From positions 1 to 43,576 of the IMG/VR virus record IMGVR_UViG_3300046028_002635: 43,576 nucleotides of DNA. One strand, written 5' to 3'. Source of the DNA: a virus. Positions within the stretch are counted from its first letter, which is position 1; each line of letters opens with the position of its first letter. Below are positions 1 through 43,576 of this stretch, piece after piece. A program made the translations under genes and the position numbers. The notes beneath the pieces were generated by a model. It did not search any database and was not told where the DNA came from. It was given only the letters and a program-made list of their open reading frames with translations.

Positions 1-1206
1 AAACCCTGTCGTCCAGTTTTGAGCGACTACCGTGCCTGTATTTGTGAGGTAAGAAGCCGCACCCAAGTAACCGGAGGTTTCAACAGAGCCATTGCCAGAT
101 TGCAAGATGAGTGCAGACGAGCCGTTAGTGGATACGCCAACAAATGAAAGCGTGATCGTTTTTGCCCATGACGGAATGCCTGTGAAATCAATGGCCGTAC
201 CGCTGGTGGTTGCTTGTGTAGTGCCAAGCGTCAACGGCTGCGAAAGCATGGCTGGTGTAACTGATCCCGCTGCAATAGTCTGTATCGCCCTTGAATACCC
301 GACCACCTCTACCGTATTAGCCGCAGTCGCACGTAATTGACAGGTATCACCCGCTGCCGTTGTGATGTTTGCACCCGTGTTGGTGACGATTGCCGCGTTG
401 TTTGTCAGTACGCTAACGCCTGAGAACTCAACAAAATAGAACTGTCCAACCGCTACCGTTACTGCTGTGATCGTCGGCGTACCCGTGATACGAACATGCC
501 GCGTGTTGGGCGCATTGGCGGTCAGGTCAATGTTTGCCGCGCCAGTAACGTCGATGCGCGTGGTGTTCAGGTAGTCCGTGCCGCCCACGGCCAACCTTAG
601 GTTGGCGATTGTCAGCTTCTTTAGTCCAAACGAGGCCGCACTGTCTGCCAACGGGATTTCGTCAGCGTCTACCGGCGAGGTCTTTCCGGTGGCTGCGTGG
701 GTAGCCACTGCGACCTGCTCGGTGATGGATGCAGCAGCAGCAACAGCAACAGCAGAAGCGGTAAACACATCACTTAGAACAGCAGAAGGGTCTGATGCAC
801 TCGACAGCGAAACTGTCATCGACCGCCCCACTTTTTCTGCCAACTGCTGGATCTGTATCGTCGCCTTGTCCATCGCCGTATTGATAACCGAGGGGTAGAA
901 CCCGCCCGCGTTCGTCAAGTCCATGGACTGGGTATTGGCTACTTGGCTGGCCAGGGTCAGCGTGGCACCGGTGGGTGGAGCAACCAAAGCAGTCACCGTG
1001 CCGCCAGGGCTTGCATTCTGGTCAGCATTGAGGCTGACGGTGTAATTGGTGGTCAGCGCCAGCGTACTTTCGACGCCGGTTGCAGTAACCGCTTGAACAA
1101 CCAGTAGATCCGCTGTGCTGAAAACTTTGAAATCAAACGGGAAGGCGACAGTGACCCCGTTGCCTGGGAAAGGGCCAGCCTTTCGGGTGGTTGAACTGAT
1201 CGTCAT
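1..1206 (-). CDS. Tail fibre protein, N-terminal 402 codons (continues at 43576)
   Basis: The start is ATG at 1206, preceded by AGGAG, and the frame stays open to position 1, where it continues without a break at 43576 and stops at 43361. The joined protein is 473 residues. The first residues (MTISSTTRKAGPFPGNG) and the following beta-rich stretch match the N-terminal, tail-binding domain of T7 gp17-like fibres. The middle is rich in Ala, Thr and Val, and the C-terminal part looks like a receptor-binding beta domain. By family knowledge it attaches to the tail tube and recognises the cell surface. It is the first gene after a late promoter copy at 1234-1268 and is followed by the lysis genes. 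Confidence 0.9.
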   Translation of the reverse strand, partial: MTISSTTRKAGPFPGNGVTVAFPFDFKVFSTADLLVVQAVTATGVESTLALTTNYTVSLNADQNASPGGTVTALVAPPTGATLTLASQVANTQSMDLTNAGGFYPSVINTAMDKATIQIQQLAEKVGRSMTVSLSSASDPSAVLSDVFTASAVAVAAAASITEQVAVATHAATGKTSPVDADEIPLADSAASFGLKKLTIANLRLAVGGTDYLNTTRIDVTGAANIDLTANAPNTRHVRITGTPTITAVTVAVGQFYFVEFSGVSVLTNNAAIVTNTGANITTAAGDTCQLRATAANTVEVVGYSRAIQTIAAGSVTPAMLSQPLTLGTTQATTSGTAIDFTGIPSWAKTITLSFVGVSTNGSSALILQSGNGSVETSGYLGAASYLTNTGTVVAQNWTTGF

Positions 1207-1233
1207 GTAGCACACTCCTGGGGAATAGCAGCA

Positions 1234-1268
1234 AGACTATCCCCCAGGGGTCGCGATACGTACACCCT
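1234..1268 (-). promoter_or_regulatory. Late promoter copy 5, upstream of the tail fibre gene
   Basis: On the minus strand the box AGGGTGTACGTATCGC (1268-1253) is followed 13 bases later by TAGTCT (1239-1234). The box differs from the consensus by one base. The likely transcription start is about 20 bases before the fibre ATG, leaving room for the AGGAG ribosome site. It should serve the tail fibre and lysis genes. Confidence 0.7.
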
Positions 1269-1277
1269 TAATGCGAC

Positions 1278-4200
1278 TCAATCTTTCGGTGGTGGCCCAA
1301 GCAGAATGGCAGTGGCTGGTGCGCCTCCATCGGCCCACGCCTGCCATCCTCGATAGCTTCTGATGATCTGCGTGACTGGTACACCAGACACCGACCCAAA
1401 AAGTCGAACTGAAGCCAGCACCAATGCCTCGTCTGCCTCTCCTTGCGCAACTTGCTTTCCAGTCTTCCCGAGATCTGAAATAACACGACCCACTGGTGGC
1501 CCGGCATAGTCAAAGCCAGACAGCAATCCACTGGTTTCACGCAACCCCATGACCGTTCCAAGAAGGTAACCGGCCTGCCACTTCAGCAATTTCATCGCCC
1601 ACTTTTCTGCATCATCATCATCGCCGCCGCCACGCAACATCTCAATCAAAAGAGCAGGTGCCAAAGCGGGGATAACAATCAGCAGCATCATGTCGGCCAT
1701 CCAGCCGGCGACTGCGAGTGGGTTCTTGAAGTCTGTGCGTGCGGTCGATTCAGTTGTCAGGTTGTAGGTCACATTGAAATAGCTGTAGAACATGCCCAGC
1801 ATTGGATGCTTGCGCTGGAACTCAGCAAGATCCTTGGTTTGCCCACCGCCCTGGGAGTCCAGCACACCCTGGTCGGCCATCGCCACGGCAGTCGACTCAT
1901 CAAACCCACCAGCCAGCGCCTTCTCATACGACCCGATCCAGGTTGGAATGTCGGCCACCATCTGCATTTTCTGCATCAAGATGAACAGGCTGGCGTCATA
2001 AATCTGTCGGGCTTTGGAGTGGCCTTCGCTCACCCGGCCTTTGATTTCATGCAACTCTCGGTTGAAGGTCTTGCCACGCAGGCGCATGAAGTCAGACTTG
2101 CCGTTGATCCACGACAGCGAACTCTCAAAACGGGCCGCGTCACCACCCCATCGCGCCATCCCGCGCAGCACCGGCTTGACACCGATGCGGGCCATCGACT
2201 GGGTCAGGCCAAACGGCTGCATCAATGCAGTAGTCAGCGATAGTCCCATGGTCGAGCGCGAGATGTTGGCGCGCAGATGCAGCAGCGCCTGGTCGATCCT
2301 GGTCTGCGGCACCATGTCAGCAGTAGCAATGGACTGCAGCGAATCCTTCAATGTCCGCACCACCGCTGTGCCGTAGTGGTCGCGGATAGCGGTATTGATG
2401 GGCTTGGCATCCAGCAAGCGGTTGGCGTCAATCAGCCATTCGTGCCAGGACAAGTCATGCACCACCTGGTTGACATGCTGGGTGATCACATCCAGCGTCT
2501 TCTTGACCGGGCGACGGACCTCTTCCACCCGCGCCTTGGTATGGCCACGGCGTGTGGTAGCACGGGTAAACGCACCCTGCATCATGTCTTTTGCAATGGC
2601 CGCAGCATCGTGCTTTTCGGCGCGGTCATCCCGGTTGGCATCGTACTTGACCGGGTAGTAGCCGCCACTTAGCTTCACCACCTCGCCACCTGGGAGCGTG
2701 ATACTGAATGGGTTGGCGGCCACCTTTTCTGGCGCCACGCCGGTCACGCGCAGTTGCTTGGCCTCAATCTGGGGCCAGTAACCGTCGATGAAGGTCCAGG
2801 CATTCTGCACAAACGCCCACTCTTCCCGTGTAAGGTGCTTCAGGATGGCGCCGACTTGCGCCTCACTCCAGTTGTCACCCAGCATCACGCGCGACCGGTT
2901 TGTCTCGTTGCCCCAGTTGAGTGCTACCGACAGGCGACCGCCGCGCGTCAGACTGCTCTTGATCTCTGGGATGTACAACAGGTCGCCATGCGTCCCGCCC
3001 TTGAGATCCAGGATGGGCGCATAAATTTCAGCCAGTCGTACCGTGGCCTGCTCCACCATCACCGCCTCTTGCGTGCCGGCCTCGTTCATGGTGCGCCCGA
3101 GAATGCGCCACAGCGGGCCGCCATCCTTGCCGCCATCCATTTGACGCAGCAGGCTTGCCAGCTTGCGGTGGCCTGCGGCAAACCCCTCCAGCCACGGCAT
3201 GGCGCCAGTAGGCTCTTCCAGTTGGACTGTGCGCTCTGGTCCACCGTTGTCACGGATACTGGCGCCGGCCTCGGCCACGATCAGTGCAAACTCGCGCTGG
3301 TCCTTCGCGGTCAGCAGTTTGTGCTTGAGTCGGCCCAGGTGTTCGATCTGCTTGATGGTGTCCTTCAGCCCACGGATCTCCTCGACCGTCATGTCCTTGA
3401 AGTGCTTGCGGTTGGCCTCCTGCAAAAGATCTGCAGGGATGTCAGGCTCAAGTCCCTGGGCTGCCTGGGACTCAACCCACTCCAGCAGGCTCTTGCGTTT
3501 ATCAATGGCATCCAGGCTGGTTGCCTTGCGCAAGTCGAATCGCTCCAGAAGCGCATGGATCTGTTCACGATACTCGCGGTCCAGCGATTTATTGGCGCCA
3601 TCAAACTTCTTGAAGTATTCAACGGCCGCAGCTACCTCGTCCTGGGCCGCGTAGGCTTCCTTGGTGGCCACCATGTTGATCAACTGGTTGCGCTTGGCTT
3701 CAGCCTGCTTGGTCAGATCCCCCTTGGCCTTGACCGCAGCCTTGGCAGCGCGGGCTTCAGCCGCCGCGTACTGGGTCGGCTTGATGTCGCGCACCTTGAG
3801 CCGGGCAATAAGTTGGCTGGCGTATTCCTTGGCCGCCTGCGCCAGCACATCGACCGTGCTTTTCTGGCCTGGGTTCTTCTCGCGCACGCTCATTGCATGT
3901 TGCAGGGCGCGCAGCTCAGTGGCCACAAACCGGATGCGGGCATCGTTATGCACTGCTGCATCGGCTGCGCGCTCTAGGCCTGCTGGGGTTGCCAGGTCAC
4001 CATGCTCTTCCAGCATGCGCTGGTCGGTCATCTCCTGCACCACCTGCTTGGGATCATCTGCCAGGGCCAGCGCCTTGACCAACTGGTCGCCAGAGCTGAA
4101 GCCAGCAAACAGTTCAGCCACTACATCTGGATGAAGTCCGCCCTCATCGCTGGTCATGTGCAATGCGGATAGCTTGCGCCAGACTGCATCATCCTTGGTC

Positions 4201-7200
4201 CCGTACATGTAGCGCAGATCTTCGGTGCGCAGCTTGCCAGAGCTGAACACATGGGTGTCAGGTACTTCAATCGGTGCATCACCGTAGGCGTTGGCCATGT
4301 CGCGCTTGATCGAGAAACGGTCCACACCACGGCGCTGGTCATCGAACAACTGTTCCAGGTTTTCTGGGTAGTAGTTGCCATGCTCATCGGGTATCAGGTA
4401 GCCCTCTTCGATCAGGCGCTGGCCCATCACATCCATGGATGCCCCACCGGTCTTACGCACCACGGGCGAACCAAAGACGCCAGACTCCAGCTTTTCCTTT
4501 TCGTCAATGCCCCACAGCTTTTTGACTTCGGCGCGGTCCAACCCGCCCAGTTTGGCAATGGCCGTGAACAGGTTATCCACCTCGGGGTTCACGCCCTTGG
4601 TGCTTCCAGCAGGTTTATCACCAACGACCTTGTCGCCCTTGGCAGTCAGGAAGGCCCAAGCCTGGTAAATAGGCTCGGCCATGACCTTGGCGCGCACCTC
4701 GGCGGCGATCTGGATGCGCAGGGCATCGTGCTGCTTTTGCAGCTTCTTGAGCGCGCGGCTGCGGGCGTTGTTCAGCCACTGCATGTCCTTCAGACCTTTG
4801 GCCTGCAGCTCATCGGTGGCATCCATGCTGGCCTGCACACCAATGTCGTGGTAGGCCTGGTACGCCTCCAGATCCATACCACCCTCTTCAGCAGTGGCGA
4901 ACAGTGGCCCCATGTTGCGGGCCGCCTCGGCGGTGGCGATCTCTTCGTTGGTTGCCAGCATTCGATCCATGACTCCGCGCACCTCATCGGACAACTCCAC
5001 CTTGAGCGCGCCTGCGATGTCTGACTTGCCTGCATTGATCGACTTCAGCATGGCCTTGTAGACGTTGACCAGCCAGGAGCGGAAGGTCTGGAACATCTTG
5101 GTCAGCTCCAGGCTTGGACTCTTTCCCTCAAATGCGTAGGCCTCAAAGCCGCGGGCAAATGATTCATGGTGTGGACGCTTCTCTTCCAGGCTCAGGTAGG
5201 CCCAGTGGTCGGCCGCACTCATCTCAGGGGTGGACTTCACGCCCATCCAGTCCAGCACCTTGCCGAAGTCCTCCGCGATGGAGCGCTCACCGTCGCTGAC
5301 CTCTTCACCGGCTGCGATGCGCTGGGTGATGCGTTGCGCCAGGTCGGCCTGGACCTCAAGGAAGAAATGCCCGCCCTCATGGATGAAGGTCGACAAATCC
5401 GCATCCTTCATCATTGAGATGACGCTGGCCTGCTGGGTGATGTCGTTAGCGAAGGCGATCTGGCCGCGTGCCTTTTGGAAAAACAGGTTCCCGAACTCAC
5501 CAATCTTGGCCGCCCGGTCGGCATCGTCGCCTTTTTTGTAGGTGCGGATGTCGGTGACGCCGCGCTTGTTCAGCGCCTCGATCACCTTGGGGTCTACGCC
5601 TTCAGGCACCACGGCGCCCTTGAACTCGGCCAGGTCCACGTCACGCAGGATTTTGGCTTCAAAGTATTCTGTCGGTAGGTTCTTGAGCTTGGTCAGGAAC
5701 TCGGCCACACGGACCTTGGACTCGTCGCTTGCTGCAGCATCACTGCGCTTGTAGTCTTTCAGCGCACGCTCTATGGCTTTGCCAGCACCCATCTTCGGTG
5801 CATCTTCCAGCACCTCGATGGTCTGGTCCAACGACAACCCAAGACTGTCGGATATGGCCACCAGCTCGTTGTCCACTTCGGTCTTGACCTTCTCAAAACC
5901 AGCCTTGTCCATTAGCCGGTCCTTGGCTTTACGGATCTGCTCAATGCTCTTGAACTGGGGCGTGAACTTAGCGCGCAGCGAACCCACGCCATAGTTGAAA
6001 CTCTCGCCGCCGCGCAGCTCAGTCTTCAGGATCTTGATTCCATTCTCAAGCGTGTGCGGGGTGTATTTTCGGTCGCCGTTGTTGTTGAAACCCTTGAATA
6101 TCTTTTCCTTGGCGCCTAGCTCGTAGAACTTTCCACGCACGTAGTCGCTGAACTGCTCGTCCAATGTCCCACGGATTTGTGCCCGCAGCGAGTCGCGGGT
6201 GGCGTACTTGTCAGGCTCGACCTGCGAACCTATCTTTTTCATTTCGTATGCGGGGTTGCGCGCCAACGCCATCAGCATGGATGGGTCGTTCTTCTTGGCA
6301 TCCTCAAAGTCCACCGCGTGCTCTGGCATACCACCCTGGGTGTAGGCGTCGTTTTGCTCGGAAATTACCAGGCGCTGAAACTCAGGGTCGCGCATCAAAG
6401 CCTGGTGGTCGGTGTTGCCGAAGAACTTTTCAAACCCGAACTCGCGCAGGCGCTCGGTACGTTTTGGGTCGAAAGCGGCTTTTACCTTCACATCGGGCGT
6501 AATGCCCTGCTCAGTCAGGAACTGCCACATCACGGAACCGGAATTGGTCAGCTCCGCAGCACCCCGATTCGCCAGCTCGTCCAATTCAATAGCCCCACCG
6601 GTGGCCTGCTCACCTTCGGAGAATTGCGCCTTCAGAACCTTGAGCTTTGCGGGCGTCAGCTCGTAAGTGATTTTTGGATAGCGCGGGCTGTAGATGTCCG
6701 CACCGAACACCTTGGTCGCTGCGTAGCCCTTGGGGTCCACCATTTCGCTGGGGGCCAGCAGGGTGATCTCACCGAAGTTGGTGAGCGGGTGCGCTTTATT
6801 GGTGACCGCCAGCGATGGCACTGCAATGCCGCCCATCTTGACGGCATGCAGCAGGTTTTCTGCTGTGAGGTTGTGCTGGGCGACTAGGTCGGCGGGGTTT
6901 CCCTGGTAGAAAGTTGCAGATCCTGCGGCATTGTTGCCTCCAGTTCCGCGTCCAGTGGCTCCTCCCACCCCGACCGGCGCAAGTAGTTCTCCCGAGTAAC
7001 TGGCAGACCATCTCTGATCAGCCCCAGAAGAATCGGGTCTGTACCAATCCGGGGGCGTAACTCCACCGGCAAGTTCAACAACTTGTTTTCTGGCTGCGTC
7101 GATGTCGGTTTGTTCAGCATGGTAACTTTTCCATATTTTATCGAAACTTTGCTTGAATGTGTCGCTCTTTTTATTGGTGTATTTTGACTTGAACGACTCA

Positions 7201-10200
7201 GAGAACAGGCCGCGTACAGCTTCCCAGGCGATGGACTGCATCTCACGCGCCAGAAGTCCGCGCTCTACTGCTGCGCGGCGATATGCTTCTGCATAGATTG
7301 CGTAACTGCCTGTGATGCCTGTGTTTGAGTCACCACCCGCTGCACCAAAGTTGTCTATAACCTCTTGGGATGTGCCAGACAATGGTAGCAATAAAGCCGC
7401 AGCAACAGCATGGGTGTCGGCCGTGACAGATCCATCTGTGGCATTTGGGGCGTAAATGTTGTTGTAGAAGTTGCGAACTTTATGCTTGCCGCCAAGTGCA
7501 TCGCTGATGTTTTGGAGCGAATTGTCTTTGAGTACAGACACCGCCTTGGCTATTGGGCTGAACCCGTTAGCCCAAGATCCGCGTTTTGGTTTTCCATCAA
7601 GGTTTCGCGCCAAGTCTACGAAGTCACCCTCTGGCGTAACGACATGAAAATCGCGTGGGTTGTATGCCAAATCGTAAGCAGCAATCCAGTACGCCTGCAA
7701 ATCGCTGTCAATCACCCCCGCCAGGGTTTTCCCTGTGATGGCGGCGATGATCTCTGGCGACTTTGAAGCGGCGGTCTTGGCTAGTGCGTCGGACATTTCG
7801 GGCGTCCACGCTGTGTTCTGGTGCTTGTCCCAAACATCAACAATGCGCTCTGCCAGGGTTACGTTCGCAAACCAATCAAGCTGTGGAGACATGACGGCCA
7901 TGACGGCAGAAAGTTGCACATCGGTATAACGATTCTCGTACTGGCCAACCCAACGATCAACGATGTTGCGGGCACCGTCGTACCAGAGCTTGCTGCGCTC
8001 CCGTATGTCCGCAGGGACACTGTCGTGCAGCCAAATCAAGTTGTCCTTCATCTCCTCGATGTACGCCTCCAGCCGCTTGGCTGGATCTTTCATCTTTCTG
8101 GTGCGCAGGCTGATGATATTGTCGAACTTCTCGGCAAACTTCTGAATCAGAACGGGGTTCCGTTTCACTGCTTCAAAGTCAACAACAAGCTGTTCGGCTA
8201 GTGGGTTCTCTGTCCGCTTTGCACCTGTTGGCACCCTGGTGCTGACCGATTGGTGCAGGATATTGGCATCGTTGGGGTCAAAGTTGCCGTTGTTGCCGGT
8301 GGCTGATTTGATCTGGGTGGGGCTAAAAATAATGTAATCGTCGTCCAGCTTCACGCCATCAAAACCCTCGGCTATCAATTGGTCATACGTCTTGCTTTCG
8401 TAATCGCCCCAGCCTGCGAGTTTTTTGGCTGAAAGGTACACAGGCATGACTTCACCCTGACCTGCAGCGCCGACCTCTCCACTATCCACCGCGGCCTTGT
8501 CGGTCGTAAACCAGAACGCGCCGTCCATCGTCTTATTTTGGTCAAATGTAGTAAATGCCTTTTTTGTTGAGTGATACGCCACCGCTGGCGCGCCGTCAGA
8601 GCCCACCACCTGGGAGTCACCGAACCAACTCTTGAACTGTGACGTGTCGGTGATAAGCGCACCCGCTTGGTCGAACTGGTCCATGGTGTTCTTGCCACCA
8701 ACTTCCTTGTTCTCAAACCGCAGCGGATACTTTGCCGCGAAGGCCTCTGGCGTCATGCCTGTGCGGGCGCCCATCACTGCTGCGTGCGTGGAGAACAGGC
8801 TGGAAATGTGTTCGTTGACCTTGGGGTTGAAGCGCCCCATCTCGTTGAGGTTGGCCAGCATCGACGCCTGCACCTTGTCTTTGGACTCCCGGTACGTTGC
8901 GTCCCCAGCCTGCTCACCCATCACCCGCTCGATCTCGGCGTTGACGGCGTCACCCTTCTCCTGCATGTAGACCTTGGCCTCCTCGCGGCTCATGCCGTTG
9001 ACATCGGTGCGGGCGTGGTCTATCAGCACCTGCTGGAAGGTTTGGCCGATACTGTTGACCAGCAGCTCAGACGTTGGGATCACTAGATCCCCGCCCAGCT
9101 GCTCCTGCCCGAGCTGGGCAGCCACACTGGGCAGCACCTGCGCCAGCACGTTCATGTCGATGCCAGCCTCCACCAGTTTGGACGCCTCGATGTGGATATT
9201 GGGCACGCCTTCGTTGACCAGTTCTTGCGCGTAGGTTGTCAGGGTTTCAGGACTGCGCTCCAGCATCTTGCTGGCTTCAATGGTCTTGATCATTTGCCCG
9301 AGGGCATCTGCATTCTTGGCGGCAGCGCTGGCTTTGTACAGGGACTCCTCCACTTTTTGGGCGACTGGATGCAGGCTCTGGATTGCGCCAGCCGCGAAAG
9401 ATCCAGTGAGCAAGCCCATTGCGGCTGCATTGCCAACGCCCTGCCCAATGGGTTTATCCTTTGCGAAGTTTTGCCACATCTGTTCCTGCACAGACTGAGG
9501 CATCTCCTCAAACAAACCCTCAGAGACACCGGACTCCACCAATCGGCGCACAAAACCCTTCTTCATCGCCTCGGCTGACACCGCGTCCATGCCACCCTTG
9601 ACCAGCACTGTGTCGATGTCAGCAATACCCAACTTGGCAGACATCTTGCCGCCGACTACTGAAAACAATGTAGTCCCAACGCCTGACATCACCGCCGCAA
9701 AGTCCTGCTTCAGTGTTAGCAGCCCGTCATCAGTCTCCGACCGGGTTTGTTCTGCGGCCGCACCACCACCCATAACACCCTCGCCAATAGCTGCAGCCAG
9801 CCAGGGCATGACTTTTGGCGCCACGGCCAACAAGCCACGACCCACGGCAGCACCACCAAGCATTTGGCCCAGTGACTCGCCTGTGGCGGTGGCCAAGGTG
9901 CTTGGGTTCTTCAGCGCTATGCCTAGCGTATCGACAAAGCCTTTTGCTTCTTGCAGTTTTGCATTCGCCTCTTGCTGCGCGTCTGAGTAAAACGCACTGG
10001 CAGCCTCCTGCCCAGCCTTGAAGTCAATGCCAATCGCTTGCACGGCCTTTCCTGCATATCCCATGGTGGGTATGTCGGCCAAACCAACCAAGGCCTGCGG
10101 CAACCCTATGGCGCTTTTTGCCGCCACTACACCAACATCACCCACCGTACCAAGTACCGTGCGATCAGATGGCCGCTTGATGGCCGGTGCGTTCTCATCA

Positions 10201-10682
10201 AAAGTTACGCCTTGCATGGCGGTTCTGCGTGCAGAGTCTGCATCGAGCGCAGGGTTGCCCTGCATCTCAGCCTTGACCCGCTCCGCAAAGTCTGCGCTGC
10301 GCATGGTTTGTGCTGAACTGAATTTCGACTCTGCAGGCCTGCGCTGCACGTTGAACAACTCTTTTGCAGCGTTCGCAATAGCCGACAGTGCGCCACTGTC
10401 ATCATGGGCCAACTCCGCAAAATCTCTCTCGCTGTACTTCTTCTGGAGAATTGGCGATGTAGCTGAATTAGCCTCAATTTCTTTAAGTGCAGCAGCTCGT
10501 TTAGATTCTGCTGGCAATGCGCGAACCGCATCGACCGGCGCCCCAAGGTAGGCCGCAATGCGCCTATTACCCGCCTCTTCGTCGGGGTTGCTGTCCAGTG
10601 CTAGGGTTGTAGTTGCACGCGCCTTATCTGACTGCTTTTGTTGTGAAAAACTGTCGAGAATGTCTGTGTAATCAGTTGGCAT
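1278..10682 (-). CDS. Giant internal virion / DNA-injection protein (3134 aa) with ART and zincin domains
   Basis: This single frame takes up about a fifth of the genome. Visible parts: Gly/Ala-rich hydrophobic stretches near residues 270-310 that could enter a membrane; an ADP-ribosyltransferase-like block of the polyvalent-protein type near 675-815 (AYHSTKKAFTTFD to a NDANILHQ end); a helical domain near 830-1130 with SAVMAVMSPQLDW; a zincin-like motif HEGGH at 1768-1772 in the common context ADLSTFIHEGGHFF; long charged helices; and a hydrophobic segment near 2994-3014 followed by an acidic GGGDDDDAE patch. Family knowledge of polyvalent proteins and T7/N4 core proteins suggests it is packed in the capsid and injected with the DNA. 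The gene starts directly after the 598-residue core protein. Which activities are real is inference. Confidence 0.88.
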   Translation of the reverse strand: MPTDYTDILDSFSQQKQSDKARATTTLALDSNPDEEAGNRRIAAYLGAPVDAVRALPAESKRAAALKEIEANSATSPILQKKYSERDFAELAHDDSGALSAIANAAKELFNVQRRPAESKFSSAQTMRSADFAERVKAEMQGNPALDADSARRTAMQGVTFDENAPAIKRPSDRTVLGTVGDVGVVAAKSAIGLPQALVGLADIPTMGYAGKAVQAIGIDFKAGQEAASAFYSDAQQEANAKLQEAKGFVDTLGIALKNPSTLATATGESLGQMLGGAAVGRGLLAVAPKVMPWLAAAIGEGVMGGGAAAEQTRSETDDGLLTLKQDFAAVMSGVGTTLFSVVGGKMSAKLGIADIDTVLVKGGMDAVSAEAMKKGFVRRLVESGVSEGLFEEMPQSVQEQMWQNFAKDKPIGQGVGNAAAMGLLTGSFAAGAIQSLHPVAQKVEESLYKASAAAKNADALGQMIKTIEASKMLERSPETLTTYAQELVNEGVPNIHIEASKLVEAGIDMNVLAQVLPSVAAQLGQEQLGGDLVIPTSELLVNSIGQTFQQVLIDHARTDVNGMSREEAKVYMQEKGDAVNAEIERVMGEQAGDATYRESKDKVQASMLANLNEMGRFNPKVNEHISSLFSTHAAVMGARTGMTPEAFAAKYPLRFENKEVGGKNTMDQFDQAGALITDTSQFKSWFGDSQVVGSDGAPAVAYHSTKKAFTTFDQNKTMDGAFWFTTDKAAVDSGEVGAAGQGEVMPVYLSAKKLAGWGDYESKTYDQLIAEGFDGVKLDDDYIIFSPTQIKSATGNNGNFDPNDANILHQSVSTRVPTGAKRTENPLAEQLVVDFEAVKRNPVLIQKFAEKFDNIISLRTRKMKDPAKRLEAYIEEMKDNLIWLHDSVPADIRERSKLWYDGARNIVDRWVGQYENRYTDVQLSAVMAVMSPQLDWFANVTLAERIVDVWDKHQNTAWTPEMSDALAKTAASKSPEIIAAITGKTLAGVIDSDLQAYWIAAYDLAYNPRDFHVVTPEGDFVDLARNLDGKPKRGSWANGFSPIAKAVSVLKDNSLQNISDALGGKHKVRNFYNNIYAPNATDGSVTADTHAVAAALLLPLSGTSQEVIDNFGAAGGDSNTGITGSYAIYAEAYRRAAVERGLLAREMQSIAWEAVRGLFSESFKSKYTNKKSDTFKQSFDKIWKSYHAEQTDIDAARKQVVELAGGVTPPDWYRPDSSGADQRWSASYSGELLAPVGVGGATGRGTGGNNAAGSATFYQGNPADLVAQHNLTAENLLHAVKMGGIAVPSLAVTNKAHPLTNFGEITLLAPSEMVDPKGYAATKVFGADIYSPRYPKITYELTPAKLKVLKAQFSEGEQATGGAIELDELANRGAAELTNSGSVMWQFLTEQGITPDVKVKAAFDPKRTERLREFGFEKFFGNTDHQALMRDPEFQRLVISEQNDAYTQGGMPEHAVDFEDAKKNDPSMLMALARNPAYEMKKIGSQVEPDKYATRDSLRAQIRGTLDEQFSDYVRGKFYELGAKEKIFKGFNNNGDRKYTPHTLENGIKILKTELRGGESFNYGVGSLRAKFTPQFKSIEQIRKAKDRLMDKAGFEKVKTEVDNELVAISDSLGLSLDQTIEVLEDAPKMGAGKAIERALKDYKRSDAAASDESKVRVAEFLTKLKNLPTEYFEAKILRDVDLAEFKGAVVPEGVDPKVIEALNKRGVTDIRTYKKGDDADRAAKIGEFGNLFFQKARGQIAFANDITQQASVISMMKDADLSTFIHEGGHFFLEVQADLAQRITQRIAAGEEVSDGERSIAEDFGKVLDWMGVKSTPEMSAADHWAYLSLEEKRPHHESFARGFEAYAFEGKSPSLELTKMFQTFRSWLVNVYKAMLKSINAGKSDIAGALKVELSDEVRGVMDRMLATNEEIATAEAARNMGPLFATAEEGGMDLEAYQAYHDIGVQASMDATDELQAKGLKDMQWLNNARSRALKKLQKQHDALRIQIAAEVRAKVMAEPIYQAWAFLTAKGDKVVGDKPAGSTKGVNPEVDNLFTAIAKLGGLDRAEVKKLWGIDEKEKLESGVFGSPVVRKTGGASMDVMGQRLIEEGYLIPDEHGNYYPENLEQLFDDQRRGVDRFSIKRDMANAYGDAPIEVPDTHVFSSGKLRTEDLRYMYGTKDDAVWRKLSALHMTSDEGGLHPDVVAELFAGFSSGDQLVKALALADDPKQVVQEMTDQRMLEEHGDLATPAGLERAADAAVHNDARIRFVATELRALQHAMSVREKNPGQKSTVDVLAQAAKEYASQLIARLKVRDIKPTQYAAAEARAAKAAVKAKGDLTKQAEAKRNQLINMVATKEAYAAQDEVAAAVEYFKKFDGANKSLDREYREQIHALLERFDLRKATSLDAIDKRKSLLEWVESQAAQGLEPDIPADLLQEANRKHFKDMTVEEIRGLKDTIKQIEHLGRLKHKLLTAKDQREFALIVAEAGASIRDNGGPERTVQLEEPTGAMPWLEGFAAGHRKLASLLRQMDGGKDGGPLWRILGRTMNEAGTQEAVMVEQATVRLAEIYAPILDLKGGTHGDLLYIPEIKSSLTRGGRLSVALNWGNETNRSRVMLGDNWSEAQVGAILKHLTREEWAFVQNAWTFIDGYWPQIEAKQLRVTGVAPEKVAANPFSITLPGGEVVKLSGGYYPVKYDANRDDRAEKHDAAAIAKDMMQGAFTRATTRRGHTKARVEEVRRPVKKTLDVITQHVNQVVHDLSWHEWLIDANRLLDAKPINTAIRDHYGTAVVRTLKDSLQSIATADMVPQTRIDQALLHLRANISRSTMGLSLTTALMQPFGLTQSMARIGVKPVLRGMARWGGDAARFESSLSWINGKSDFMRLRGKTFNRELHEIKGRVSEGHSKARQIYDASLFILMQKMQMVADIPTWIGSYEKALAGGFDESTAVAMADQGVLDSQGGGQTKDLAEFQRKHPMLGMFYSYFNVTYNLTTESTARTDFKNPLAVAGWMADMMLLIVIPALAPALLIEMLRGGGDDDDAEKWAMKLLKWQAGYLLGTVMGLRETSGLLSGFDYAGPPVGRVISDLGKTGKQVAQGEADEALVLASVRLFGSVSGVPVTQIIRSYRGWQAWADGGAPATAILLGPPPKD

Positions 10683-12479
10683 TTATTTGTTCTCAATCAT
10701 CAAACCGGTGAGCGACTTCTTCACGGCGAACATTCGCTGCACGTTTTCTGGTGTGTCTTGGTAGGCTGGGTTGTTAGGCTCCCGCTTACGGGCCTCGGCC
10801 ATTTGCGCGCGCAAAGTCTTTTGATCATCCGCAGGAACCACCACACGCTTTAGCTGTTCGGATGTCAACTGGATAACTGGAACGTCGCTGGTTGAGCCGA
10901 ACCAGCCACCTTTAACACTGACCTTGATGGCAGCCTCTTTGCGCATAACATCTTGCTTCTCTTCGCGGGTCAGTGGCCGCCCTTTTTCTTGCTGGCGCAG
11001 CGTGATGATTCGCTCCGTGCGGGACTTAACCTCACCCAGAGCGGCCTTCTCGGAGTCGCTTTTTGGGCTGTAGGCATCAAGGCCCATGCGCTTGGCGATC
11101 ACCTTGAAGTCATCTTCGTCCATCTTGGCATCCGCAACGGCAGCAGGACTCTTCAACATGGCCCGCCGCTTTTCCATCAACTGGTTTGTGTGTGAAATCC
11201 CAAGCACAGGCTCCAACGCTGAGATTGCCGATTCGCTCATGTTGACCAATCTCTCTGGGTTGCTGTATTCAAGGTACGCGCCGTTGGTTCTCCGTTCAAT
11301 GCGGTTCTGTACCAGATTGGCCTCAGATTCGCTACGAGCAAACAACACATGGTTTCTGTCTTGAATAGACTCAGAGAATGCTTTTTGCAGCTTGGCTGGC
11401 AGGGCCTGGTACTCAGGACTGGATTCAAGCACCGACAGCTTGGCACCCTTCCTCTGCCGGGTAATTAGTGAATTCATATTCCCATCTGCGCGCTCACCTT
11501 CACTGCTTTTGAAAACCGCAGCTCGATGTACCAACTCTTGCACCACGGCATGGTACTTCTCAGGATCATCACGGAACATCTCGCGCGCAGCCTTCTCATA
11601 AACATCCTGCTGCCATGGCTCTCCATCCTTTTTCGGCCCGATGCTGGCAACGATTTGATCCGCACCATCAAGCCCAGACTGCGCCACTGAGGTGGCCATC
11701 AACACCTTGACCGACTTCTCTCGATCGCTCTCGGTCATGTTCGCCTTGTTTTGCTCAAAGTATTCTTTTGCAAACTTTATGTCACGGTCTGGGCCAGCGG
11801 TAGTGGCATTGATGATGACGGTCGAATGCAGCGGAGACAGCGTGGACAAGGTGGCGATCTTTTTACCCTCTTCACTCAGCTCTTTTTTTGAGTTGATGAC
11901 GTTAGTGATTACGGCGGCATTGCTGGCGCGTGATTCCTGGTTTTTCCAGTCCAGCGCGAACGCTTGCCCTGCCAGTTTTACGGTGCTTTGGTCAGTTTCT
12001 TCCTTTAAGGACTGGAATTCTTGCGACTTGTGGGACTGCAGCGATGCATTGAACTGGTTGGTGACCGAACCCACCTGGGCGCTGAAGGCCCGGCGCTGGG
12101 CGTCATTCCCCAGGGTTCCAGTGATGCGCTCGATCTCGGCCTTGTACTTATCGCCATACTCCTCGTCCAGCGACCGACCGTCAGGCCGGGTCATGGCCGC
12201 CTGGCCCTTGACGCTGGAGAAACCATCCTTTTGGTCATAGGTCAGGTGCATGCGTGCTGCCACTGCATCGTTCATGGCAGCGTTGAGGCGTACCGTGTTG
12301 ACCTCCACCTGGGCCTCTTGCGCCGCCTTTGCCATCACACCACCAACCGAGCTGAGTGCCTGCCCGGCCTGCATCAACTGCTCTGGGGCGAAGTTCTTGG
12401 CTTGCGGTGCGTCGAAACGTGAGGATGGCTGCGCTGCCACCCCAACCTGAAAATTGTCATACGTTGGAACGATGGCCAT
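10683..12479 (-). CDS. Internal virion protein (598 aa, helical)
   Basis: A long, mostly helical, Gln/Lys/Glu-rich protein. It opens with a short Pro/Gln-rich arm (MAIVPTYDNFQVGVAAQPSS) and then Ala-rich helices of the kind seen in virion core proteins such as T7 gp15. No catalytic motif is obvious. It lies between a small core protein (3 bases upstream) and the giant injected protein, which starts right after its stop. This matches the small, medium and large order of T7 gp14-gp15-gp16. Function is assigned from position and composition. Confidence 0.75.
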   Translation of the reverse strand: MAIVPTYDNFQVGVAAQPSSRFDAPQAKNFAPEQLMQAGQALSSVGGVMAKAAQEAQVEVNTVRLNAAMNDAVAARMHLTYDQKDGFSSVKGQAAMTRPDGRSLDEEYGDKYKAEIERITGTLGNDAQRRAFSAQVGSVTNQFNASLQSHKSQEFQSLKEETDQSTVKLAGQAFALDWKNQESRASNAAVITNVINSKKELSEEGKKIATLSTLSPLHSTVIINATTAGPDRDIKFAKEYFEQNKANMTESDREKSVKVLMATSVAQSGLDGADQIVASIGPKKDGEPWQQDVYEKAAREMFRDDPEKYHAVVQELVHRAAVFKSSEGERADGNMNSLITRQRKGAKLSVLESSPEYQALPAKLQKAFSESIQDRNHVLFARSESEANLVQNRIERRTNGAYLEYSNPERLVNMSESAISALEPVLGISHTNQLMEKRRAMLKSPAAVADAKMDEDDFKVIAKRMGLDAYSPKSDSEKAALGEVKSRTERIITLRQQEKGRPLTREEKQDVMRKEAAIKVSVKGGWFGSTSDVPVIQLTSEQLKRVVVPADDQKTLRAQMAEARKREPNNPAYQDTPENVQRMFAVKKSLTGLMIENK

Positions 12480-12482
12480 GCG

Positions 12483-13094
12483 TTAACCCCAGTTACTGGT
12501 GAGTGGTGTGCCTGAATAGGTGGTACTGTCGCCAGCGCTTTTTGATACACCAGTGGGCGTGGCTGCGGCGCCCGTGCTGAATAGTCCGTCCTTCTTCATG
12601 CCAAGGTAGGAGGAACCCATCTTGCCGCCCTCGGACAACAAACTGCTGAATGCAGCCGATCCTGGGCTGATGCTGGATGCGCTGGCGCGCTTCATCAAGG
12701 CATCGTTCTGCTGGCTGGTCGCTTGCGTGCGATGGCCCCAGGCTGACTTGATGGCATTGGCCTGGATGGTGTTGGCGTCGGTCTCCCCCATCACATCGGT
12801 GCTGGTCAGGATCTCGGCCGCACTTCCAACGCCCAAGTCCACCCCGTTGGCGGCCAGACTGGCGCGCTGGCGACCTTTGAGTTGGGCAGTTCTCAGGCGT
12901 GAACTCTGGTACTCACGCTCACCGCGCAGCAGCTCACCCTGGGCACTCTGCTCGGCCATGCGGGCGTTGATGTCTGCGATTCCCGCCTGGAAGCCAAGGG
13001 ATGATTTTTGTGACTCAGCAGCGTAGTAGGAGCCAACCACACTGGATGCCGCCCCAATACCCTGCATGGCCATGGATGCACTAGCAAAGGACAT
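12483..13094 (-). CDS. Internal virion protein, T7 gp14-like (203 aa)
   Basis: A small Ala/Ser/Gly-rich protein with an N-terminal hydrophobic segment (MQGIGAASSVVGSYYAAES) followed by Gln-rich helices (residues about 30-120). This is the pattern of the small virion core protein of podoviruses, which enters the outer membrane during ejection. The ATG at 13094 has AAAGG upstream and lies about 20 bases after the start site predicted for the late promoter at 13122-13156. It is the first gene of the ejection-protein block. Confidence 0.72.
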   Translation of the reverse strand: MSFASASMAMQGIGAASSVVGSYYAAESQKSSLGFQAGIADINARMAEQSAQGELLRGEREYQSSRLRTAQLKGRQRASLAANGVDLGVGSAAEILTSTDVMGETDANTIQANAIKSAWGHRTQATSQQNDALMKRASASSISPGSAAFSSLLSEGGKMGSSYLGMKKDGLFSTGAAATPTGVSKSAGDSTTYSGTPLTSNWG

Positions 13095-13121
13095 GCGTTC
13101 GCCTTTCGGATGTAGGCCTTG

Positions 13122-13156
13122 AAGTTAGCGCCTGACACCCGCGATGCGTACACCCT
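13122..13156 (-). promoter_or_regulatory. Late promoter copy 4, upstream of the ejection proteins
   Basis: Minus-strand box AGGGTGTACGCATCGC (13156-13141) matches the consensus exactly. It is followed after 13 bases by TAACTT (13127-13122), the most divergent -10 of the five but still TAnnnT. The first base of the box is the last base of the stop codon of the tail-tube B gene. Confidence 0.68.
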
Positions 13157-15204
13157 CAACCCCCGATAGCGACCTCCACCGTCATAGAAACAATCGTCAG
13201 CGGCAGTGGGTCAACCTGGCGAATGAACACCTGACCACTGTCCGACCAGCTGGGCGTCAGTGTGATGGGGATCTCTTCGCTCTTCAGTGCTGGCGCAGAT
13301 CCATAGGACTCGGTGCTGCGCTGCTTGGCTTCGGTCAGGTGGGCATCATCCGGACCGACAAAGATACCGCTGGAGCGGTAGACCCGCAGCCACACCTTGT
13401 TCACATTCTTGTAGCGGCCCTGCATCGACGCGCCATCCGTTTTTGTTTCCATGGCCAGTGGCAGGGTTTGCAGGTCAGCCGTGATGGGCAGGCCCACTTG
13501 CACCTTGGTGCAGGCTTGCTCCAGGGTGATGGCGCCACTGGTCACCACCTTCTGCGGGAACACGGCACCGTCGCCCAGTACGGATACCGTTTTACCCTCC
13601 AGATAGTCCAGCCCATTGATCACGGTGGTGGCCGCCCCCGAGTAGGTTGCACCACAATCCACGAAGAAGGCATCGGCCGCTGTAGCGAACAAGCGTGGCG
13701 CCATGCGTTCGATGTAGCGCTTGCTGGCGCCGTTGATGGTGCGCTGCACCACGACATACAGGGCGTCTTCCGTCCCCTCGGCCACCACGCAGCAGGACTC
13801 AAACAGGCCATCGGTGTCGTGCTGGTGGATTGCGCCCACCTGCTGCTCTGGAACATAGGTCATGCCCAGCAGTTTTCCGTTGGAGCTGACCGACCACACC
13901 AGCGGCTGCGGCGCCTTGGCATAGGCCATGTCCACAATATCCAGGCCATCGAACAGGTGCGGCGTGCGCAGCGACAGGTCGCCGGTAATGTAGCCACCTG
14001 CCTGGTAGTTGTAGGCCATCTCGCGCAAGTGGCCCCCGCGCGCTGCGGCATACAGGATGTTGTTGTTGACAATCAGCGGCTGCACGTTGTTGGCTCCGAT
14101 GTAGCTCTGCGGCTTGACACTCACACTGGTTGGGGTGATGGCATCGCTGTTGACGCTTGTCACACGCCACTCGGCCGCACCGGTCAGCAGCACCATGTTG
14201 CTCAATGGCACGATATGGCGAATGGTGTTGGCCTCACGCGCTGCCACCCGGATGTTGATCGCGTCATCGTCGCGCGTCGGGATCGAGTACGACAGGTTGG
14301 ACTCGGTGCCAGAGCGGGTCATGCGCAGGTTCTGAGGCTCACTGGTTGAGCCTGCAAAGCAGCGGCGCTGCTCAAAGTACGACACCGCGCCAGGGTAGGT
14401 GCCTACCGCGCCGAACGGGTTAACACCCGTGGGCGGCGTCTTGCCAAGGTCGGCGGCGATGTTGTCATCCTTGAACGTCAGGCCATCAGTCTGCCCGATA
14501 TATCCGTACAGCCCATTGCTTTGCTTGTAGACGTTGTACAGGGTGGCGCCGGTCGTGGTCCAGGTGATGGTCATGTACTGACCGGTCACCAACACATTGC
14601 CGGTGCCAGTCCCCAGAGCTGACGGAGCAGACTCTTCCAGCCCAGTAGTCCCCACGCTGGTGACTTTGTAGTTGTAGACAGTGCTTCCAGCGCCAGTCGG
14701 TGTGACCGTTGGCGCGCTGGGTGCGGTCAGCGCTGAGACAAAGCTGATGGTGGTCAACGTCCAGCTCAGTGCGCCCAAACGCTTCAACTCACGCGGCGCG
14801 TATCCTGGGTGCACCAGTGTCATCACATCGGCTGACTGCACAAAATGCAAGTCAAACAGGTCAGCCTCCACATAGGGCGTTGCGATCTCATACGGCACAC
14901 CTGGGCTGGACTCCAGTGTTGCACCCTGGGTATGGAATCTAAGGTACAGATCCCCGACCTCGATCACCATGGTCTGCGTGGTCGAATAGGTGAACGGTAT
15001 CAGCCGGGTGCGCTTGGCTGATGTCTTGACCGCTCGGACATAGGCAAAGCCTGGGCGATTGGCCGCCGGCCCATGGGGCAAGGTGATGAAGTTGCGCAGC
15101 AGCGCTGCGCCCGAATGGTAGCGCTGGTCGTCGGTGCGCCCGAACATCTCTGGGGTGACCTCGCCACCACCAAAGGAGCGCTGCAGGGTTTTGATATTGG
15201 CCAT
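13156..15204 (-). CDS. Tail tubular protein B-like (682 aa)
   Basis: The N terminus (IKTLQRSFGGGEVTPEMFGR, then LPHGPAANRPGFAYV) is typical of the tail-tube B / nozzle family found next to the gp11-like protein in epsilon15- and BPP-1-like phages. The rest is beta-rich with repeated Ig-like stretches near residues 165-210. It is expected to form the distal tail nozzle that the fibres bind. Its ATG at 15204 overlaps the stop of tail tubular protein A. Confidence 0.85.
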   Translation of the reverse strand: MANIKTLQRSFGGGEVTPEMFGRTDDQRYHSGAALLRNFITLPHGPAANRPGFAYVRAVKTSAKRTRLIPFTYSTTQTMVIEVGDLYLRFHTQGATLESSPGVPYEIATPYVEADLFDLHFVQSADVMTLVHPGYAPRELKRLGALSWTLTTISFVSALTAPSAPTVTPTGAGSTVYNYKVTSVGTTGLEESAPSALGTGTGNVLVTGQYMTITWTTTGATLYNVYKQSNGLYGYIGQTDGLTFKDDNIAADLGKTPPTGVNPFGAVGTYPGAVSYFEQRRCFAGSTSEPQNLRMTRSGTESNLSYSIPTRDDDAINIRVAAREANTIRHIVPLSNMVLLTGAAEWRVTSVNSDAITPTSVSVKPQSYIGANNVQPLIVNNNILYAAARGGHLREMAYNYQAGGYITGDLSLRTPHLFDGLDIVDMAYAKAPQPLVWSVSSNGKLLGMTYVPEQQVGAIHQHDTDGLFESCCVVAEGTEDALYVVVQRTINGASKRYIERMAPRLFATAADAFFVDCGATYSGAATTVINGLDYLEGKTVSVLGDGAVFPQKVVTSGAITLEQACTKVQVGLPITADLQTLPLAMETKTDGASMQGRYKNVNKVWLRVYRSSGIFVGPDDAHLTEAKQRSTESYGSAPALKSEEIPITLTPSWSDSGQVFIRQVDPLPLTIVSMTVEVAIGG

Positions 15205-15815
15205 CAGCGTGCCGCCATCCAGGATACGGTATGGGCTGGAGCAATGCGGCGCTGGTTGGCGTCCGACTCAATAGCCTTGGACAACCAGGCACCCATCTGC
15301 TGTGCGCAGCGCTGCGCCATTGCAGCACCAGCATCACCCTTGATCAACGGACCTGCAAGCATACTGGCCAGGTGCCACGACAGCGCCATCACAAACATCG
15401 GGGAATACTTGGCAGTGTCCACCACCCGGCGCGTGTACAGCACCACAGCGAACTCCTGGTCGCTGTAGATCACATCGTTGTCATTGGCATCCACCTCCAG
15501 CACAAAGGGCTGCAGTGATTCTGCATCCTCATTGGTAGAGTCTGGCGCCACTACTGCGCGAATGCTCAAGGCATCGCTTGGCTTGACATAGGCGAAATCC
15601 CACTGGCTCCATCCGCTGGCCAGGTTGGCCATGGTGGCGCGCTTGGAGGCGAACCCCCAGTTGTAGGCCTGCAACAGTGAGTCACGCGCGATAGGGTAGA
15701 ACCGGGCGCAATGCTCGGCTTGTGCGGACCCTTCCGGTGGGTCAAGGCTGGCCACGGTGGCGGTATCGCCCAGGTGACTCAGTGCCAGGTTGGCAATATC
15801 GACTTCACTTGACAT
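15204..15815 (-). CDS. Tail tubular protein A-like (203 aa)
   Basis: The opening EVDIANLALSHLGDTATVASLDPPEGSAQA and the following FYPIARDSLLQAYNWGFA segment mark the T7 gp11-like tail adaptor family. The length is close to the usual 190-210 residues. It should form the ring between portal and nozzle. A hairpin terminator lies just upstream (15826-15861), so its expression needs readthrough or an unrecognised promoter. Confidence 0.87.
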   Translation of the reverse strand: MSSEVDIANLALSHLGDTATVASLDPPEGSAQAEHCARFYPIARDSLLQAYNWGFASKRATMANLASGWSQWDFAYVKPSDALSIRAVVAPDSTNEDAESLQPFVLEVDANDNDVIYSDQEFAVVLYTRRVVDTAKYSPMFVMALSWHLASMLAGPLIKGDAGAAMAQRCAQQMGAWLSKAIESDANQRRIAPAHTVSWMAAR

Positions 15816-15828
15816 GATCGTGTCCTAA

Positions 15829-15861
15829 AAAAGAAGGGGGCCGCAGTTTCCCGTGGCCCCC
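15829..15861 (-). terminator. Intrinsic terminator behind the capsid block
   Basis: On the minus strand GGGGGCC (15861-15855) pairs with GGCCCCC (15842-15836) around a 12-base loop, followed directly by TTCTTTTTT (15835-15827). This is a good Rho-independent terminator for the capsid transcript, 26 bases after the stop of the 66-residue gene. Confidence 0.75.
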
Positions 15862-15887
15862 AGATGGCTTCCTGCAAGGGAAATCAG

Positions 15888-16088
15888 TTACACCAAATCG
15901 TCCGCAGCAGTGTCATCTGCTACATCGGCAGGCTTGCTGCGCTTGGCTGGCTTCGTGGGCGCAACTTCGCGCAGAGTCTCGGACAGGCGCATCCCTTTCG
16001 GGAACTCTGTCTCAAACTCTTCACCCGCCTTGACCAGTCGGCTCTCATGCGAGATCCAGCGGTCGACATCAGTAATGTACTTGGCCAT
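15888..16088 (-). CDS. Small protein between decoration and tail genes (66 aa)
   Basis: A charged 66-residue protein with a conserved-looking head (MAKYITDVDRWISHESRLVKAG) and a Lys/Pro then Asp/Ala-rich tail. Proteins of this look often sit directly behind capsid genes in BPP-1-like phages, but I cannot name a function. It follows the decoration protein by 9 bases and is the last gene before the terminator. Confidence 0.65.
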   Translation of the reverse strand: MAKYITDVDRWISHESRLVKAGEEFETEFPKGMRLSETLREVAPTKPAKRSKPADVADDTAADDLV

Positions 16089-16097
16089 GGTCTACCT

Positions 16098-16547
16098 TTA
16101 CGCGACAGTGAAGCCGCTAGGGTAATACTTTCCGTCATGCACCGCAGAGTCAGTCAGGTAGCAACTGAACGTACCAGCCGTCAACGGGCCGGTGCCGATG
16201 GTGTACTGCACACCCAGATAGCGCTGGCCTTTTGGCTGGGCTGCCAGGATGGCGTTGTTCAGGCAGACGCTGAATGTTTTACCAACCGTCAATTCAGCCT
16301 TGCCAATCGCATCCGTCGCAGACAGGATGGTGGGCGTACCCAAGTTAGCAGATGCCGAGCTGATGATCTGGAATGTCACCGTGGCAGCGCCAGCCGCAGT
16401 GGCTGCGACTTCAACGCCGAAAGTTGCATATATATCAGAACCTGGACCCAAGTCACGGGACTGGCTCAAGTCGATGGTGTTGGTGGAAACTGCGGTGGCA
16501 GTCACCACTTGGGATGCAGATAACTGCAAGAGTGCGTCAGTGATCAT
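16098..16547 (-). CDS. Capsid decoration (cementing) protein, Bbp16-like (149 aa)
   Basis: A beta-rich Ala/Thr/Val protein beginning MITDALLQLSASQVVTATA, with a YLGVQYTIGTGPLTAGTF strand near its end. Size, composition and position right behind the major capsid gene match the Bbp16 cementing protein of phage BPP-1. It should sit on the outside of the capsid and stabilise it. High expression together with the capsid protein is expected because both lie upstream of the same terminator. Confidence 0.75.
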   Translation of the reverse strand: MITDALLQLSASQVVTATAVSTNTIDLSQSRDLGPGSDIYATFGVEVAATAAGAATVTFQIISSASANLGTPTILSATDAIGKAELTVGKTFSVCLNNAILAAQPKGQRYLGVQYTIGTGPLTAGTFSCYLTDSAVHDGKYYPSGFTVA

Positions 16548-16567
16548 TGTGTTGCTCCTTCGATCAA

Positions 16568-17587
16568 TTAGGAAACCAGGGATTCAGCGATACCCAAACC
16601 ATCCACGCCACGCACAGGAACACCCATGAACTCCAGCTGGTTGATTTGCGTGCCGAACTGTGTCATCGCAGGCTTGATGCCCAGGGCGCTGGAGGATTTT
16701 TCCAGGGCTTGGATCATCAGACCTTCTTGGATGGAACGGTTGGCGTAGAACGCAGCGCGGCCCATCTTGAAGTTGGGGATACGGGCAATGGCGCGCATCA
16801 TCAGCTTGATCAAGTTGGTCGATGCGGTCGTGGCTTGTGAGCCAGTCACGCCAACCCAGTCGGACACATCCACGTTGGCAATGCGAACCACATAGCGCCA
16901 GTCTTTGACCACCAGGCCAGCATCCCACTGGAACAAGGAGCGTGCAGCCTGATACCAGCCGCCAGATGCATCTTGAACCGACTCTTCACCCAAGTCACGG
17001 GTAACCAGTCCAGCGCGCGATCCCTTGGGGAATGGCGAGAACACAGTCTGCTCACCCCATACCACCAGGTAGACGGAGGAGTTATCAGAACCAGCGCCGC
17101 CCGCCAGGATGACGTTGCTGCCATTGCCTGCGGTGGTGCTGGAGTAGCGGGTTGCCAAGCCAGAGAAGGCCTTGAGGTCGGCGCCCACGTTGCCGTTGAA
17201 AATCTTGCTGGTCATTTCCTGGCTCATCGCCTCGATGAAGGCAGACTCTTCGCTCAAACGGAAAGCGGCAGAGTTGTTTTCCAACTGCAGCAACTTGGCG
17301 TCGATGTGCGAACGGGCTTCCAGCATCGCGCAAGGCTCAGTAATCTGTGCAGTGGTCGACTTGGTCGATGGCACACCAGCGTTGTACGAGCGCCAGTACA
17401 CAGCAGGCAGACCGGTGCGGATGGTGACCACATGGCTGGTTGGCTGGTTGGCTTCCTTGAAGACAACGTCTTCCAGGATTTCATTTTGCTGGGACAGCAA
17501 TTCTGCGATGGGATCAATCTTTCCATCGGGAGAAGTGCGTTTTGAGTAATCGGCCAGGGTGAGTTGGCCAGTGCTTAGAGTTGCCAT
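16568..17587 (-). CDS. Major capsid protein (339 aa)
   Basis: The sequence has the pattern of BPP-1/epsilon15-type capsid proteins. An N-terminal arm (TLADYSKRTSPDGKID, AELLSQQNEIL) is followed by an extended-loop region with RTGLPAVYWRSYNAGVP, a central domain with MTSKIFNGNV, and a C-terminal beta strand FMGVPVRGVD. The length of about 340 residues fits a HK97-fold subunit. The gene lies between the scaffold (13 bases upstream) and the decoration protein. Confidence 0.9.
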   Translation of the reverse strand: MATLSTGQLTLADYSKRTSPDGKIDPIAELLSQQNEILEDVVFKEANQPTSHVVTIRTGLPAVYWRSYNAGVPSTKSTTAQITEPCAMLEARSHIDAKLLQLENNSAAFRLSEESAFIEAMSQEMTSKIFNGNVGADLKAFSGLATRYSSTTAGNGSNVILAGGAGSDNSSVYLVVWGEQTVFSPFPKGSRAGLVTRDLGEESVQDASGGWYQAARSLFQWDAGLVVKDWRYVVRIANVDVSDWVGVTGSQATTASTNLIKLMMRAIARIPNFKMGRAAFYANRSIQEGLMIQALEKSSSALGIKPAMTQFGTQINQLEFMGVPVRGVDGLGIAESLVS

Positions 17588-17600
17588 TTTTGTTTACCTT

Positions 17601-18242
17601 TTAAGGGTTCATGTTGGGATACATACGCTGGGCAGCCGTTTCGGTCGTGGCACCTTTGTTGCCATTCACGAAGCTTCCGTCTTCGCTGATTGCCTTGCCT
17701 GCCCGGTAAAACGCCCTGATGATTTCAGGATGATTTCCCAGACCAGACTCTTTGAGCAGCGTGCGCAATTCGGGAGTGCCAAACTGGGTGAGCGCTTTGT
17801 CAGCGATGGCCACGTTCTCAGTGAGCTTTTGCCCACCAAATTCCGCGTCAGTCGTTGACTCTTCAGCCCACTTCGCTTTGGCAGCCTGCATGGCATCGGC
17901 TTGACGGGCTTGCATCGCAGGCGCCATCTTGTCGATCATCTTTTGCGCGGCGTCTTGGGTCAGGTTCAATTCCTTGGCCAGTTCTGAAAATGATGCGATC
18001 CCGGCCTCATCCATTGCGGCATCTTCGGGGGCTTTCAATTCATACTTTTCGGGTGCGCCCGTAGGCTCAACCTTGGCTTCGGGCTTGGCACCGTCGAGCA
18101 ATTGCCCTTCAGTGGTCTGGCCTTCAGTTGCCTGCTGCGTTTGACCATCTACCGGCACAACAGTAGTGCTGGCGGTGGTCGTAGTCGATGCTTGGCCTTC
18201 AGTGGTATTTGCGGCTTCAGTCATCAGCGTTGTTTCTGTCAT
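17601..18242 (-). CDS. Scaffolding protein (213 aa)
   Basis: A strongly hydrophilic protein directly before the major capsid gene. It has a Thr/Ala/Gln-rich disordered N-terminal third, helical segments (SFSELAKELNLTQDAAQKMI, MQAAKAKWAEES) and a C-terminal segment TLLKESGLGNHPEIIRAFYR, a pattern typical of podovirus scaffolds. It should bind the inner face of the procapsid and then leave. The ATG at 18242 overlaps the Bbp19-like gene by 26 bases. An in-frame ATG at 18224 is possible and neither has a strong ribosome site. Confidence 0.85.
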   Translation of the reverse strand: MTETTLMTEAANTTEGQASTTTTASTTVVPVDGQTQQATEGQTTEGQLLDGAKPEAKVEPTGAPEKYELKAPEDAAMDEAGIASFSELAKELNLTQDAAQKMIDKMAPAMQARQADAMQAAKAKWAEESTTDAEFGGQKLTENVAIADKALTQFGTPELRTLLKESGLGNHPEIIRAFYRAGKAISEDGSFVNGNKGATTETAAQRMYPNMNP

Positions 18243-18546
18243 TTACGTTTTCTTTCACCAGGGTGGTGTACAGCTCTGGGCACAGCGTGTGGATCTTTGC
18301 GAGTGTGCGAAGCCCCTCATTTCGGTTACCTTCCGTGAATGCCATTTGCATCGCGTTGGTATTGAATGAAAGGCGAAACACACCAGCCCGGTCCAGTTGG
18401 CGCCAAATGATTCGACGCCCCCGCTTGTTACCCATCAGCCACTTGAAATCCGCATCGTCGTTGTTGCGCTCAATCAGCTCCTTGGCTGTTTTGTCAGCCT
18501 TGGACTTGACTTGCGATGCAACGTCGAGCGGGTCGTATGAACTCAT
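18217..18546 (-). CDS. Bbp19-like structural protein (109 aa)
   Basis: The core DFKWLMGNKRGRRIIWRQL, AGVFRLSF and NEGLRTLAKI is the signature of the Bbp19 family from phage BPP-1, found in many podoviruses beside the scaffold gene. Its exact role in the virion is not known to me. The ATG at 18546 lies only about 6 bases after the -10 element of a late promoter, so its message may lack a leader. It heads the capsid assembly block. Confidence 0.8.
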   Translation of the reverse strand: MSSYDPLDVASQVKSKADKTAKELIERNNDDADFKWLMGNKRGRRIIWRQLDRAGVFRLSFNTNAMQMAFTEGNRNEGLRTLAKIHTLCPELYTTLVKENVNDRNNADD

Positions 18547-18552
18547 GGGTTG

Positions 18553-18587
18553 AATCTATCTGCCGGGTCGAGCGATGCGTACACCCT
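18553..18587 (-). promoter_or_regulatory. Late promoter copy 3, upstream of the capsid block
   Basis: Minus-strand box AGGGTGTACGCATCGC (18587-18572, exact consensus) followed after 13 bases by TAGATT (18558-18553). The longer segment GCAGATAGATT around the -10 also occurs in copy 2. The ATG of the Bbp19-like gene follows after 6 bases. Confidence 0.72.
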
Positions 18588-19146
18588 AGCGTCGGCGCCT
18601 GCGCAGCAGAACAACAAAGTCGGTGGCATTGCTTGCTGCACCTGCTTGCGTTATCTGCACAGCGACACCATCCAGCTCAATAACCATGGATTGCGTGTGA
18701 TTCGATGTCTGCGCTACTGCCGAAGAAATGCCATCCAGCGTGGCCGCAATACTCTGCCCCCTCCCGCGGGTCTGCACCACCGCGACCCCAACATCACCAA
18801 GCGTGAGAGCCAAGCTCTGCGGGTGCCGTGCTGCCTGGCTGACAGAAGCGGTCAGGTCGGCCAGTATTGCGACTATGGCCTGGCTGGTGCCGCCTGCCTT
18901 GCTTTGGCTGATAGTGGCCGTGACATCGGAGAGAGTCGTGGAGAGAATCTGCGGGTGCCGTGCTGCCTGGGTTGCACTGGCCGCTACGCCATCAAGCGTG
19001 GCCGAGAGCGTTACCGTTATCGAGGCGGGTCCACCACCCGAAGCAGTGTTTACGATCTCGGTATCGAACCAAGCCGCAGGCTGCAGTTCCGCACCGAACC
19101 ATCCGTCTGGGCGCAGCTCTCCATCGAACCAACCCAGTAGAGCCAT
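18586..19146 (-). CDS. Repeat-containing structural protein (186 aa)
   Basis: Two repeat systems are visible. Residues about 5-30 hold three short repeats around a Trp-Phe pair (GWFDGELRPD, GWFGAELQPA, AWFDTEI). Residues about 42-175 hold six repeats of 21-25 residues with the form (T/S)-L-x-D-V/G-x-A-x-(I/V/A)-x-Q, several ending in ARHPQ. Such repeats suggest a beta-solenoid or a trimeric stalk, but that is inference. The protein ends in five arginines. It is the last gene of the structural island and its stop codon overlaps the late promoter box. Confidence 0.75.
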   Translation of the reverse strand: MALLGWFDGELRPDGWFGAELQPAAWFDTEIVNTASGGGPASITVTLSATLDGVAASATQAARHPQILSTTLSDVTATISQSKAGGTSQAIVAILADLTASVSQAARHPQSLALTLGDVGVAVVQTRGRGQSIAATLDGISSAVAQTSNHTQSMVIELDGVAVQITQAGAASNATDFVVLLRRRRR

Positions 19147-19149
19147 AAA

Positions 19150-19323
19150 TTACCCCACCGGGGCGGTGAACGTAGCCCCGTCGAAAGTCCAACCGATAGA
19201 CTCCGCACCCAACTGCTCCCGCAGATCGTGGTCTGGGTACATTTCTTTCACGGTGGGCAGTTGGTCAGGCGTGATGCTGACACAAATGTCAACAACGCCG
19301 CTGATGATGCCGATGACGATCAT
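19150..19323 (-). CDS. Small protein of the structural island (57 aa)
   Basis: The frame starts at ATG 19323, directly after the stop of the 395-residue gene, and ends at TAA 19150, 3 bases before the next ATG. This tight fit supports it. The product (MIVIGIISGVVDICVS... then DHDLREQLGAESIGWTFDG) begins hydrophobic and ends with a pattern seen in small phage proteins behind fibres. Function unknown. Confidence 0.6.
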   Translation of the reverse strand: MIVIGIISGVVDICVSITPDQLPTVKEMYPDHDLREQLGAESIGWTFDGATFTAPVG

Positions 19324-20511
19324 CTATTTCTCCATGACCGCGAGAGAACCAGAAAAGAACGTGGCCGTGGCCGCGGATGCCAGGATGTTGTGCAGCATGC
19401 AGGTGCCGTTGTACAGGCGAATACCGGGGGAGCCGATCAGCTTGGGAGTGCTGACGTTGACCACTGCAGTTCCAATGGTGGAAATGTCGCGGCAAATCAT
19501 CAAGCTGATGGACCCGGTCAGCATCGTTGTGGTAAGTGTGCAGCTTTGGATTGACCGAACGCCCGTATCCCCAGCAGCAAGCTGAAACCAAATGATCGTC
19601 CCAACAACCGCTGTAGCGGGTAACTGAGAACCCGCAATGGCCGACAGGTTTGCAGTGCGCCCCGCTGTTCCTTTGCTGTTCGTGTACGACACAGTGATAC
19701 CCGCGTTGGCTGCAGCGTTAGTGCTGACCGCCGTGACCAGCAGGGCAATCGTGCAGCCTTCACCCACGGTGGTGCCGTTGACATCGCGGGCCGGAAGCGT
19801 TGGCGTCGTGATGGCCTGCGCGGTGGTGGTTGTCACCACTAGACCGGAGTTGACCCACAGCACATCGAAGAAATCATTGGTGTGATTGATAGACGATGCC
19901 ATTTCCAGCGCCGTCAGGTAGTTCGCACCCGTTACGGCATTGGGAATCGGGATACAGCCATAGTCAGCCGCCGTTGTGCCGTCCGTTACGCGCCCGTTCA
20001 GGCCTGGAACACCAGCCGCCCATGCGCCAGGGTATCCAGCATCTTTGCTTGTGCAGTACCAGCCGCCGACAGCATCGGGCGCTGTGCCTGTTTTCATGAA
20101 TGGGATCGACTTACCAGCGTAGTTGCCAAGTCCAGATGGTGGGTACTCCGCACCGTTTTGGTCACGGTGAACCCATGAGCCATCTTCGCGGTAGCCCAAG
20201 TTCTCACCGGGCAGCAGCACAAACCCCATTAACTCCGCAACATTGGTGCCGTCCGTGTGGCGCACGGTAATCCTGCATGACGTACCAGTCGAGTTGTTTG
20301 TGATGTACAACCCTTTGACGTTGCGCTGGGTACTGGCCGCTGGGCTGTCCACAATGTTCGTGGTAGCCGCCCCGGTGATTACCAGATTCGTGCGCAGCGG
20401 AGTAACGGTGGTGCCACTCACATCGACATAGCTGGCATGCACTGTGATGCTGTTCGTGGCTGTTGCAGTGATTAGCTGCAAGACGTCAGTGATTGAGGTG
20501 AGTAGCAGCAC
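19324..20511 (-). CDS. Beta-rich adhesin or decoration protein (395 aa)
   Basis: The first 110 residues (LLLTSITDVLQLITATAT, HASYVDVSGTTVTP, STQRNVKGLYITNNSTG) form a beta domain widely seen in phage structural proteins, with an end GYREDGSWVHRDQNGAEYP that often links it to a variable part. The remaining 280 residues are Thr/Ala/Gly/Val-rich beta sequence resembling a receptor-binding or capsid-surface domain. It sits in the island between portal and scaffold, separated from its neighbours by one base or less. Confidence 0.72.
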   Translation of the reverse strand: MLLLTSITDVLQLITATATNSITVHASYVDVSGTTVTPLRTNLVITGAATTNIVDSPAASTQRNVKGLYITNNSTGTSCRITVRHTDGTNVAELMGFVLLPGENLGYREDGSWVHRDQNGAEYPPSGLGNYAGKSIPFMKTGTAPDAVGGWYCTSKDAGYPGAWAAGVPGLNGRVTDGTTAADYGCIPIPNAVTGANYLTALEMASSINHTNDFFDVLWVNSGLVVTTTTAQAITTPTLPARDVNGTTVGEGCTIALLVTAVSTNAAANAGITVSYTNSKGTAGRTANLSAIAGSQLPATAVVGTIIWFQLAAGDTGVRSIQSCTLTTTMLTGSISLMICRDISTIGTAVVNVSTPKLIGSPGIRLYNGTCMLHNILASAATATFFSGSLAVMEK

Positions 20512-20512
20512 T

Positions 20513-20884
20513 TTACGGGTTACCTTCAGTGATGGAGCCGCTGGCAGTCGTCACCACATCATTGACCGCGATGGTGGTGTTGGTGATGACCAGGTTTGTC
20601 CCGGTTGTGCCCACGGTCAAGCCTTCGATGACCATCGTGGTCCCATCCGTCTTGAACAGTCGCGCGATGGCCGCGGTGCCCGCACCGGTCGCGGTGGCCG
20701 AGCCAACCGCGTTCAGCGTCAGCACACCGCCAGATACCGTGCCGAGCGTGGCTGCGCAGGTGCTGGTGTACAGCACAGCAGCGTAGGCCGCGGTGTAGAC
20801 CGTCAGTTTGGCGGTAGCGCCAGCCTCAGTGACGATGGCCGTGGCCCGCGCATTGCGCAGGGTTGCATTGAGCGTGATTGCCAC
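20513..20884 (-). CDS. Small beta-rich structural protein (123 aa)
   Basis: Composition is Ala/Thr/Val/Gly with almost no charged residues, and the pattern is beta sandwich-like (TLNATLRNARATAIVTEAG, LFKTDGTTMVIEGLTVG). Proteins of this kind are common minor structural components near fibres. It is packed between the coiled-coil protein and the 395-residue protein with gaps of 1-3 bases. No precise function can be given. Confidence 0.68.
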   Translation of the reverse strand: MAITLNATLRNARATAIVTEAGATAKLTVYTAAYAAVLYTSTCAATLGTVSGGVLTLNAVGSATATGAGTAAIARLFKTDGTTMVIEGLTVGTTGTNLVITNTTIAVNDVVTTASGSITEGNP

Positions 20885-20887
20885 GGG

Positions 20888-21364
20888 TTACCCCGCCAGC
20901 TTGGCCAGATACACGCGGGCTTTTTCAGCTCGGGCTTCCAGATCCTTGACCTCGGCCTCGATTGCCGCACGCGTTGCAACGCCGGCCTGGGCGCGCACCG
21001 CGGCATCAGCCTCGGCTTGCTTGGACGCTTGCACCGTGGTTTCATAGTAGTTGTCGGCTGCGGCCTTGACGCTGTCAGCCTTGACGCTGGCGGCACTCAC
21101 AATGCCATCGGCCACTTGCTTGGCTTCAGCAGTGATCTTCTTGGCTTCATCCTTGGTTTTTTGCGTGTCAGCCTTGGCTTGCTTCAGTTCAGCCTTGGCG
21201 CTCTCGGTGTCCGCTTGCAGCGCAGGCAAAGCCTTCTCAGCCTCTTCCATGGCCTGGACGATGGAGCCAGCCTTTTCAAATGCATCGGCCACAGTTGCCA
21301 CTGCAGCAAAGCCTGCCAGCAGTCGCTTGGCATCATCTGCCGCTTTCAAAAATTCGTTGCTCAT
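20888..21364 (-). CDS. Long coiled-coil protein of the structural island (158 aa)
   Basis: From about residue 35 to the end the protein is Ala/Lys/Glu-rich with continuous heptad-like character (KAELKQAKADTQKTKDEAKK, AEAKQVADGI, AIEAEVKDLEARAEKA). It lacks a signal peptide. It could be a stalk, a scaffold-like helper or a fibre chaperone. Its place among beta-rich virion proteins favours a stalk or assembly role, which is inference. Confidence 0.7.
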   Translation of the reverse strand: MSNEFLKAADDAKRLLAGFAAVATVADAFEKAGSIVQAMEEAEKALPALQADTESAKAELKQAKADTQKTKDEAKKITAEAKQVADGIVSAASVKADSVKAAADNYYETTVQASKQAEADAAVRAQAGVATRAAIEAEVKDLEARAEKARVYLAKLAG

Positions 21365-21367
21365 GGC

Positions 21368-21715
21368 TTATTCCTTAATCAAAAGATGGACAGACAGATT
21401 GGTGGTGCCATCGCCAGCGGTAACCCGTGGACGGACGTAGTAGGTGGCCTCGGTGACCATCTTGATCTTGGCGCTTGTGATATTTAAGTCATTGCCAGAC
21501 GGATCGCTCAATGGCGCCCAATCCACCCCGTTGTTGCTCCCCTCCAACCGGATTGATCCACCGGACCCAAAGATGCCAGTGACCTGCACGCTTTTGTCGG
21601 TGTACTGCGCAAATTGGATTGGGTTGCCATCATCTCCATTGGCCATGGAACTCCAGTTGAAAACGATTGACTTTGTGTTTCCGGTCCTGATTTTTGTTTC
21701 GACTATCGTGGTCAT
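21368..21715 (-). CDS. Small beta-sandwich structural protein (115 aa)
   Basis: The pattern SVQVTGIFGSGGSIRLEGSN followed by NGVDWAPLSDPSG and YYVRPRVTAGDG is a well-known small phage protein type (single beta domain, often annotated as head decoration or structural). Its surface role is inferred. The gene is 3 bases from the coiled-coil gene downstream and 12 bases from the gene upstream. Confidence 0.72.
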   Translation of the reverse strand: MTTIVETKIRTGNTKSIVFNWSSMANGDDGNPIQFAQYTDKSVQVTGIFGSGGSIRLEGSNNGVDWAPLSDPSGNDLNITSAKIKMVTEATYYVRPRVTAGDGTTNLSVHLLIKE

Positions 21716-21727
21716 ACATTCCTTTGG

Positions 21728-22084
21728 TTATTGATTGAAGATTGGTGCAGGCTCTGGAATCACACCGTTACAGAACGCTTCACACTCAGCCAGCGTAGGA
21801 GGCACCAGATCAGCCCACCGCTTTGCATAGTCCGCACTCACAGCCCCGTGCAGCAGCGCAGGGTCAGCCAGCATTGCAATGGCCTGCTCTTTGAACACGG
21901 TCGTGCAAGGCGTTGTCATGCTGATCGTGTCGCCATACACGGGCTTGCCGTCCTTCTGGCCTGTAACGATTCGACTAAAGGAGCGTTCGCCACCAACGTC
22001 AGGGTCTAAAGCTCTGCCAATGCGCGAGGCAATGTCAGCCAGCGAGAACGGCAGCTTGATCGTCAGTGTGTTGTCGTAGCTCAT
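21728..22084 (-). CDS. Hypothetical protein of the structural island (118 aa)
   Basis: Begins MSYDNTLTIKLPFSLADIAS, holds a central DPDVGGERSFSRIV and YGDTISMTTPCTTVFKEQA, and ends Pro-rich (GVIPEPAPIFNQ). I do not recognise the family. Its ATG at 22084 overlaps the stop of the 69-residue gene, so it is translated within the same operon. Confidence 0.65.
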   Translation of the reverse strand: MSYDNTLTIKLPFSLADIASRIGRALDPDVGGERSFSRIVTGQKDGKPVYGDTISMTTPCTTVFKEQAIAMLADPALLHGAVSADYAKRWADLVPPTLAECEAFCNGVIPEPAPIFNQ

Positions 22085-22290
22085 TTGTCAAACCTTTCGA
22101 CGCGGCGATGCAAGATGCTCAAGTAGTTCTGCATAGCCATTTCCTGCATCATCAGCAACGCCTGATCTTCTGCCGCAAGAGTGTCGAAGAAATCTTCCAA
22201 CTGGAAGGTGCGAAGGGCGCTCAATTTGGTGTTGAGTTCTTTGGCTTCGTCAATCACACGTTGTTCGTGGGGTTTGTAAGGTGTTGTCAT
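22081..22290 (-). CDS. Small helical protein (69 aa)
   Basis: A short, mostly helical charged protein (HEQRVIDEAKELNTKLSALR, LEDFFDTLAAEDQALLMMQE). The pattern of a helix, a few residues and then MMQEMAMQNYLSIL is common in small phage proteins of unknown role. Start and stop both overlap the neighbouring genes by 4 bases (ATGA). Confidence 0.68.
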   Translation of the reverse strand: MTTPYKPHEQRVIDEAKELNTKLSALRTFQLEDFFDTLAAEDQALLMMQEMAMQNYLSILHRRVERFDK

Positions 22291-22412
22291 TTGCCATCCT
22301 TGTGTGACGGGCAGTTATCGCAACGCCCAGTGTTTGCCATTGCCATCAGTACCCCGCAGACCCCGCAAAGGAGGCCCACGGTGTAGGCTAGGAAGTGGGT
22401 TAGGTATGTCAT
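22287..22412 (-). CDS. Membrane miniprotein with CxxC (41 aa)
   Basis: Translated from ATG 22412 to TGA 22287, it overlaps the upstream stop and the downstream start by 4 bases each, which is strong support. Residues 7-26 are hydrophobic (one membrane segment). A short tail after it contains CDNC. It could anchor in the inner membrane with the CxxC outside or inside. Function unknown. Confidence 0.6.
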   Translation of the reverse strand: MTYLTHFLAYTVGLLCGVCGVLMAMANTGRCDNCPSHKDGK

Positions 22413-23647
22413 ATCGTGACGCCTGCGAGGTTGCCGACTAGGCGCTCTAGGGTGAGAACATCAGCATCAGAAAGCGTTGCCTTTATCGCGGTAAGTTCGT
22501 ATATCCCACCCGTGAAATAATCCCCAGTCCCGTTGGACAGCTTGCCCATTGCAAATCCGGTGAATGTCGCTGGGCTCGCGGGAGCCACATTCGATGCAAC
22601 CTGAACGCCATTGACCCGAAGTACAACAGTCGTGCCCACTTTTCGCATGGTGACTACATAACTCAATCCACGCGTGTATGCGTACAGGAGCTGTGTCATT
22701 GCCCCTGCGTCATTTCGCAATACTGCGGCGATGTCGCCGTTTGCGCAGACTAAACTTAAACGTGGGACTCCACCCGCCCCATCTTGGGCAAAGATTGTGC
22801 GCCAGTTCCCTTGCTCATCGCATCGCATACCGGCAGTAACACACCAGTCATCGCTCATCTGAAACAGCGGCCCGGACAAAGCAAGCGAATCGTCTACACC
22901 GTCGAACTCCCACCAGTAAGCGCCCAATGTCGTACTCACCGGAGCAGTCAGGGTCAGCGGGATGCCTCCGAGGGCTTGGATTTGGGAGGCTGTGTAGGTG
23001 CCTTGGAATACTGCACCAGCTCCAAAGGTGATTGATGTTGCTGTATCGCCAACCCAGCGCCCAAATCTCCAACCTGTCGCTCCTACTGTTGTTGTATAGG
23101 GAACTGCGTACAGCGTTGGGGTTGGCGTGAGTGTGATCTGTGTCAGCGCAAAGTTTCCACCAGCGCCATCCACACCGTTGTACCCGAACACAGAGCAAGT
23201 ACCAGACCCACTAAGGAGTAAAGCAAAAGTCTGCGCACCCGTTACGGTTGAACCTTGCCAAACACGCATGGTGTCAGACGCACAAATGAGGGTTTGGCCG
23301 CTTTTTGTAGCGCCAGCCTCTAACACCCAATCGGTGCTACTAAGGTCATGTGAGTGCAGCGCCAAATTCACAGCCCCCCGCCGCAGCACGGGTTTCGCTG
23401 GCGTTGTGGACTGTGTGGCGTCAATTGCGCCAAAGCTGTCCTTAACCAGACCAACAGGCTGATCCACTGTGCCTTGGGTCGTGCCCGCGCTGTCTAGGTA
23501 GTTGCCCGCTTGGAGGCCGTTCAGGAATCCGATGCCGGGGAGGTAGACGTGGGCATCTTGTCCGAACTTTCGGAGGATGGCTATGGCGCGCTGGATAGGT
23601 GTTAGCCCAGGAATGCAGGGCGACACCCCAATGCCGATTGCTGGCAT
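22409..23647 (-). CDS. Virion protein with LamG/concanavalin-like domain (412 aa)
   Basis: The ATG at 23647 was chosen because the previous gene ends at 23649; a longer frame would overlap it. The first 75 residues contain a TPIQRAIAIL and LPGIGFLNGLQAGNYLDSAG motif seen in phage fibre proteins. Two beta domains follow; the second (YWWEFDGVDDSLALSG, DDWCVTAGMR, YVVTMRKVGTTVVLRVNG) is a concanavalin-like/LamG sandwich that may bind sugars. Likely a surface fibre or decoration protein. Confidence 0.75.
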   Translation of the reverse strand: MPAIGIGVSPCIPGLTPIQRAIAILRKFGQDAHVYLPGIGFLNGLQAGNYLDSAGTTQGTVDQPVGLVKDSFGAIDATQSTTPAKPVLRRGAVNLALHSHDLSSTDWVLEAGATKSGQTLICASDTMRVWQGSTVTGAQTFALLLSGSGTCSVFGYNGVDGAGGNFALTQITLTPTPTLYAVPYTTTVGATGWRFGRWVGDTATSITFGAGAVFQGTYTASQIQALGGIPLTLTAPVSTTLGAYWWEFDGVDDSLALSGPLFQMSDDWCVTAGMRCDEQGNWRTIFAQDGAGGVPRLSLVCANGDIAAVLRNDAGAMTQLLYAYTRGLSYVVTMRKVGTTVVLRVNGVQVASNVAPASPATFTGFAMGKLSNGTGDYFTGGIYELTAIKATLSDADVLTLERLVGNLAGVTI

Positions 23648-23648
23648 G

Positions 23649-23897
23649 CTAGTACACAGCCCCGATTGAGGATGCTGTTGTACCTGTTGCATTCACCCTG
23701 ATTCCACCGTGCGGAAAGAATCCATTGGGAACACTCACAAAAACAAATGTTGACCCATCCACAAAAGTGACACTGATGTCCCCTGCAACACCGACCCACA
23801 GCGCCCGAAATGGAACTGGCTGAACGACGGTATTACTCGGAACAACGGCAACTGTGACTTCGGCGGTGTTAGGGTTGGCAGTTTGAAGTGATGGCAT
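23649..23897 (-). CDS. Small beta protein behind the portal (82 aa)
   Basis: Pattern FRALWVGVAGDISVTFVDGS, then VPNGFFPHGGIRVNATGTTA: a small beta-barrel type often found in phage structural modules and resembling spike-base proteins. It follows the portal gene by 9 bases and ends 1 base before the LamG protein start. Likely a surface protein of the virion. Confidence 0.7.
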   Translation of the reverse strand: MPSLQTANPNTAEVTVAVVPSNTVVQPVPFRALWVGVAGDISVTFVDGSTFVFVSVPNGFFPHGGIRVNATGTTASSIGAVY

Positions 23898-23906
23898 GGT
23901 GGTCCT

Positions 23907-25580
23907 TTAGGTGTATCCGGTGAATGCGCTGGTGGCGTCGGTGAGTGCGTTCTGCCCACTGGTATCTGCTGCTGCCATGTCGCGTGTCGCACTGGCTTGC
24001 TGTACTTTTTCAGCGCTCTGCATTTGGCGGGCTTGCACCTTGGCACGCGCAGTGCGAATCTCAAGAACCTTGGCGTCGGGCACGATCAATGTCGGGTCAA
24101 TGCCAAGCATGTCGCCGTACTGGTCCACCCACTGGTCGGCGTCGAGCTTGTCCAGCACCTCTGGCTTGAACTGGGCGACTTGTCCCAGGCTTCCCACAAA
24201 GCGGTCGACGCTGTTGGTGGCCACCGAGCGCTGGGCTTGGGCCAGGGCGGACACGAACTCCACATTGATGACCACACCCTTGAGCGACTCGGGCAATGGC
24301 GGGATCTGGCCCTGCTCTTCCATGGCGGCGTAGGTCAACTCGATCAGCGGGTCCAGGATCTCGTTTTGCAGGCGCTCGACCACGGGGCCCAGCATCAGCA
24401 TCTTCTCTTCATGGCGCTCGGCCACCTCGGTCGCGGTGATGCCACTGCGCTGGTCGTTGGCCATCATCAGGAACAGGTCGGCATAGAACACCGTGCGGAT
24501 GCGTTGGCGCACATCCTGGATGTCGTTGAGCAGGTGCGACAGGTCCAGGTTGACATCGAACGCGGTGCGCAGCCCGCCATGGGGCGTGGAGGCATCCACG
24601 AAGGTGACGCCACCAGGCAGCGTATCGACTGGCCGGTTGGACAAGGATGTTGGCGCCTGCAATGGTGGGTTGGTCTTGTAGTCAATCCCTTGTGCCTTGC
24701 GCAGCTGCTCATGCTGGAGCTGCTTCACATCCCCTAGCCCTTCCATGCCAGGGCTGTTGCCGTAGATGTCGCCACCCGACACCGCCCAGCGCGGGCACAG
24801 TGCGGGGAAGCGCTTGAAGCCTGACTCGCGCAGGAAGCCATGGTCCTTGGAGCCCATCTCCATGTAGATGGACTTGAACGGCATGTTCTTGTTGTCCCGC
24901 TTGGACAGATCCCGGTCGGAGCGCGGCTCAATGCAATGCAGCACCGTCACCCACTGGTCCAGCGTGCCGCGGTCGAACAGGCTTTGCACGGTCGGGCTGA
25001 CTTTGTCGTGGCCAAACTCCTTGACCATCTGGCCCACAGTCATCTGGAACTCACGGTACAGCGTGTCGACCTTGCCTTGGTGGTCGGTTGCAATGGCGTA
25101 CTCACCCACCGTCAGCACATGGTGGTGGATGGTGGCATCCATGTCAGGCAGGATGATGGTGGCCGCCGTGCCAAAGGCGCCCAGCTCCTCATACGAAGAG
25201 TGCAACGCCCGGTAGGTGTTGGAGCGGTTGAACACCATCTGCATCAGGCGCGTGACCTCGGCCAGCCACACCTTCACATCGTCAGCCTCGTTGAGCTGCG
25301 GGTTGGTGGTGGTCAAACGGAACCAGGGCCGGGCCGGGCTGGTCATGTTGGACATCATCCCGGCCGCCAGGATGCGCAGCGCACCCGTTCCGGTGCTGTC
25401 ATAAATGGTGTTGTGCCGGCGCTCACCCCGGTTGCGGTCTTCCAGGAAGAAGCGCCCCGAGCGTGGCAGCAGGTTGTCGCTGATCTCTTTCCAGTGCGGC
25501 ACCCAGCTGGCGCGCTCCTGCTTGAGCTGGCCCCAACGGGTCAGCAGTCGCTCACGCGGTGTTTGAACTTTAGCGCCCAT
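23907..25580 (-). CDS. Portal / head-to-tail connector protein (557 aa)
   Basis: The N terminus (RLLTRWGQLKQERASWVPHW, DNLLPRSGRF) and FDSTGTGALRILAAGMMS-like segment (here YDSTGTGALRILAAGMMSNM) identify the head-to-tail connector family of T7/epsilon15-like phages, usually 500-560 residues. The ring of 12 subunits forms the DNA channel and binds the terminase. The C-terminal 40 residues are Ala/Gln-rich, as is common for the barrel region. Its ATG overlaps the stop of the upstream 110-residue gene. Confidence 0.92.
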   Translation of the reverse strand: MGAKVQTPRERLLTRWGQLKQERASWVPHWKEISDNLLPRSGRFFLEDRNRGERRHNTIYDSTGTGALRILAAGMMSNMTSPARPWFRLTTTNPQLNEADDVKVWLAEVTRLMQMVFNRSNTYRALHSSYEELGAFGTAATIILPDMDATIHHHVLTVGEYAIATDHQGKVDTLYREFQMTVGQMVKEFGHDKVSPTVQSLFDRGTLDQWVTVLHCIEPRSDRDLSKRDNKNMPFKSIYMEMGSKDHGFLRESGFKRFPALCPRWAVSGGDIYGNSPGMEGLGDVKQLQHEQLRKAQGIDYKTNPPLQAPTSLSNRPVDTLPGGVTFVDASTPHGGLRTAFDVNLDLSHLLNDIQDVRQRIRTVFYADLFLMMANDQRSGITATEVAERHEEKMLMLGPVVERLQNEILDPLIELTYAAMEEQGQIPPLPESLKGVVINVEFVSALAQAQRSVATNSVDRFVGSLGQVAQFKPEVLDKLDADQWVDQYGDMLGIDPTLIVPDAKVLEIRTARAKVQARQMQSAEKVQQASATRDMAAADTSGQNALTDATSAFTGYT

Positions 25581-25912
25581 CAGCTACCACCCAGCAATGT
25601 GTTCTTGCCAAGCGTCAACGACTTGGAGTCGATGCCAGAGGGTCCAGTCAGCATGGTGCCGCTGATACCACCTTTGGCAGCCATGGCGTTGTCAGACAAC
25701 AAGGCCTGCATGTTGGGGGCTTTTTGGTTGGCGGCGTTGTTGGCTTGATCTGCCAAGCCAGCCTGCTTTTGTGCTGCCTTGGTTGCCTGCTCCTGCGCAC
25801 TCTTTTGGCGGTCGGCCGCGAAGCCAGCCTCATTGGAGCTATTGATGGCCACAGCAGCAGATGTCCCCGCTCCAATAGCCATCCATGTTGCGGCGGTGAA
25901 TCCGAAACTCAT
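25580..25912 (-). CDS. Small Ala-rich protein before the portal (110 aa)
   Basis: Starts with an amphipathic, Ala-rich stretch (FTAATWMAIGAGTSAAVAI), then a Gln/Ala-rich helix (QEQATKAAQKQAGLADQANN) and a Gly/Ser/Thr-rich end. It resembles small virion core proteins or a portal-associated factor. It overlaps the cupin-like gene and the portal gene by a few bases, so translation is coupled. Exact role unknown. Confidence 0.65.
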   Translation of the reverse strand: MSFGFTAATWMAIGAGTSAAVAINSSNEAGFAADRQKSAQEQATKAAQKQAGLADQANNAANQKAPNMQALLSDNAMAAKGGISGTMLTGPSGIDSKSLTLGKNTLLGGS

Positions 25913-26379
25913 GCGATCTCCTTCAATTGTTGCTTGCTGCTGGAGATCCGCTCATATTCAGCGCGGTCATTGGTGACAAGCTCAAGCTCGGCCTCTTCGA
26001 CCGTAGTGGCTTTGCAGGCGTGAAAGGTGGTCCACACCATGTCCTCCAGCACCAGGCCGACACGCTTGGTGCCAGCGTGCTGGATGAACGTCTGCGGCGC
26101 CACGATGTCATGCTCACCATCTTCAGTCAGGACGCGAACCCGACCGCTGTGCATCACAGAGATCGAGTCTTCCAAATGGATCATTCCGGTCACTATGGTG
26201 CCCGCAGGGACAGTGAACTCGCGGGCATACATGCCATTGCAGAACCAGTGGCGCAGTGGCAGCTCGACCTGGACTTGCTGCAGGATCAAAGCCTCCAGCG
26301 CCATGATCCGGTCATGGAACGTGCCCTGCACATCAGGCAGCAGCGAGTGCAGGCTTGGGATTACAAGGGCGTCGGTCAT
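25909..26379 (-). CDS. Cupin-like protein between terminase and portal (156 aa)
   Basis: The ATG at 26379 lies about 7 bases after the -10 of a late promoter; the frame extends further but would overlap the promoter. Residues about 50-120 look like a single cupin/cyclic-nucleotide-binding barrel: YAREFTVPAGTIVTGMIH, VMHSGRVRVLTEDG, IVAPQTFIQHAGTKRVG. Phages of this group often carry such a protein at this place; its task is unknown. It could bind a small ligand or be structural. Confidence 0.7.
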   Translation of the reverse strand: MTDALVIPSLHSLLPDVQGTFHDRIMALEALILQQVQVELPLRHWFCNGMYAREFTVPAGTIVTGMIHLEDSISVMHSGRVRVLTEDGEHDIVAPQTFIQHAGTKRVGLVLEDMVWTTFHACKATTVEEAELELVTNDRAEYERISSSKQQLKEIA

Positions 26380-26386
26380 GGCCTGC

Positions 26387-26421
26387 AATCTATCTGCGGG
26401 CCATGGCGATGCGTACACCCT
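26387..26421 (-). promoter_or_regulatory. Late promoter copy 2, downstream of the terminase
   Basis: Minus-strand box AGGGTGTACGCATCGC (26421-26406, exact consensus), 13 bases, then TAGATT (26392-26387). The first base of the box is the last base of the terminase stop codon. It should serve the cupin-like protein, portal and structural island. Confidence 0.72.
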
Positions 26422-27743
26422 CACCTCACGGCATAGGGGTCATAACTGGCGCGCCTCGGCGCATATTGCTGGTCGACTCGCTTGGCAACAGGCTGGGCAA
26501 ACGTCAGGGCCAAGCCATCAGCCATGTCTGGAGATCCACCATCGGGCAGCCGCTTCTTGATGTCATCCTTGCTCTCCAGCTTGAGCCGGTTTGCCGCATC
26601 AAAGCTGTAGGTGGGGGTGGCCAACTCCAACTTCAGGCTGTTCTCATTGGGAATACAACCTCCCGCCTTGACCCACTCAGCCATCTCGTACCACATCTCG
26701 GTGCGCTTGTTGACGTAGCGCGGGTCAATCGCCTTGCCCCCAAAATTCACCTCAATCACATCGTGCCCAAGCTGGCGCAGTCGGTCGATCACCCCAGATC
26801 CAGCGCCAGCATCAATGAACACTGCATCCGGTTTGTGTTCCATGATCTCAGCCGCCACCCGGCCGGCCAGGTCCATGTTGTCGATGCCGCGGTAGACCTT
26901 GGGCTTGAACGCTACCAACCCCTGGCGCATGAAGATGACGCTTCGGTCATTACCAAATCTGGCTGGGTCGACCCCCAGGATCTTGGCTGCATAGTCCATA
27001 GTGCCGGGCAGCATCACCCGGTGCGCAGCTGCTTCAGCGTCCGTCAGACTTAGGAGCTGGTCATCCCCCGCGGCACTGAAGTCGCACAAGAACTCACGGG
27101 CAAAGGCAGTCTCAGCCATCACCCGGCGCAATCGCTCCACCTCACCCCGGTCCAAAGCATCGGTGTCATAGACGGTGTACCGGGCACTGACCCAGTCAGG
27201 CTCTGACTGCGCCATGTAGTACAGGGAACTAAACAGGTTGATGCCCTTGGGAGTACCAATGAACCAAGCCCACCCCAGGCGGTCGGACAGGGCGGGCTGG
27301 ATCACATCGTCCCAAACATCGGGCTTGATCTGGGCCACCTCATCAATCACTACCCCATCCAGGCGCACACCGCGCATGGCGTCAGGGTTGTCAGCCCCGA
27401 ACACCCGGATCACCGCCCCGTTGTGCGGGAAGCGCACCAACATGTCAGCCTCAGAGATCTCGATGTGTCCGTATGGCACCAATGGCGCCACCATCTGCTT
27501 TAGCCTGGACCATGCGATGGCCTTGGCTTGCTTCAGGTAGGGCGCAACATAGAAGTACAGCGGCAGGTCCAACCGGTTCTTCAAGGCCGCGTCCAGCAGC
27601 TTCTTCAGCGCGATCTCAGTCTTGCCCGCCCGACGGTGCAGGGCCAGCACCACAAAGCGCTTGCCAGCCGCCTTGGCTGCGCACTCCCGCTGCCAGTCCC
27701 GCATAGGGTAGCCAAAGCGCACCGCACCATTAATTGGGATCAT
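26421..27743 (-). CDS. terL: Terminase large subunit (440 aa)
   Basis: Packaging motor and nuclease. Walker A-like HRRAGKTE at residues 36-43, Walker B VVIDE at 131-135, coupling motif IGTPKG near 162-167. In the RNase H-like nuclease domain, acidic residues are seen at D259 (GVDPARFGNDRS), D311 (VFIDAGAGSG) and the DMADG segment 406-410. The length of 440 is usual for compact podovirus terminases. The ATG overlaps the stop of the small subunit (ATGA). It should bind the portal and cut concatemers; the cutting mode cannot be read from the sequence by eye. Confidence 0.93.
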   Translation of the reverse strand: MIPINGAVRFGYPMRDWQRECAAKAAGKRFVVLALHRRAGKTEIALKKLLDAALKNRLDLPLYFYVAPYLKQAKAIAWSRLKQMVAPLVPYGHIEISEADMLVRFPHNGAVIRVFGADNPDAMRGVRLDGVVIDEVAQIKPDVWDDVIQPALSDRLGWAWFIGTPKGINLFSSLYYMAQSEPDWVSARYTVYDTDALDRGEVERLRRVMAETAFAREFLCDFSAAGDDQLLSLTDAEAAAHRVMLPGTMDYAAKILGVDPARFGNDRSVIFMRQGLVAFKPKVYRGIDNMDLAGRVAAEIMEHKPDAVFIDAGAGSGVIDRLRQLGHDVIEVNFGGKAIDPRYVNKRTEMWYEMAEWVKAGGCIPNENSLKLELATPTYSFDAANRLKLESKDDIKKRLPDGGSPDMADGLALTFAQPVAKRVDQQYAPRRASYDPYAVR

Positions 27744-28030
27744 CCGGGGAAGTCCGACACCAGCGTCAGGTTGCCGTTGTTGGTGTTATTGGAGGTGATG
27801 GACGACAGCTTGGGGTGGACGTAGGGCGCGGCCATATTGGCGTAGCTGGCCGCAGCCTTGGAGTCACCCTCCTCTCGAGCAGATAGCATGCACTCCAGTA
27901 GCACCTCCAACGGAGTGACACCAGGGATCTCTGCAATACGCTGATCGACCACCACCTTAATAGCCGCAGCCGCCGCCTTCTCTGCCGTCTTCTTTCGCCC
28001 TGCACCTACCCGCTTACCACCTGCAGCCAT
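27740..28030 (-). CDS. terS: Terminase small subunit-like protein (96 aa)
   Basis: Basic start (MAAGGKRVGAGRKKTAEKAA), then TPLEVLLECMLSAREEGDS and AASYANMAAPYVHPKLSS, a pattern typical of short terminase small-subunit-like proteins directly before terL. The ATG at 28030 has AAGAGG upstream. It is the first gene of the late block, with a late promoter at 28060-28094. It should recognise phage DNA for packaging. Confidence 0.82.
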   Translation of the reverse strand: MAAGGKRVGAGRKKTAEKAAAAAIKVVVDQRIAEIPGVTPLEVLLECMLSAREEGDSKAAASYANMAAPYVHPKLSSITSNNTNNGNLTLVSDFPG

Positions 28031-28059
28031 GATTAACCTCTTGAATTTTTGAATAAACC

Positions 28060-28094
28060 AAACTAATCAAATAATCAAATGATGCGCACACCCA
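28060..28094 (-). promoter_or_regulatory. Late promoter copy 1 (divergent), upstream of the terminase
   Basis: Minus-strand box TGGGTGTGCGCATCAT (28094-28079) matches 12 of 16 bases of the consensus, followed after exactly 13 bases by TAGTTT (28065-28060). It overlaps two tandem copies of TAATCAAA (plus strand, 28064-28079). The leader to the terS ATG is about 25 bases and includes AAGAGG. Confidence 0.6.
28064..28079 (+). repeat. Tandem TAATCAAA pair in the early/late intergenic region
   Basis: Two perfect 8-base copies lie head to tail between the lipoprotein gene and terS, covering the -10 area of the terS promoter. They may be a binding site for a regulator that decides between the two divergent genes, or just AT-rich promoter sequence. 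Confidence 0.45.
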
Positions 28095-28137
28095 GTGCGG
28101 TATCCTTTGATCACAACCACCAAACAGGGAGCCCACC

Positions 28138-28512
28138 ATGAAATTCACCATCTCAACCGCGCTTGCAGTCGCCATCCTTACTGGGTGCGCGTCAGGACCA
28201 CCACCCGTAAGCCGAGAGGTCTGGCAGCAACGAGCGGACGAGTCTTTGAAGGTTGAGCAGTCCTGCGCCAAAGCAAAGGTCGCGGATGTTGACGATGGAG
28301 ACTCCGACCCATACGCGGTGGCCTTGGTGCTATCGGCAGGCTGCATGTACGAATACAACCGCTTCACAGAAGCATTTGCCATGGCAAAAATGGACAATGA
28401 CGCCCAGGTGCGCATGTTCCGAGAGAGATCTGCAACCCGTAGCGCACGCATTGATAATTTCTTGCCGTATGTCTTGGCGTACAGAAAATCACTCAAGAAG
28501 CAGGTGAAGTAG
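28138..28512 (+). CDS. Lipoprotein, moron-like (124 aa)
   Basis: A classic lipoprotein signal: MKFTISTALAVAILTGC with the lipobox LTGC and Cys at residue 17, then an extended linker (ASGPPPVS) and a helical domain with two further Cys. GGGAG lies upstream of the ATG. It is the only plus-strand gene in the minus-strand block and overlaps the end of the helix-turn-helix gene by 20 bases tail to tail. A divergent AT-rich region (28040-28110) probably holds its own promoter. An envelope role such as surface change or exclusion of other phages during lysogeny is plausible but unproven. Confidence 0.8.
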   Translation: MKFTISTALAVAILTGCASGPPPVSREVWQQRADESLKVEQSCAKAKVADVDDGDSDPYAVALVLSAGCMYEYNRFTEAFAMAKMDNDAQVRMFRERSATRSARIDNFLPYVLAYRKSLKKQVK

Positions 28513-28750
28513 TCCGCTCGATCAGTACCACCTTCCAGCCAGCGATCACACGGTTGCGGCGTTTTCCTTTTACGATGTCGCGCACCAAACTGGCTGACAC
28601 TTCAAACTTCTGGGCCAGCAGCTTGTAACCCATACCACCACGGTGCATGTCCATCAACAGGTCGACCTCGCAGTTGGCCAGCTTGGCCCCTGTCTGGTCC
28701 TCCCCGATGCGGCGCCCTGATGCATCTACTGCCACGGTTCTTTTATTCAT
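28493..28750 (-). CDS. Small helix-turn-helix protein, candidate late regulator (85 aa)
   Basis: The middle of the protein (VDLLMDMHRGGMGYKLLAQK, then FEVSASLVRDIVKGKRRNRV) reads as a helix-turn-helix of the resolvase/transposase-like class, with a basic tail. It is the last gene of the early minus-strand operon, just before the terminase block, the place where many phages keep their late activator (Q, Ogr or similar). Its ATG overlaps the stop of the 58-residue gene. That it binds the late promoter boxes is my inference. It could also be a terminase-linked DNA-binding protein. Confidence 0.72.
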   Translation of the reverse strand: MNKRTVAVDASGRRIGEDQTGAKLANCEVDLLMDMHRGGMGYKLLAQKFEVSASLVRDIVKGKRRNRVIAGWKVVLIERTTSPAS

Positions 28751-28919
28751 GGTCTACCTTGAAGTATTTTGGGTGGTTGGCCTTGGCGCGGCGCAGCACA
28801 TGGTCGATGGCCTTCACCCGTGCCAATGGGTCGATGGCCGTGGATACCTGGGACGCCCGCACCAGTGCGGCACGAATGTCGAACGGCAGCTGGGTGCTGA
28901 TGGGTGGTAGTTGGGTCAT
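28743..28919 (-). CDS. Small early protein (58 aa)
   Basis: Translated from ATG 28919 to TAA 28743; both ends overlap neighbouring genes. The sequence PFDIRAALVRASQVSTAIDP and AIDHVLRRAKANHPKYFK is helical and basic. I do not recognise the family. The overlapping arrangement (stop of the HNH gene, start of the helix-turn-helix gene) is the main support. Confidence 0.65.
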   Translation of the reverse strand: MTQLPPISTQLPFDIRAALVRASQVSTAIDPLARVKAIDHVLRRAKANHPKYFKVDHE

Positions 28920-29194
28920 GTCGTGCGCTCCAGGGTCCAGTTGAGTAATGCTTGCTGTGTGGTTCCGCTCTCGCGGTCGAAGGCTTTGGTGCCCATGCCA
29001 TGGACTCCTCCTGGGCCACGGTGGTGATTTGGGCAGAGTGGTATCAGGGTTTTGTAGTCCCCCTTACCCCAGCCGCCACCTCTCAGGTGATGCAGCTCGA
29101 CCGCCCCAGGGTCATGGGCGCCATGGATGAAGTGGCAGTAAGCACAGCCCAGCGCTGCGACCTTGCCCTTGTGGATCAGTTCAGCTTTGGTCAT
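28916..29194 (-). CDS. Ref-like HNH nuclease (92 aa)
   Basis: The ATG at 29194 overlaps the stop of the NinB-like gene. Motifs: CAYC (residues 17-20), ELHHLRGGGWGKGD (34-46), LCPNHHRG (53-60) and GVHGMGTKAF (63-72). This is the pattern of the RecA-dependent nuclease Ref of phage P1 and its short relatives in ninB-type clusters. It should bind zinc through the Cys/His residues and cut DNA during recombination. RecA dependence is family knowledge only. Confidence 0.82.
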   Translation of the reverse strand: MTKAELIHKGKVAALGCAYCHFIHGAHDPGAVELHHLRGGGWGKGDYKTLIPLCPNHHRGPGGVHGMGTKAFDRESGTTQQALLNWTLERTT

Positions 29195-29625
29195 TCTTGC
29201 CCCACCCATACAGGCAGCTTCACGCCACGGTCGGCAGCGGTGGCATACAGAAATTCGATCCACTCGGCAAACTGGGGCTTGGTGAACTTGCTGGTGCGCT
29301 GGCCCAACAGGACCACGCCACCGTTCAGACCCATCGCCAGGCGCACGGACTCACCCTTGAAGGCTGCGCTTAGTACGTCTTTCCAGTCATCCGCATCCAT
29401 CGTGACCATGCGGCCATCGACTGGCCATTGCAGTTGCTGGCTGAACACGGTCAGTAGTGGCCACATCAGCCGGTTCTGCGCCTGGCTGCGGGTTTCCAGC
29501 TTGAGCGTCAGCACCCAGCGCGCGCCGCTTTGCAGCACTTTCGCCAGAAATGGGTACGCCAGTCCCTTGATGTCGGCCCATGCCTGCTGGCGGTTGTGCA
29601 GTGTGATGGTCAGGGACTCGCTCAC
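29191..29625 (-). CDS. ninB: NinB-like recombination protein (144 aa)
   Basis: The GTG at 29625 overlaps the stop of the gene upstream (GTGA); a longer frame would run into that gene. Features of the NinB family: TITLHNRQQAWADIKGLAYP, LTLKLETRSQAQNRLMWPLL, DDWKDVLSAAF, and a C-terminal segment with LGQRTSKFTKPQFAEWIEFL. NinB binds single-stranded DNA and works with phage recombination functions (lambda Orf). It sits between a PD-(D/E)XK-like nuclease and the Ref-like nuclease. Confidence 0.88.
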   Translation of the reverse strand: MSESLTITLHNRQQAWADIKGLAYPFLAKVLQSGARWVLTLKLETRSQAQNRLMWPLLTVFSQQLQWPVDGRMVTMDADDWKDVLSAAFKGESVRLAMGLNGGVVLLGQRTSKFTKPQFAEWIEFLYATAADRGVKLPVWVGQE

Positions 29626-29909
29626 TTCATCATCCCCAGCAAGGTGTCCACACCCGAGGCATCGTGGATGCAGGCGTACAGGCCGCCCTTCCACTCCGAC
29701 AGGAAGGACTTCTGGTTGCCGTTCTCACCCTTGCGGCCGTAGCGGGTGGCAGGGTTTTTCACTTCGACCATGGCCGTCTGCCCGTTGAAGCCCACCAAAA
29801 GATCGACTGGCCGCCCGATGATGTCCACACTGGCGCCACGTTCCCGCAGCATCTTGACGATGGCGGGCTGGTTCTCATCGACCTTGGGGTTGTAGCGGTT
29901 GATGCTCAT
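29622..29909 (-). CDS. PD-(D/E)XK nuclease-like protein (95 aa)
   Basis: RPVDLLVGFNGQTAMVEVKN carries the D36 ... E49-V-K51 triad of a small PD-(D/E)XK nuclease of the VRR-NUC or resolvase type. The start (YNPKVDENQPAIVKMLRERG) is typical of small phage versions. It could act as a structure-specific nuclease in replication or recombination. It overlaps the next gene by 4 bases. Confidence 0.75.
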   Translation of the reverse strand: MSINRYNPKVDENQPAIVKMLRERGASVDIIGRPVDLLVGFNGQTAMVEVKNPATRYGRKGENGNQKSFLSEWKGGLYACIHDASGVDTLLGMMK

Positions 29910-30081
29910 GCTGCAGGCCTTGCAAACGCTTCATTTCCTTGGTCAGCAGGTCCGGCAGGCCCGCCAACTGGTGCGGGTCGATAAGTGCCAAGTCCTTTGC
30001 CAGCTTCCACGCATGGGCCTTCTGCCCGGCTGCACACCAATCCAGGCAGCGTTGGAGTGCTTTTTGTAGTAGATCGCTCAT
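29875..30081 (-). CDS. Small early protein (68 aa)
   Basis: Helical, basic and Gln/Leu-rich at the end (LQGLQHEHQPLQPQGR). It starts 3 bases after the helicase gene and overlaps the nuclease gene by 35 bases. The head SDLLQKALQRCLDWCAAGQK recalls small phage proteins near replication genes. Function unknown. Confidence 0.6.
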   Translation of the reverse strand: MSDLLQKALQRCLDWCAAGQKAHAWKLAKDLALIDPHQLAGLPDLLTKEMKRLQGLQHEHQPLQPQGR

Positions 30082-30084
30082 GCA

Positions 30085-31068
30085 TTACATCGACTCCACA
30101 TGGGGATAATTTCCAAAGAACTGGGCACGGGCGCCAGCCTCGGCCACGAAATCACCCGCATCCAAATGGCGCCAAAGTGAAATCATTGGCTCACCGTCTG
30201 CACTGCCCTCGTAGTTGCGCTGCTTGCGGCACAACAGGTAGCTGTCAGGCTCGGTCTGCTTGTTGCTCTGGCTGCCACTGGCGCGGATCGAGTCCTCTTT
30301 GGGCTTGTTGCGCCACACCATGAACAGGTTGTCCACCTGGTCGGTGATAGAGCCGCTGCCCTTGGTGTCGTGCTTGTCGGGCATATCACCCTCTTTGGCT
30401 GGCTTCTTCAGGTGGTGGACCAGGTGGATATGCACATCACAATCCTTTGCCATCGCGCACAACTGGTCCACAAAGTTCTTTTGCCCGTTGTAGTCATCCT
30501 CGGCTTTGACGCATTTCATCAGCGAGTCAATGAAGATGTGCGTGATACCCAGCTCCTGGGCGCAATACTTGACCATGCCCAGAACTGTCTCAGGATGGGC
30601 CGTCCCAGTCTGGTCGTACAACCACATGCGGCCATCACTCCACCCACCAAACTCGTCGTACAGCGTGTCCAAGATCCCAAGTCCATCCTCACCCTGGAAC
30701 TCTGGCGAAAATTGGTTGGTCATGGCAAACATGCGAACCATGCGGCCAATGGTGGTCACCGGGCGCATTTCAAACGATGCCACGCATACCTTCTCGTCTT
30801 GCCCCACCAGACTCAGGGCGATCTGAGTCGTAACGTCCGTTTTCCCGTGGCCGTTTTGCCCGGCCCAGACTGTCACTTCACCCTTGCGAAACTCAAAAGA
30901 GTCATTGCACTTAGGCCATGGCAGGTATGTGCGCTTGGCTTTTGCCCTGATTCGCAACCGGTCTTTGGCGTCCTGCACGAAATCGCTGGCAGGCTTCACC
31001 TTGCTTTTTGCATCCGTGTCTTTCAGGTACGCGGCGAAATCAATCGAATCTGTCAGGTACTCGGCCAT
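30085..31068 (-). CDS. Replicative helicase, RecA-fold (327 aa)
   Basis: Walker A GQNGHGKT at residues 70-77, Walker B HIFID at 177-181, then HIHLVHHLKKP and KGSGSITDQVDNLFMVWRNK, the late motifs of DnaB/Twinkle/T7 gp4-type helicases. There is no primase domain and the protein is short, so priming must come from the host or another protein. It is coupled to the upstream gene (shared base at 31068). With the replication protein at 31400 it forms the replication module. Confidence 0.87.
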   Translation of the reverse strand: MAEYLTDSIDFAAYLKDTDAKSKVKPASDFVQDAKDRLRIRAKAKRTYLPWPKCNDSFEFRKGEVTVWAGQNGHGKTDVTTQIALSLVGQDEKVCVASFEMRPVTTIGRMVRMFAMTNQFSPEFQGEDGLGILDTLYDEFGGWSDGRMWLYDQTGTAHPETVLGMVKYCAQELGITHIFIDSLMKCVKAEDDYNGQKNFVDQLCAMAKDCDVHIHLVHHLKKPAKEGDMPDKHDTKGSGSITDQVDNLFMVWRNKPKEDSIRASGSQSNKQTEPDSYLLCRKQRNYEGSADGEPMISLWRHLDAGDFVAEAGARAQFFGNYPHVESM

Positions 31069-31403
31069 TACGCCACCTCTTTTCTAAAAATCTGCATCCA
31101 ACCGTCTTGGTCAAACTGGTGTTTATCGGCCTGCACATGGCATGCTGCTACTACCCCCGCACCTGCCTGCTTAACTCGCTCAAAAAGTGACTTTGCGCGA
31201 CCCTCAGAGGTAGCGCTGATGCTGACGGTCAGTCCCACCAGGAAGCGCAGGTCAAGCGACCCCATGAAATCGTGGTGTGTGCAGACGGTGGCCTGGTCGC
31301 CGTGTTCAAACCAATCTGTCGCACACGGGTAGTCGTTCAGAAAAACGATCTTGGGTTTGTGGCCTTGCATCCGCAGGGCAATGATGTTTTCGTGGCCCTT
31401 CAT
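31068..31403 (-). CDS. Early protein between replication genes (111 aa)
   Basis: Starts MKGHENIIALRMQGHKPKIV and contains a WFEHGDQATVCTHHDFMG segment and a basic end. The first part resembles small phage proteins that accompany helicases. No catalytic motif is clear to me. The start overlaps the stop of the replication protein and the end overlaps the helicase start. Confidence 0.65.
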   Translation of the reverse strand: MKGHENIIALRMQGHKPKIVFLNDYPCATDWFEHGDQATVCTHHDFMGSLDLRFLVGLTVSISATSEGRAKSLFERVKQAGAGVVAACHVQADKHQFDQDGWMQIFRKEVA

Positions 31404-32053
31404 ATCGCCCCCGCCAAAACACCACTGGCTGTGGTTGCTGGTTGTTTGTCAGTGATCCAGTCAGATTTGAATCCGCGCCAGCTTCTCTCGACACAGGTCC
31501 GCAGGGCTTGCTCCAGGCTGTACCCAGCTTTGTCTGCCTCACGCTGTATTCCATCCATGGCGGTTTCTGTCACCGGAGCTTTGAGGGTCTTGCGCAGTTT
31601 CAGGAAGTCGGCCCAGACTTTGATCGACACACCGTCAGGTGGTGTCACGGTGATCTTCTTTATCTGTTCTGTATCTGTTCTGTTCTGTTCTAGGGCGTTA
31701 CTTTTTGTTTCTGTAACGTTACATGGCTGTTTCTGCTTCTCTTTTTGTAGCAGCCGATGCTTTGCCACTCTGGTTGCACTGCTATCTGAGGCAAACTGAC
31801 GCTTGTCCCAATTCAGTACATTCCATGCAGAATCTACAAACCCCTTAACGACAAAAATTGCCTTGGTTTCAGACAACTCTGTTTCACTGATACGCAACTG
31901 AAACGCGATCTCTGTTTCATGTAACGTTACAAGCGCGTTACTGCAACGCATGCACATCACCATCAACAACCGGCGCTGCATTGCCTCAGACAACATCTGC
32001 ACTTTGGGGTCGGTAGCGAACTCCGAATACATGCGAAACCAGGGGTTACTCAT
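31400..32053 (-). CDS. Replication initiation protein-like (217 aa)
   Basis: The ATG at 32053 overlaps the stop of the upstream gene (ATGA), so MSNPWFRMYSEFATDP is the start. Residues up to about 95 look like a winged-helix replication protein (QRRLLMVMCMRCSN, WDKRQFASDSSATRVAKHR is a common element). A Gln/Thr/Asn-rich linker (about 100-135) is followed by a helical C-terminal part with KVWADFLKLRKT. This is the usual layout of lambda-O-type or DnaT-like proteins that load the helicase. The DNA of the linker region carries repeated palindromes (candidate origin). Confidence 0.78.
   Translation of the reverse strand: MSNPWFRMYSEFATDPKVQMLSEAMQRRLLMVMCMRCSNALVTLHETEIAFQLRISETELSETKAIFVVKGFVDSAWNVLNWDKRQFASDSSATRVAKHRLLQKEKQKQPCNVTETKSNALEQNRTDTEQIKKITVTPPDGVSIKVWADFLKLRKTLKAPVTETAMDGIQREADKAGYSLEQALRTCVERSWRGFKSDWITDKQPATTASGVLAGAI
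31660..31941. other. Candidate replication origin inside the replication gene
   Basis: Two perfect 12-base palindromes TGTAACGTTACA lie at 31712-31723 and 31920-31931. Each has one extra CGTTAC nearby (31696-31701 and 31936-31941), so six CGTTAC half-sites on both strands fall within 246 bases. A run of TCTGT-like repeats lies at 31660-31692. Position inside the initiator gene recalls the lambda origin. Confidence 0.5.
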
Positions 32054-32373
32054 GAAGCACTCCACTCACGCTCTTGGCGACCTGCAGTGCTTTGCACGTT
32101 GCGACCTGTTGGCGTGATCCTCCCAGCGCGCTGCAGTTCTGTCAGGCGGCGGCAGACTGCAACGCCATCCAATCCACGCAAGCGAGATGCAATGCCATCC
32201 TTACCCAGTGGTCCGTACTGAGACAGTACGTCGACAATCATGCGATGGTGCTTGGCTGCCATCTCCTTGGCCTGTGTCGCGGCCATGCGGCTGGTTTCTG
32301 GATCTGATTTGCGTGAACCAGGCTCAAACTCTATGGACATCTGCCTTGGGTCTGTTAAAATTTCTGTACTCAT
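32050..32373 (-). CDS. Winged-helix early protein (107 aa)
   Basis: The ATG at 32373 has AAAAGG upstream. A disordered head is followed by PETSRMAATQAKEMAAKHHR and VLSQYGPLGKDGIASRLRGL, then VCRRLTELQRAGRI, a winged-helix pattern common in proteins encoded before phage replication genes. It may bind DNA or aid initiation. Its stop overlaps the start of the replication protein. Confidence 0.75.
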   Translation of the reverse strand: MSTEILTDPRQMSIEFEPGSRKSDPETSRMAATQAKEMAAKHHRMIVDVLSQYGPLGKDGIASRLRGLDGVAVCRRLTELQRAGRITPTGRNVQSTAGRQEREWSAS

Positions 32374-32401
32374 CTGCTTACCTTTTCTAAGTTGCTGACA
32401 G

Positions 32402-32434
32402 AAGCCCCACCCAGTTCCTGCTGCGTGGGGTTTT
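32402..32434. terminator. Hairpin in the early leader, possible attenuator
   Basis: CCCCAC (32405-32410) pairs with GTGGGG (32425-32430) around a 14-base loop. TTTT follows in the plus direction. In the minus direction, the early operon direction, the tail is weaker (CTTCTG). It may stop antisense transcription or act as an early terminator overcome by antitermination. Confidence 0.4.
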
Positions 32435-32439
32435 CGCTT

Positions 32440-32760
32440 TCATGGGCGGGTGCCAAGAAATACGGACTTGCCACTGATCGCGGCGTTGCGATCTCTCGCG
32501 GCGCGGTCGTTGGGCACGAATTGGTCTTTGTTTTGGCGCAGCACTTTGTCGGTGCGGGTCTTTAAGTGCCGGGCCTTGCGCTCTTCCGGTGTCTCGATGG
32601 CCACCATGGCCTGGAACTCGCGCGTCCGGTAGTACTTTGGTCCAGGCTTGCGCTTTGGCTTGGCTGTTTCACGGCCCTCGATCAGCATCGAGAACGCATT
32701 CATGCCTGCAGGCGGCAGACCCAAATAGGCGGCTGGTGTTTTTTCTTTGAGGTGGATCAC
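32440..32760 (-). CDS. Early hypothetical protein (about 106 aa)
   Basis: The frame is open from 32799 down, but no ATG is found near the Cro end. The GTG at 32760 lies 9 bases after the Cro stop; an ATG at 32703 is also possible. The product has IHLKEKTPAAYLGLPPAGMN, then a basic stretch (KPKRKPGPKYYRT) and PEERKARHLKTRTDKVLRQN, which suggests a nucleic-acid-binding protein. No strong ribosome site is seen for any start. Function unknown. Confidence 0.55.
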   Translation of the reverse strand: MIHLKEKTPAAYLGLPPAGMNAFSMLIEGRETAKPKRKPGPKYYRTREFQAMVAIETPEERKARHLKTRTDKVLRQNKDQFVPNDRAARDRNAAISGKSVFLGTRP

Positions 32761-32771
32761 TGGATAAACGA

Positions 32772-32978
32772 TCAGGATTGAATGTTTGCGGATTCGCAAC
32801 TACTCTTACGTTGAGTGCGTTTAACCTTCAGCCTGTTGTATGCAGCTTCCACACGGTCACGAATGCGTGGTGTGAGTGGGTCGGGCCACTGCGAGATTGC
32901 TTGCGTTGTGCATCCTATGGCGTGGGCCGCTTTGGCGGTTGTCCCACCAAGGAGGTGTAGTGCGTCTGTTTTGTTCAT
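32772..32978 (-). CDS. Cro-like regulator (68 aa)
   Basis: LHLLGGTTAKAAHAIGCTTQ followed by AISQWPDPLTPRIRDRVEAA is the helix-turn-helix of the Cro/YdaS type (the IS-W-P element is typical). It is the first gene of the minus early operon, divergent from the CI-like gene. The ATG follows a -10 box by only 5 bases and has no ribosome site, so the message is probably leaderless. It should turn off repressor synthesis. Confidence 0.82.
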   Translation of the reverse strand: MNKTDALHLLGGTTAKAAHAIGCTTQAISQWPDPLTPRIRDRVEAAYNRLKVKRTQRKSSCESANIQS

Positions 32979-32983
32979 GCTGC

Positions 32984-33012
32984 ATTGTAAGGTTGTTTAC
33001 AAGCACAAACAA
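32984..33012 (-). promoter_or_regulatory. Early promoter for the Cro-like gene (PR-like)
   Basis: On the minus strand TTGTTT (33012-33007), 17 bases, TACAAT (32989-32984). Both hexamers and the spacing are identical to those of the promoter at 33798-33826. The expected start falls on or next to the Cro ATG (32978). Confidence 0.72.
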
Positions 33013-33013
33013 C
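32985..33013. promoter_or_regulatory. Operator cluster between cI-like and cro-like genes
   Basis: Two overlapping inverted repeats: TTGTAA-6-TTACAA (32985-33002) and GTTGTTT-8-AAACAAC (32992-33013). They cover the spacer and both hexamers of the Cro promoter. The octamer GTTTACAA (32995-33002) recurs in the operator at 33786-33825. Likely binding sites for the repressor and the Cro-like protein. Confidence 0.62.
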
Positions 33014-33040
33014 AGTTTTTACATTGATATTTCGTAAGAT
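33012..33040 (+). promoter_or_regulatory. Weak promoter for the CI-like gene (PRM-like)
   Basis: TAAGAT (33035-33040) is a fair -10 with no good -35 at the usual distance (ACAGTT at 33012-33017). It ends 5 bases before the CI ATG, again suggesting a leaderless message. A weak promoter beside operators fits positive autoregulation, as in lambda PRM. Confidence 0.45.
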
Positions 33041-33045
33041 GCTTT

Positions 33046-33459
33046 ATGACCTACGGAAAGCGCCTGGACGCATCCATAAAATATGCAAAAACAGACCGCA
33101 AAAAGCTGTCTTCCGCGCTTGGGTGTACACCGCAGGCGCTAGGGATAGTGATAACCGGGTCTGGTTACTTGTCAGTCACGAACCACGCCAAGGCCGCGCT
33201 GACCTTGGGTGTTGATGGGTATTGGCTGGCTACTGGTGAAGGCGAGATGGTTTTGCCATCAACTACCGCCAAAGCGGCAGCACCAATAGCGCCTGATTTG
33301 GTAATGGTTGTGCAGCTAATAGAGGCTATGCCACAAGATCAACGGCAAAATGCAGTGATGGAAGTTGTACAGGTGCTGGTTGGCTATATACCCCGCGCAT
33401 CTGAGCCTGCCACTCAAGCGCAATCGACCTTTGCGACTCAGGCCAGCACACGCGCCTAG
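33046..33459 (+). CDS. CI-like repressor, short form (137 aa)
   Basis: Residues 1-70 form a typical phage repressor helix-turn-helix domain (KRLDASIKYAKTDRKKLSSA, LGCTPQALGIVITG, then LGVDGYWLATGEGEMV). The C-terminal half is short and lacks the S24 peptidase Ser/Lys residues, ending in an Ala/Thr/Gln-rich tail, so self-cleavage on SOS induction is not expected. The gene is divergent from the Cro-like gene and is followed by a terminator at 33712. It should keep the prophage silent. Confidence 0.83.
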   Translation: MTYGKRLDASIKYAKTDRKKLSSALGCTPQALGIVITGSGYLSVTNHAKAALTLGVDGYWLATGEGEMVLPSTTAKAAAPIAPDLVMVVQLIEAMPQDQRQNAVMEVVQVLVGYIPRASEPATQAQSTFATQASTRA

Positions 33460-33619
33460 TCGCTCCAGCCGCTGCAAGGGTGCGGCAAAGACTCACACCA
33501 GCCAGATACTGAGCATCAGGGACGATCATCACCAGATCATGCCCATCCATTGGCTTATCGGCTAAAAATCTCTCTCTCTCTCTCTCTCTCTCAGCATTAA
33601 ACATGCCAGTTTTCATCAT
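33326..33619 (-). CDS. Possible antisense protein with a dinucleotide repeat in frame (97 aa)
   Basis: This frame overlaps the end of the repressor gene by 134 bases on the other strand. Near its start the (GA)12 tract encodes eight alternating Glu-Arg residues. After it the sequence looks protein-like (PMDGHDLVMIVPDAQYLAG, SLCRTLAAAGATRRVCWPES). A start after the repeat (ATG for MDGHDL) is equally possible. No strong ribosome site is seen. It may be a real, phase-variable gene or a chance frame. Confidence 0.3.
   Translation of the reverse strand: MMKTGMFNAERERERERFLADKPMDGHDLVMIVPDAQYLAGVSLCRTLAAAGATRRVCWPESQRSIALEWQAQMRGVYSQPAPVQLPSLHFAVDLVA
33569..33592. repeat. (TC)12 microsatellite
   Basis: Twelve perfect TC units lie in the region between the repressor gene and its terminator. 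Tracts of this length slip during replication, so unit number may vary between copies of the phage. Confidence 0.9.
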
Positions 33620-33711
33620 CGTTTTCCCTGATCTTTTTGAAAGCGAAGTCTAGGGGTTGCCCGACAGGATGACCATCCCCCATTCGGGTGAGATTGAGAA
33701 TTAAATTTACC

Positions 33712-33734
33712 AACCCGTTCACGCGGGTTTTTTT
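33712..33734 (+). terminator. Rho-independent terminator after the repressor gene
   Basis: AACCCG (33712-33717) pairs with CGGGTT (33724-33729) around TTCACG, and the T run extends to 33734 (seven T). It should end the repressor transcript before the recombination operon promoter. Confidence 0.82.
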
Positions 33735-33785
33735 ACGCCTGACATCTTCTTACTGACCAATTGGTCATAAATTAATCGAAATTAT

Positions 33786-33825
33786 TTGTAAACATCCTTG
33801 TTTGTCTCGGTAAATATGTTTACAA
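33786..33825. promoter_or_regulatory. Operator of the recombination operon (OL-like)
   Basis: TTGTAAACAT (33786-33795) and ATGTTTACAA (33816-33825) form a perfect 10-base inverted repeat separated by 20 bases. The right arm covers the -10 of the promoter. The core GTTTACAA is shared with the operator at the Cro promoter. Confidence 0.65.
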
Positions 33826-33826
33826 T
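33798..33826 (+). promoter_or_regulatory. Promoter of the plus-strand early operon (PL-like)
   Basis: TTGTTT (33798-33803), 17 bases, TACAAT (33821-33826). The start is expected near 33833, giving a leader of about 40 bases with AAGGGG before the ATG at 33873. It is expected to be silenced by the CI-like repressor. Confidence 0.75.
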
Positions 33827-33872
33827 CAATCCCATGGACATCAATCACGGTGTCTTTAGCAAGGGGAATTAG

Positions 33873-34220
33873 ATGCAAGTTCATATCGACACACATCGCC
33901 AAGAGCCTGACTATGTGTTCACAAACAAAAAAGGCGTGGAAGTTCGCTACAACCGGTTCACAGTTGAAGTGACCATCAGTGGTGACCGCCGCCGCGTCCA
34001 CTGCTCAACCGTCTACGCAGACCGCCTGCCAATCTTTGATCTGGCTGTGCGCTTCTCCCAAGGTGCCAAGGTTTGGCGCGGCATGGCTGACTACAGCATC
34101 AGCAAAAACGATGTGTTCAACCTGCAGCCCTGCATCGACAAGCGCGGCCACTTCTCTCTGGCAGGCTTCTTTGACGACTTCGACCAGAAGCCTGTCGCGT
34201 CCCAACACAACGCAATGTAA
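33873..34220 (+). CDS. First protein of the recombination operon (115 aa)
   Basis: The ATG at 33873 is preceded by AAGGGG. The sequence reads as beta strands with charged turns (VRYNRFTVEVTISGDRRRVH, DLAVRFSQGAKVWRGMADYS) and ends with a flexible tail. I do not recognise the family. Its position as the first gene under the OL-like promoter resembles early genes that block host functions in lambda-like phages, which is only inference. Confidence 0.68.
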   Translation: MQVHIDTHRQEPDYVFTNKKGVEVRYNRFTVEVTISGDRRRVHCSTVYADRLPIFDLAVRFSQGAKVWRGMADYSISKNDVFNLQPCIDKRGHFSLAGFFDDFDQKPVASQHNAM

Positions 34221-34231
34221 GGAGCATCACC

Positions 34232-34597
34232 ATGATCCGATACACACAGAGCTGGGAAAACGGCCCAGCAGATGACGTCAAGGCAGATCGCTACTCTGAA
34301 GCATTGATCGACGTTAAGCAAGAAATGATGGAAGTCCTGACAAAGGACATCCGCACCACCAATGTCAACAAGCTGGCGCTGCGCTACGTCAAGACCAACA
34401 GTTTTGGCATCAGCAAGATTGACTCGTACCCAGTGGCTGAGTTCATCAATGACTACGGCACCGACAAAGGCCCGATGGAAGCACTCATGGCTGTGCTGGC
34501 CAAGTCTGATTGCGCACTGGTGCAGGCTTACCGCGTTGCCATTGCCGAGCGCTTCATTGACTTGTGGGCCGATGAGGTTGCGGAGTTGGCAGCATGA
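34232..34597 (+). CDS. Early protein (121 aa)
   Basis: The ATG at 34232 has AAGGAG 7 bases upstream. It is a helical, acidic protein (SEALIDVKQEMMEVLTKDIR, KGPMEALMAVLAKSDCALVQ). The pattern of helices with a short DSYPVAEFINDYG stretch is seen in small phage proteins near Bet. Function unknown. Its stop overlaps the next ATG. Confidence 0.7.
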   Translation: MIRYTQSWENGPADDVKADRYSEALIDVKQEMMEVLTKDIRTTNVNKLALRYVKTNSFGISKIDSYPVAEFINDYGTDKGPMEALMAVLAKSDCALVQAYRVAIAERFIDLWADEVAELAA

Positions 34598-34992
34598 AAT
34601 TCCAGATCAACATCAACATGGCCGTGGCTGGCACGTTCTACAGCGAAAAGTGGTTCAAGGGACGCTTCGACAGCATTGTGAACCTGATCGAAGCCAACCA
34701 CGACTGGGAGCTGGTGGACTACACCCGCGTCGACCAGCAGAACGAAAGCGACACCGTCAAAGGACTGGTGCTGCAGTCGGTGTTCGTGGCCGAGATCGAC
34801 ACCTGCGGCTACATGCAGCCAACCGACCGCATGGTCAAGTTCATCCACGCACTGTCCACCGTGCTACTCCAGGGCTGCATTGCCGTCTACGAACCGCACT
34901 TTCAGGGGGGTTATTTGGTGGGGACCAATACAAAGCCCTGGGGCGCGTTTGACATCAACAAGTTCATCACCATGGAAGAGGCCCGCGCATGA
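34594..34992 (+). CDS. Early protein (132 aa)
   Basis: A mixed alpha/beta protein with a FQININMAVAGTFYSEKWFK start and YMQPTDRMVKFIHALSTVLL in the second half. No known motif is seen. It is coupled to the genes on both sides (ATGA overlaps), so it belongs to the recombination operon. Confidence 0.68.
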   Translation: MKFQININMAVAGTFYSEKWFKGRFDSIVNLIEANHDWELVDYTRVDQQNESDTVKGLVLQSVFVAEIDTCGYMQPTDRMVKFIHALSTVLLQGCIAVYEPHFQGGYLVGTNTKPWGAFDINKFITMEEARA

Positions 34993-35069
34993 CCTACTGG
35001 ACCCCAATACGCATCGCTTTCACCCTGGTCTACGCGGCCAGCTTCATCACCCTTTACTTGGTCTATTGA
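34989..35069 (+). CDS. Membrane miniprotein (26 aa)
   Basis: MTYWTPIRIAFTLVYAASFI and six more residues form a single membrane helix. Its ATG overlaps the stop of the previous gene and its TGA is one base before the next ATG, which supports translation despite the small size. Function unknown. Confidence 0.5.
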   Translation: MTYWTPIRIAFTLVYAASFITLYLVY

Positions 35070-35070
35070 A

Positions 35071-35160
35071 ATGAGATTCATCGAGCAATACAAACGATTT
35101 CGCAGTTCTGGTTGGACTGTACTGAACGCACTTAAAACCGCATGGAGGACACGCAAATGA
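35071..35160 (+). CDS. Basic miniprotein before Bet (29 aa)
   Basis: FIEQYKRFRSSGWTVLNALK then TAWRTRK: a short basic helix pair of the kind found beside recombination genes in many phages (YR...G....AL..AWR). The stop overlaps the Bet start (ATGA). Confidence 0.55.
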   Translation: MRFIEQYKRFRSSGWTVLNALKTAWRTRK

Positions 35161-35915
35161 CTACAGCATTAACTACCCTGACAAGCAATCTTGCAAAGCA
35201 GTTCAACATGGGCGACGGCTCGGAGCTTGCAAGCACATTGAAAGCGACTTGCTTCAAATCAGGCACACAAGTAACCGATGCGCAGATGACTGCATTGTTG
35301 ATCGTGGCCCAGCAATACGGCCTAAACCCATTCACAAAAGAGATTTACGCCTTCCCGGATAAGGGTGGAATTGTCCCCGTGGTTGGACTTGACGGATGGA
35401 GCCGAATCATCAACAGCCGCCCAGAGTTTGATGGCATGGACTTTGAGCAAAACGCTGAGTCATGCACATGCACCATTTACCGCAAGGATCGCAGCCACCC
35501 CATCAAAGTGACGGAGTGGATGGCTGAATGCAAGCGCAGTGCCGGCCCTTGGTTGTCCCACCCGTACCGGATGCTTCGCCATAAGGCAATGATCCAATGC
35601 GCACGCCTTGCTTTTGGTTTCGCTGGAATCTACGAGCCAGACGAAGCAGAGCGCATTGTGGAAAGTGATGCTCCAAAGAAGGTGGACCCTATCACTGGAG
35701 AAATCACATCCGTCACGTTTGACATTTTGATGGCGCTGGATGCCATCGAGGCTTGCAGCAACGCCGAGGAATGGAACACCGTTTGGAAAGCAGAAGGCGC
35801 AAAGGCCGTTGCAGCCAAGGACAACGCGGGACATGCAGCACTCAAGGCGGCAGCGATTGAAAAGAAAGCCAAGTTGCTGGCTGAATCCAATATTACCGAT
35901 GCGGAGGTGAAGTAA
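35157..35915 (+). CDS. bet: Bet/RecT-family single-strand annealing protein (252 aa)
   Basis: The ATG at 35157 is preceded by GGAGG at 8 bases and was preferred to an upstream in-frame start (35142). The family motif LLIVAQQYGLNPFTKEIYAF, then GWSRIINSRPEF and the cysteine pair in CTCTIYRKD are typical of lambda Bet. HPYRMLRHKAMIQCARLAFG is the conserved second block. It should coat single-stranded DNA and pair complementary strands together with the exonuclease encoded next to it. Confidence 0.92.
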   Translation: MTTALTTLTSNLAKQFNMGDGSELASTLKATCFKSGTQVTDAQMTALLIVAQQYGLNPFTKEIYAFPDKGGIVPVVGLDGWSRIINSRPEFDGMDFEQNAESCTCTIYRKDRSHPIKVTEWMAECKRSAGPWLSHPYRMLRHKAMIQCARLAFGFAGIYEPDEAERIVESDAPKKVDPITGEITSVTFDILMALDAIEACSNAEEWNTVWKAEGAKAVAAKDNAGHAALKAAAIEKKAKLLAESNITDAEVK

Positions 35916-36541
35916 TGACCAACATCATCCAGGGCAGCCCAGAGTGGTTTTCGCAGCGTTTGGGGAAAGCGACTGCCAGCCGCATTGCTGACATTCTTGC
36001 CAAGACAAAGTCTGGCTACAGCACCAGCCGAGAGAACTACAGCGTTGAGCTTGCACTGGAGCGAATCACCGGAAAGCGCCAAGAGTTCTTCACAAACGAT
36101 GCAATGAAGTGGGGTGCTGAGACTGAGCCTCTTGCTCGGGCTGCATACGAAGCCAGGACTGGCGCATTGGTTGACGAGGTGGCAATGATCGACCACCCAT
36201 CAATTCTCATGTCTGGTGCTAGTCCTGACGGCTGTGTTGATGCTGATGGACTGATTGAAATCAAATGCCCAAACAGCGCAACGCACATCAAAACGATGTT
36301 GTCAGGAAAGCCAGATGCAAAGTACATCACACAGATGACCTGGCAGATGGCCTGTACGGGTCGCAAGTGGTGCGACTTTGTAAGTTTTGATCCAAGGTTC
36401 CCAGAGCATTTGCAGTTGTTCATCAAGCGCATTGAGCGTGATGACGATGCAATTGCAGCAATGGAAAAAGATGTGTCCAGCTTCTTGAGTGAAGTGGATG
36501 CAATGGTAGACAGCTTAAACAACATGAAAGAAGCAGCGTGA
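35915..36541 (+). CDS. YqaJ-family exonuclease (208 aa)
   Basis: A lambda Exo-like 5'-3' nuclease. GSPEWFSQRLGKATASRIAD at the start, MKWGAETEPLARAAYEA (Glu 69/71), GASPDGCVDADGLIEIKCPN with D105, E115 and K117 as the catalytic residues, then YITQMTWQMACTGRKWCDFV. Length is as usual for the family. GGAGG precedes the ATG, which overlaps the Bet stop. It should digest one strand of linear DNA for Bet. Confidence 0.92.
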   Translation: MTNIIQGSPEWFSQRLGKATASRIADILAKTKSGYSTSRENYSVELALERITGKRQEFFTNDAMKWGAETEPLARAAYEARTGALVDEVAMIDHPSILMSGASPDGCVDADGLIEIKCPNSATHIKTMLSGKPDAKYITQMTWQMACTGRKWCDFVSFDPRFPEHLQLFIKRIERDDDAIAAMEKDVSSFLSEVDAMVDSLNNMKEAA

Positions 36542-36864
36542 AAATATCAGTTAAACATTTCCCCGGACAGTACCCATCTTTTAACGTCAGCCTTGCCAAC
36601 GATGGCAAAGAGCCATTCATCGAGATCAAGGGATGCAAGATCATGAACGGGTCGAATGGTGAGTTTGTGAGCTGGCCATCACGCAAGAAGGATGACGGAA
36701 GCTACTGGAACCACGTTTATGCAAGCAATGACTTCAATGCTGCGGTATTGAAGAAAGCAAAGGAAGGCCAGCCAGAGCAGGCACCGCCACCACGCCAAGC
36801 GCCAGCACGGGCTGCGCAGGGTAGCGGGTTCGATGACGTGGACGACTCGGACATCCCGTTCTAG
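36538..36864 (+). CDS. SSB-like protein with acidic C-terminal tip (108 aa)
   Basis: Starts at GTG 36538, overlapping the exonuclease stop. The N-terminal 75 residues are a small beta domain (KISVKHFPGQYPSFNVSLAN, IEIKGCKIMNGSNGEFVSWP) that resembles the SpoVG-like type seen in phages rather than a standard OB-fold. A Pro/Gln/Ala linker follows, then the ending DDVDDSDIPF, nearly the same as the SSB tip that recruits host proteins. It likely protects single-stranded DNA for the Bet/Exo pair. Confidence 0.8.
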   Translation: MKISVKHFPGQYPSFNVSLANDGKEPFIEIKGCKIMNGSNGEFVSWPSRKKDDGSYWNHVYASNDFNAAVLKKAKEGQPEQAPPPRQAPARAAQGSGFDDVDDSDIPF

Positions 36865-36866
36865 CC

Positions 36867-37016
36867 ATGAAAACCAGAAAGGCCATCAGGGTTTTGAAGC
36901 GCCGCATCGGCCACCTTGAATCACGAATCAAACCCGAGGACACCGGCCACCAGTACGACCTGGCCGAGTTGTCTGCACTCAAATTGGCAGTTGAAATGAT
37001 GGAGGCATCGCTGTGA
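36867..37016 (+). CDS. Small helical protein (49 aa)
   Basis: Translated from ATG 36867 to TGA 37014-37016, which overlaps the next start (GTGA). It is a basic then acidic helix (RVLKRRIGHLESRIKPED, LAELSALKLAVEMMEAS), possibly a coiled coil. Function unknown. Confidence 0.55.
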   Translation: MKTRKAIRVLKRRIGHLESRIKPEDTGHQYDLAELSALKLAVEMMEASL

Positions 37017-37486
37017 GAAAGCGCTCAAGCTATCGTCCACGCCATGTGCGTATTGATGCCCACTCCTGGGTGGTAACCGGGGTGAAGCCGGTCGCCGGTA
37101 CGGACGCCGTCATGGTGGTCCGCACCAAGAACCACCTGGCGCTGGACGCAGTCCTGAAGGGTCAGGCCACGCACCAGGATCTGGATGTGCTTATCGCTGC
37201 CATCAATATGACCGAAGCGCTTACCCACTTGCGCATTGGAATGGATTGGCGCGCGGAGATCCACGAAGCGCATGAAGCGCTGCTGACCATGTGCCGCCGA
37301 GGCGTGGCCAACGGACACCGCTTTGTCTTCACCGGCCCAGAGATGGCCGCAGTCAAGCTGGCCATGGAGGTGCATGACGCCCAATTGGATCGCTGCACTG
37401 TGCTGGAGATGGAGCAAGGTCTGGCAATCGTGCAGACCGCGATCATCACCAAGAAGGCCATCGTAATCAACGGAGTACCAGCATGA
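37013..37486 (+). CDS. Accessory protein (157 aa)
   Basis: Starts at GTG 37013. A basic head (RKRSSYRPRHVRIDAHSWVV) is followed by helices with conserved-looking EALTHLRIGMDWRAEIHEAH. The pattern is common in Burkholderiales phages but no function is known to me. Coupled by overlaps to both neighbours. Confidence 0.7.
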   Translation: MRKRSSYRPRHVRIDAHSWVVTGVKPVAGTDAVMVVRTKNHLALDAVLKGQATHQDLDVLIAAINMTEALTHLRIGMDWRAEIHEAHEALLTMCRRGVANGHRFVFTGPEMAAVKLAMEVHDAQLDRCTVLEMEQGLAIVQTAIITKKAIVINGVPA

Positions 37487-37953
37487 TCAAAACAATATTC
37501 GCGGATGGGAAGAACCCATTCCGACCAGTCAAGCGGGTCGCGCCTACCGTCAGCCGGCATGATGTGTGCAATTTTGTCCGCATCAAGCCCCATCCGGTCA
37601 CTGTAAGCGAGGTGTCCGAATACTTTGCACTGCCGCCGACGAACATTGGAAAGATGCTTGGCAAGTTGCAAAAAGATGGGGCAATTTCACGCACCTCGCA
37701 CAACCCACCCGAAGGGAAGAAGCACTTCCGCTATTCCTTTGTCAAAGAGTCAACGCCAGTGCAAGCAGACCGCATTGGTCCGATCCTGCGACACCTGGCA
37801 GGACACCCGTTTTCGCCACTCAGTGAGCTGTGCAAAGTGACCGGCGCGACAACTCAGCAGATTGCATCGGTGATGCATTTTGCGGTGAACCGATCTGGCA
37901 CGGTACTGAGCAAAAAGATTGATGGCCGACTTGTTTATTGGGCTGCACCATGA
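37483..37953 (+). CDS. Protein with two winged-helix segments (156 aa)
   Basis: Residues about 35-75 (HPVTVSEVSEYFALPPTNIG, KMLGKLQKDGAISRT) and 95-150 (RHLAGHPFSPLSELCKVTGA, VMHFAVNRSGTVLSKKIDG) look like two winged-helix domains in tandem. It probably binds DNA and may regulate phage or host genes. It is part of the plus-strand operon with overlaps of 4 bases. Confidence 0.7.
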   Translation: MIKTIFADGKNPFRPVKRVAPTVSRHDVCNFVRIKPHPVTVSEVSEYFALPPTNIGKMLGKLQKDGAISRTSHNPPEGKKHFRYSFVKESTPVQADRIGPILRHLAGHPFSPLSELCKVTGATTQQIASVMHFAVNRSGTVLSKKIDGRLVYWAAP

Positions 37954-38885
37954 CCACCTACACAATCACACAAGAGCAACTTGACCTGCTCGTTAACGGA
38001 CTTGAACGCTATCAAGTTAAGCGCCAAGACTTTGAGCGATTCTTTAGCGAGCTTGAGGTGCTGCGCTCACTCACCCCAAACAGCGGGGAGCCTGTCATCT
38101 GGGCAGATCGTCGGGCGCTTGACAAGCTGCCGGGGTGCGACGGGGTGACCTGCGGCCACAAGAGTGAATCCAGAAACATCCCGCTATTCACCCACCCCGC
38201 ACCAAGCACCAAGCCTGCCGACCAGAGCGATCTGCTTGAGAAATTTGAGGCAGCAGTCGGCAATAAAACGGCGCTGCACAGTGAATACCAAGGCAAGGTC
38301 ATGCCTGACGATGTGTACGCAGCCTTCGCAAATTTGCGTGATTCCCGAGTTCCAGAGCTTAGAGCGCAGATAGCTGCAAAGCTGGCAGCACCAAGCACCA
38401 AGCCAGTCCCACTGAGCACCGAATACATCCAACAGGTGCCCGATAAGTGTGACCGAATAGTATGGCGCAATAGCTATTACCGCCTGCAGAGCCTCATACC
38501 ATCCAAGCCAGCCTGCACTCTGTGTGGTGCGACCGACCAATGCAACTTGCAGAACGCGGCACGTAGTGATTGCAAGATGGCACCCGCCAAGCTAGCGCAT
38601 ATAACCGTCCCGAGTTGGGTGCTGAAAACTACGCAAGCCATAGCTCTTGGCATGGCGCGGAAGCACTATCCTGAAGTGCCGCAGTTTGAGGTGCTGGATG
38701 ACTTGGCTGGCGCTATTAGCCAGATCGACAACATGACAACCGGACTGAGCAGGACAAAGCCAGCGCAGCCACTGACCGACGAGCAGATTTCAGCGTTGGC
38801 TGACAAGGTATTTCTTACGCCAAATGGTGTACACGCTTTCGCCCGAGCAATCGAAGCCGCACACGGCATCAAAGGACAAGCATGA
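37950..38885 (+). CDS. Ea-type accessory protein (311 aa)
   Basis: The ATG at 37950 overlaps the previous stop; an in-frame ATG 12 bases upstream is less likely. Repeated modules ending in a THPAP-like peptide (IPLFTHPAPSTKPADQ, LAAPSTKPVPLS) are typical of accessory phage proteins built from swapped segments (Ea22-like). A CTLCGATDQC segment near residue 190 may bind metal. Function unknown. Confidence 0.68.
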   Translation: MTTYTITQEQLDLLVNGLERYQVKRQDFERFFSELEVLRSLTPNSGEPVIWADRRALDKLPGCDGVTCGHKSESRNIPLFTHPAPSTKPADQSDLLEKFEAAVGNKTALHSEYQGKVMPDDVYAAFANLRDSRVPELRAQIAAKLAAPSTKPVPLSTEYIQQVPDKCDRIVWRNSYYRLQSLIPSKPACTLCGATDQCNLQNAARSDCKMAPAKLAHITVPSWVLKTTQAIALGMARKHYPEVPQFEVLDDLAGAISQIDNMTTGLSRTKPAQPLTDEQISALADKVFLTPNGVHAFARAIEAAHGIKGQA

Positions 38886-39262
38886 AAACACTTAAAGAAC
38901 TAGCAATTGCAGCGAGTGACGATGGTGGAACGTACTGGTGGCCCACTGATGAGTTACTGAACACCAATGCGGTGTTTGACAACGATGATGCGGAATACAT
39001 TGCAGCAGCATCACCAGAGGCTGTGCTGGCACTGATTGCAGAACGCGATGAGTACCGCAAAGCAGCGGACGACCAGGCAGCAGCGCACAAGGTGGAGCGT
39101 GATGCGCTGGCGAAGGACGCGGAACGGTATCGCTGGCTGAAAGAAAACATCCGAGAGGACTATGATCTTTCAGATGACAACCCCTGCTATCACCTCAGTG
39201 ACGATCCGACACACTGGGATTCGACTATCGACGCAGCAATGGCGCAGGGAGGTGAGGGATGA
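38882..39262 (+). CDS. Ea-type accessory protein (126 aa)
   Basis: Residues 40-80 (EAVLALIAERDEYRKAADDQ, AKDAERYRWLKEN) are typical of phage proteins of the Ea22/DUF551 neighbourhood. The end (THWDSTIDAAMAQGGEG) is also widespread. No function is established to my knowledge. ATGA overlap with the next gene. Confidence 0.7.
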   Translation: MKTLKELAIAASDDGGTYWWPTDELLNTNAVFDNDDAEYIAAASPEAVLALIAERDEYRKAADDQAAAHKVERDALAKDAERYRWLKENIREDYDLSDDNPCYHLSDDPTHWDSTIDAAMAQGGEG

Positions 39263-39438
39263 ACAGCAGACAACAGCGAAAGAAGGCGCACACCCAGCTT
39301 AAAGAAGATCGCAAAACAGTCTGCCCTGAGTGTGGTGAGCGTGGCAGGCATTGGGTCGAGGGATCGTGGCGCGACTATGGGTTCTGGACTTGCGCCAAGT
39401 TCTACGACCCGGTGACAAAGCGTAGGATTGAGAAATGA
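39259..39438 (+). CDS. Zinc-ribbon-like miniprotein (59 aa)
   Basis: Translated from ATG 39259 to TGA 39438 with 4-base overlaps on both sides. CPEC at residues 22-25 and a further Cys near 45 suggest a half zinc ribbon; the rest is basic. Function unknown. Confidence 0.58.
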   Translation: MNSRQQRKKAHTQLKEDRKTVCPECGERGRHWVEGSWRDYGFWTCAKFYDPVTKRRIEK

Positions 39439-39680
39439 CCTACAAATTACCACCGCTACCAGAACGCTACTCAGCGCACCGTGACGAAATCACAGGGCAC
39501 GTTTTCTGTGACTTATTCACCGAAGGACAAATGCAAGCCTACGGCCAGCAGTGCCGGGACGCTGCGCTGGAGGAAGCTGCGAAGGTGTGTGATGCGGCTG
39601 TCAAGTATTACCACCCTCATTTTCCAGAATCATCTGGCGCTGCGCTGCATTTGGGTACAACCATCAGGAGTTTGAAATGA
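39435..39680 (+). CDS. Accessory protein (81 aa)
   Basis: The segment FTEGQMQAYGQQCRDAALEE, then AAKVCDAAV, and the end GTTIRSLK is a familiar phage pattern (Q-x-x-x-YG-x-x-C-x-x-AALEEAA). Function unknown. Overlaps both neighbours by 4 bases. Confidence 0.68.
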   Translation: MTYKLPPLPERYSAHRDEITGHVFCDLFTEGQMQAYGQQCRDAALEEAAKVCDAAVKYYHPHFPESSGAALHLGTTIRSLK

Positions 39681-39811
39681 GCGCCTTTCACTGGCGCGAA
39701 CGACCCGAGCCGGTCAAGCCGAAGCCGCGCCGGCCAACAAGGATGACGCGCATGGAGTTGAATCTGTTTCGACTGCTGCGCCACTACGAGAAAAAGGAGT
39801 GCAAGAAGTGA
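39677..39811 (+). CDS. Basic miniprotein (44 aa)
   Basis: From ATG 39677 to TGA 39811. Starts SAFHWRERPEPVKPKPRRPT, then a helix (MELNLFRLLRHYEKKE). Basic and small, so nucleic-acid contact is possible. Overlaps on both sides support translation. Confidence 0.5.
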   Translation: MSAFHWRERPEPVKPKPRRPTRMTRMELNLFRLLRHYEKKECKK

Positions 39812-40011
39812 TCGAATATCTGACACCACCAGAGCTGCACCAGCTCACCGGGTTCGCCCGCGCCAGCAGTCAGGCGTCATGGCTCAAGGAACGTGGAGTG
39901 GCCCATCGGCTTGACGGTCGCCGGGTCATTGCGAGTCGCGTTCATGTGCAGGCTTGGCTGGAAGGGCGTAGTATTGTGAGTTCCGGCTTGAACCTGGCAG
40001 CAGTGCGATGA
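39808..40011 (+). CDS. DUF4224 protein, possible excisionase (67 aa)
   Basis: Starts at GTG 39808 with a GTGA overlap (a GTG 9 bases upstream is also open). LTPPELHQLTGFARASSQAS then WLKERGVAHRLDGRRVIASR and VQAWLEG is the DUF4224 pattern, usually encoded just before an integrase. The helix-turn-helix-like layout and position fit an excisionase-type protein; this is inference from position. Confidence 0.68.
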   Translation: MIEYLTPPELHQLTGFARASSQASWLKERGVAHRLDGRRVIASRVHVQAWLEGRSIVSSGLNLAAVR

Positions 40012-41009
40012 AAAAATCCAAGTACCCACGACTCCGATCCCACACCCGCAAGGGCGCTGGTGGCCAGGTCTGGGTGTCATTTTGGTATGACATGCGCGGC
40101 ACGGGCAAGCCTGACATTGCGCTGGGTACAGACTACGCCGCAGCGATCCAGCAGTGGGACAAGCTGACGAACCATGTGCCGATGACCAAGGGCAGGGTGC
40201 AGGAGGCCATCGACCGCTGGAAAGAAAAGGTGCTGCCCACCTACACCAGCGCGGAAACCGTCAAGGGCTACAGCAAGAACCTGCGCCAGCTAGAACCTGT
40301 TTTCGGCAAGGCAGGATGGCACGAAATCACCCTGCCGGTGCTTCGGAAGTACCTGGACAACCGCACCGCCAAGACCCAGGGCAACCGTGAGCTGGCCTTG
40401 CTGTCAGTGATCTGGGGCAAAGCAAAGCTGTGGGGCATGACCGAACTGGCATGGCCCGCTGCTGGCATCAAGGGCTGGAAGAACGAGGAAACCGCCCGCG
40501 AGTTTGAAGTCACCACTGAGCTATTCAACGCGGTGTACGACCACGCTGACCAGGTACTGAAGGACTGCATGGACATTGCCACAACCACGGGTATGCGCCT
40601 GACCGATGCCCGAACCGTGCGGATGCCGGTGGATGGTCGCCTGCGTTTCAGGGCTGGCAAGACCGGCAAGTGGGACTACTTCGTAGTGGACAAGTCGCCA
40701 GTGCTGACCGCGCTGATCGAGCGCCGGGGCAATGCCGACTGCGTGATGCTGCTCACCACATCAACAGGCAGGGCGGTGTCGGCGTCAATGCTGCGCACCC
40801 GGTATGACGCGGCCAGGATAGCGGCAGCCGCGGCAAACCCCAAGCTGGCCGAGGACATCAAAGCGATGTACCTGCGCGATACTCGCAAGCGGGCGGCTGA
40901 CCTGGCAGACGATATGGACGAAGCCAGCAAGCTGCTCCAGCACAGCAGCAAAGCGCTGACGGCAAAGCACTACCGGACTAAGGGGACAGAATTGAAAGCA
41001 GTACGATGA
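40008..41009 (+). CDS. int: Tyrosine integrase (333 aa)
   Basis: Catalytic residues of the tyrosine recombinase family are visible: R197 (TTTGMRLTDA), a Lys at 218 or 221, R293 in MYLRDTRKRAAD, H312 (LLQHSSKALTAK) and Y322 (KHYRT). The usual His of box II is replaced by Arg (RDTR), as in a known branch of proteobacterial phage integrases. The N-terminal arm-binding and core-binding domains span about residues 1-165. It should recombine the attachment site 260 bases downstream with the host tRNA-Leu gene. Confidence 0.92.
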   Translation: MKKSKYPRLRSHTRKGAGGQVWVSFWYDMRGTGKPDIALGTDYAAAIQQWDKLTNHVPMTKGRVQEAIDRWKEKVLPTYTSAETVKGYSKNLRQLEPVFGKAGWHEITLPVLRKYLDNRTAKTQGNRELALLSVIWGKAKLWGMTELAWPAAGIKGWKNEETAREFEVTTELFNAVYDHADQVLKDCMDIATTTGMRLTDARTVRMPVDGRLRFRAGKTGKWDYFVVDKSPVLTALIERRGNADCVMLLTTSTGRAVSASMLRTRYDAARIAAAAANPKLAEDIKAMYLRDTRKRAADLADDMDEASKLLQHSSKALTAKHYRTKGTELKAVR

Positions 41010-41182
41010 AATGCAAAGAATGTAAATACTACAACGATATTATTGAATACGACCTCGGTGGTGGCGAATCAGAGGGTGAGTGCAGAAGATACCCGCCCAA
41101 TCAGCCTAAAGATGAAGATGGATTTTCGACTTGGCCATGGACGATAAGCGAAGAATGGTGTGGCGAATTCGCTTCCGCATAG
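41006..41182 (+). CDS. Four-cysteine miniprotein after the integrase (58 aa)
   Basis: Translated from ATG 41006, overlapping the integrase stop. It holds Cys at 3, 6, 26 and 52 (MKCKECKYY, GECRRYPPN, EEWCGEF), a small metal-binding fold also seen in other prophages. Its last codons contain the first CTTCCGCAT repeat of the attachment region, so gene end and arm site overlap. Confidence 0.7.
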   Translation: MKCKECKYYNDIIEYDLGGGESEGECRRYPPNQPKDEDGFSTWPWTISEEWCGEFASA

Positions 41183-41271
41183 CGAATCTTCAGAAGGGAA
41201 ATTGGAGGCGTAGCGGGAAAATCATGCGGAAGTAATCGGGCTGCAAGCCGCGCCCAGCTTCAAATCGCACC

Positions 41272-41328
41272 GGGACTCAAAATCCCCCGCCGCAAGGCGT
41301 GCCGGTTCGAGTCCGGCCCCGGGCACCA
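41272..41328 (+). other. attP: Attachment site attP: 3' end of a tRNA-Leu(CAA) gene
   Basis: The 57 bases correspond to the anticodon arm (loop CTCAAAA, anticodon CAA), variable arm, T arm (GGTTCGAGTCC) and acceptor end with CCA of a tRNA-Leu. The 5' part of the tRNA is absent, so this is not a working tRNA but the crossover region that restores the host gene on integration. The sequence is typical of Burkholderiales. Confidence 0.85.
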
Positions 41329-41334
41329 TACAGT

Positions 41335-41374
41335 ATAAGGCCTTGCTGCTACGAAAGTAATAGCAAGGCCTTAT
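41335..41374. terminator. Perfect 13-base hairpin between integrase and lysis operons
   Basis: ATAAGGCCTTGCT (41335-41347) and its complement (41362-41374) enclose a 14-base loop. It lies where two operons converge and could terminate both, but T runs are weak. It directly follows the tRNA CCA end and may also be a protein site of the attachment region. Confidence 0.45.
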
Positions 41375-41415
41375 CACTTCCGCATCCGATTCCGCACCGC
41401 TTCCGCATCAAGGGG

Positions 41416-41931
41416 TCAGCGGCTCAGGTTTTCGATGGTCGCGTCCTTGGATTTGCTGGCCCGAGTGCTGCCAAATTCAAAGTTGTAGATGTTGTCCAGG
41501 TAGCCAAGGAAGCGGCCCAGCACCAGGGTGAAGATGCCCTTCATGTACTCGTTGATGCTGGGATCTTTCCAGACCAGCCACACCAACCCGCTGATCATAG
41601 CCACCGCCAGCACGAACATAACGTCAGCCCGGTAATTTCGGGCACCTCCCTGGATGAACACCGCATCGCGCTTGCGGGCGTCGGCCCGGTCGGCAAGGAA
41701 TGCTTTGTCCAGATCCGATTCGTTGGCCATGACCGCTGTTCTGAACTGCAGCATTAAGGATGGGTCAACCTTGATGGCATCCAGGGCATCTGCACCCTGT
41801 TTTCCAGTCACAGTCTCCGCAATCCCGACAATCGTGCCGGCTGCCTCGGCGGCCTTGTCGCTGCCAGTGATCCACTTGATGATGCCTGGAGCGAACTGGG
41901 CCAGGCCCATGGCAATGGTTATCGGGTCCAT
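41416..41931 (-). CDS. Holin of the 3-TM type (171 aa)
   Basis: Typical start MDPITIAMGLAQFAPGIIKW and a Gly/Ala-rich segment, then NYRADVMFVLAVAMISGLVW and a second hydrophobic stretch (MKGIFTLVLGRFLGYL), ending FEFGSTRASKSKD. This is the pattern of the 3-TM holin family related to gene-transfer-agent holins. It should open the inner membrane for lysis. Last gene of the late block, sharing a base with the endolysin stop. Confidence 0.78.
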   Translation of the reverse strand: MDPITIAMGLAQFAPGIIKWITGSDKAAEAAGTIVGIAETVTGKQGADALDAIKVDPSLMLQFRTAVMANESDLDKAFLADRADARKRDAVFIQGGARNYRADVMFVLAVAMISGLVWLVWKDPSINEYMKGIFTLVLGRFLGYLDNIYNFEFGSTRASKSKDATIENLSR

Positions 41932-42416
41932 CAGTTATCCTCCGCTGCGAAGTCGAGCTGGCTGGCGCCACGGTTGACCCACCCGGAACCCATGGTGGGC
42001 CAGGCAGAACATTTCACCCAGAAGCGCAGGCGCTGCGCCATGAACCGCATCAGCACATCATTGACATCCATCGCGGCCAGCGCCTTGGCACTCATCGGCC
42101 CCCAGTGGCCATCGTCTGCCACGCCCACTGCAGCCTGCAGCTTGCGGATAGCGGTCTGCATGCCCGAGTTCACGGCGAAGTCGAACACCTGGGCCTTGAT
42201 AGCCGGGGGCGCCTCACCCAGCGGCTGCCAGAAGTCGCGCAGGTAGATCGCTCCGGCCTGGTCGCGGGTCAGTCCCCTGATGTCGGTATCTGGGTAGCTT
42301 CGTTTGCTGATCCCCCAGTTGGTTTCGCCGCCTGGGTCTTTGGGGTTGTTTACGTAGCCACCTTCGTGGCCCATCAGGCGGTCGAACGCCTTGTCGAATG
42401 CTCGGTCGAAACTCAT
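41931..42416 (-). CDS. Endolysin, GH108 family (161 aa)
   Basis: The glycoside hydrolase 108 signature is clear: MGHEGGYVNNPKDPGGETNW with Glu 18 as the catalytic acid, GISKRSYP, and a C-terminal peptidoglycan-binding part (VGVADDGHWGPMSAKAL). It should cut the glycan strands of the cell wall. No signal peptide is seen, so export depends on the holin. Overlaps neighbours on both sides. Confidence 0.92.
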   Translation of the reverse strand: MSFDRAFDKAFDRLMGHEGGYVNNPKDPGGETNWGISKRSYPDTDIRGLTRDQAGAIYLRDFWQPLGEAPPAIKAQVFDFAVNSGMQTAIRKLQAAVGVADDGHWGPMSAKALAAMDVNDVLMRFMAQRLRFWVKCSAWPTMGSGWVNRGASQLDFAAEDN

Positions 42417-42820
42417 TTCGCCCTCCTGTCTGCCATCTCTTCATTGGTGACGATCAAATCATCCAGCTCACCTTGCATGTAGGTTGGCACCTGGATGCCG
42501 TGCTGCTGTACCAATCCACTGAACTGACGTAGTAGCATTTCCATGCGTGTGATGGTGCGCTGCTGGGAATGGATCGTCTTATCCATGCGGCTGAACTCCA
42601 AGCGCAACTCGGCGGTTTCCTTGCGTGCCTCCGCAGCTTCAACCCGGTTTGACTCGATAGCATCCTGCATGTTCTTGAATTGCGATGTCGCAGCCAATTC
42701 ACCAGCTTCGATTGTCTTGTCCTTTGATCGAGTGACACCGTACCGTTGAACTGCAACAGTAAGACCACCAAGCGATACCAAGATAGCGCCAAGAATTTTT
42801 GCCCAATCTTCAGGTGTCAT
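42413..42820 (-). CDS. Spanin-like membrane protein with coiled coil (135 aa)
   Basis: The ATG at 42820 was chosen because it overlaps the stop of the upstream gene; an upstream in-frame start would overlap by far more. One membrane segment (KILGAILVSLGGLTVAVQ) is followed by a long charged coiled coil (about residues 35-100). This is the layout of an inner-membrane spanin, but no o-spanin lipoprotein is encoded inside it. A holin-associated role is an alternative. Confidence 0.65.
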   Translation of the reverse strand: MTPEDWAKILGAILVSLGGLTVAVQRYGVTRSKDKTIEAGELAATSQFKNMQDAIESNRVEAAEARKETAELRLEFSRMDKTIHSQQRTITRMEMLLRQFSGLVQQHGIQVPTYMQGELDDLIVTNEEMADRRAK

Positions 42821-43095
42821 ACGTGCTTCCCGTTGGGTGCGAAGAAATTGAGGTACACGATCACGCCCCGGCACAGCCTGCCAACCAAGTCACCCCGGTA
42901 GCGAAGCCGCAGCAGGCAGGTGCTGAAAGTCCACTCGCCCTTGCGGGGCCAGCCGCAGATCAAGGCCAACTCTGTGTGGGTTGCGATTACGTCAATCAGC
43001 AGCGCCAGCACAGTGACTGGGGCAACCAAGCGCCACCAGCCGCCGCGCTCGTACTGCACGGCAATCGGGTACAGGAGTGCGAGCAGTAGCGTCAC
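42817..43095 (-). CDS. Membrane protein of the lysis block (92 aa)
   Basis: Residues 1-15 and 23-40 are hydrophobic. The second half (ICGWPRKGEWTFSTCLLRLR, YLNFFAPNGKHV) is a pattern common in phage membrane proteins near lysis genes and may be a holin or antiholin-like factor. Overlaps both neighbours. Confidence 0.72.
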   Translation of the reverse strand: MTLLLALLYPIAVQYERGGWWRLVAPVTVLALLIDVIATHTELALICGWPRKGEWTFSTCLLRLRYRGDLVGRLCRGVIVYLNFFAPNGKHV

Positions 43096-43358
43096 AATTG
43101 CGCCCTCAAAGCAGCAGCTTCTGCTTCCACTGCCATGACCATAGCCACACCGCGCACTTGCGATAAGTCAACCGGCTGACCTAGCTTCAAGGCTTCCGTG
43201 GTCAGCAGGATGAAGTCCCGAAGGTTGCGCTGGGTGAGGGCGTAGGTTGAGTCAAGGGTTGCCAGTTGGTCAGCTACTGTGGGCGGAGTTTCAGGCGTAG
43301 CAGGCGCATCTTCATGCTCTGTTACTTCACCAGTTTGGATATTTGTTTCAAAGCGCAT
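43092..43358 (-). CDS. Protein directly after the tail fibre (88 aa)
   Basis: An acidic, Pro/Thr-rich head is followed by helices (LATLDSTYALTQRNLRDFIL, DLSQVRGVAMVMAVEAEAAA). It starts 2 bases after the fibre stop. Such proteins are common behind fibres and may aid folding or attachment, but nothing in the sequence proves it. Confidence 0.65.
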   Translation of the reverse strand: MRFETNIQTGEVTEHEDAPATPETPPTVADQLATLDSTYALTQRNLRDFILLTTEALKLGQPVDLSQVRGVAMVMAVEAEAAALRAQL

Positions 43359-43360
43359 AG

Positions 43361-43576
43361 TTACTCCACAAGAATGTTTACAGACCCAGCATCAAATGCA
43401 TCTGTTCCGTTGATGGCTGTAATCCTCAATCTGTCAATTACCCCTGAGAATGTCTTTGAAGAACCTGAAACCATGCTTGTAGCTCCATTGGATAGCGCGT
43501 AATTTCCAGAGGATGCCCACACATTTGATCCAAGATGCGTCAGCACAATGGAGCCATGTCTAACAGTGGCTGTCCT
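43361..43576 (-). CDS. Tail fibre protein, C-terminal 71 codons (continues from 1)
   Basis: The reading frame enters from position 1 (codon TTT at 3-1, then AGG at 43576-43574) and runs to the stop at 43361. No start with a ribosome site lies inside. The C-terminal sequence (SNVWASSGNYALSNGATSMV, FSGVIDRLRITAINGTDAFD) is a beta-rich tip typical of phage fibres. It proves that the two window ends join. Confidence 0.9.
   Translation of the reverse strand, partial: RTATVRHGSIVLTHLGSNVWASSGNYALSNGATSMVSGSSKTFSGVIDRLRITAINGTDAFDAGSVNILVE

Follow-up and report, generated by a model that had tools for sequence, protein, structure and literature searches.

Phage-specific boxes in the place of the −35 element at putative late promoters of BPP-1-like podoviruses, and a small helix-turn-helix protein as their candidate reader

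A family of short-tailed phages that includes Bordetella phage BPP-1 very probably switches on its late genes through four to five copies of a short box placed 17 letters before a −10 element, although that the switch is one of activation is an inference. The arrangement is described here for a viral genome of 43,576 nt (IMG/VR record IMGVR_UViG_3300046028_002635; the whole of this stretch is hereafter called the window) and for its relatives. Promoter-like architecture, conservation, strand bias, fixed spacing, start-codon distances, linkage to a gene for a small helix-turn-helix (HTH) protein and co-variation between residues of that protein and bases of the box are all directly visible in the DNA.

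The window is a circular, temperate genome of podovirus type. As a tail-fibre frame of 473 aa remains open through the contig junction (window positions 1 and 43576), the contig appears circular and complete; no end repeat is present. The fibre/lysis block runs on past this junction. The early leftward genes encode a DnaB-like helicase, NinB and a RecA-dependent nuclease, and the gene for an 85-aa HTH protein (28493–28750, minus strand) comes last. The late genes fall into five blocks, namely terS/terL, cupin/portal, Bbp19-like/scaffold/capsid (GP7), gp14-like ejection proteins, and tail fibre followed by lysis, so that the order of the module (HTH, terS, terL, portal, Bbp19, capsid, ejection, fibre, lysis) is that of BPP-1, or Rauchvirus-like. 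The first late gene, terS (27740–28030, minus strand), gave no match in a Pfam search and adjoins terL as in BPP-1; terL (26421–27743, minus strand) matched Terminase_6N (E=1e-6), and relatives were found for it. The portal block opens with a cupin-like gene (25909–26379, minus strand), for which the ATG at 26379 was chosen over a longer GTG start; Pfam returned no hit, and the cupin label stems from the preliminary description of the window. The capsid block opens with a Bbp19-like gene (18217–18546, minus strand; Pfam Phage_Bbp19, E=5e-14), and the ejection block with a gp14-like internal virion protein (12483–13094, minus strand; Pfam T7_gp14, E=7e-7). The latter block also contains a giant late protein of 3134 aa (1278–10682). 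At 28138–28512, on the opposite strand, a lipoprotein-like gene has been inserted that separates the HTH gene from the terS promoter; it has no Pfam match, is absent at that site in the relatives looked at, and looks like a lysogenic-conversion gene.

The preliminary description had claimed five minus-strand copies of a 16-base box, each followed by 13 bases and TAnnnT and each lying before a late block. Positions, strand and gene blocks were confirmed, as was the spacing, which is exact in all five copies. The 16-mer occurs without change at 26406–26421, 18572–18587 and 13141–13156 and with one mismatch at 1253–1268, always on the minus strand. The chance expectation is 0.36 copies, and four copies were reached in none of 100 shuffles. 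The fifth copy (28079–28094) has four changes over the 16 bases, one of them within a 10-base core. When one mismatch was allowed, the pattern GGTGYRCGYA-N17-TANNNT was found five times on the minus strand of the window, never on the plus strand and never when read backwards. An unbiased search for any 10-mer (at most one mismatch) recurring 17 bp before TAnnnT gave five occurrences in the window, compared with at most three in 300 random sequences matched in dinucleotide composition. The part that had to be corrected is the functional core, which is 10 bp long: based on the logo, the conserved element is GGTGTACGCA, which occupies −39 to −30, and the AG and TCGC that flank it are confined to the window phage. 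The exact 16-mer was considered as the conserved unit and rejected, with 10 matches in 2.9 million viral contigs (approximately the chance level), none of which has TAnnnT at the right spacing, and no occurrence in relatives identified through TerL. It is not recovered elsewhere because the conserved unit is the 10-mer, the sequence of which varies between phages.

We regard it as very likely that all five elements are late promoters, with their starts and their activation inferred. Late promoter 1 (28060–28092, minus strand) lies upstream of terS and consists of the box GGTGTGCGCA (28083–28092), 17 bp, and the −10 TAGTTT (28060–28065); relatives carry the element at the same site beside terS. 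Late promoter 2 (26387–26419, minus strand; box GGTGTACGCA at 26410–26419, −10 TAGATT) follows terL and precedes the cupin/portal block. Its ATG is situated 13 nt past the first base of the −10, a leaderless arrangement, and a 7-bp inverted repeat, CATGGCC/GGCCATG, spans the −10. In late promoter 3 (18553–18585, minus strand; box GGTGTACGCA at 18576–18585, −10 TAGATT), which serves the capsid block, the predicted +1 falls on the first base of the Bbp19-like gene's ATG (18546), and this gene is predicted to be leaderless. Leaders of about 21 nt are predicted for late promoter 4, before the ejection-protein block (13122–13154, minus strand; box GGTGTACGCA at 13145–13154, −10 TAACTT), and for late promoter 5, before the tail fibre/lysis block (1234–1266, minus strand; box GGTGTACGTA at 1257–1266, −10 TAGTCT), where the inverted repeat CCTGGGG/CCCCAGG flanks the −10.

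Relatives were collected as TerL homologues from viral contigs and genomes, near-complete records were examined, and each genome was searched on its own for 10-mers that recur at a distance of 17 bp before TAnnnT; some partial contigs yield only one site. A box of the same general shape was recovered de novo in every relative with enough sequence, each phage having its own version: GGTGCGCGTA, GGTACGCGTG, CGTACCCTTG, GGTACCCGTA, GGTGCGGATG, GGGACCCATA, TGTGACCGTA and CGTGTCCGTG in near-complete relatives, and GGTGCACATA, GGTATGCATA, RGTACACATA and GGTACGCATG in shorter loci. Absence of the motif from relatives with the same gene order, which would have refuted the original proposal, was not observed: the motif is there, in phage-specific versions 17 bp from the −10. 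Each phage usually has three to five copies, on the late strand and 17 bp before (T/C)AnnnT, located beside terS, right after terL, and before the Bbp19-like, gp14-like and fibre genes. Across 20 genomes, exact boxes numbered 75 on the late strand (69 with a −10), and the other strand had none. The three records that lack the HTH gene (G021, G022 and L099) proved to have no box of comparable shape. The named hosts nearest to the relatives are Betaproteobacteria (Accumulibacter, Dechloromonas, Ramlibacter, Propionivibrio). In one marine clade (L081, L084, L086 and L089; G024) terL has the reverse orientation with respect to the boxes, the late module and the HTH gene, which has stayed with the other two. 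One further record, BK063671, has at 18273–18977 a stretch with 45% identity to the large terminase of the window and is filed as a virus of Methanomicrobiales, an archaeal host.

Within a logo of 79 sites, information is concentrated in the 10-mer and in the −10. The −10 formed part of the search and selection pattern, and its conservation is therefore partly by construction. At 65 of the 79 sites the −35 hexamer shared at most one base with TTGACA, and only a single site showed the TG of an extended −10. Due to this poor −35 match and the near absence of the extended −10, sigma70 alone should use these promoters poorly.

The distance from −10 to ATG is not uniform and depends on the downstream gene. 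For the Bbp19-like gene it was 11–13 nt, which places the ATG at +1, at 16 of 19 sites; since the start codon lies at or within 1 nt of the predicted +1, the corresponding mRNAs should be leaderless. Distances of 11–13 nt were also seen at 7 of 17 sites for the two gene groups that follow terL, compared with 29–33 nt for gp14-like genes (14/15) and 30–33 nt for fibre genes (13/13). In BPP-1, the start codons of bbp24 and bbp19 likewise lie at or within 1 nt of the predicted +1. From sequence alone we infer that the late mRNAs starting at window positions 18546 and 26379, and those of BPP-1 bbp24 and bbp19, are leaderless, and that start codons locked to the predicted +1 are what genuine transcription starts would give. 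Inverted repeats with arms of at least 6 bp straddle the −10 at 20 of 68 sites, where 5.3 were expected; those of the window lie at 26373–26408 and 1213–1250, and the one before BPP-1 bbp9 (near 6125–6185) has 13-bp arms. By analogy with T4 gene e, such repeats could possibly mask start signals in read-through RNA. As a general feature, a hairpin hiding the start codon was rejected: the excess is real but the repeats are not universal. The dyad that the window box shows (TGYR|YRCA) did not prove general either, the symmetry of 27 box variants (1.28) being barely higher than that of letter shuffles (1.19, sd 0.05).

The HTH gene is located directly upstream of terS/terL in nearly all loci whose sequence covers that DNA. 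Its products are homeodomain-like and mostly 78–95 aa long. An AlphaFold2 model built with 59 family members predicts a three-helix HTH between two strands, with pLDDT >90 in the HTH. A search of the PDB with this model gave no match at E <0.001, only general resolvase/transposase-type HTH folds, and a structure search of a viral library found the module in many HNH homing endonucleases, with an rmsd of about 1 over about 50 residues for several of them. The BPP-1 orthologue of the window protein is Bbp27, which is recorded as an endonuclease, and further orthologues occur in Caulobacter, Limnohabitans and other phages. The recorded label probably reflects the module common to HNH homing endonucleases; no nuclease domain was found in the HTH proteins (78–85 aa), whose domain matches were of HTH type only. 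Among PHROG entries annotated as "late transcriptional activator", the closest to the window protein scored E=0.05, which is not significant.

Co-variation between protein and box was assessed on 43 non-redundant HTH/box pairs, giving 700 pairs of protein column and box position with APC correction. The two strongest of the 700 joined alignment columns 53 and 58 to box position 6. These columns correspond to residues 58 and 63 in the window protein and Bbp27 alike, in or just after the recognition helix. Column 53 explained 87% of the entropy of box position 6, whereas in a TerL control the best of the top-ranked columns (244 variable) explained 54%; some TerL columns also reached high z-scores through shared ancestry. 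Lys58 was paired with C at position 6 in 18 of 18 cases, and Asp, Ser or Gly58 with G in 15 of 17; the rule in full reads Lys to C, Asp/Ser/Gly to G, and Arg to A. The window phage itself, with D58 and A at position 6, breaks the Asp rule, possibly on account of K63 in place of Arg, as in the relative L042.

The rule was then scored on fresh loci, including loci of the BPP-1 type with a different terminase, limited to HTH proteins <92% identical to any earlier one. The post-terL box was scored with positions 4–6 made uninformative, and many fresh loci were uninformative for lack of a scorable post-terL site. Predictions were right at 18 of 18 loci, 15 of which have the different terminase. Two of the assignments, K to C and D/S/G to G, had been set down before these loci were fetched. 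R to A, which concerns 2 of the 18, had the backing of a single training case and entered the rule only once the fresh data had been given an initial look, and BPP-1, one of the 18, was already known before scoring. In two sister pairs on the TerL tree (L038/L042 and L015/L016) box and residues had switched together. Phylogenetic non-independence limits formal tests: tree-based sign tests point one way but are small, with only six independent pairs for G6 against R63 and a median p of 0.06, and a link between residue 63 and box position 4 failed on the tree. A partial Mantel test of HTH given TerL was significant (r = 0.27) but unspecific, and the recognition helix was not the strongest segment; for this reason we relied on the column-level tests and the fresh loci. 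Given the co-variation, we consider it very probable that the HTH protein at 28493–28750 reads the box, as the preliminary description had suggested; no binding data are available.

A phage late activator that replaces the −35 contact of the host RNA polymerase is very likely the best explanation of these observations. In this model the HTH protein, encoded by the last gene of the early leftward operon, would be made ahead of the late genes, and its recognition helix would bind the 10-bp operator at −39 to −30, which takes the place of a −35 element, residues 58 and 63 setting the base at box position 6. The host-type −10, (T/C)AnnnT, would engage the host housekeeping RNA polymerase at each late promoter, and the bound protein would recruit or stabilise the polymerase at all five promoters together. 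Transcription would begin about 12 nt past the first base of the −10. In the capsid block the start would be the A of the start codon, giving a leaderless mRNA; the fibre and ejection blocks would receive leaders of about 21 nt. As the protein changes in step with the box, a given phage would turn on its own late genes only. What is inferred from sequence alone is that the protein binds, that it activates and does not repress, that the host's housekeeping sigma takes part, and where exactly transcription starts. A host factor as reader is argued against by the fact that a phage protein co-varies with the box between near-identical phages, and the 17-bp spacing together with the position over −35 suggests that the HTH protein acts beside or instead of sigma region 4.

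Alternatively, host RNA polymerase could use the late promoters without help, and the same protein could repress them, with the box as its operator. The phage is temperate, and the co-variation of box and protein indicates reading and not the sign of regulation. We nevertheless consider repression very unlikely, and favour an activator, because −35 and extended −10 elements are both missing from the promoters, so that unaided use is improbable; moreover, the 17-bp spacing to the −10 is fixed in every genome, which is a demand of polymerase contact and not of repression, and CI/Cro-like genes are located elsewhere. There is still less support for a sigma factor as the reader of the boxes, be it one of the phage or an alternative one of the host, with the HTH protein as a bystander, a variant of which (promoters of a phage sigma factor) had been raised in the preliminary description. 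Position and spacing do resemble a −35/−10 pair, and 17 of 61 HTH members give weak matches to Sigma70 region 4. However, no sigma factor or RNA polymerase gene was found among the early ORFs of the window that were scanned, the BPP-1 annotation contains no sigma-like gene, an 85-aa protein is too small to hold sigma region 2, and near-identical phages, presumably sharing a host, differ in boxes that track the phage HTH residues. Hence, we regard this reading as very unlikely. The same grade applies to the possibility that the repeats serve packaging, replication or antitermination instead of transcription initiation. One copy does lie at terS, a common place of pac sites, but four to five copies at block starts in strict orientation, with fixed distances to the −10 and to start codons, speak against it.

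The activator model is closest to the middle promoters of T4, where the MotA box replaces the −35 and acts with AsiA through sigma appropriation (PMC2988021), and the proposed likeness to MotA boxes largely held on sequence evidence, for the whole family including BPP-1. In both systems the −10 is still of host type, but the −35 has given way to a phage-specific box, with a small phage protein as its reader (here inferred). The MotA box has its centre at −30 and lies 12 ± 1 bp from the −10 (PMC2988021), whereas for the box described here the gap to the −10 is 17 bp and the centre falls at about −34.5. Unlike MotA, the reader would be an unrelated, homeodomain-like HTH protein, the genes are late and not middle, and each phage has its own box. 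Neither a MotA homologue nor an AsiA-like partner was detected by Pfam in the HTH protein or the early ORFs scanned, which does not exclude a diverged analogue. Mu C (PMC4461284) and P2 Ogr resemble the present case in that a small phage DNA-binding protein serves several late promoters without a good −35, but there is no significant homology and the box here has no strong dyad. The sites of Mu C and Ogr are dyads. With the HNH homing endonucleases the HTH protein shares the DNA-binding module, but it consists of the module alone.

A bolder reading, which we hold to be less likely than not, is that the recognition module of a homing endonuclease has been domesticated as a small, probably monomeric stand-in for the DNA contact of sigma region 4. 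Seated on the −35 of every late promoter, it would turn the host holoenzyme to the late genes, and its one-residue specificity code would insulate those of co-infecting or resident relatives, a MotA-like switch independent of T4. As of a 2010 review, sigma appropriation was not known outside T4-type phages (PMC2988021). The preliminary description knew of no earlier account of the motif, and none was found in the open literature searched, including a text search for the box sequences; a mention in the 2004 BPP-1 genome paper is not excluded. Natural pairs of near-identical phages with different boxes provide a ready set for following how regulator and promoter specificity change together.

BPP-1 is the model for diversity-generating retroelements and the best-studied member of a large phage group. 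It shares the gene order of the window and has the orthologous HTH gene beside terS, and it carries four exact GGTGCCCGTG boxes on the late strand, at 26294 (terS), 24132 (after terL), 20747 (before bbp19) and 6185 (before bbp9 and the mtd/retroelement cassette). It differs from the window in its terminase and box variant, and its record annotates no late promoters. In three of the four, TAnnnT follows after 17 bp; in the terS copy AAAACT takes its place. As this last promoter falls within the recorded 5′ end of bbp26 (terS; L168 26255–26318), the true start of bbp26 is probably the downstream ATG at about 26255. The predicted promoter at 6185 precedes bbp9, mtd, avd, the template repeat and brt, and thus, if the model is true, native expression of the retroelement in BPP-1 would depend on Bbp27, which would give this recorded endonuclease a testable function.

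Among other named phages, DC33 and zth2-2 have four GGTACCCGTA boxes each and, like BPP-1, carry the predicted HTH residue alongside them. Caulobacter phage Jess A (L170) has GGTGCGCATG boxes at 2268, 22486 and 38560 with deviating −10 elements (TAAAAA, TAAATA and GATACA), perhaps suited to the Caulobacter polymerase. Limnohabitans phage DC33 (L169, PQ492659) is filed under Inoviridae, the filamentous phages, yet displays a podovirus-type late module and a gene of >9 kb; this filing is probably wrong.
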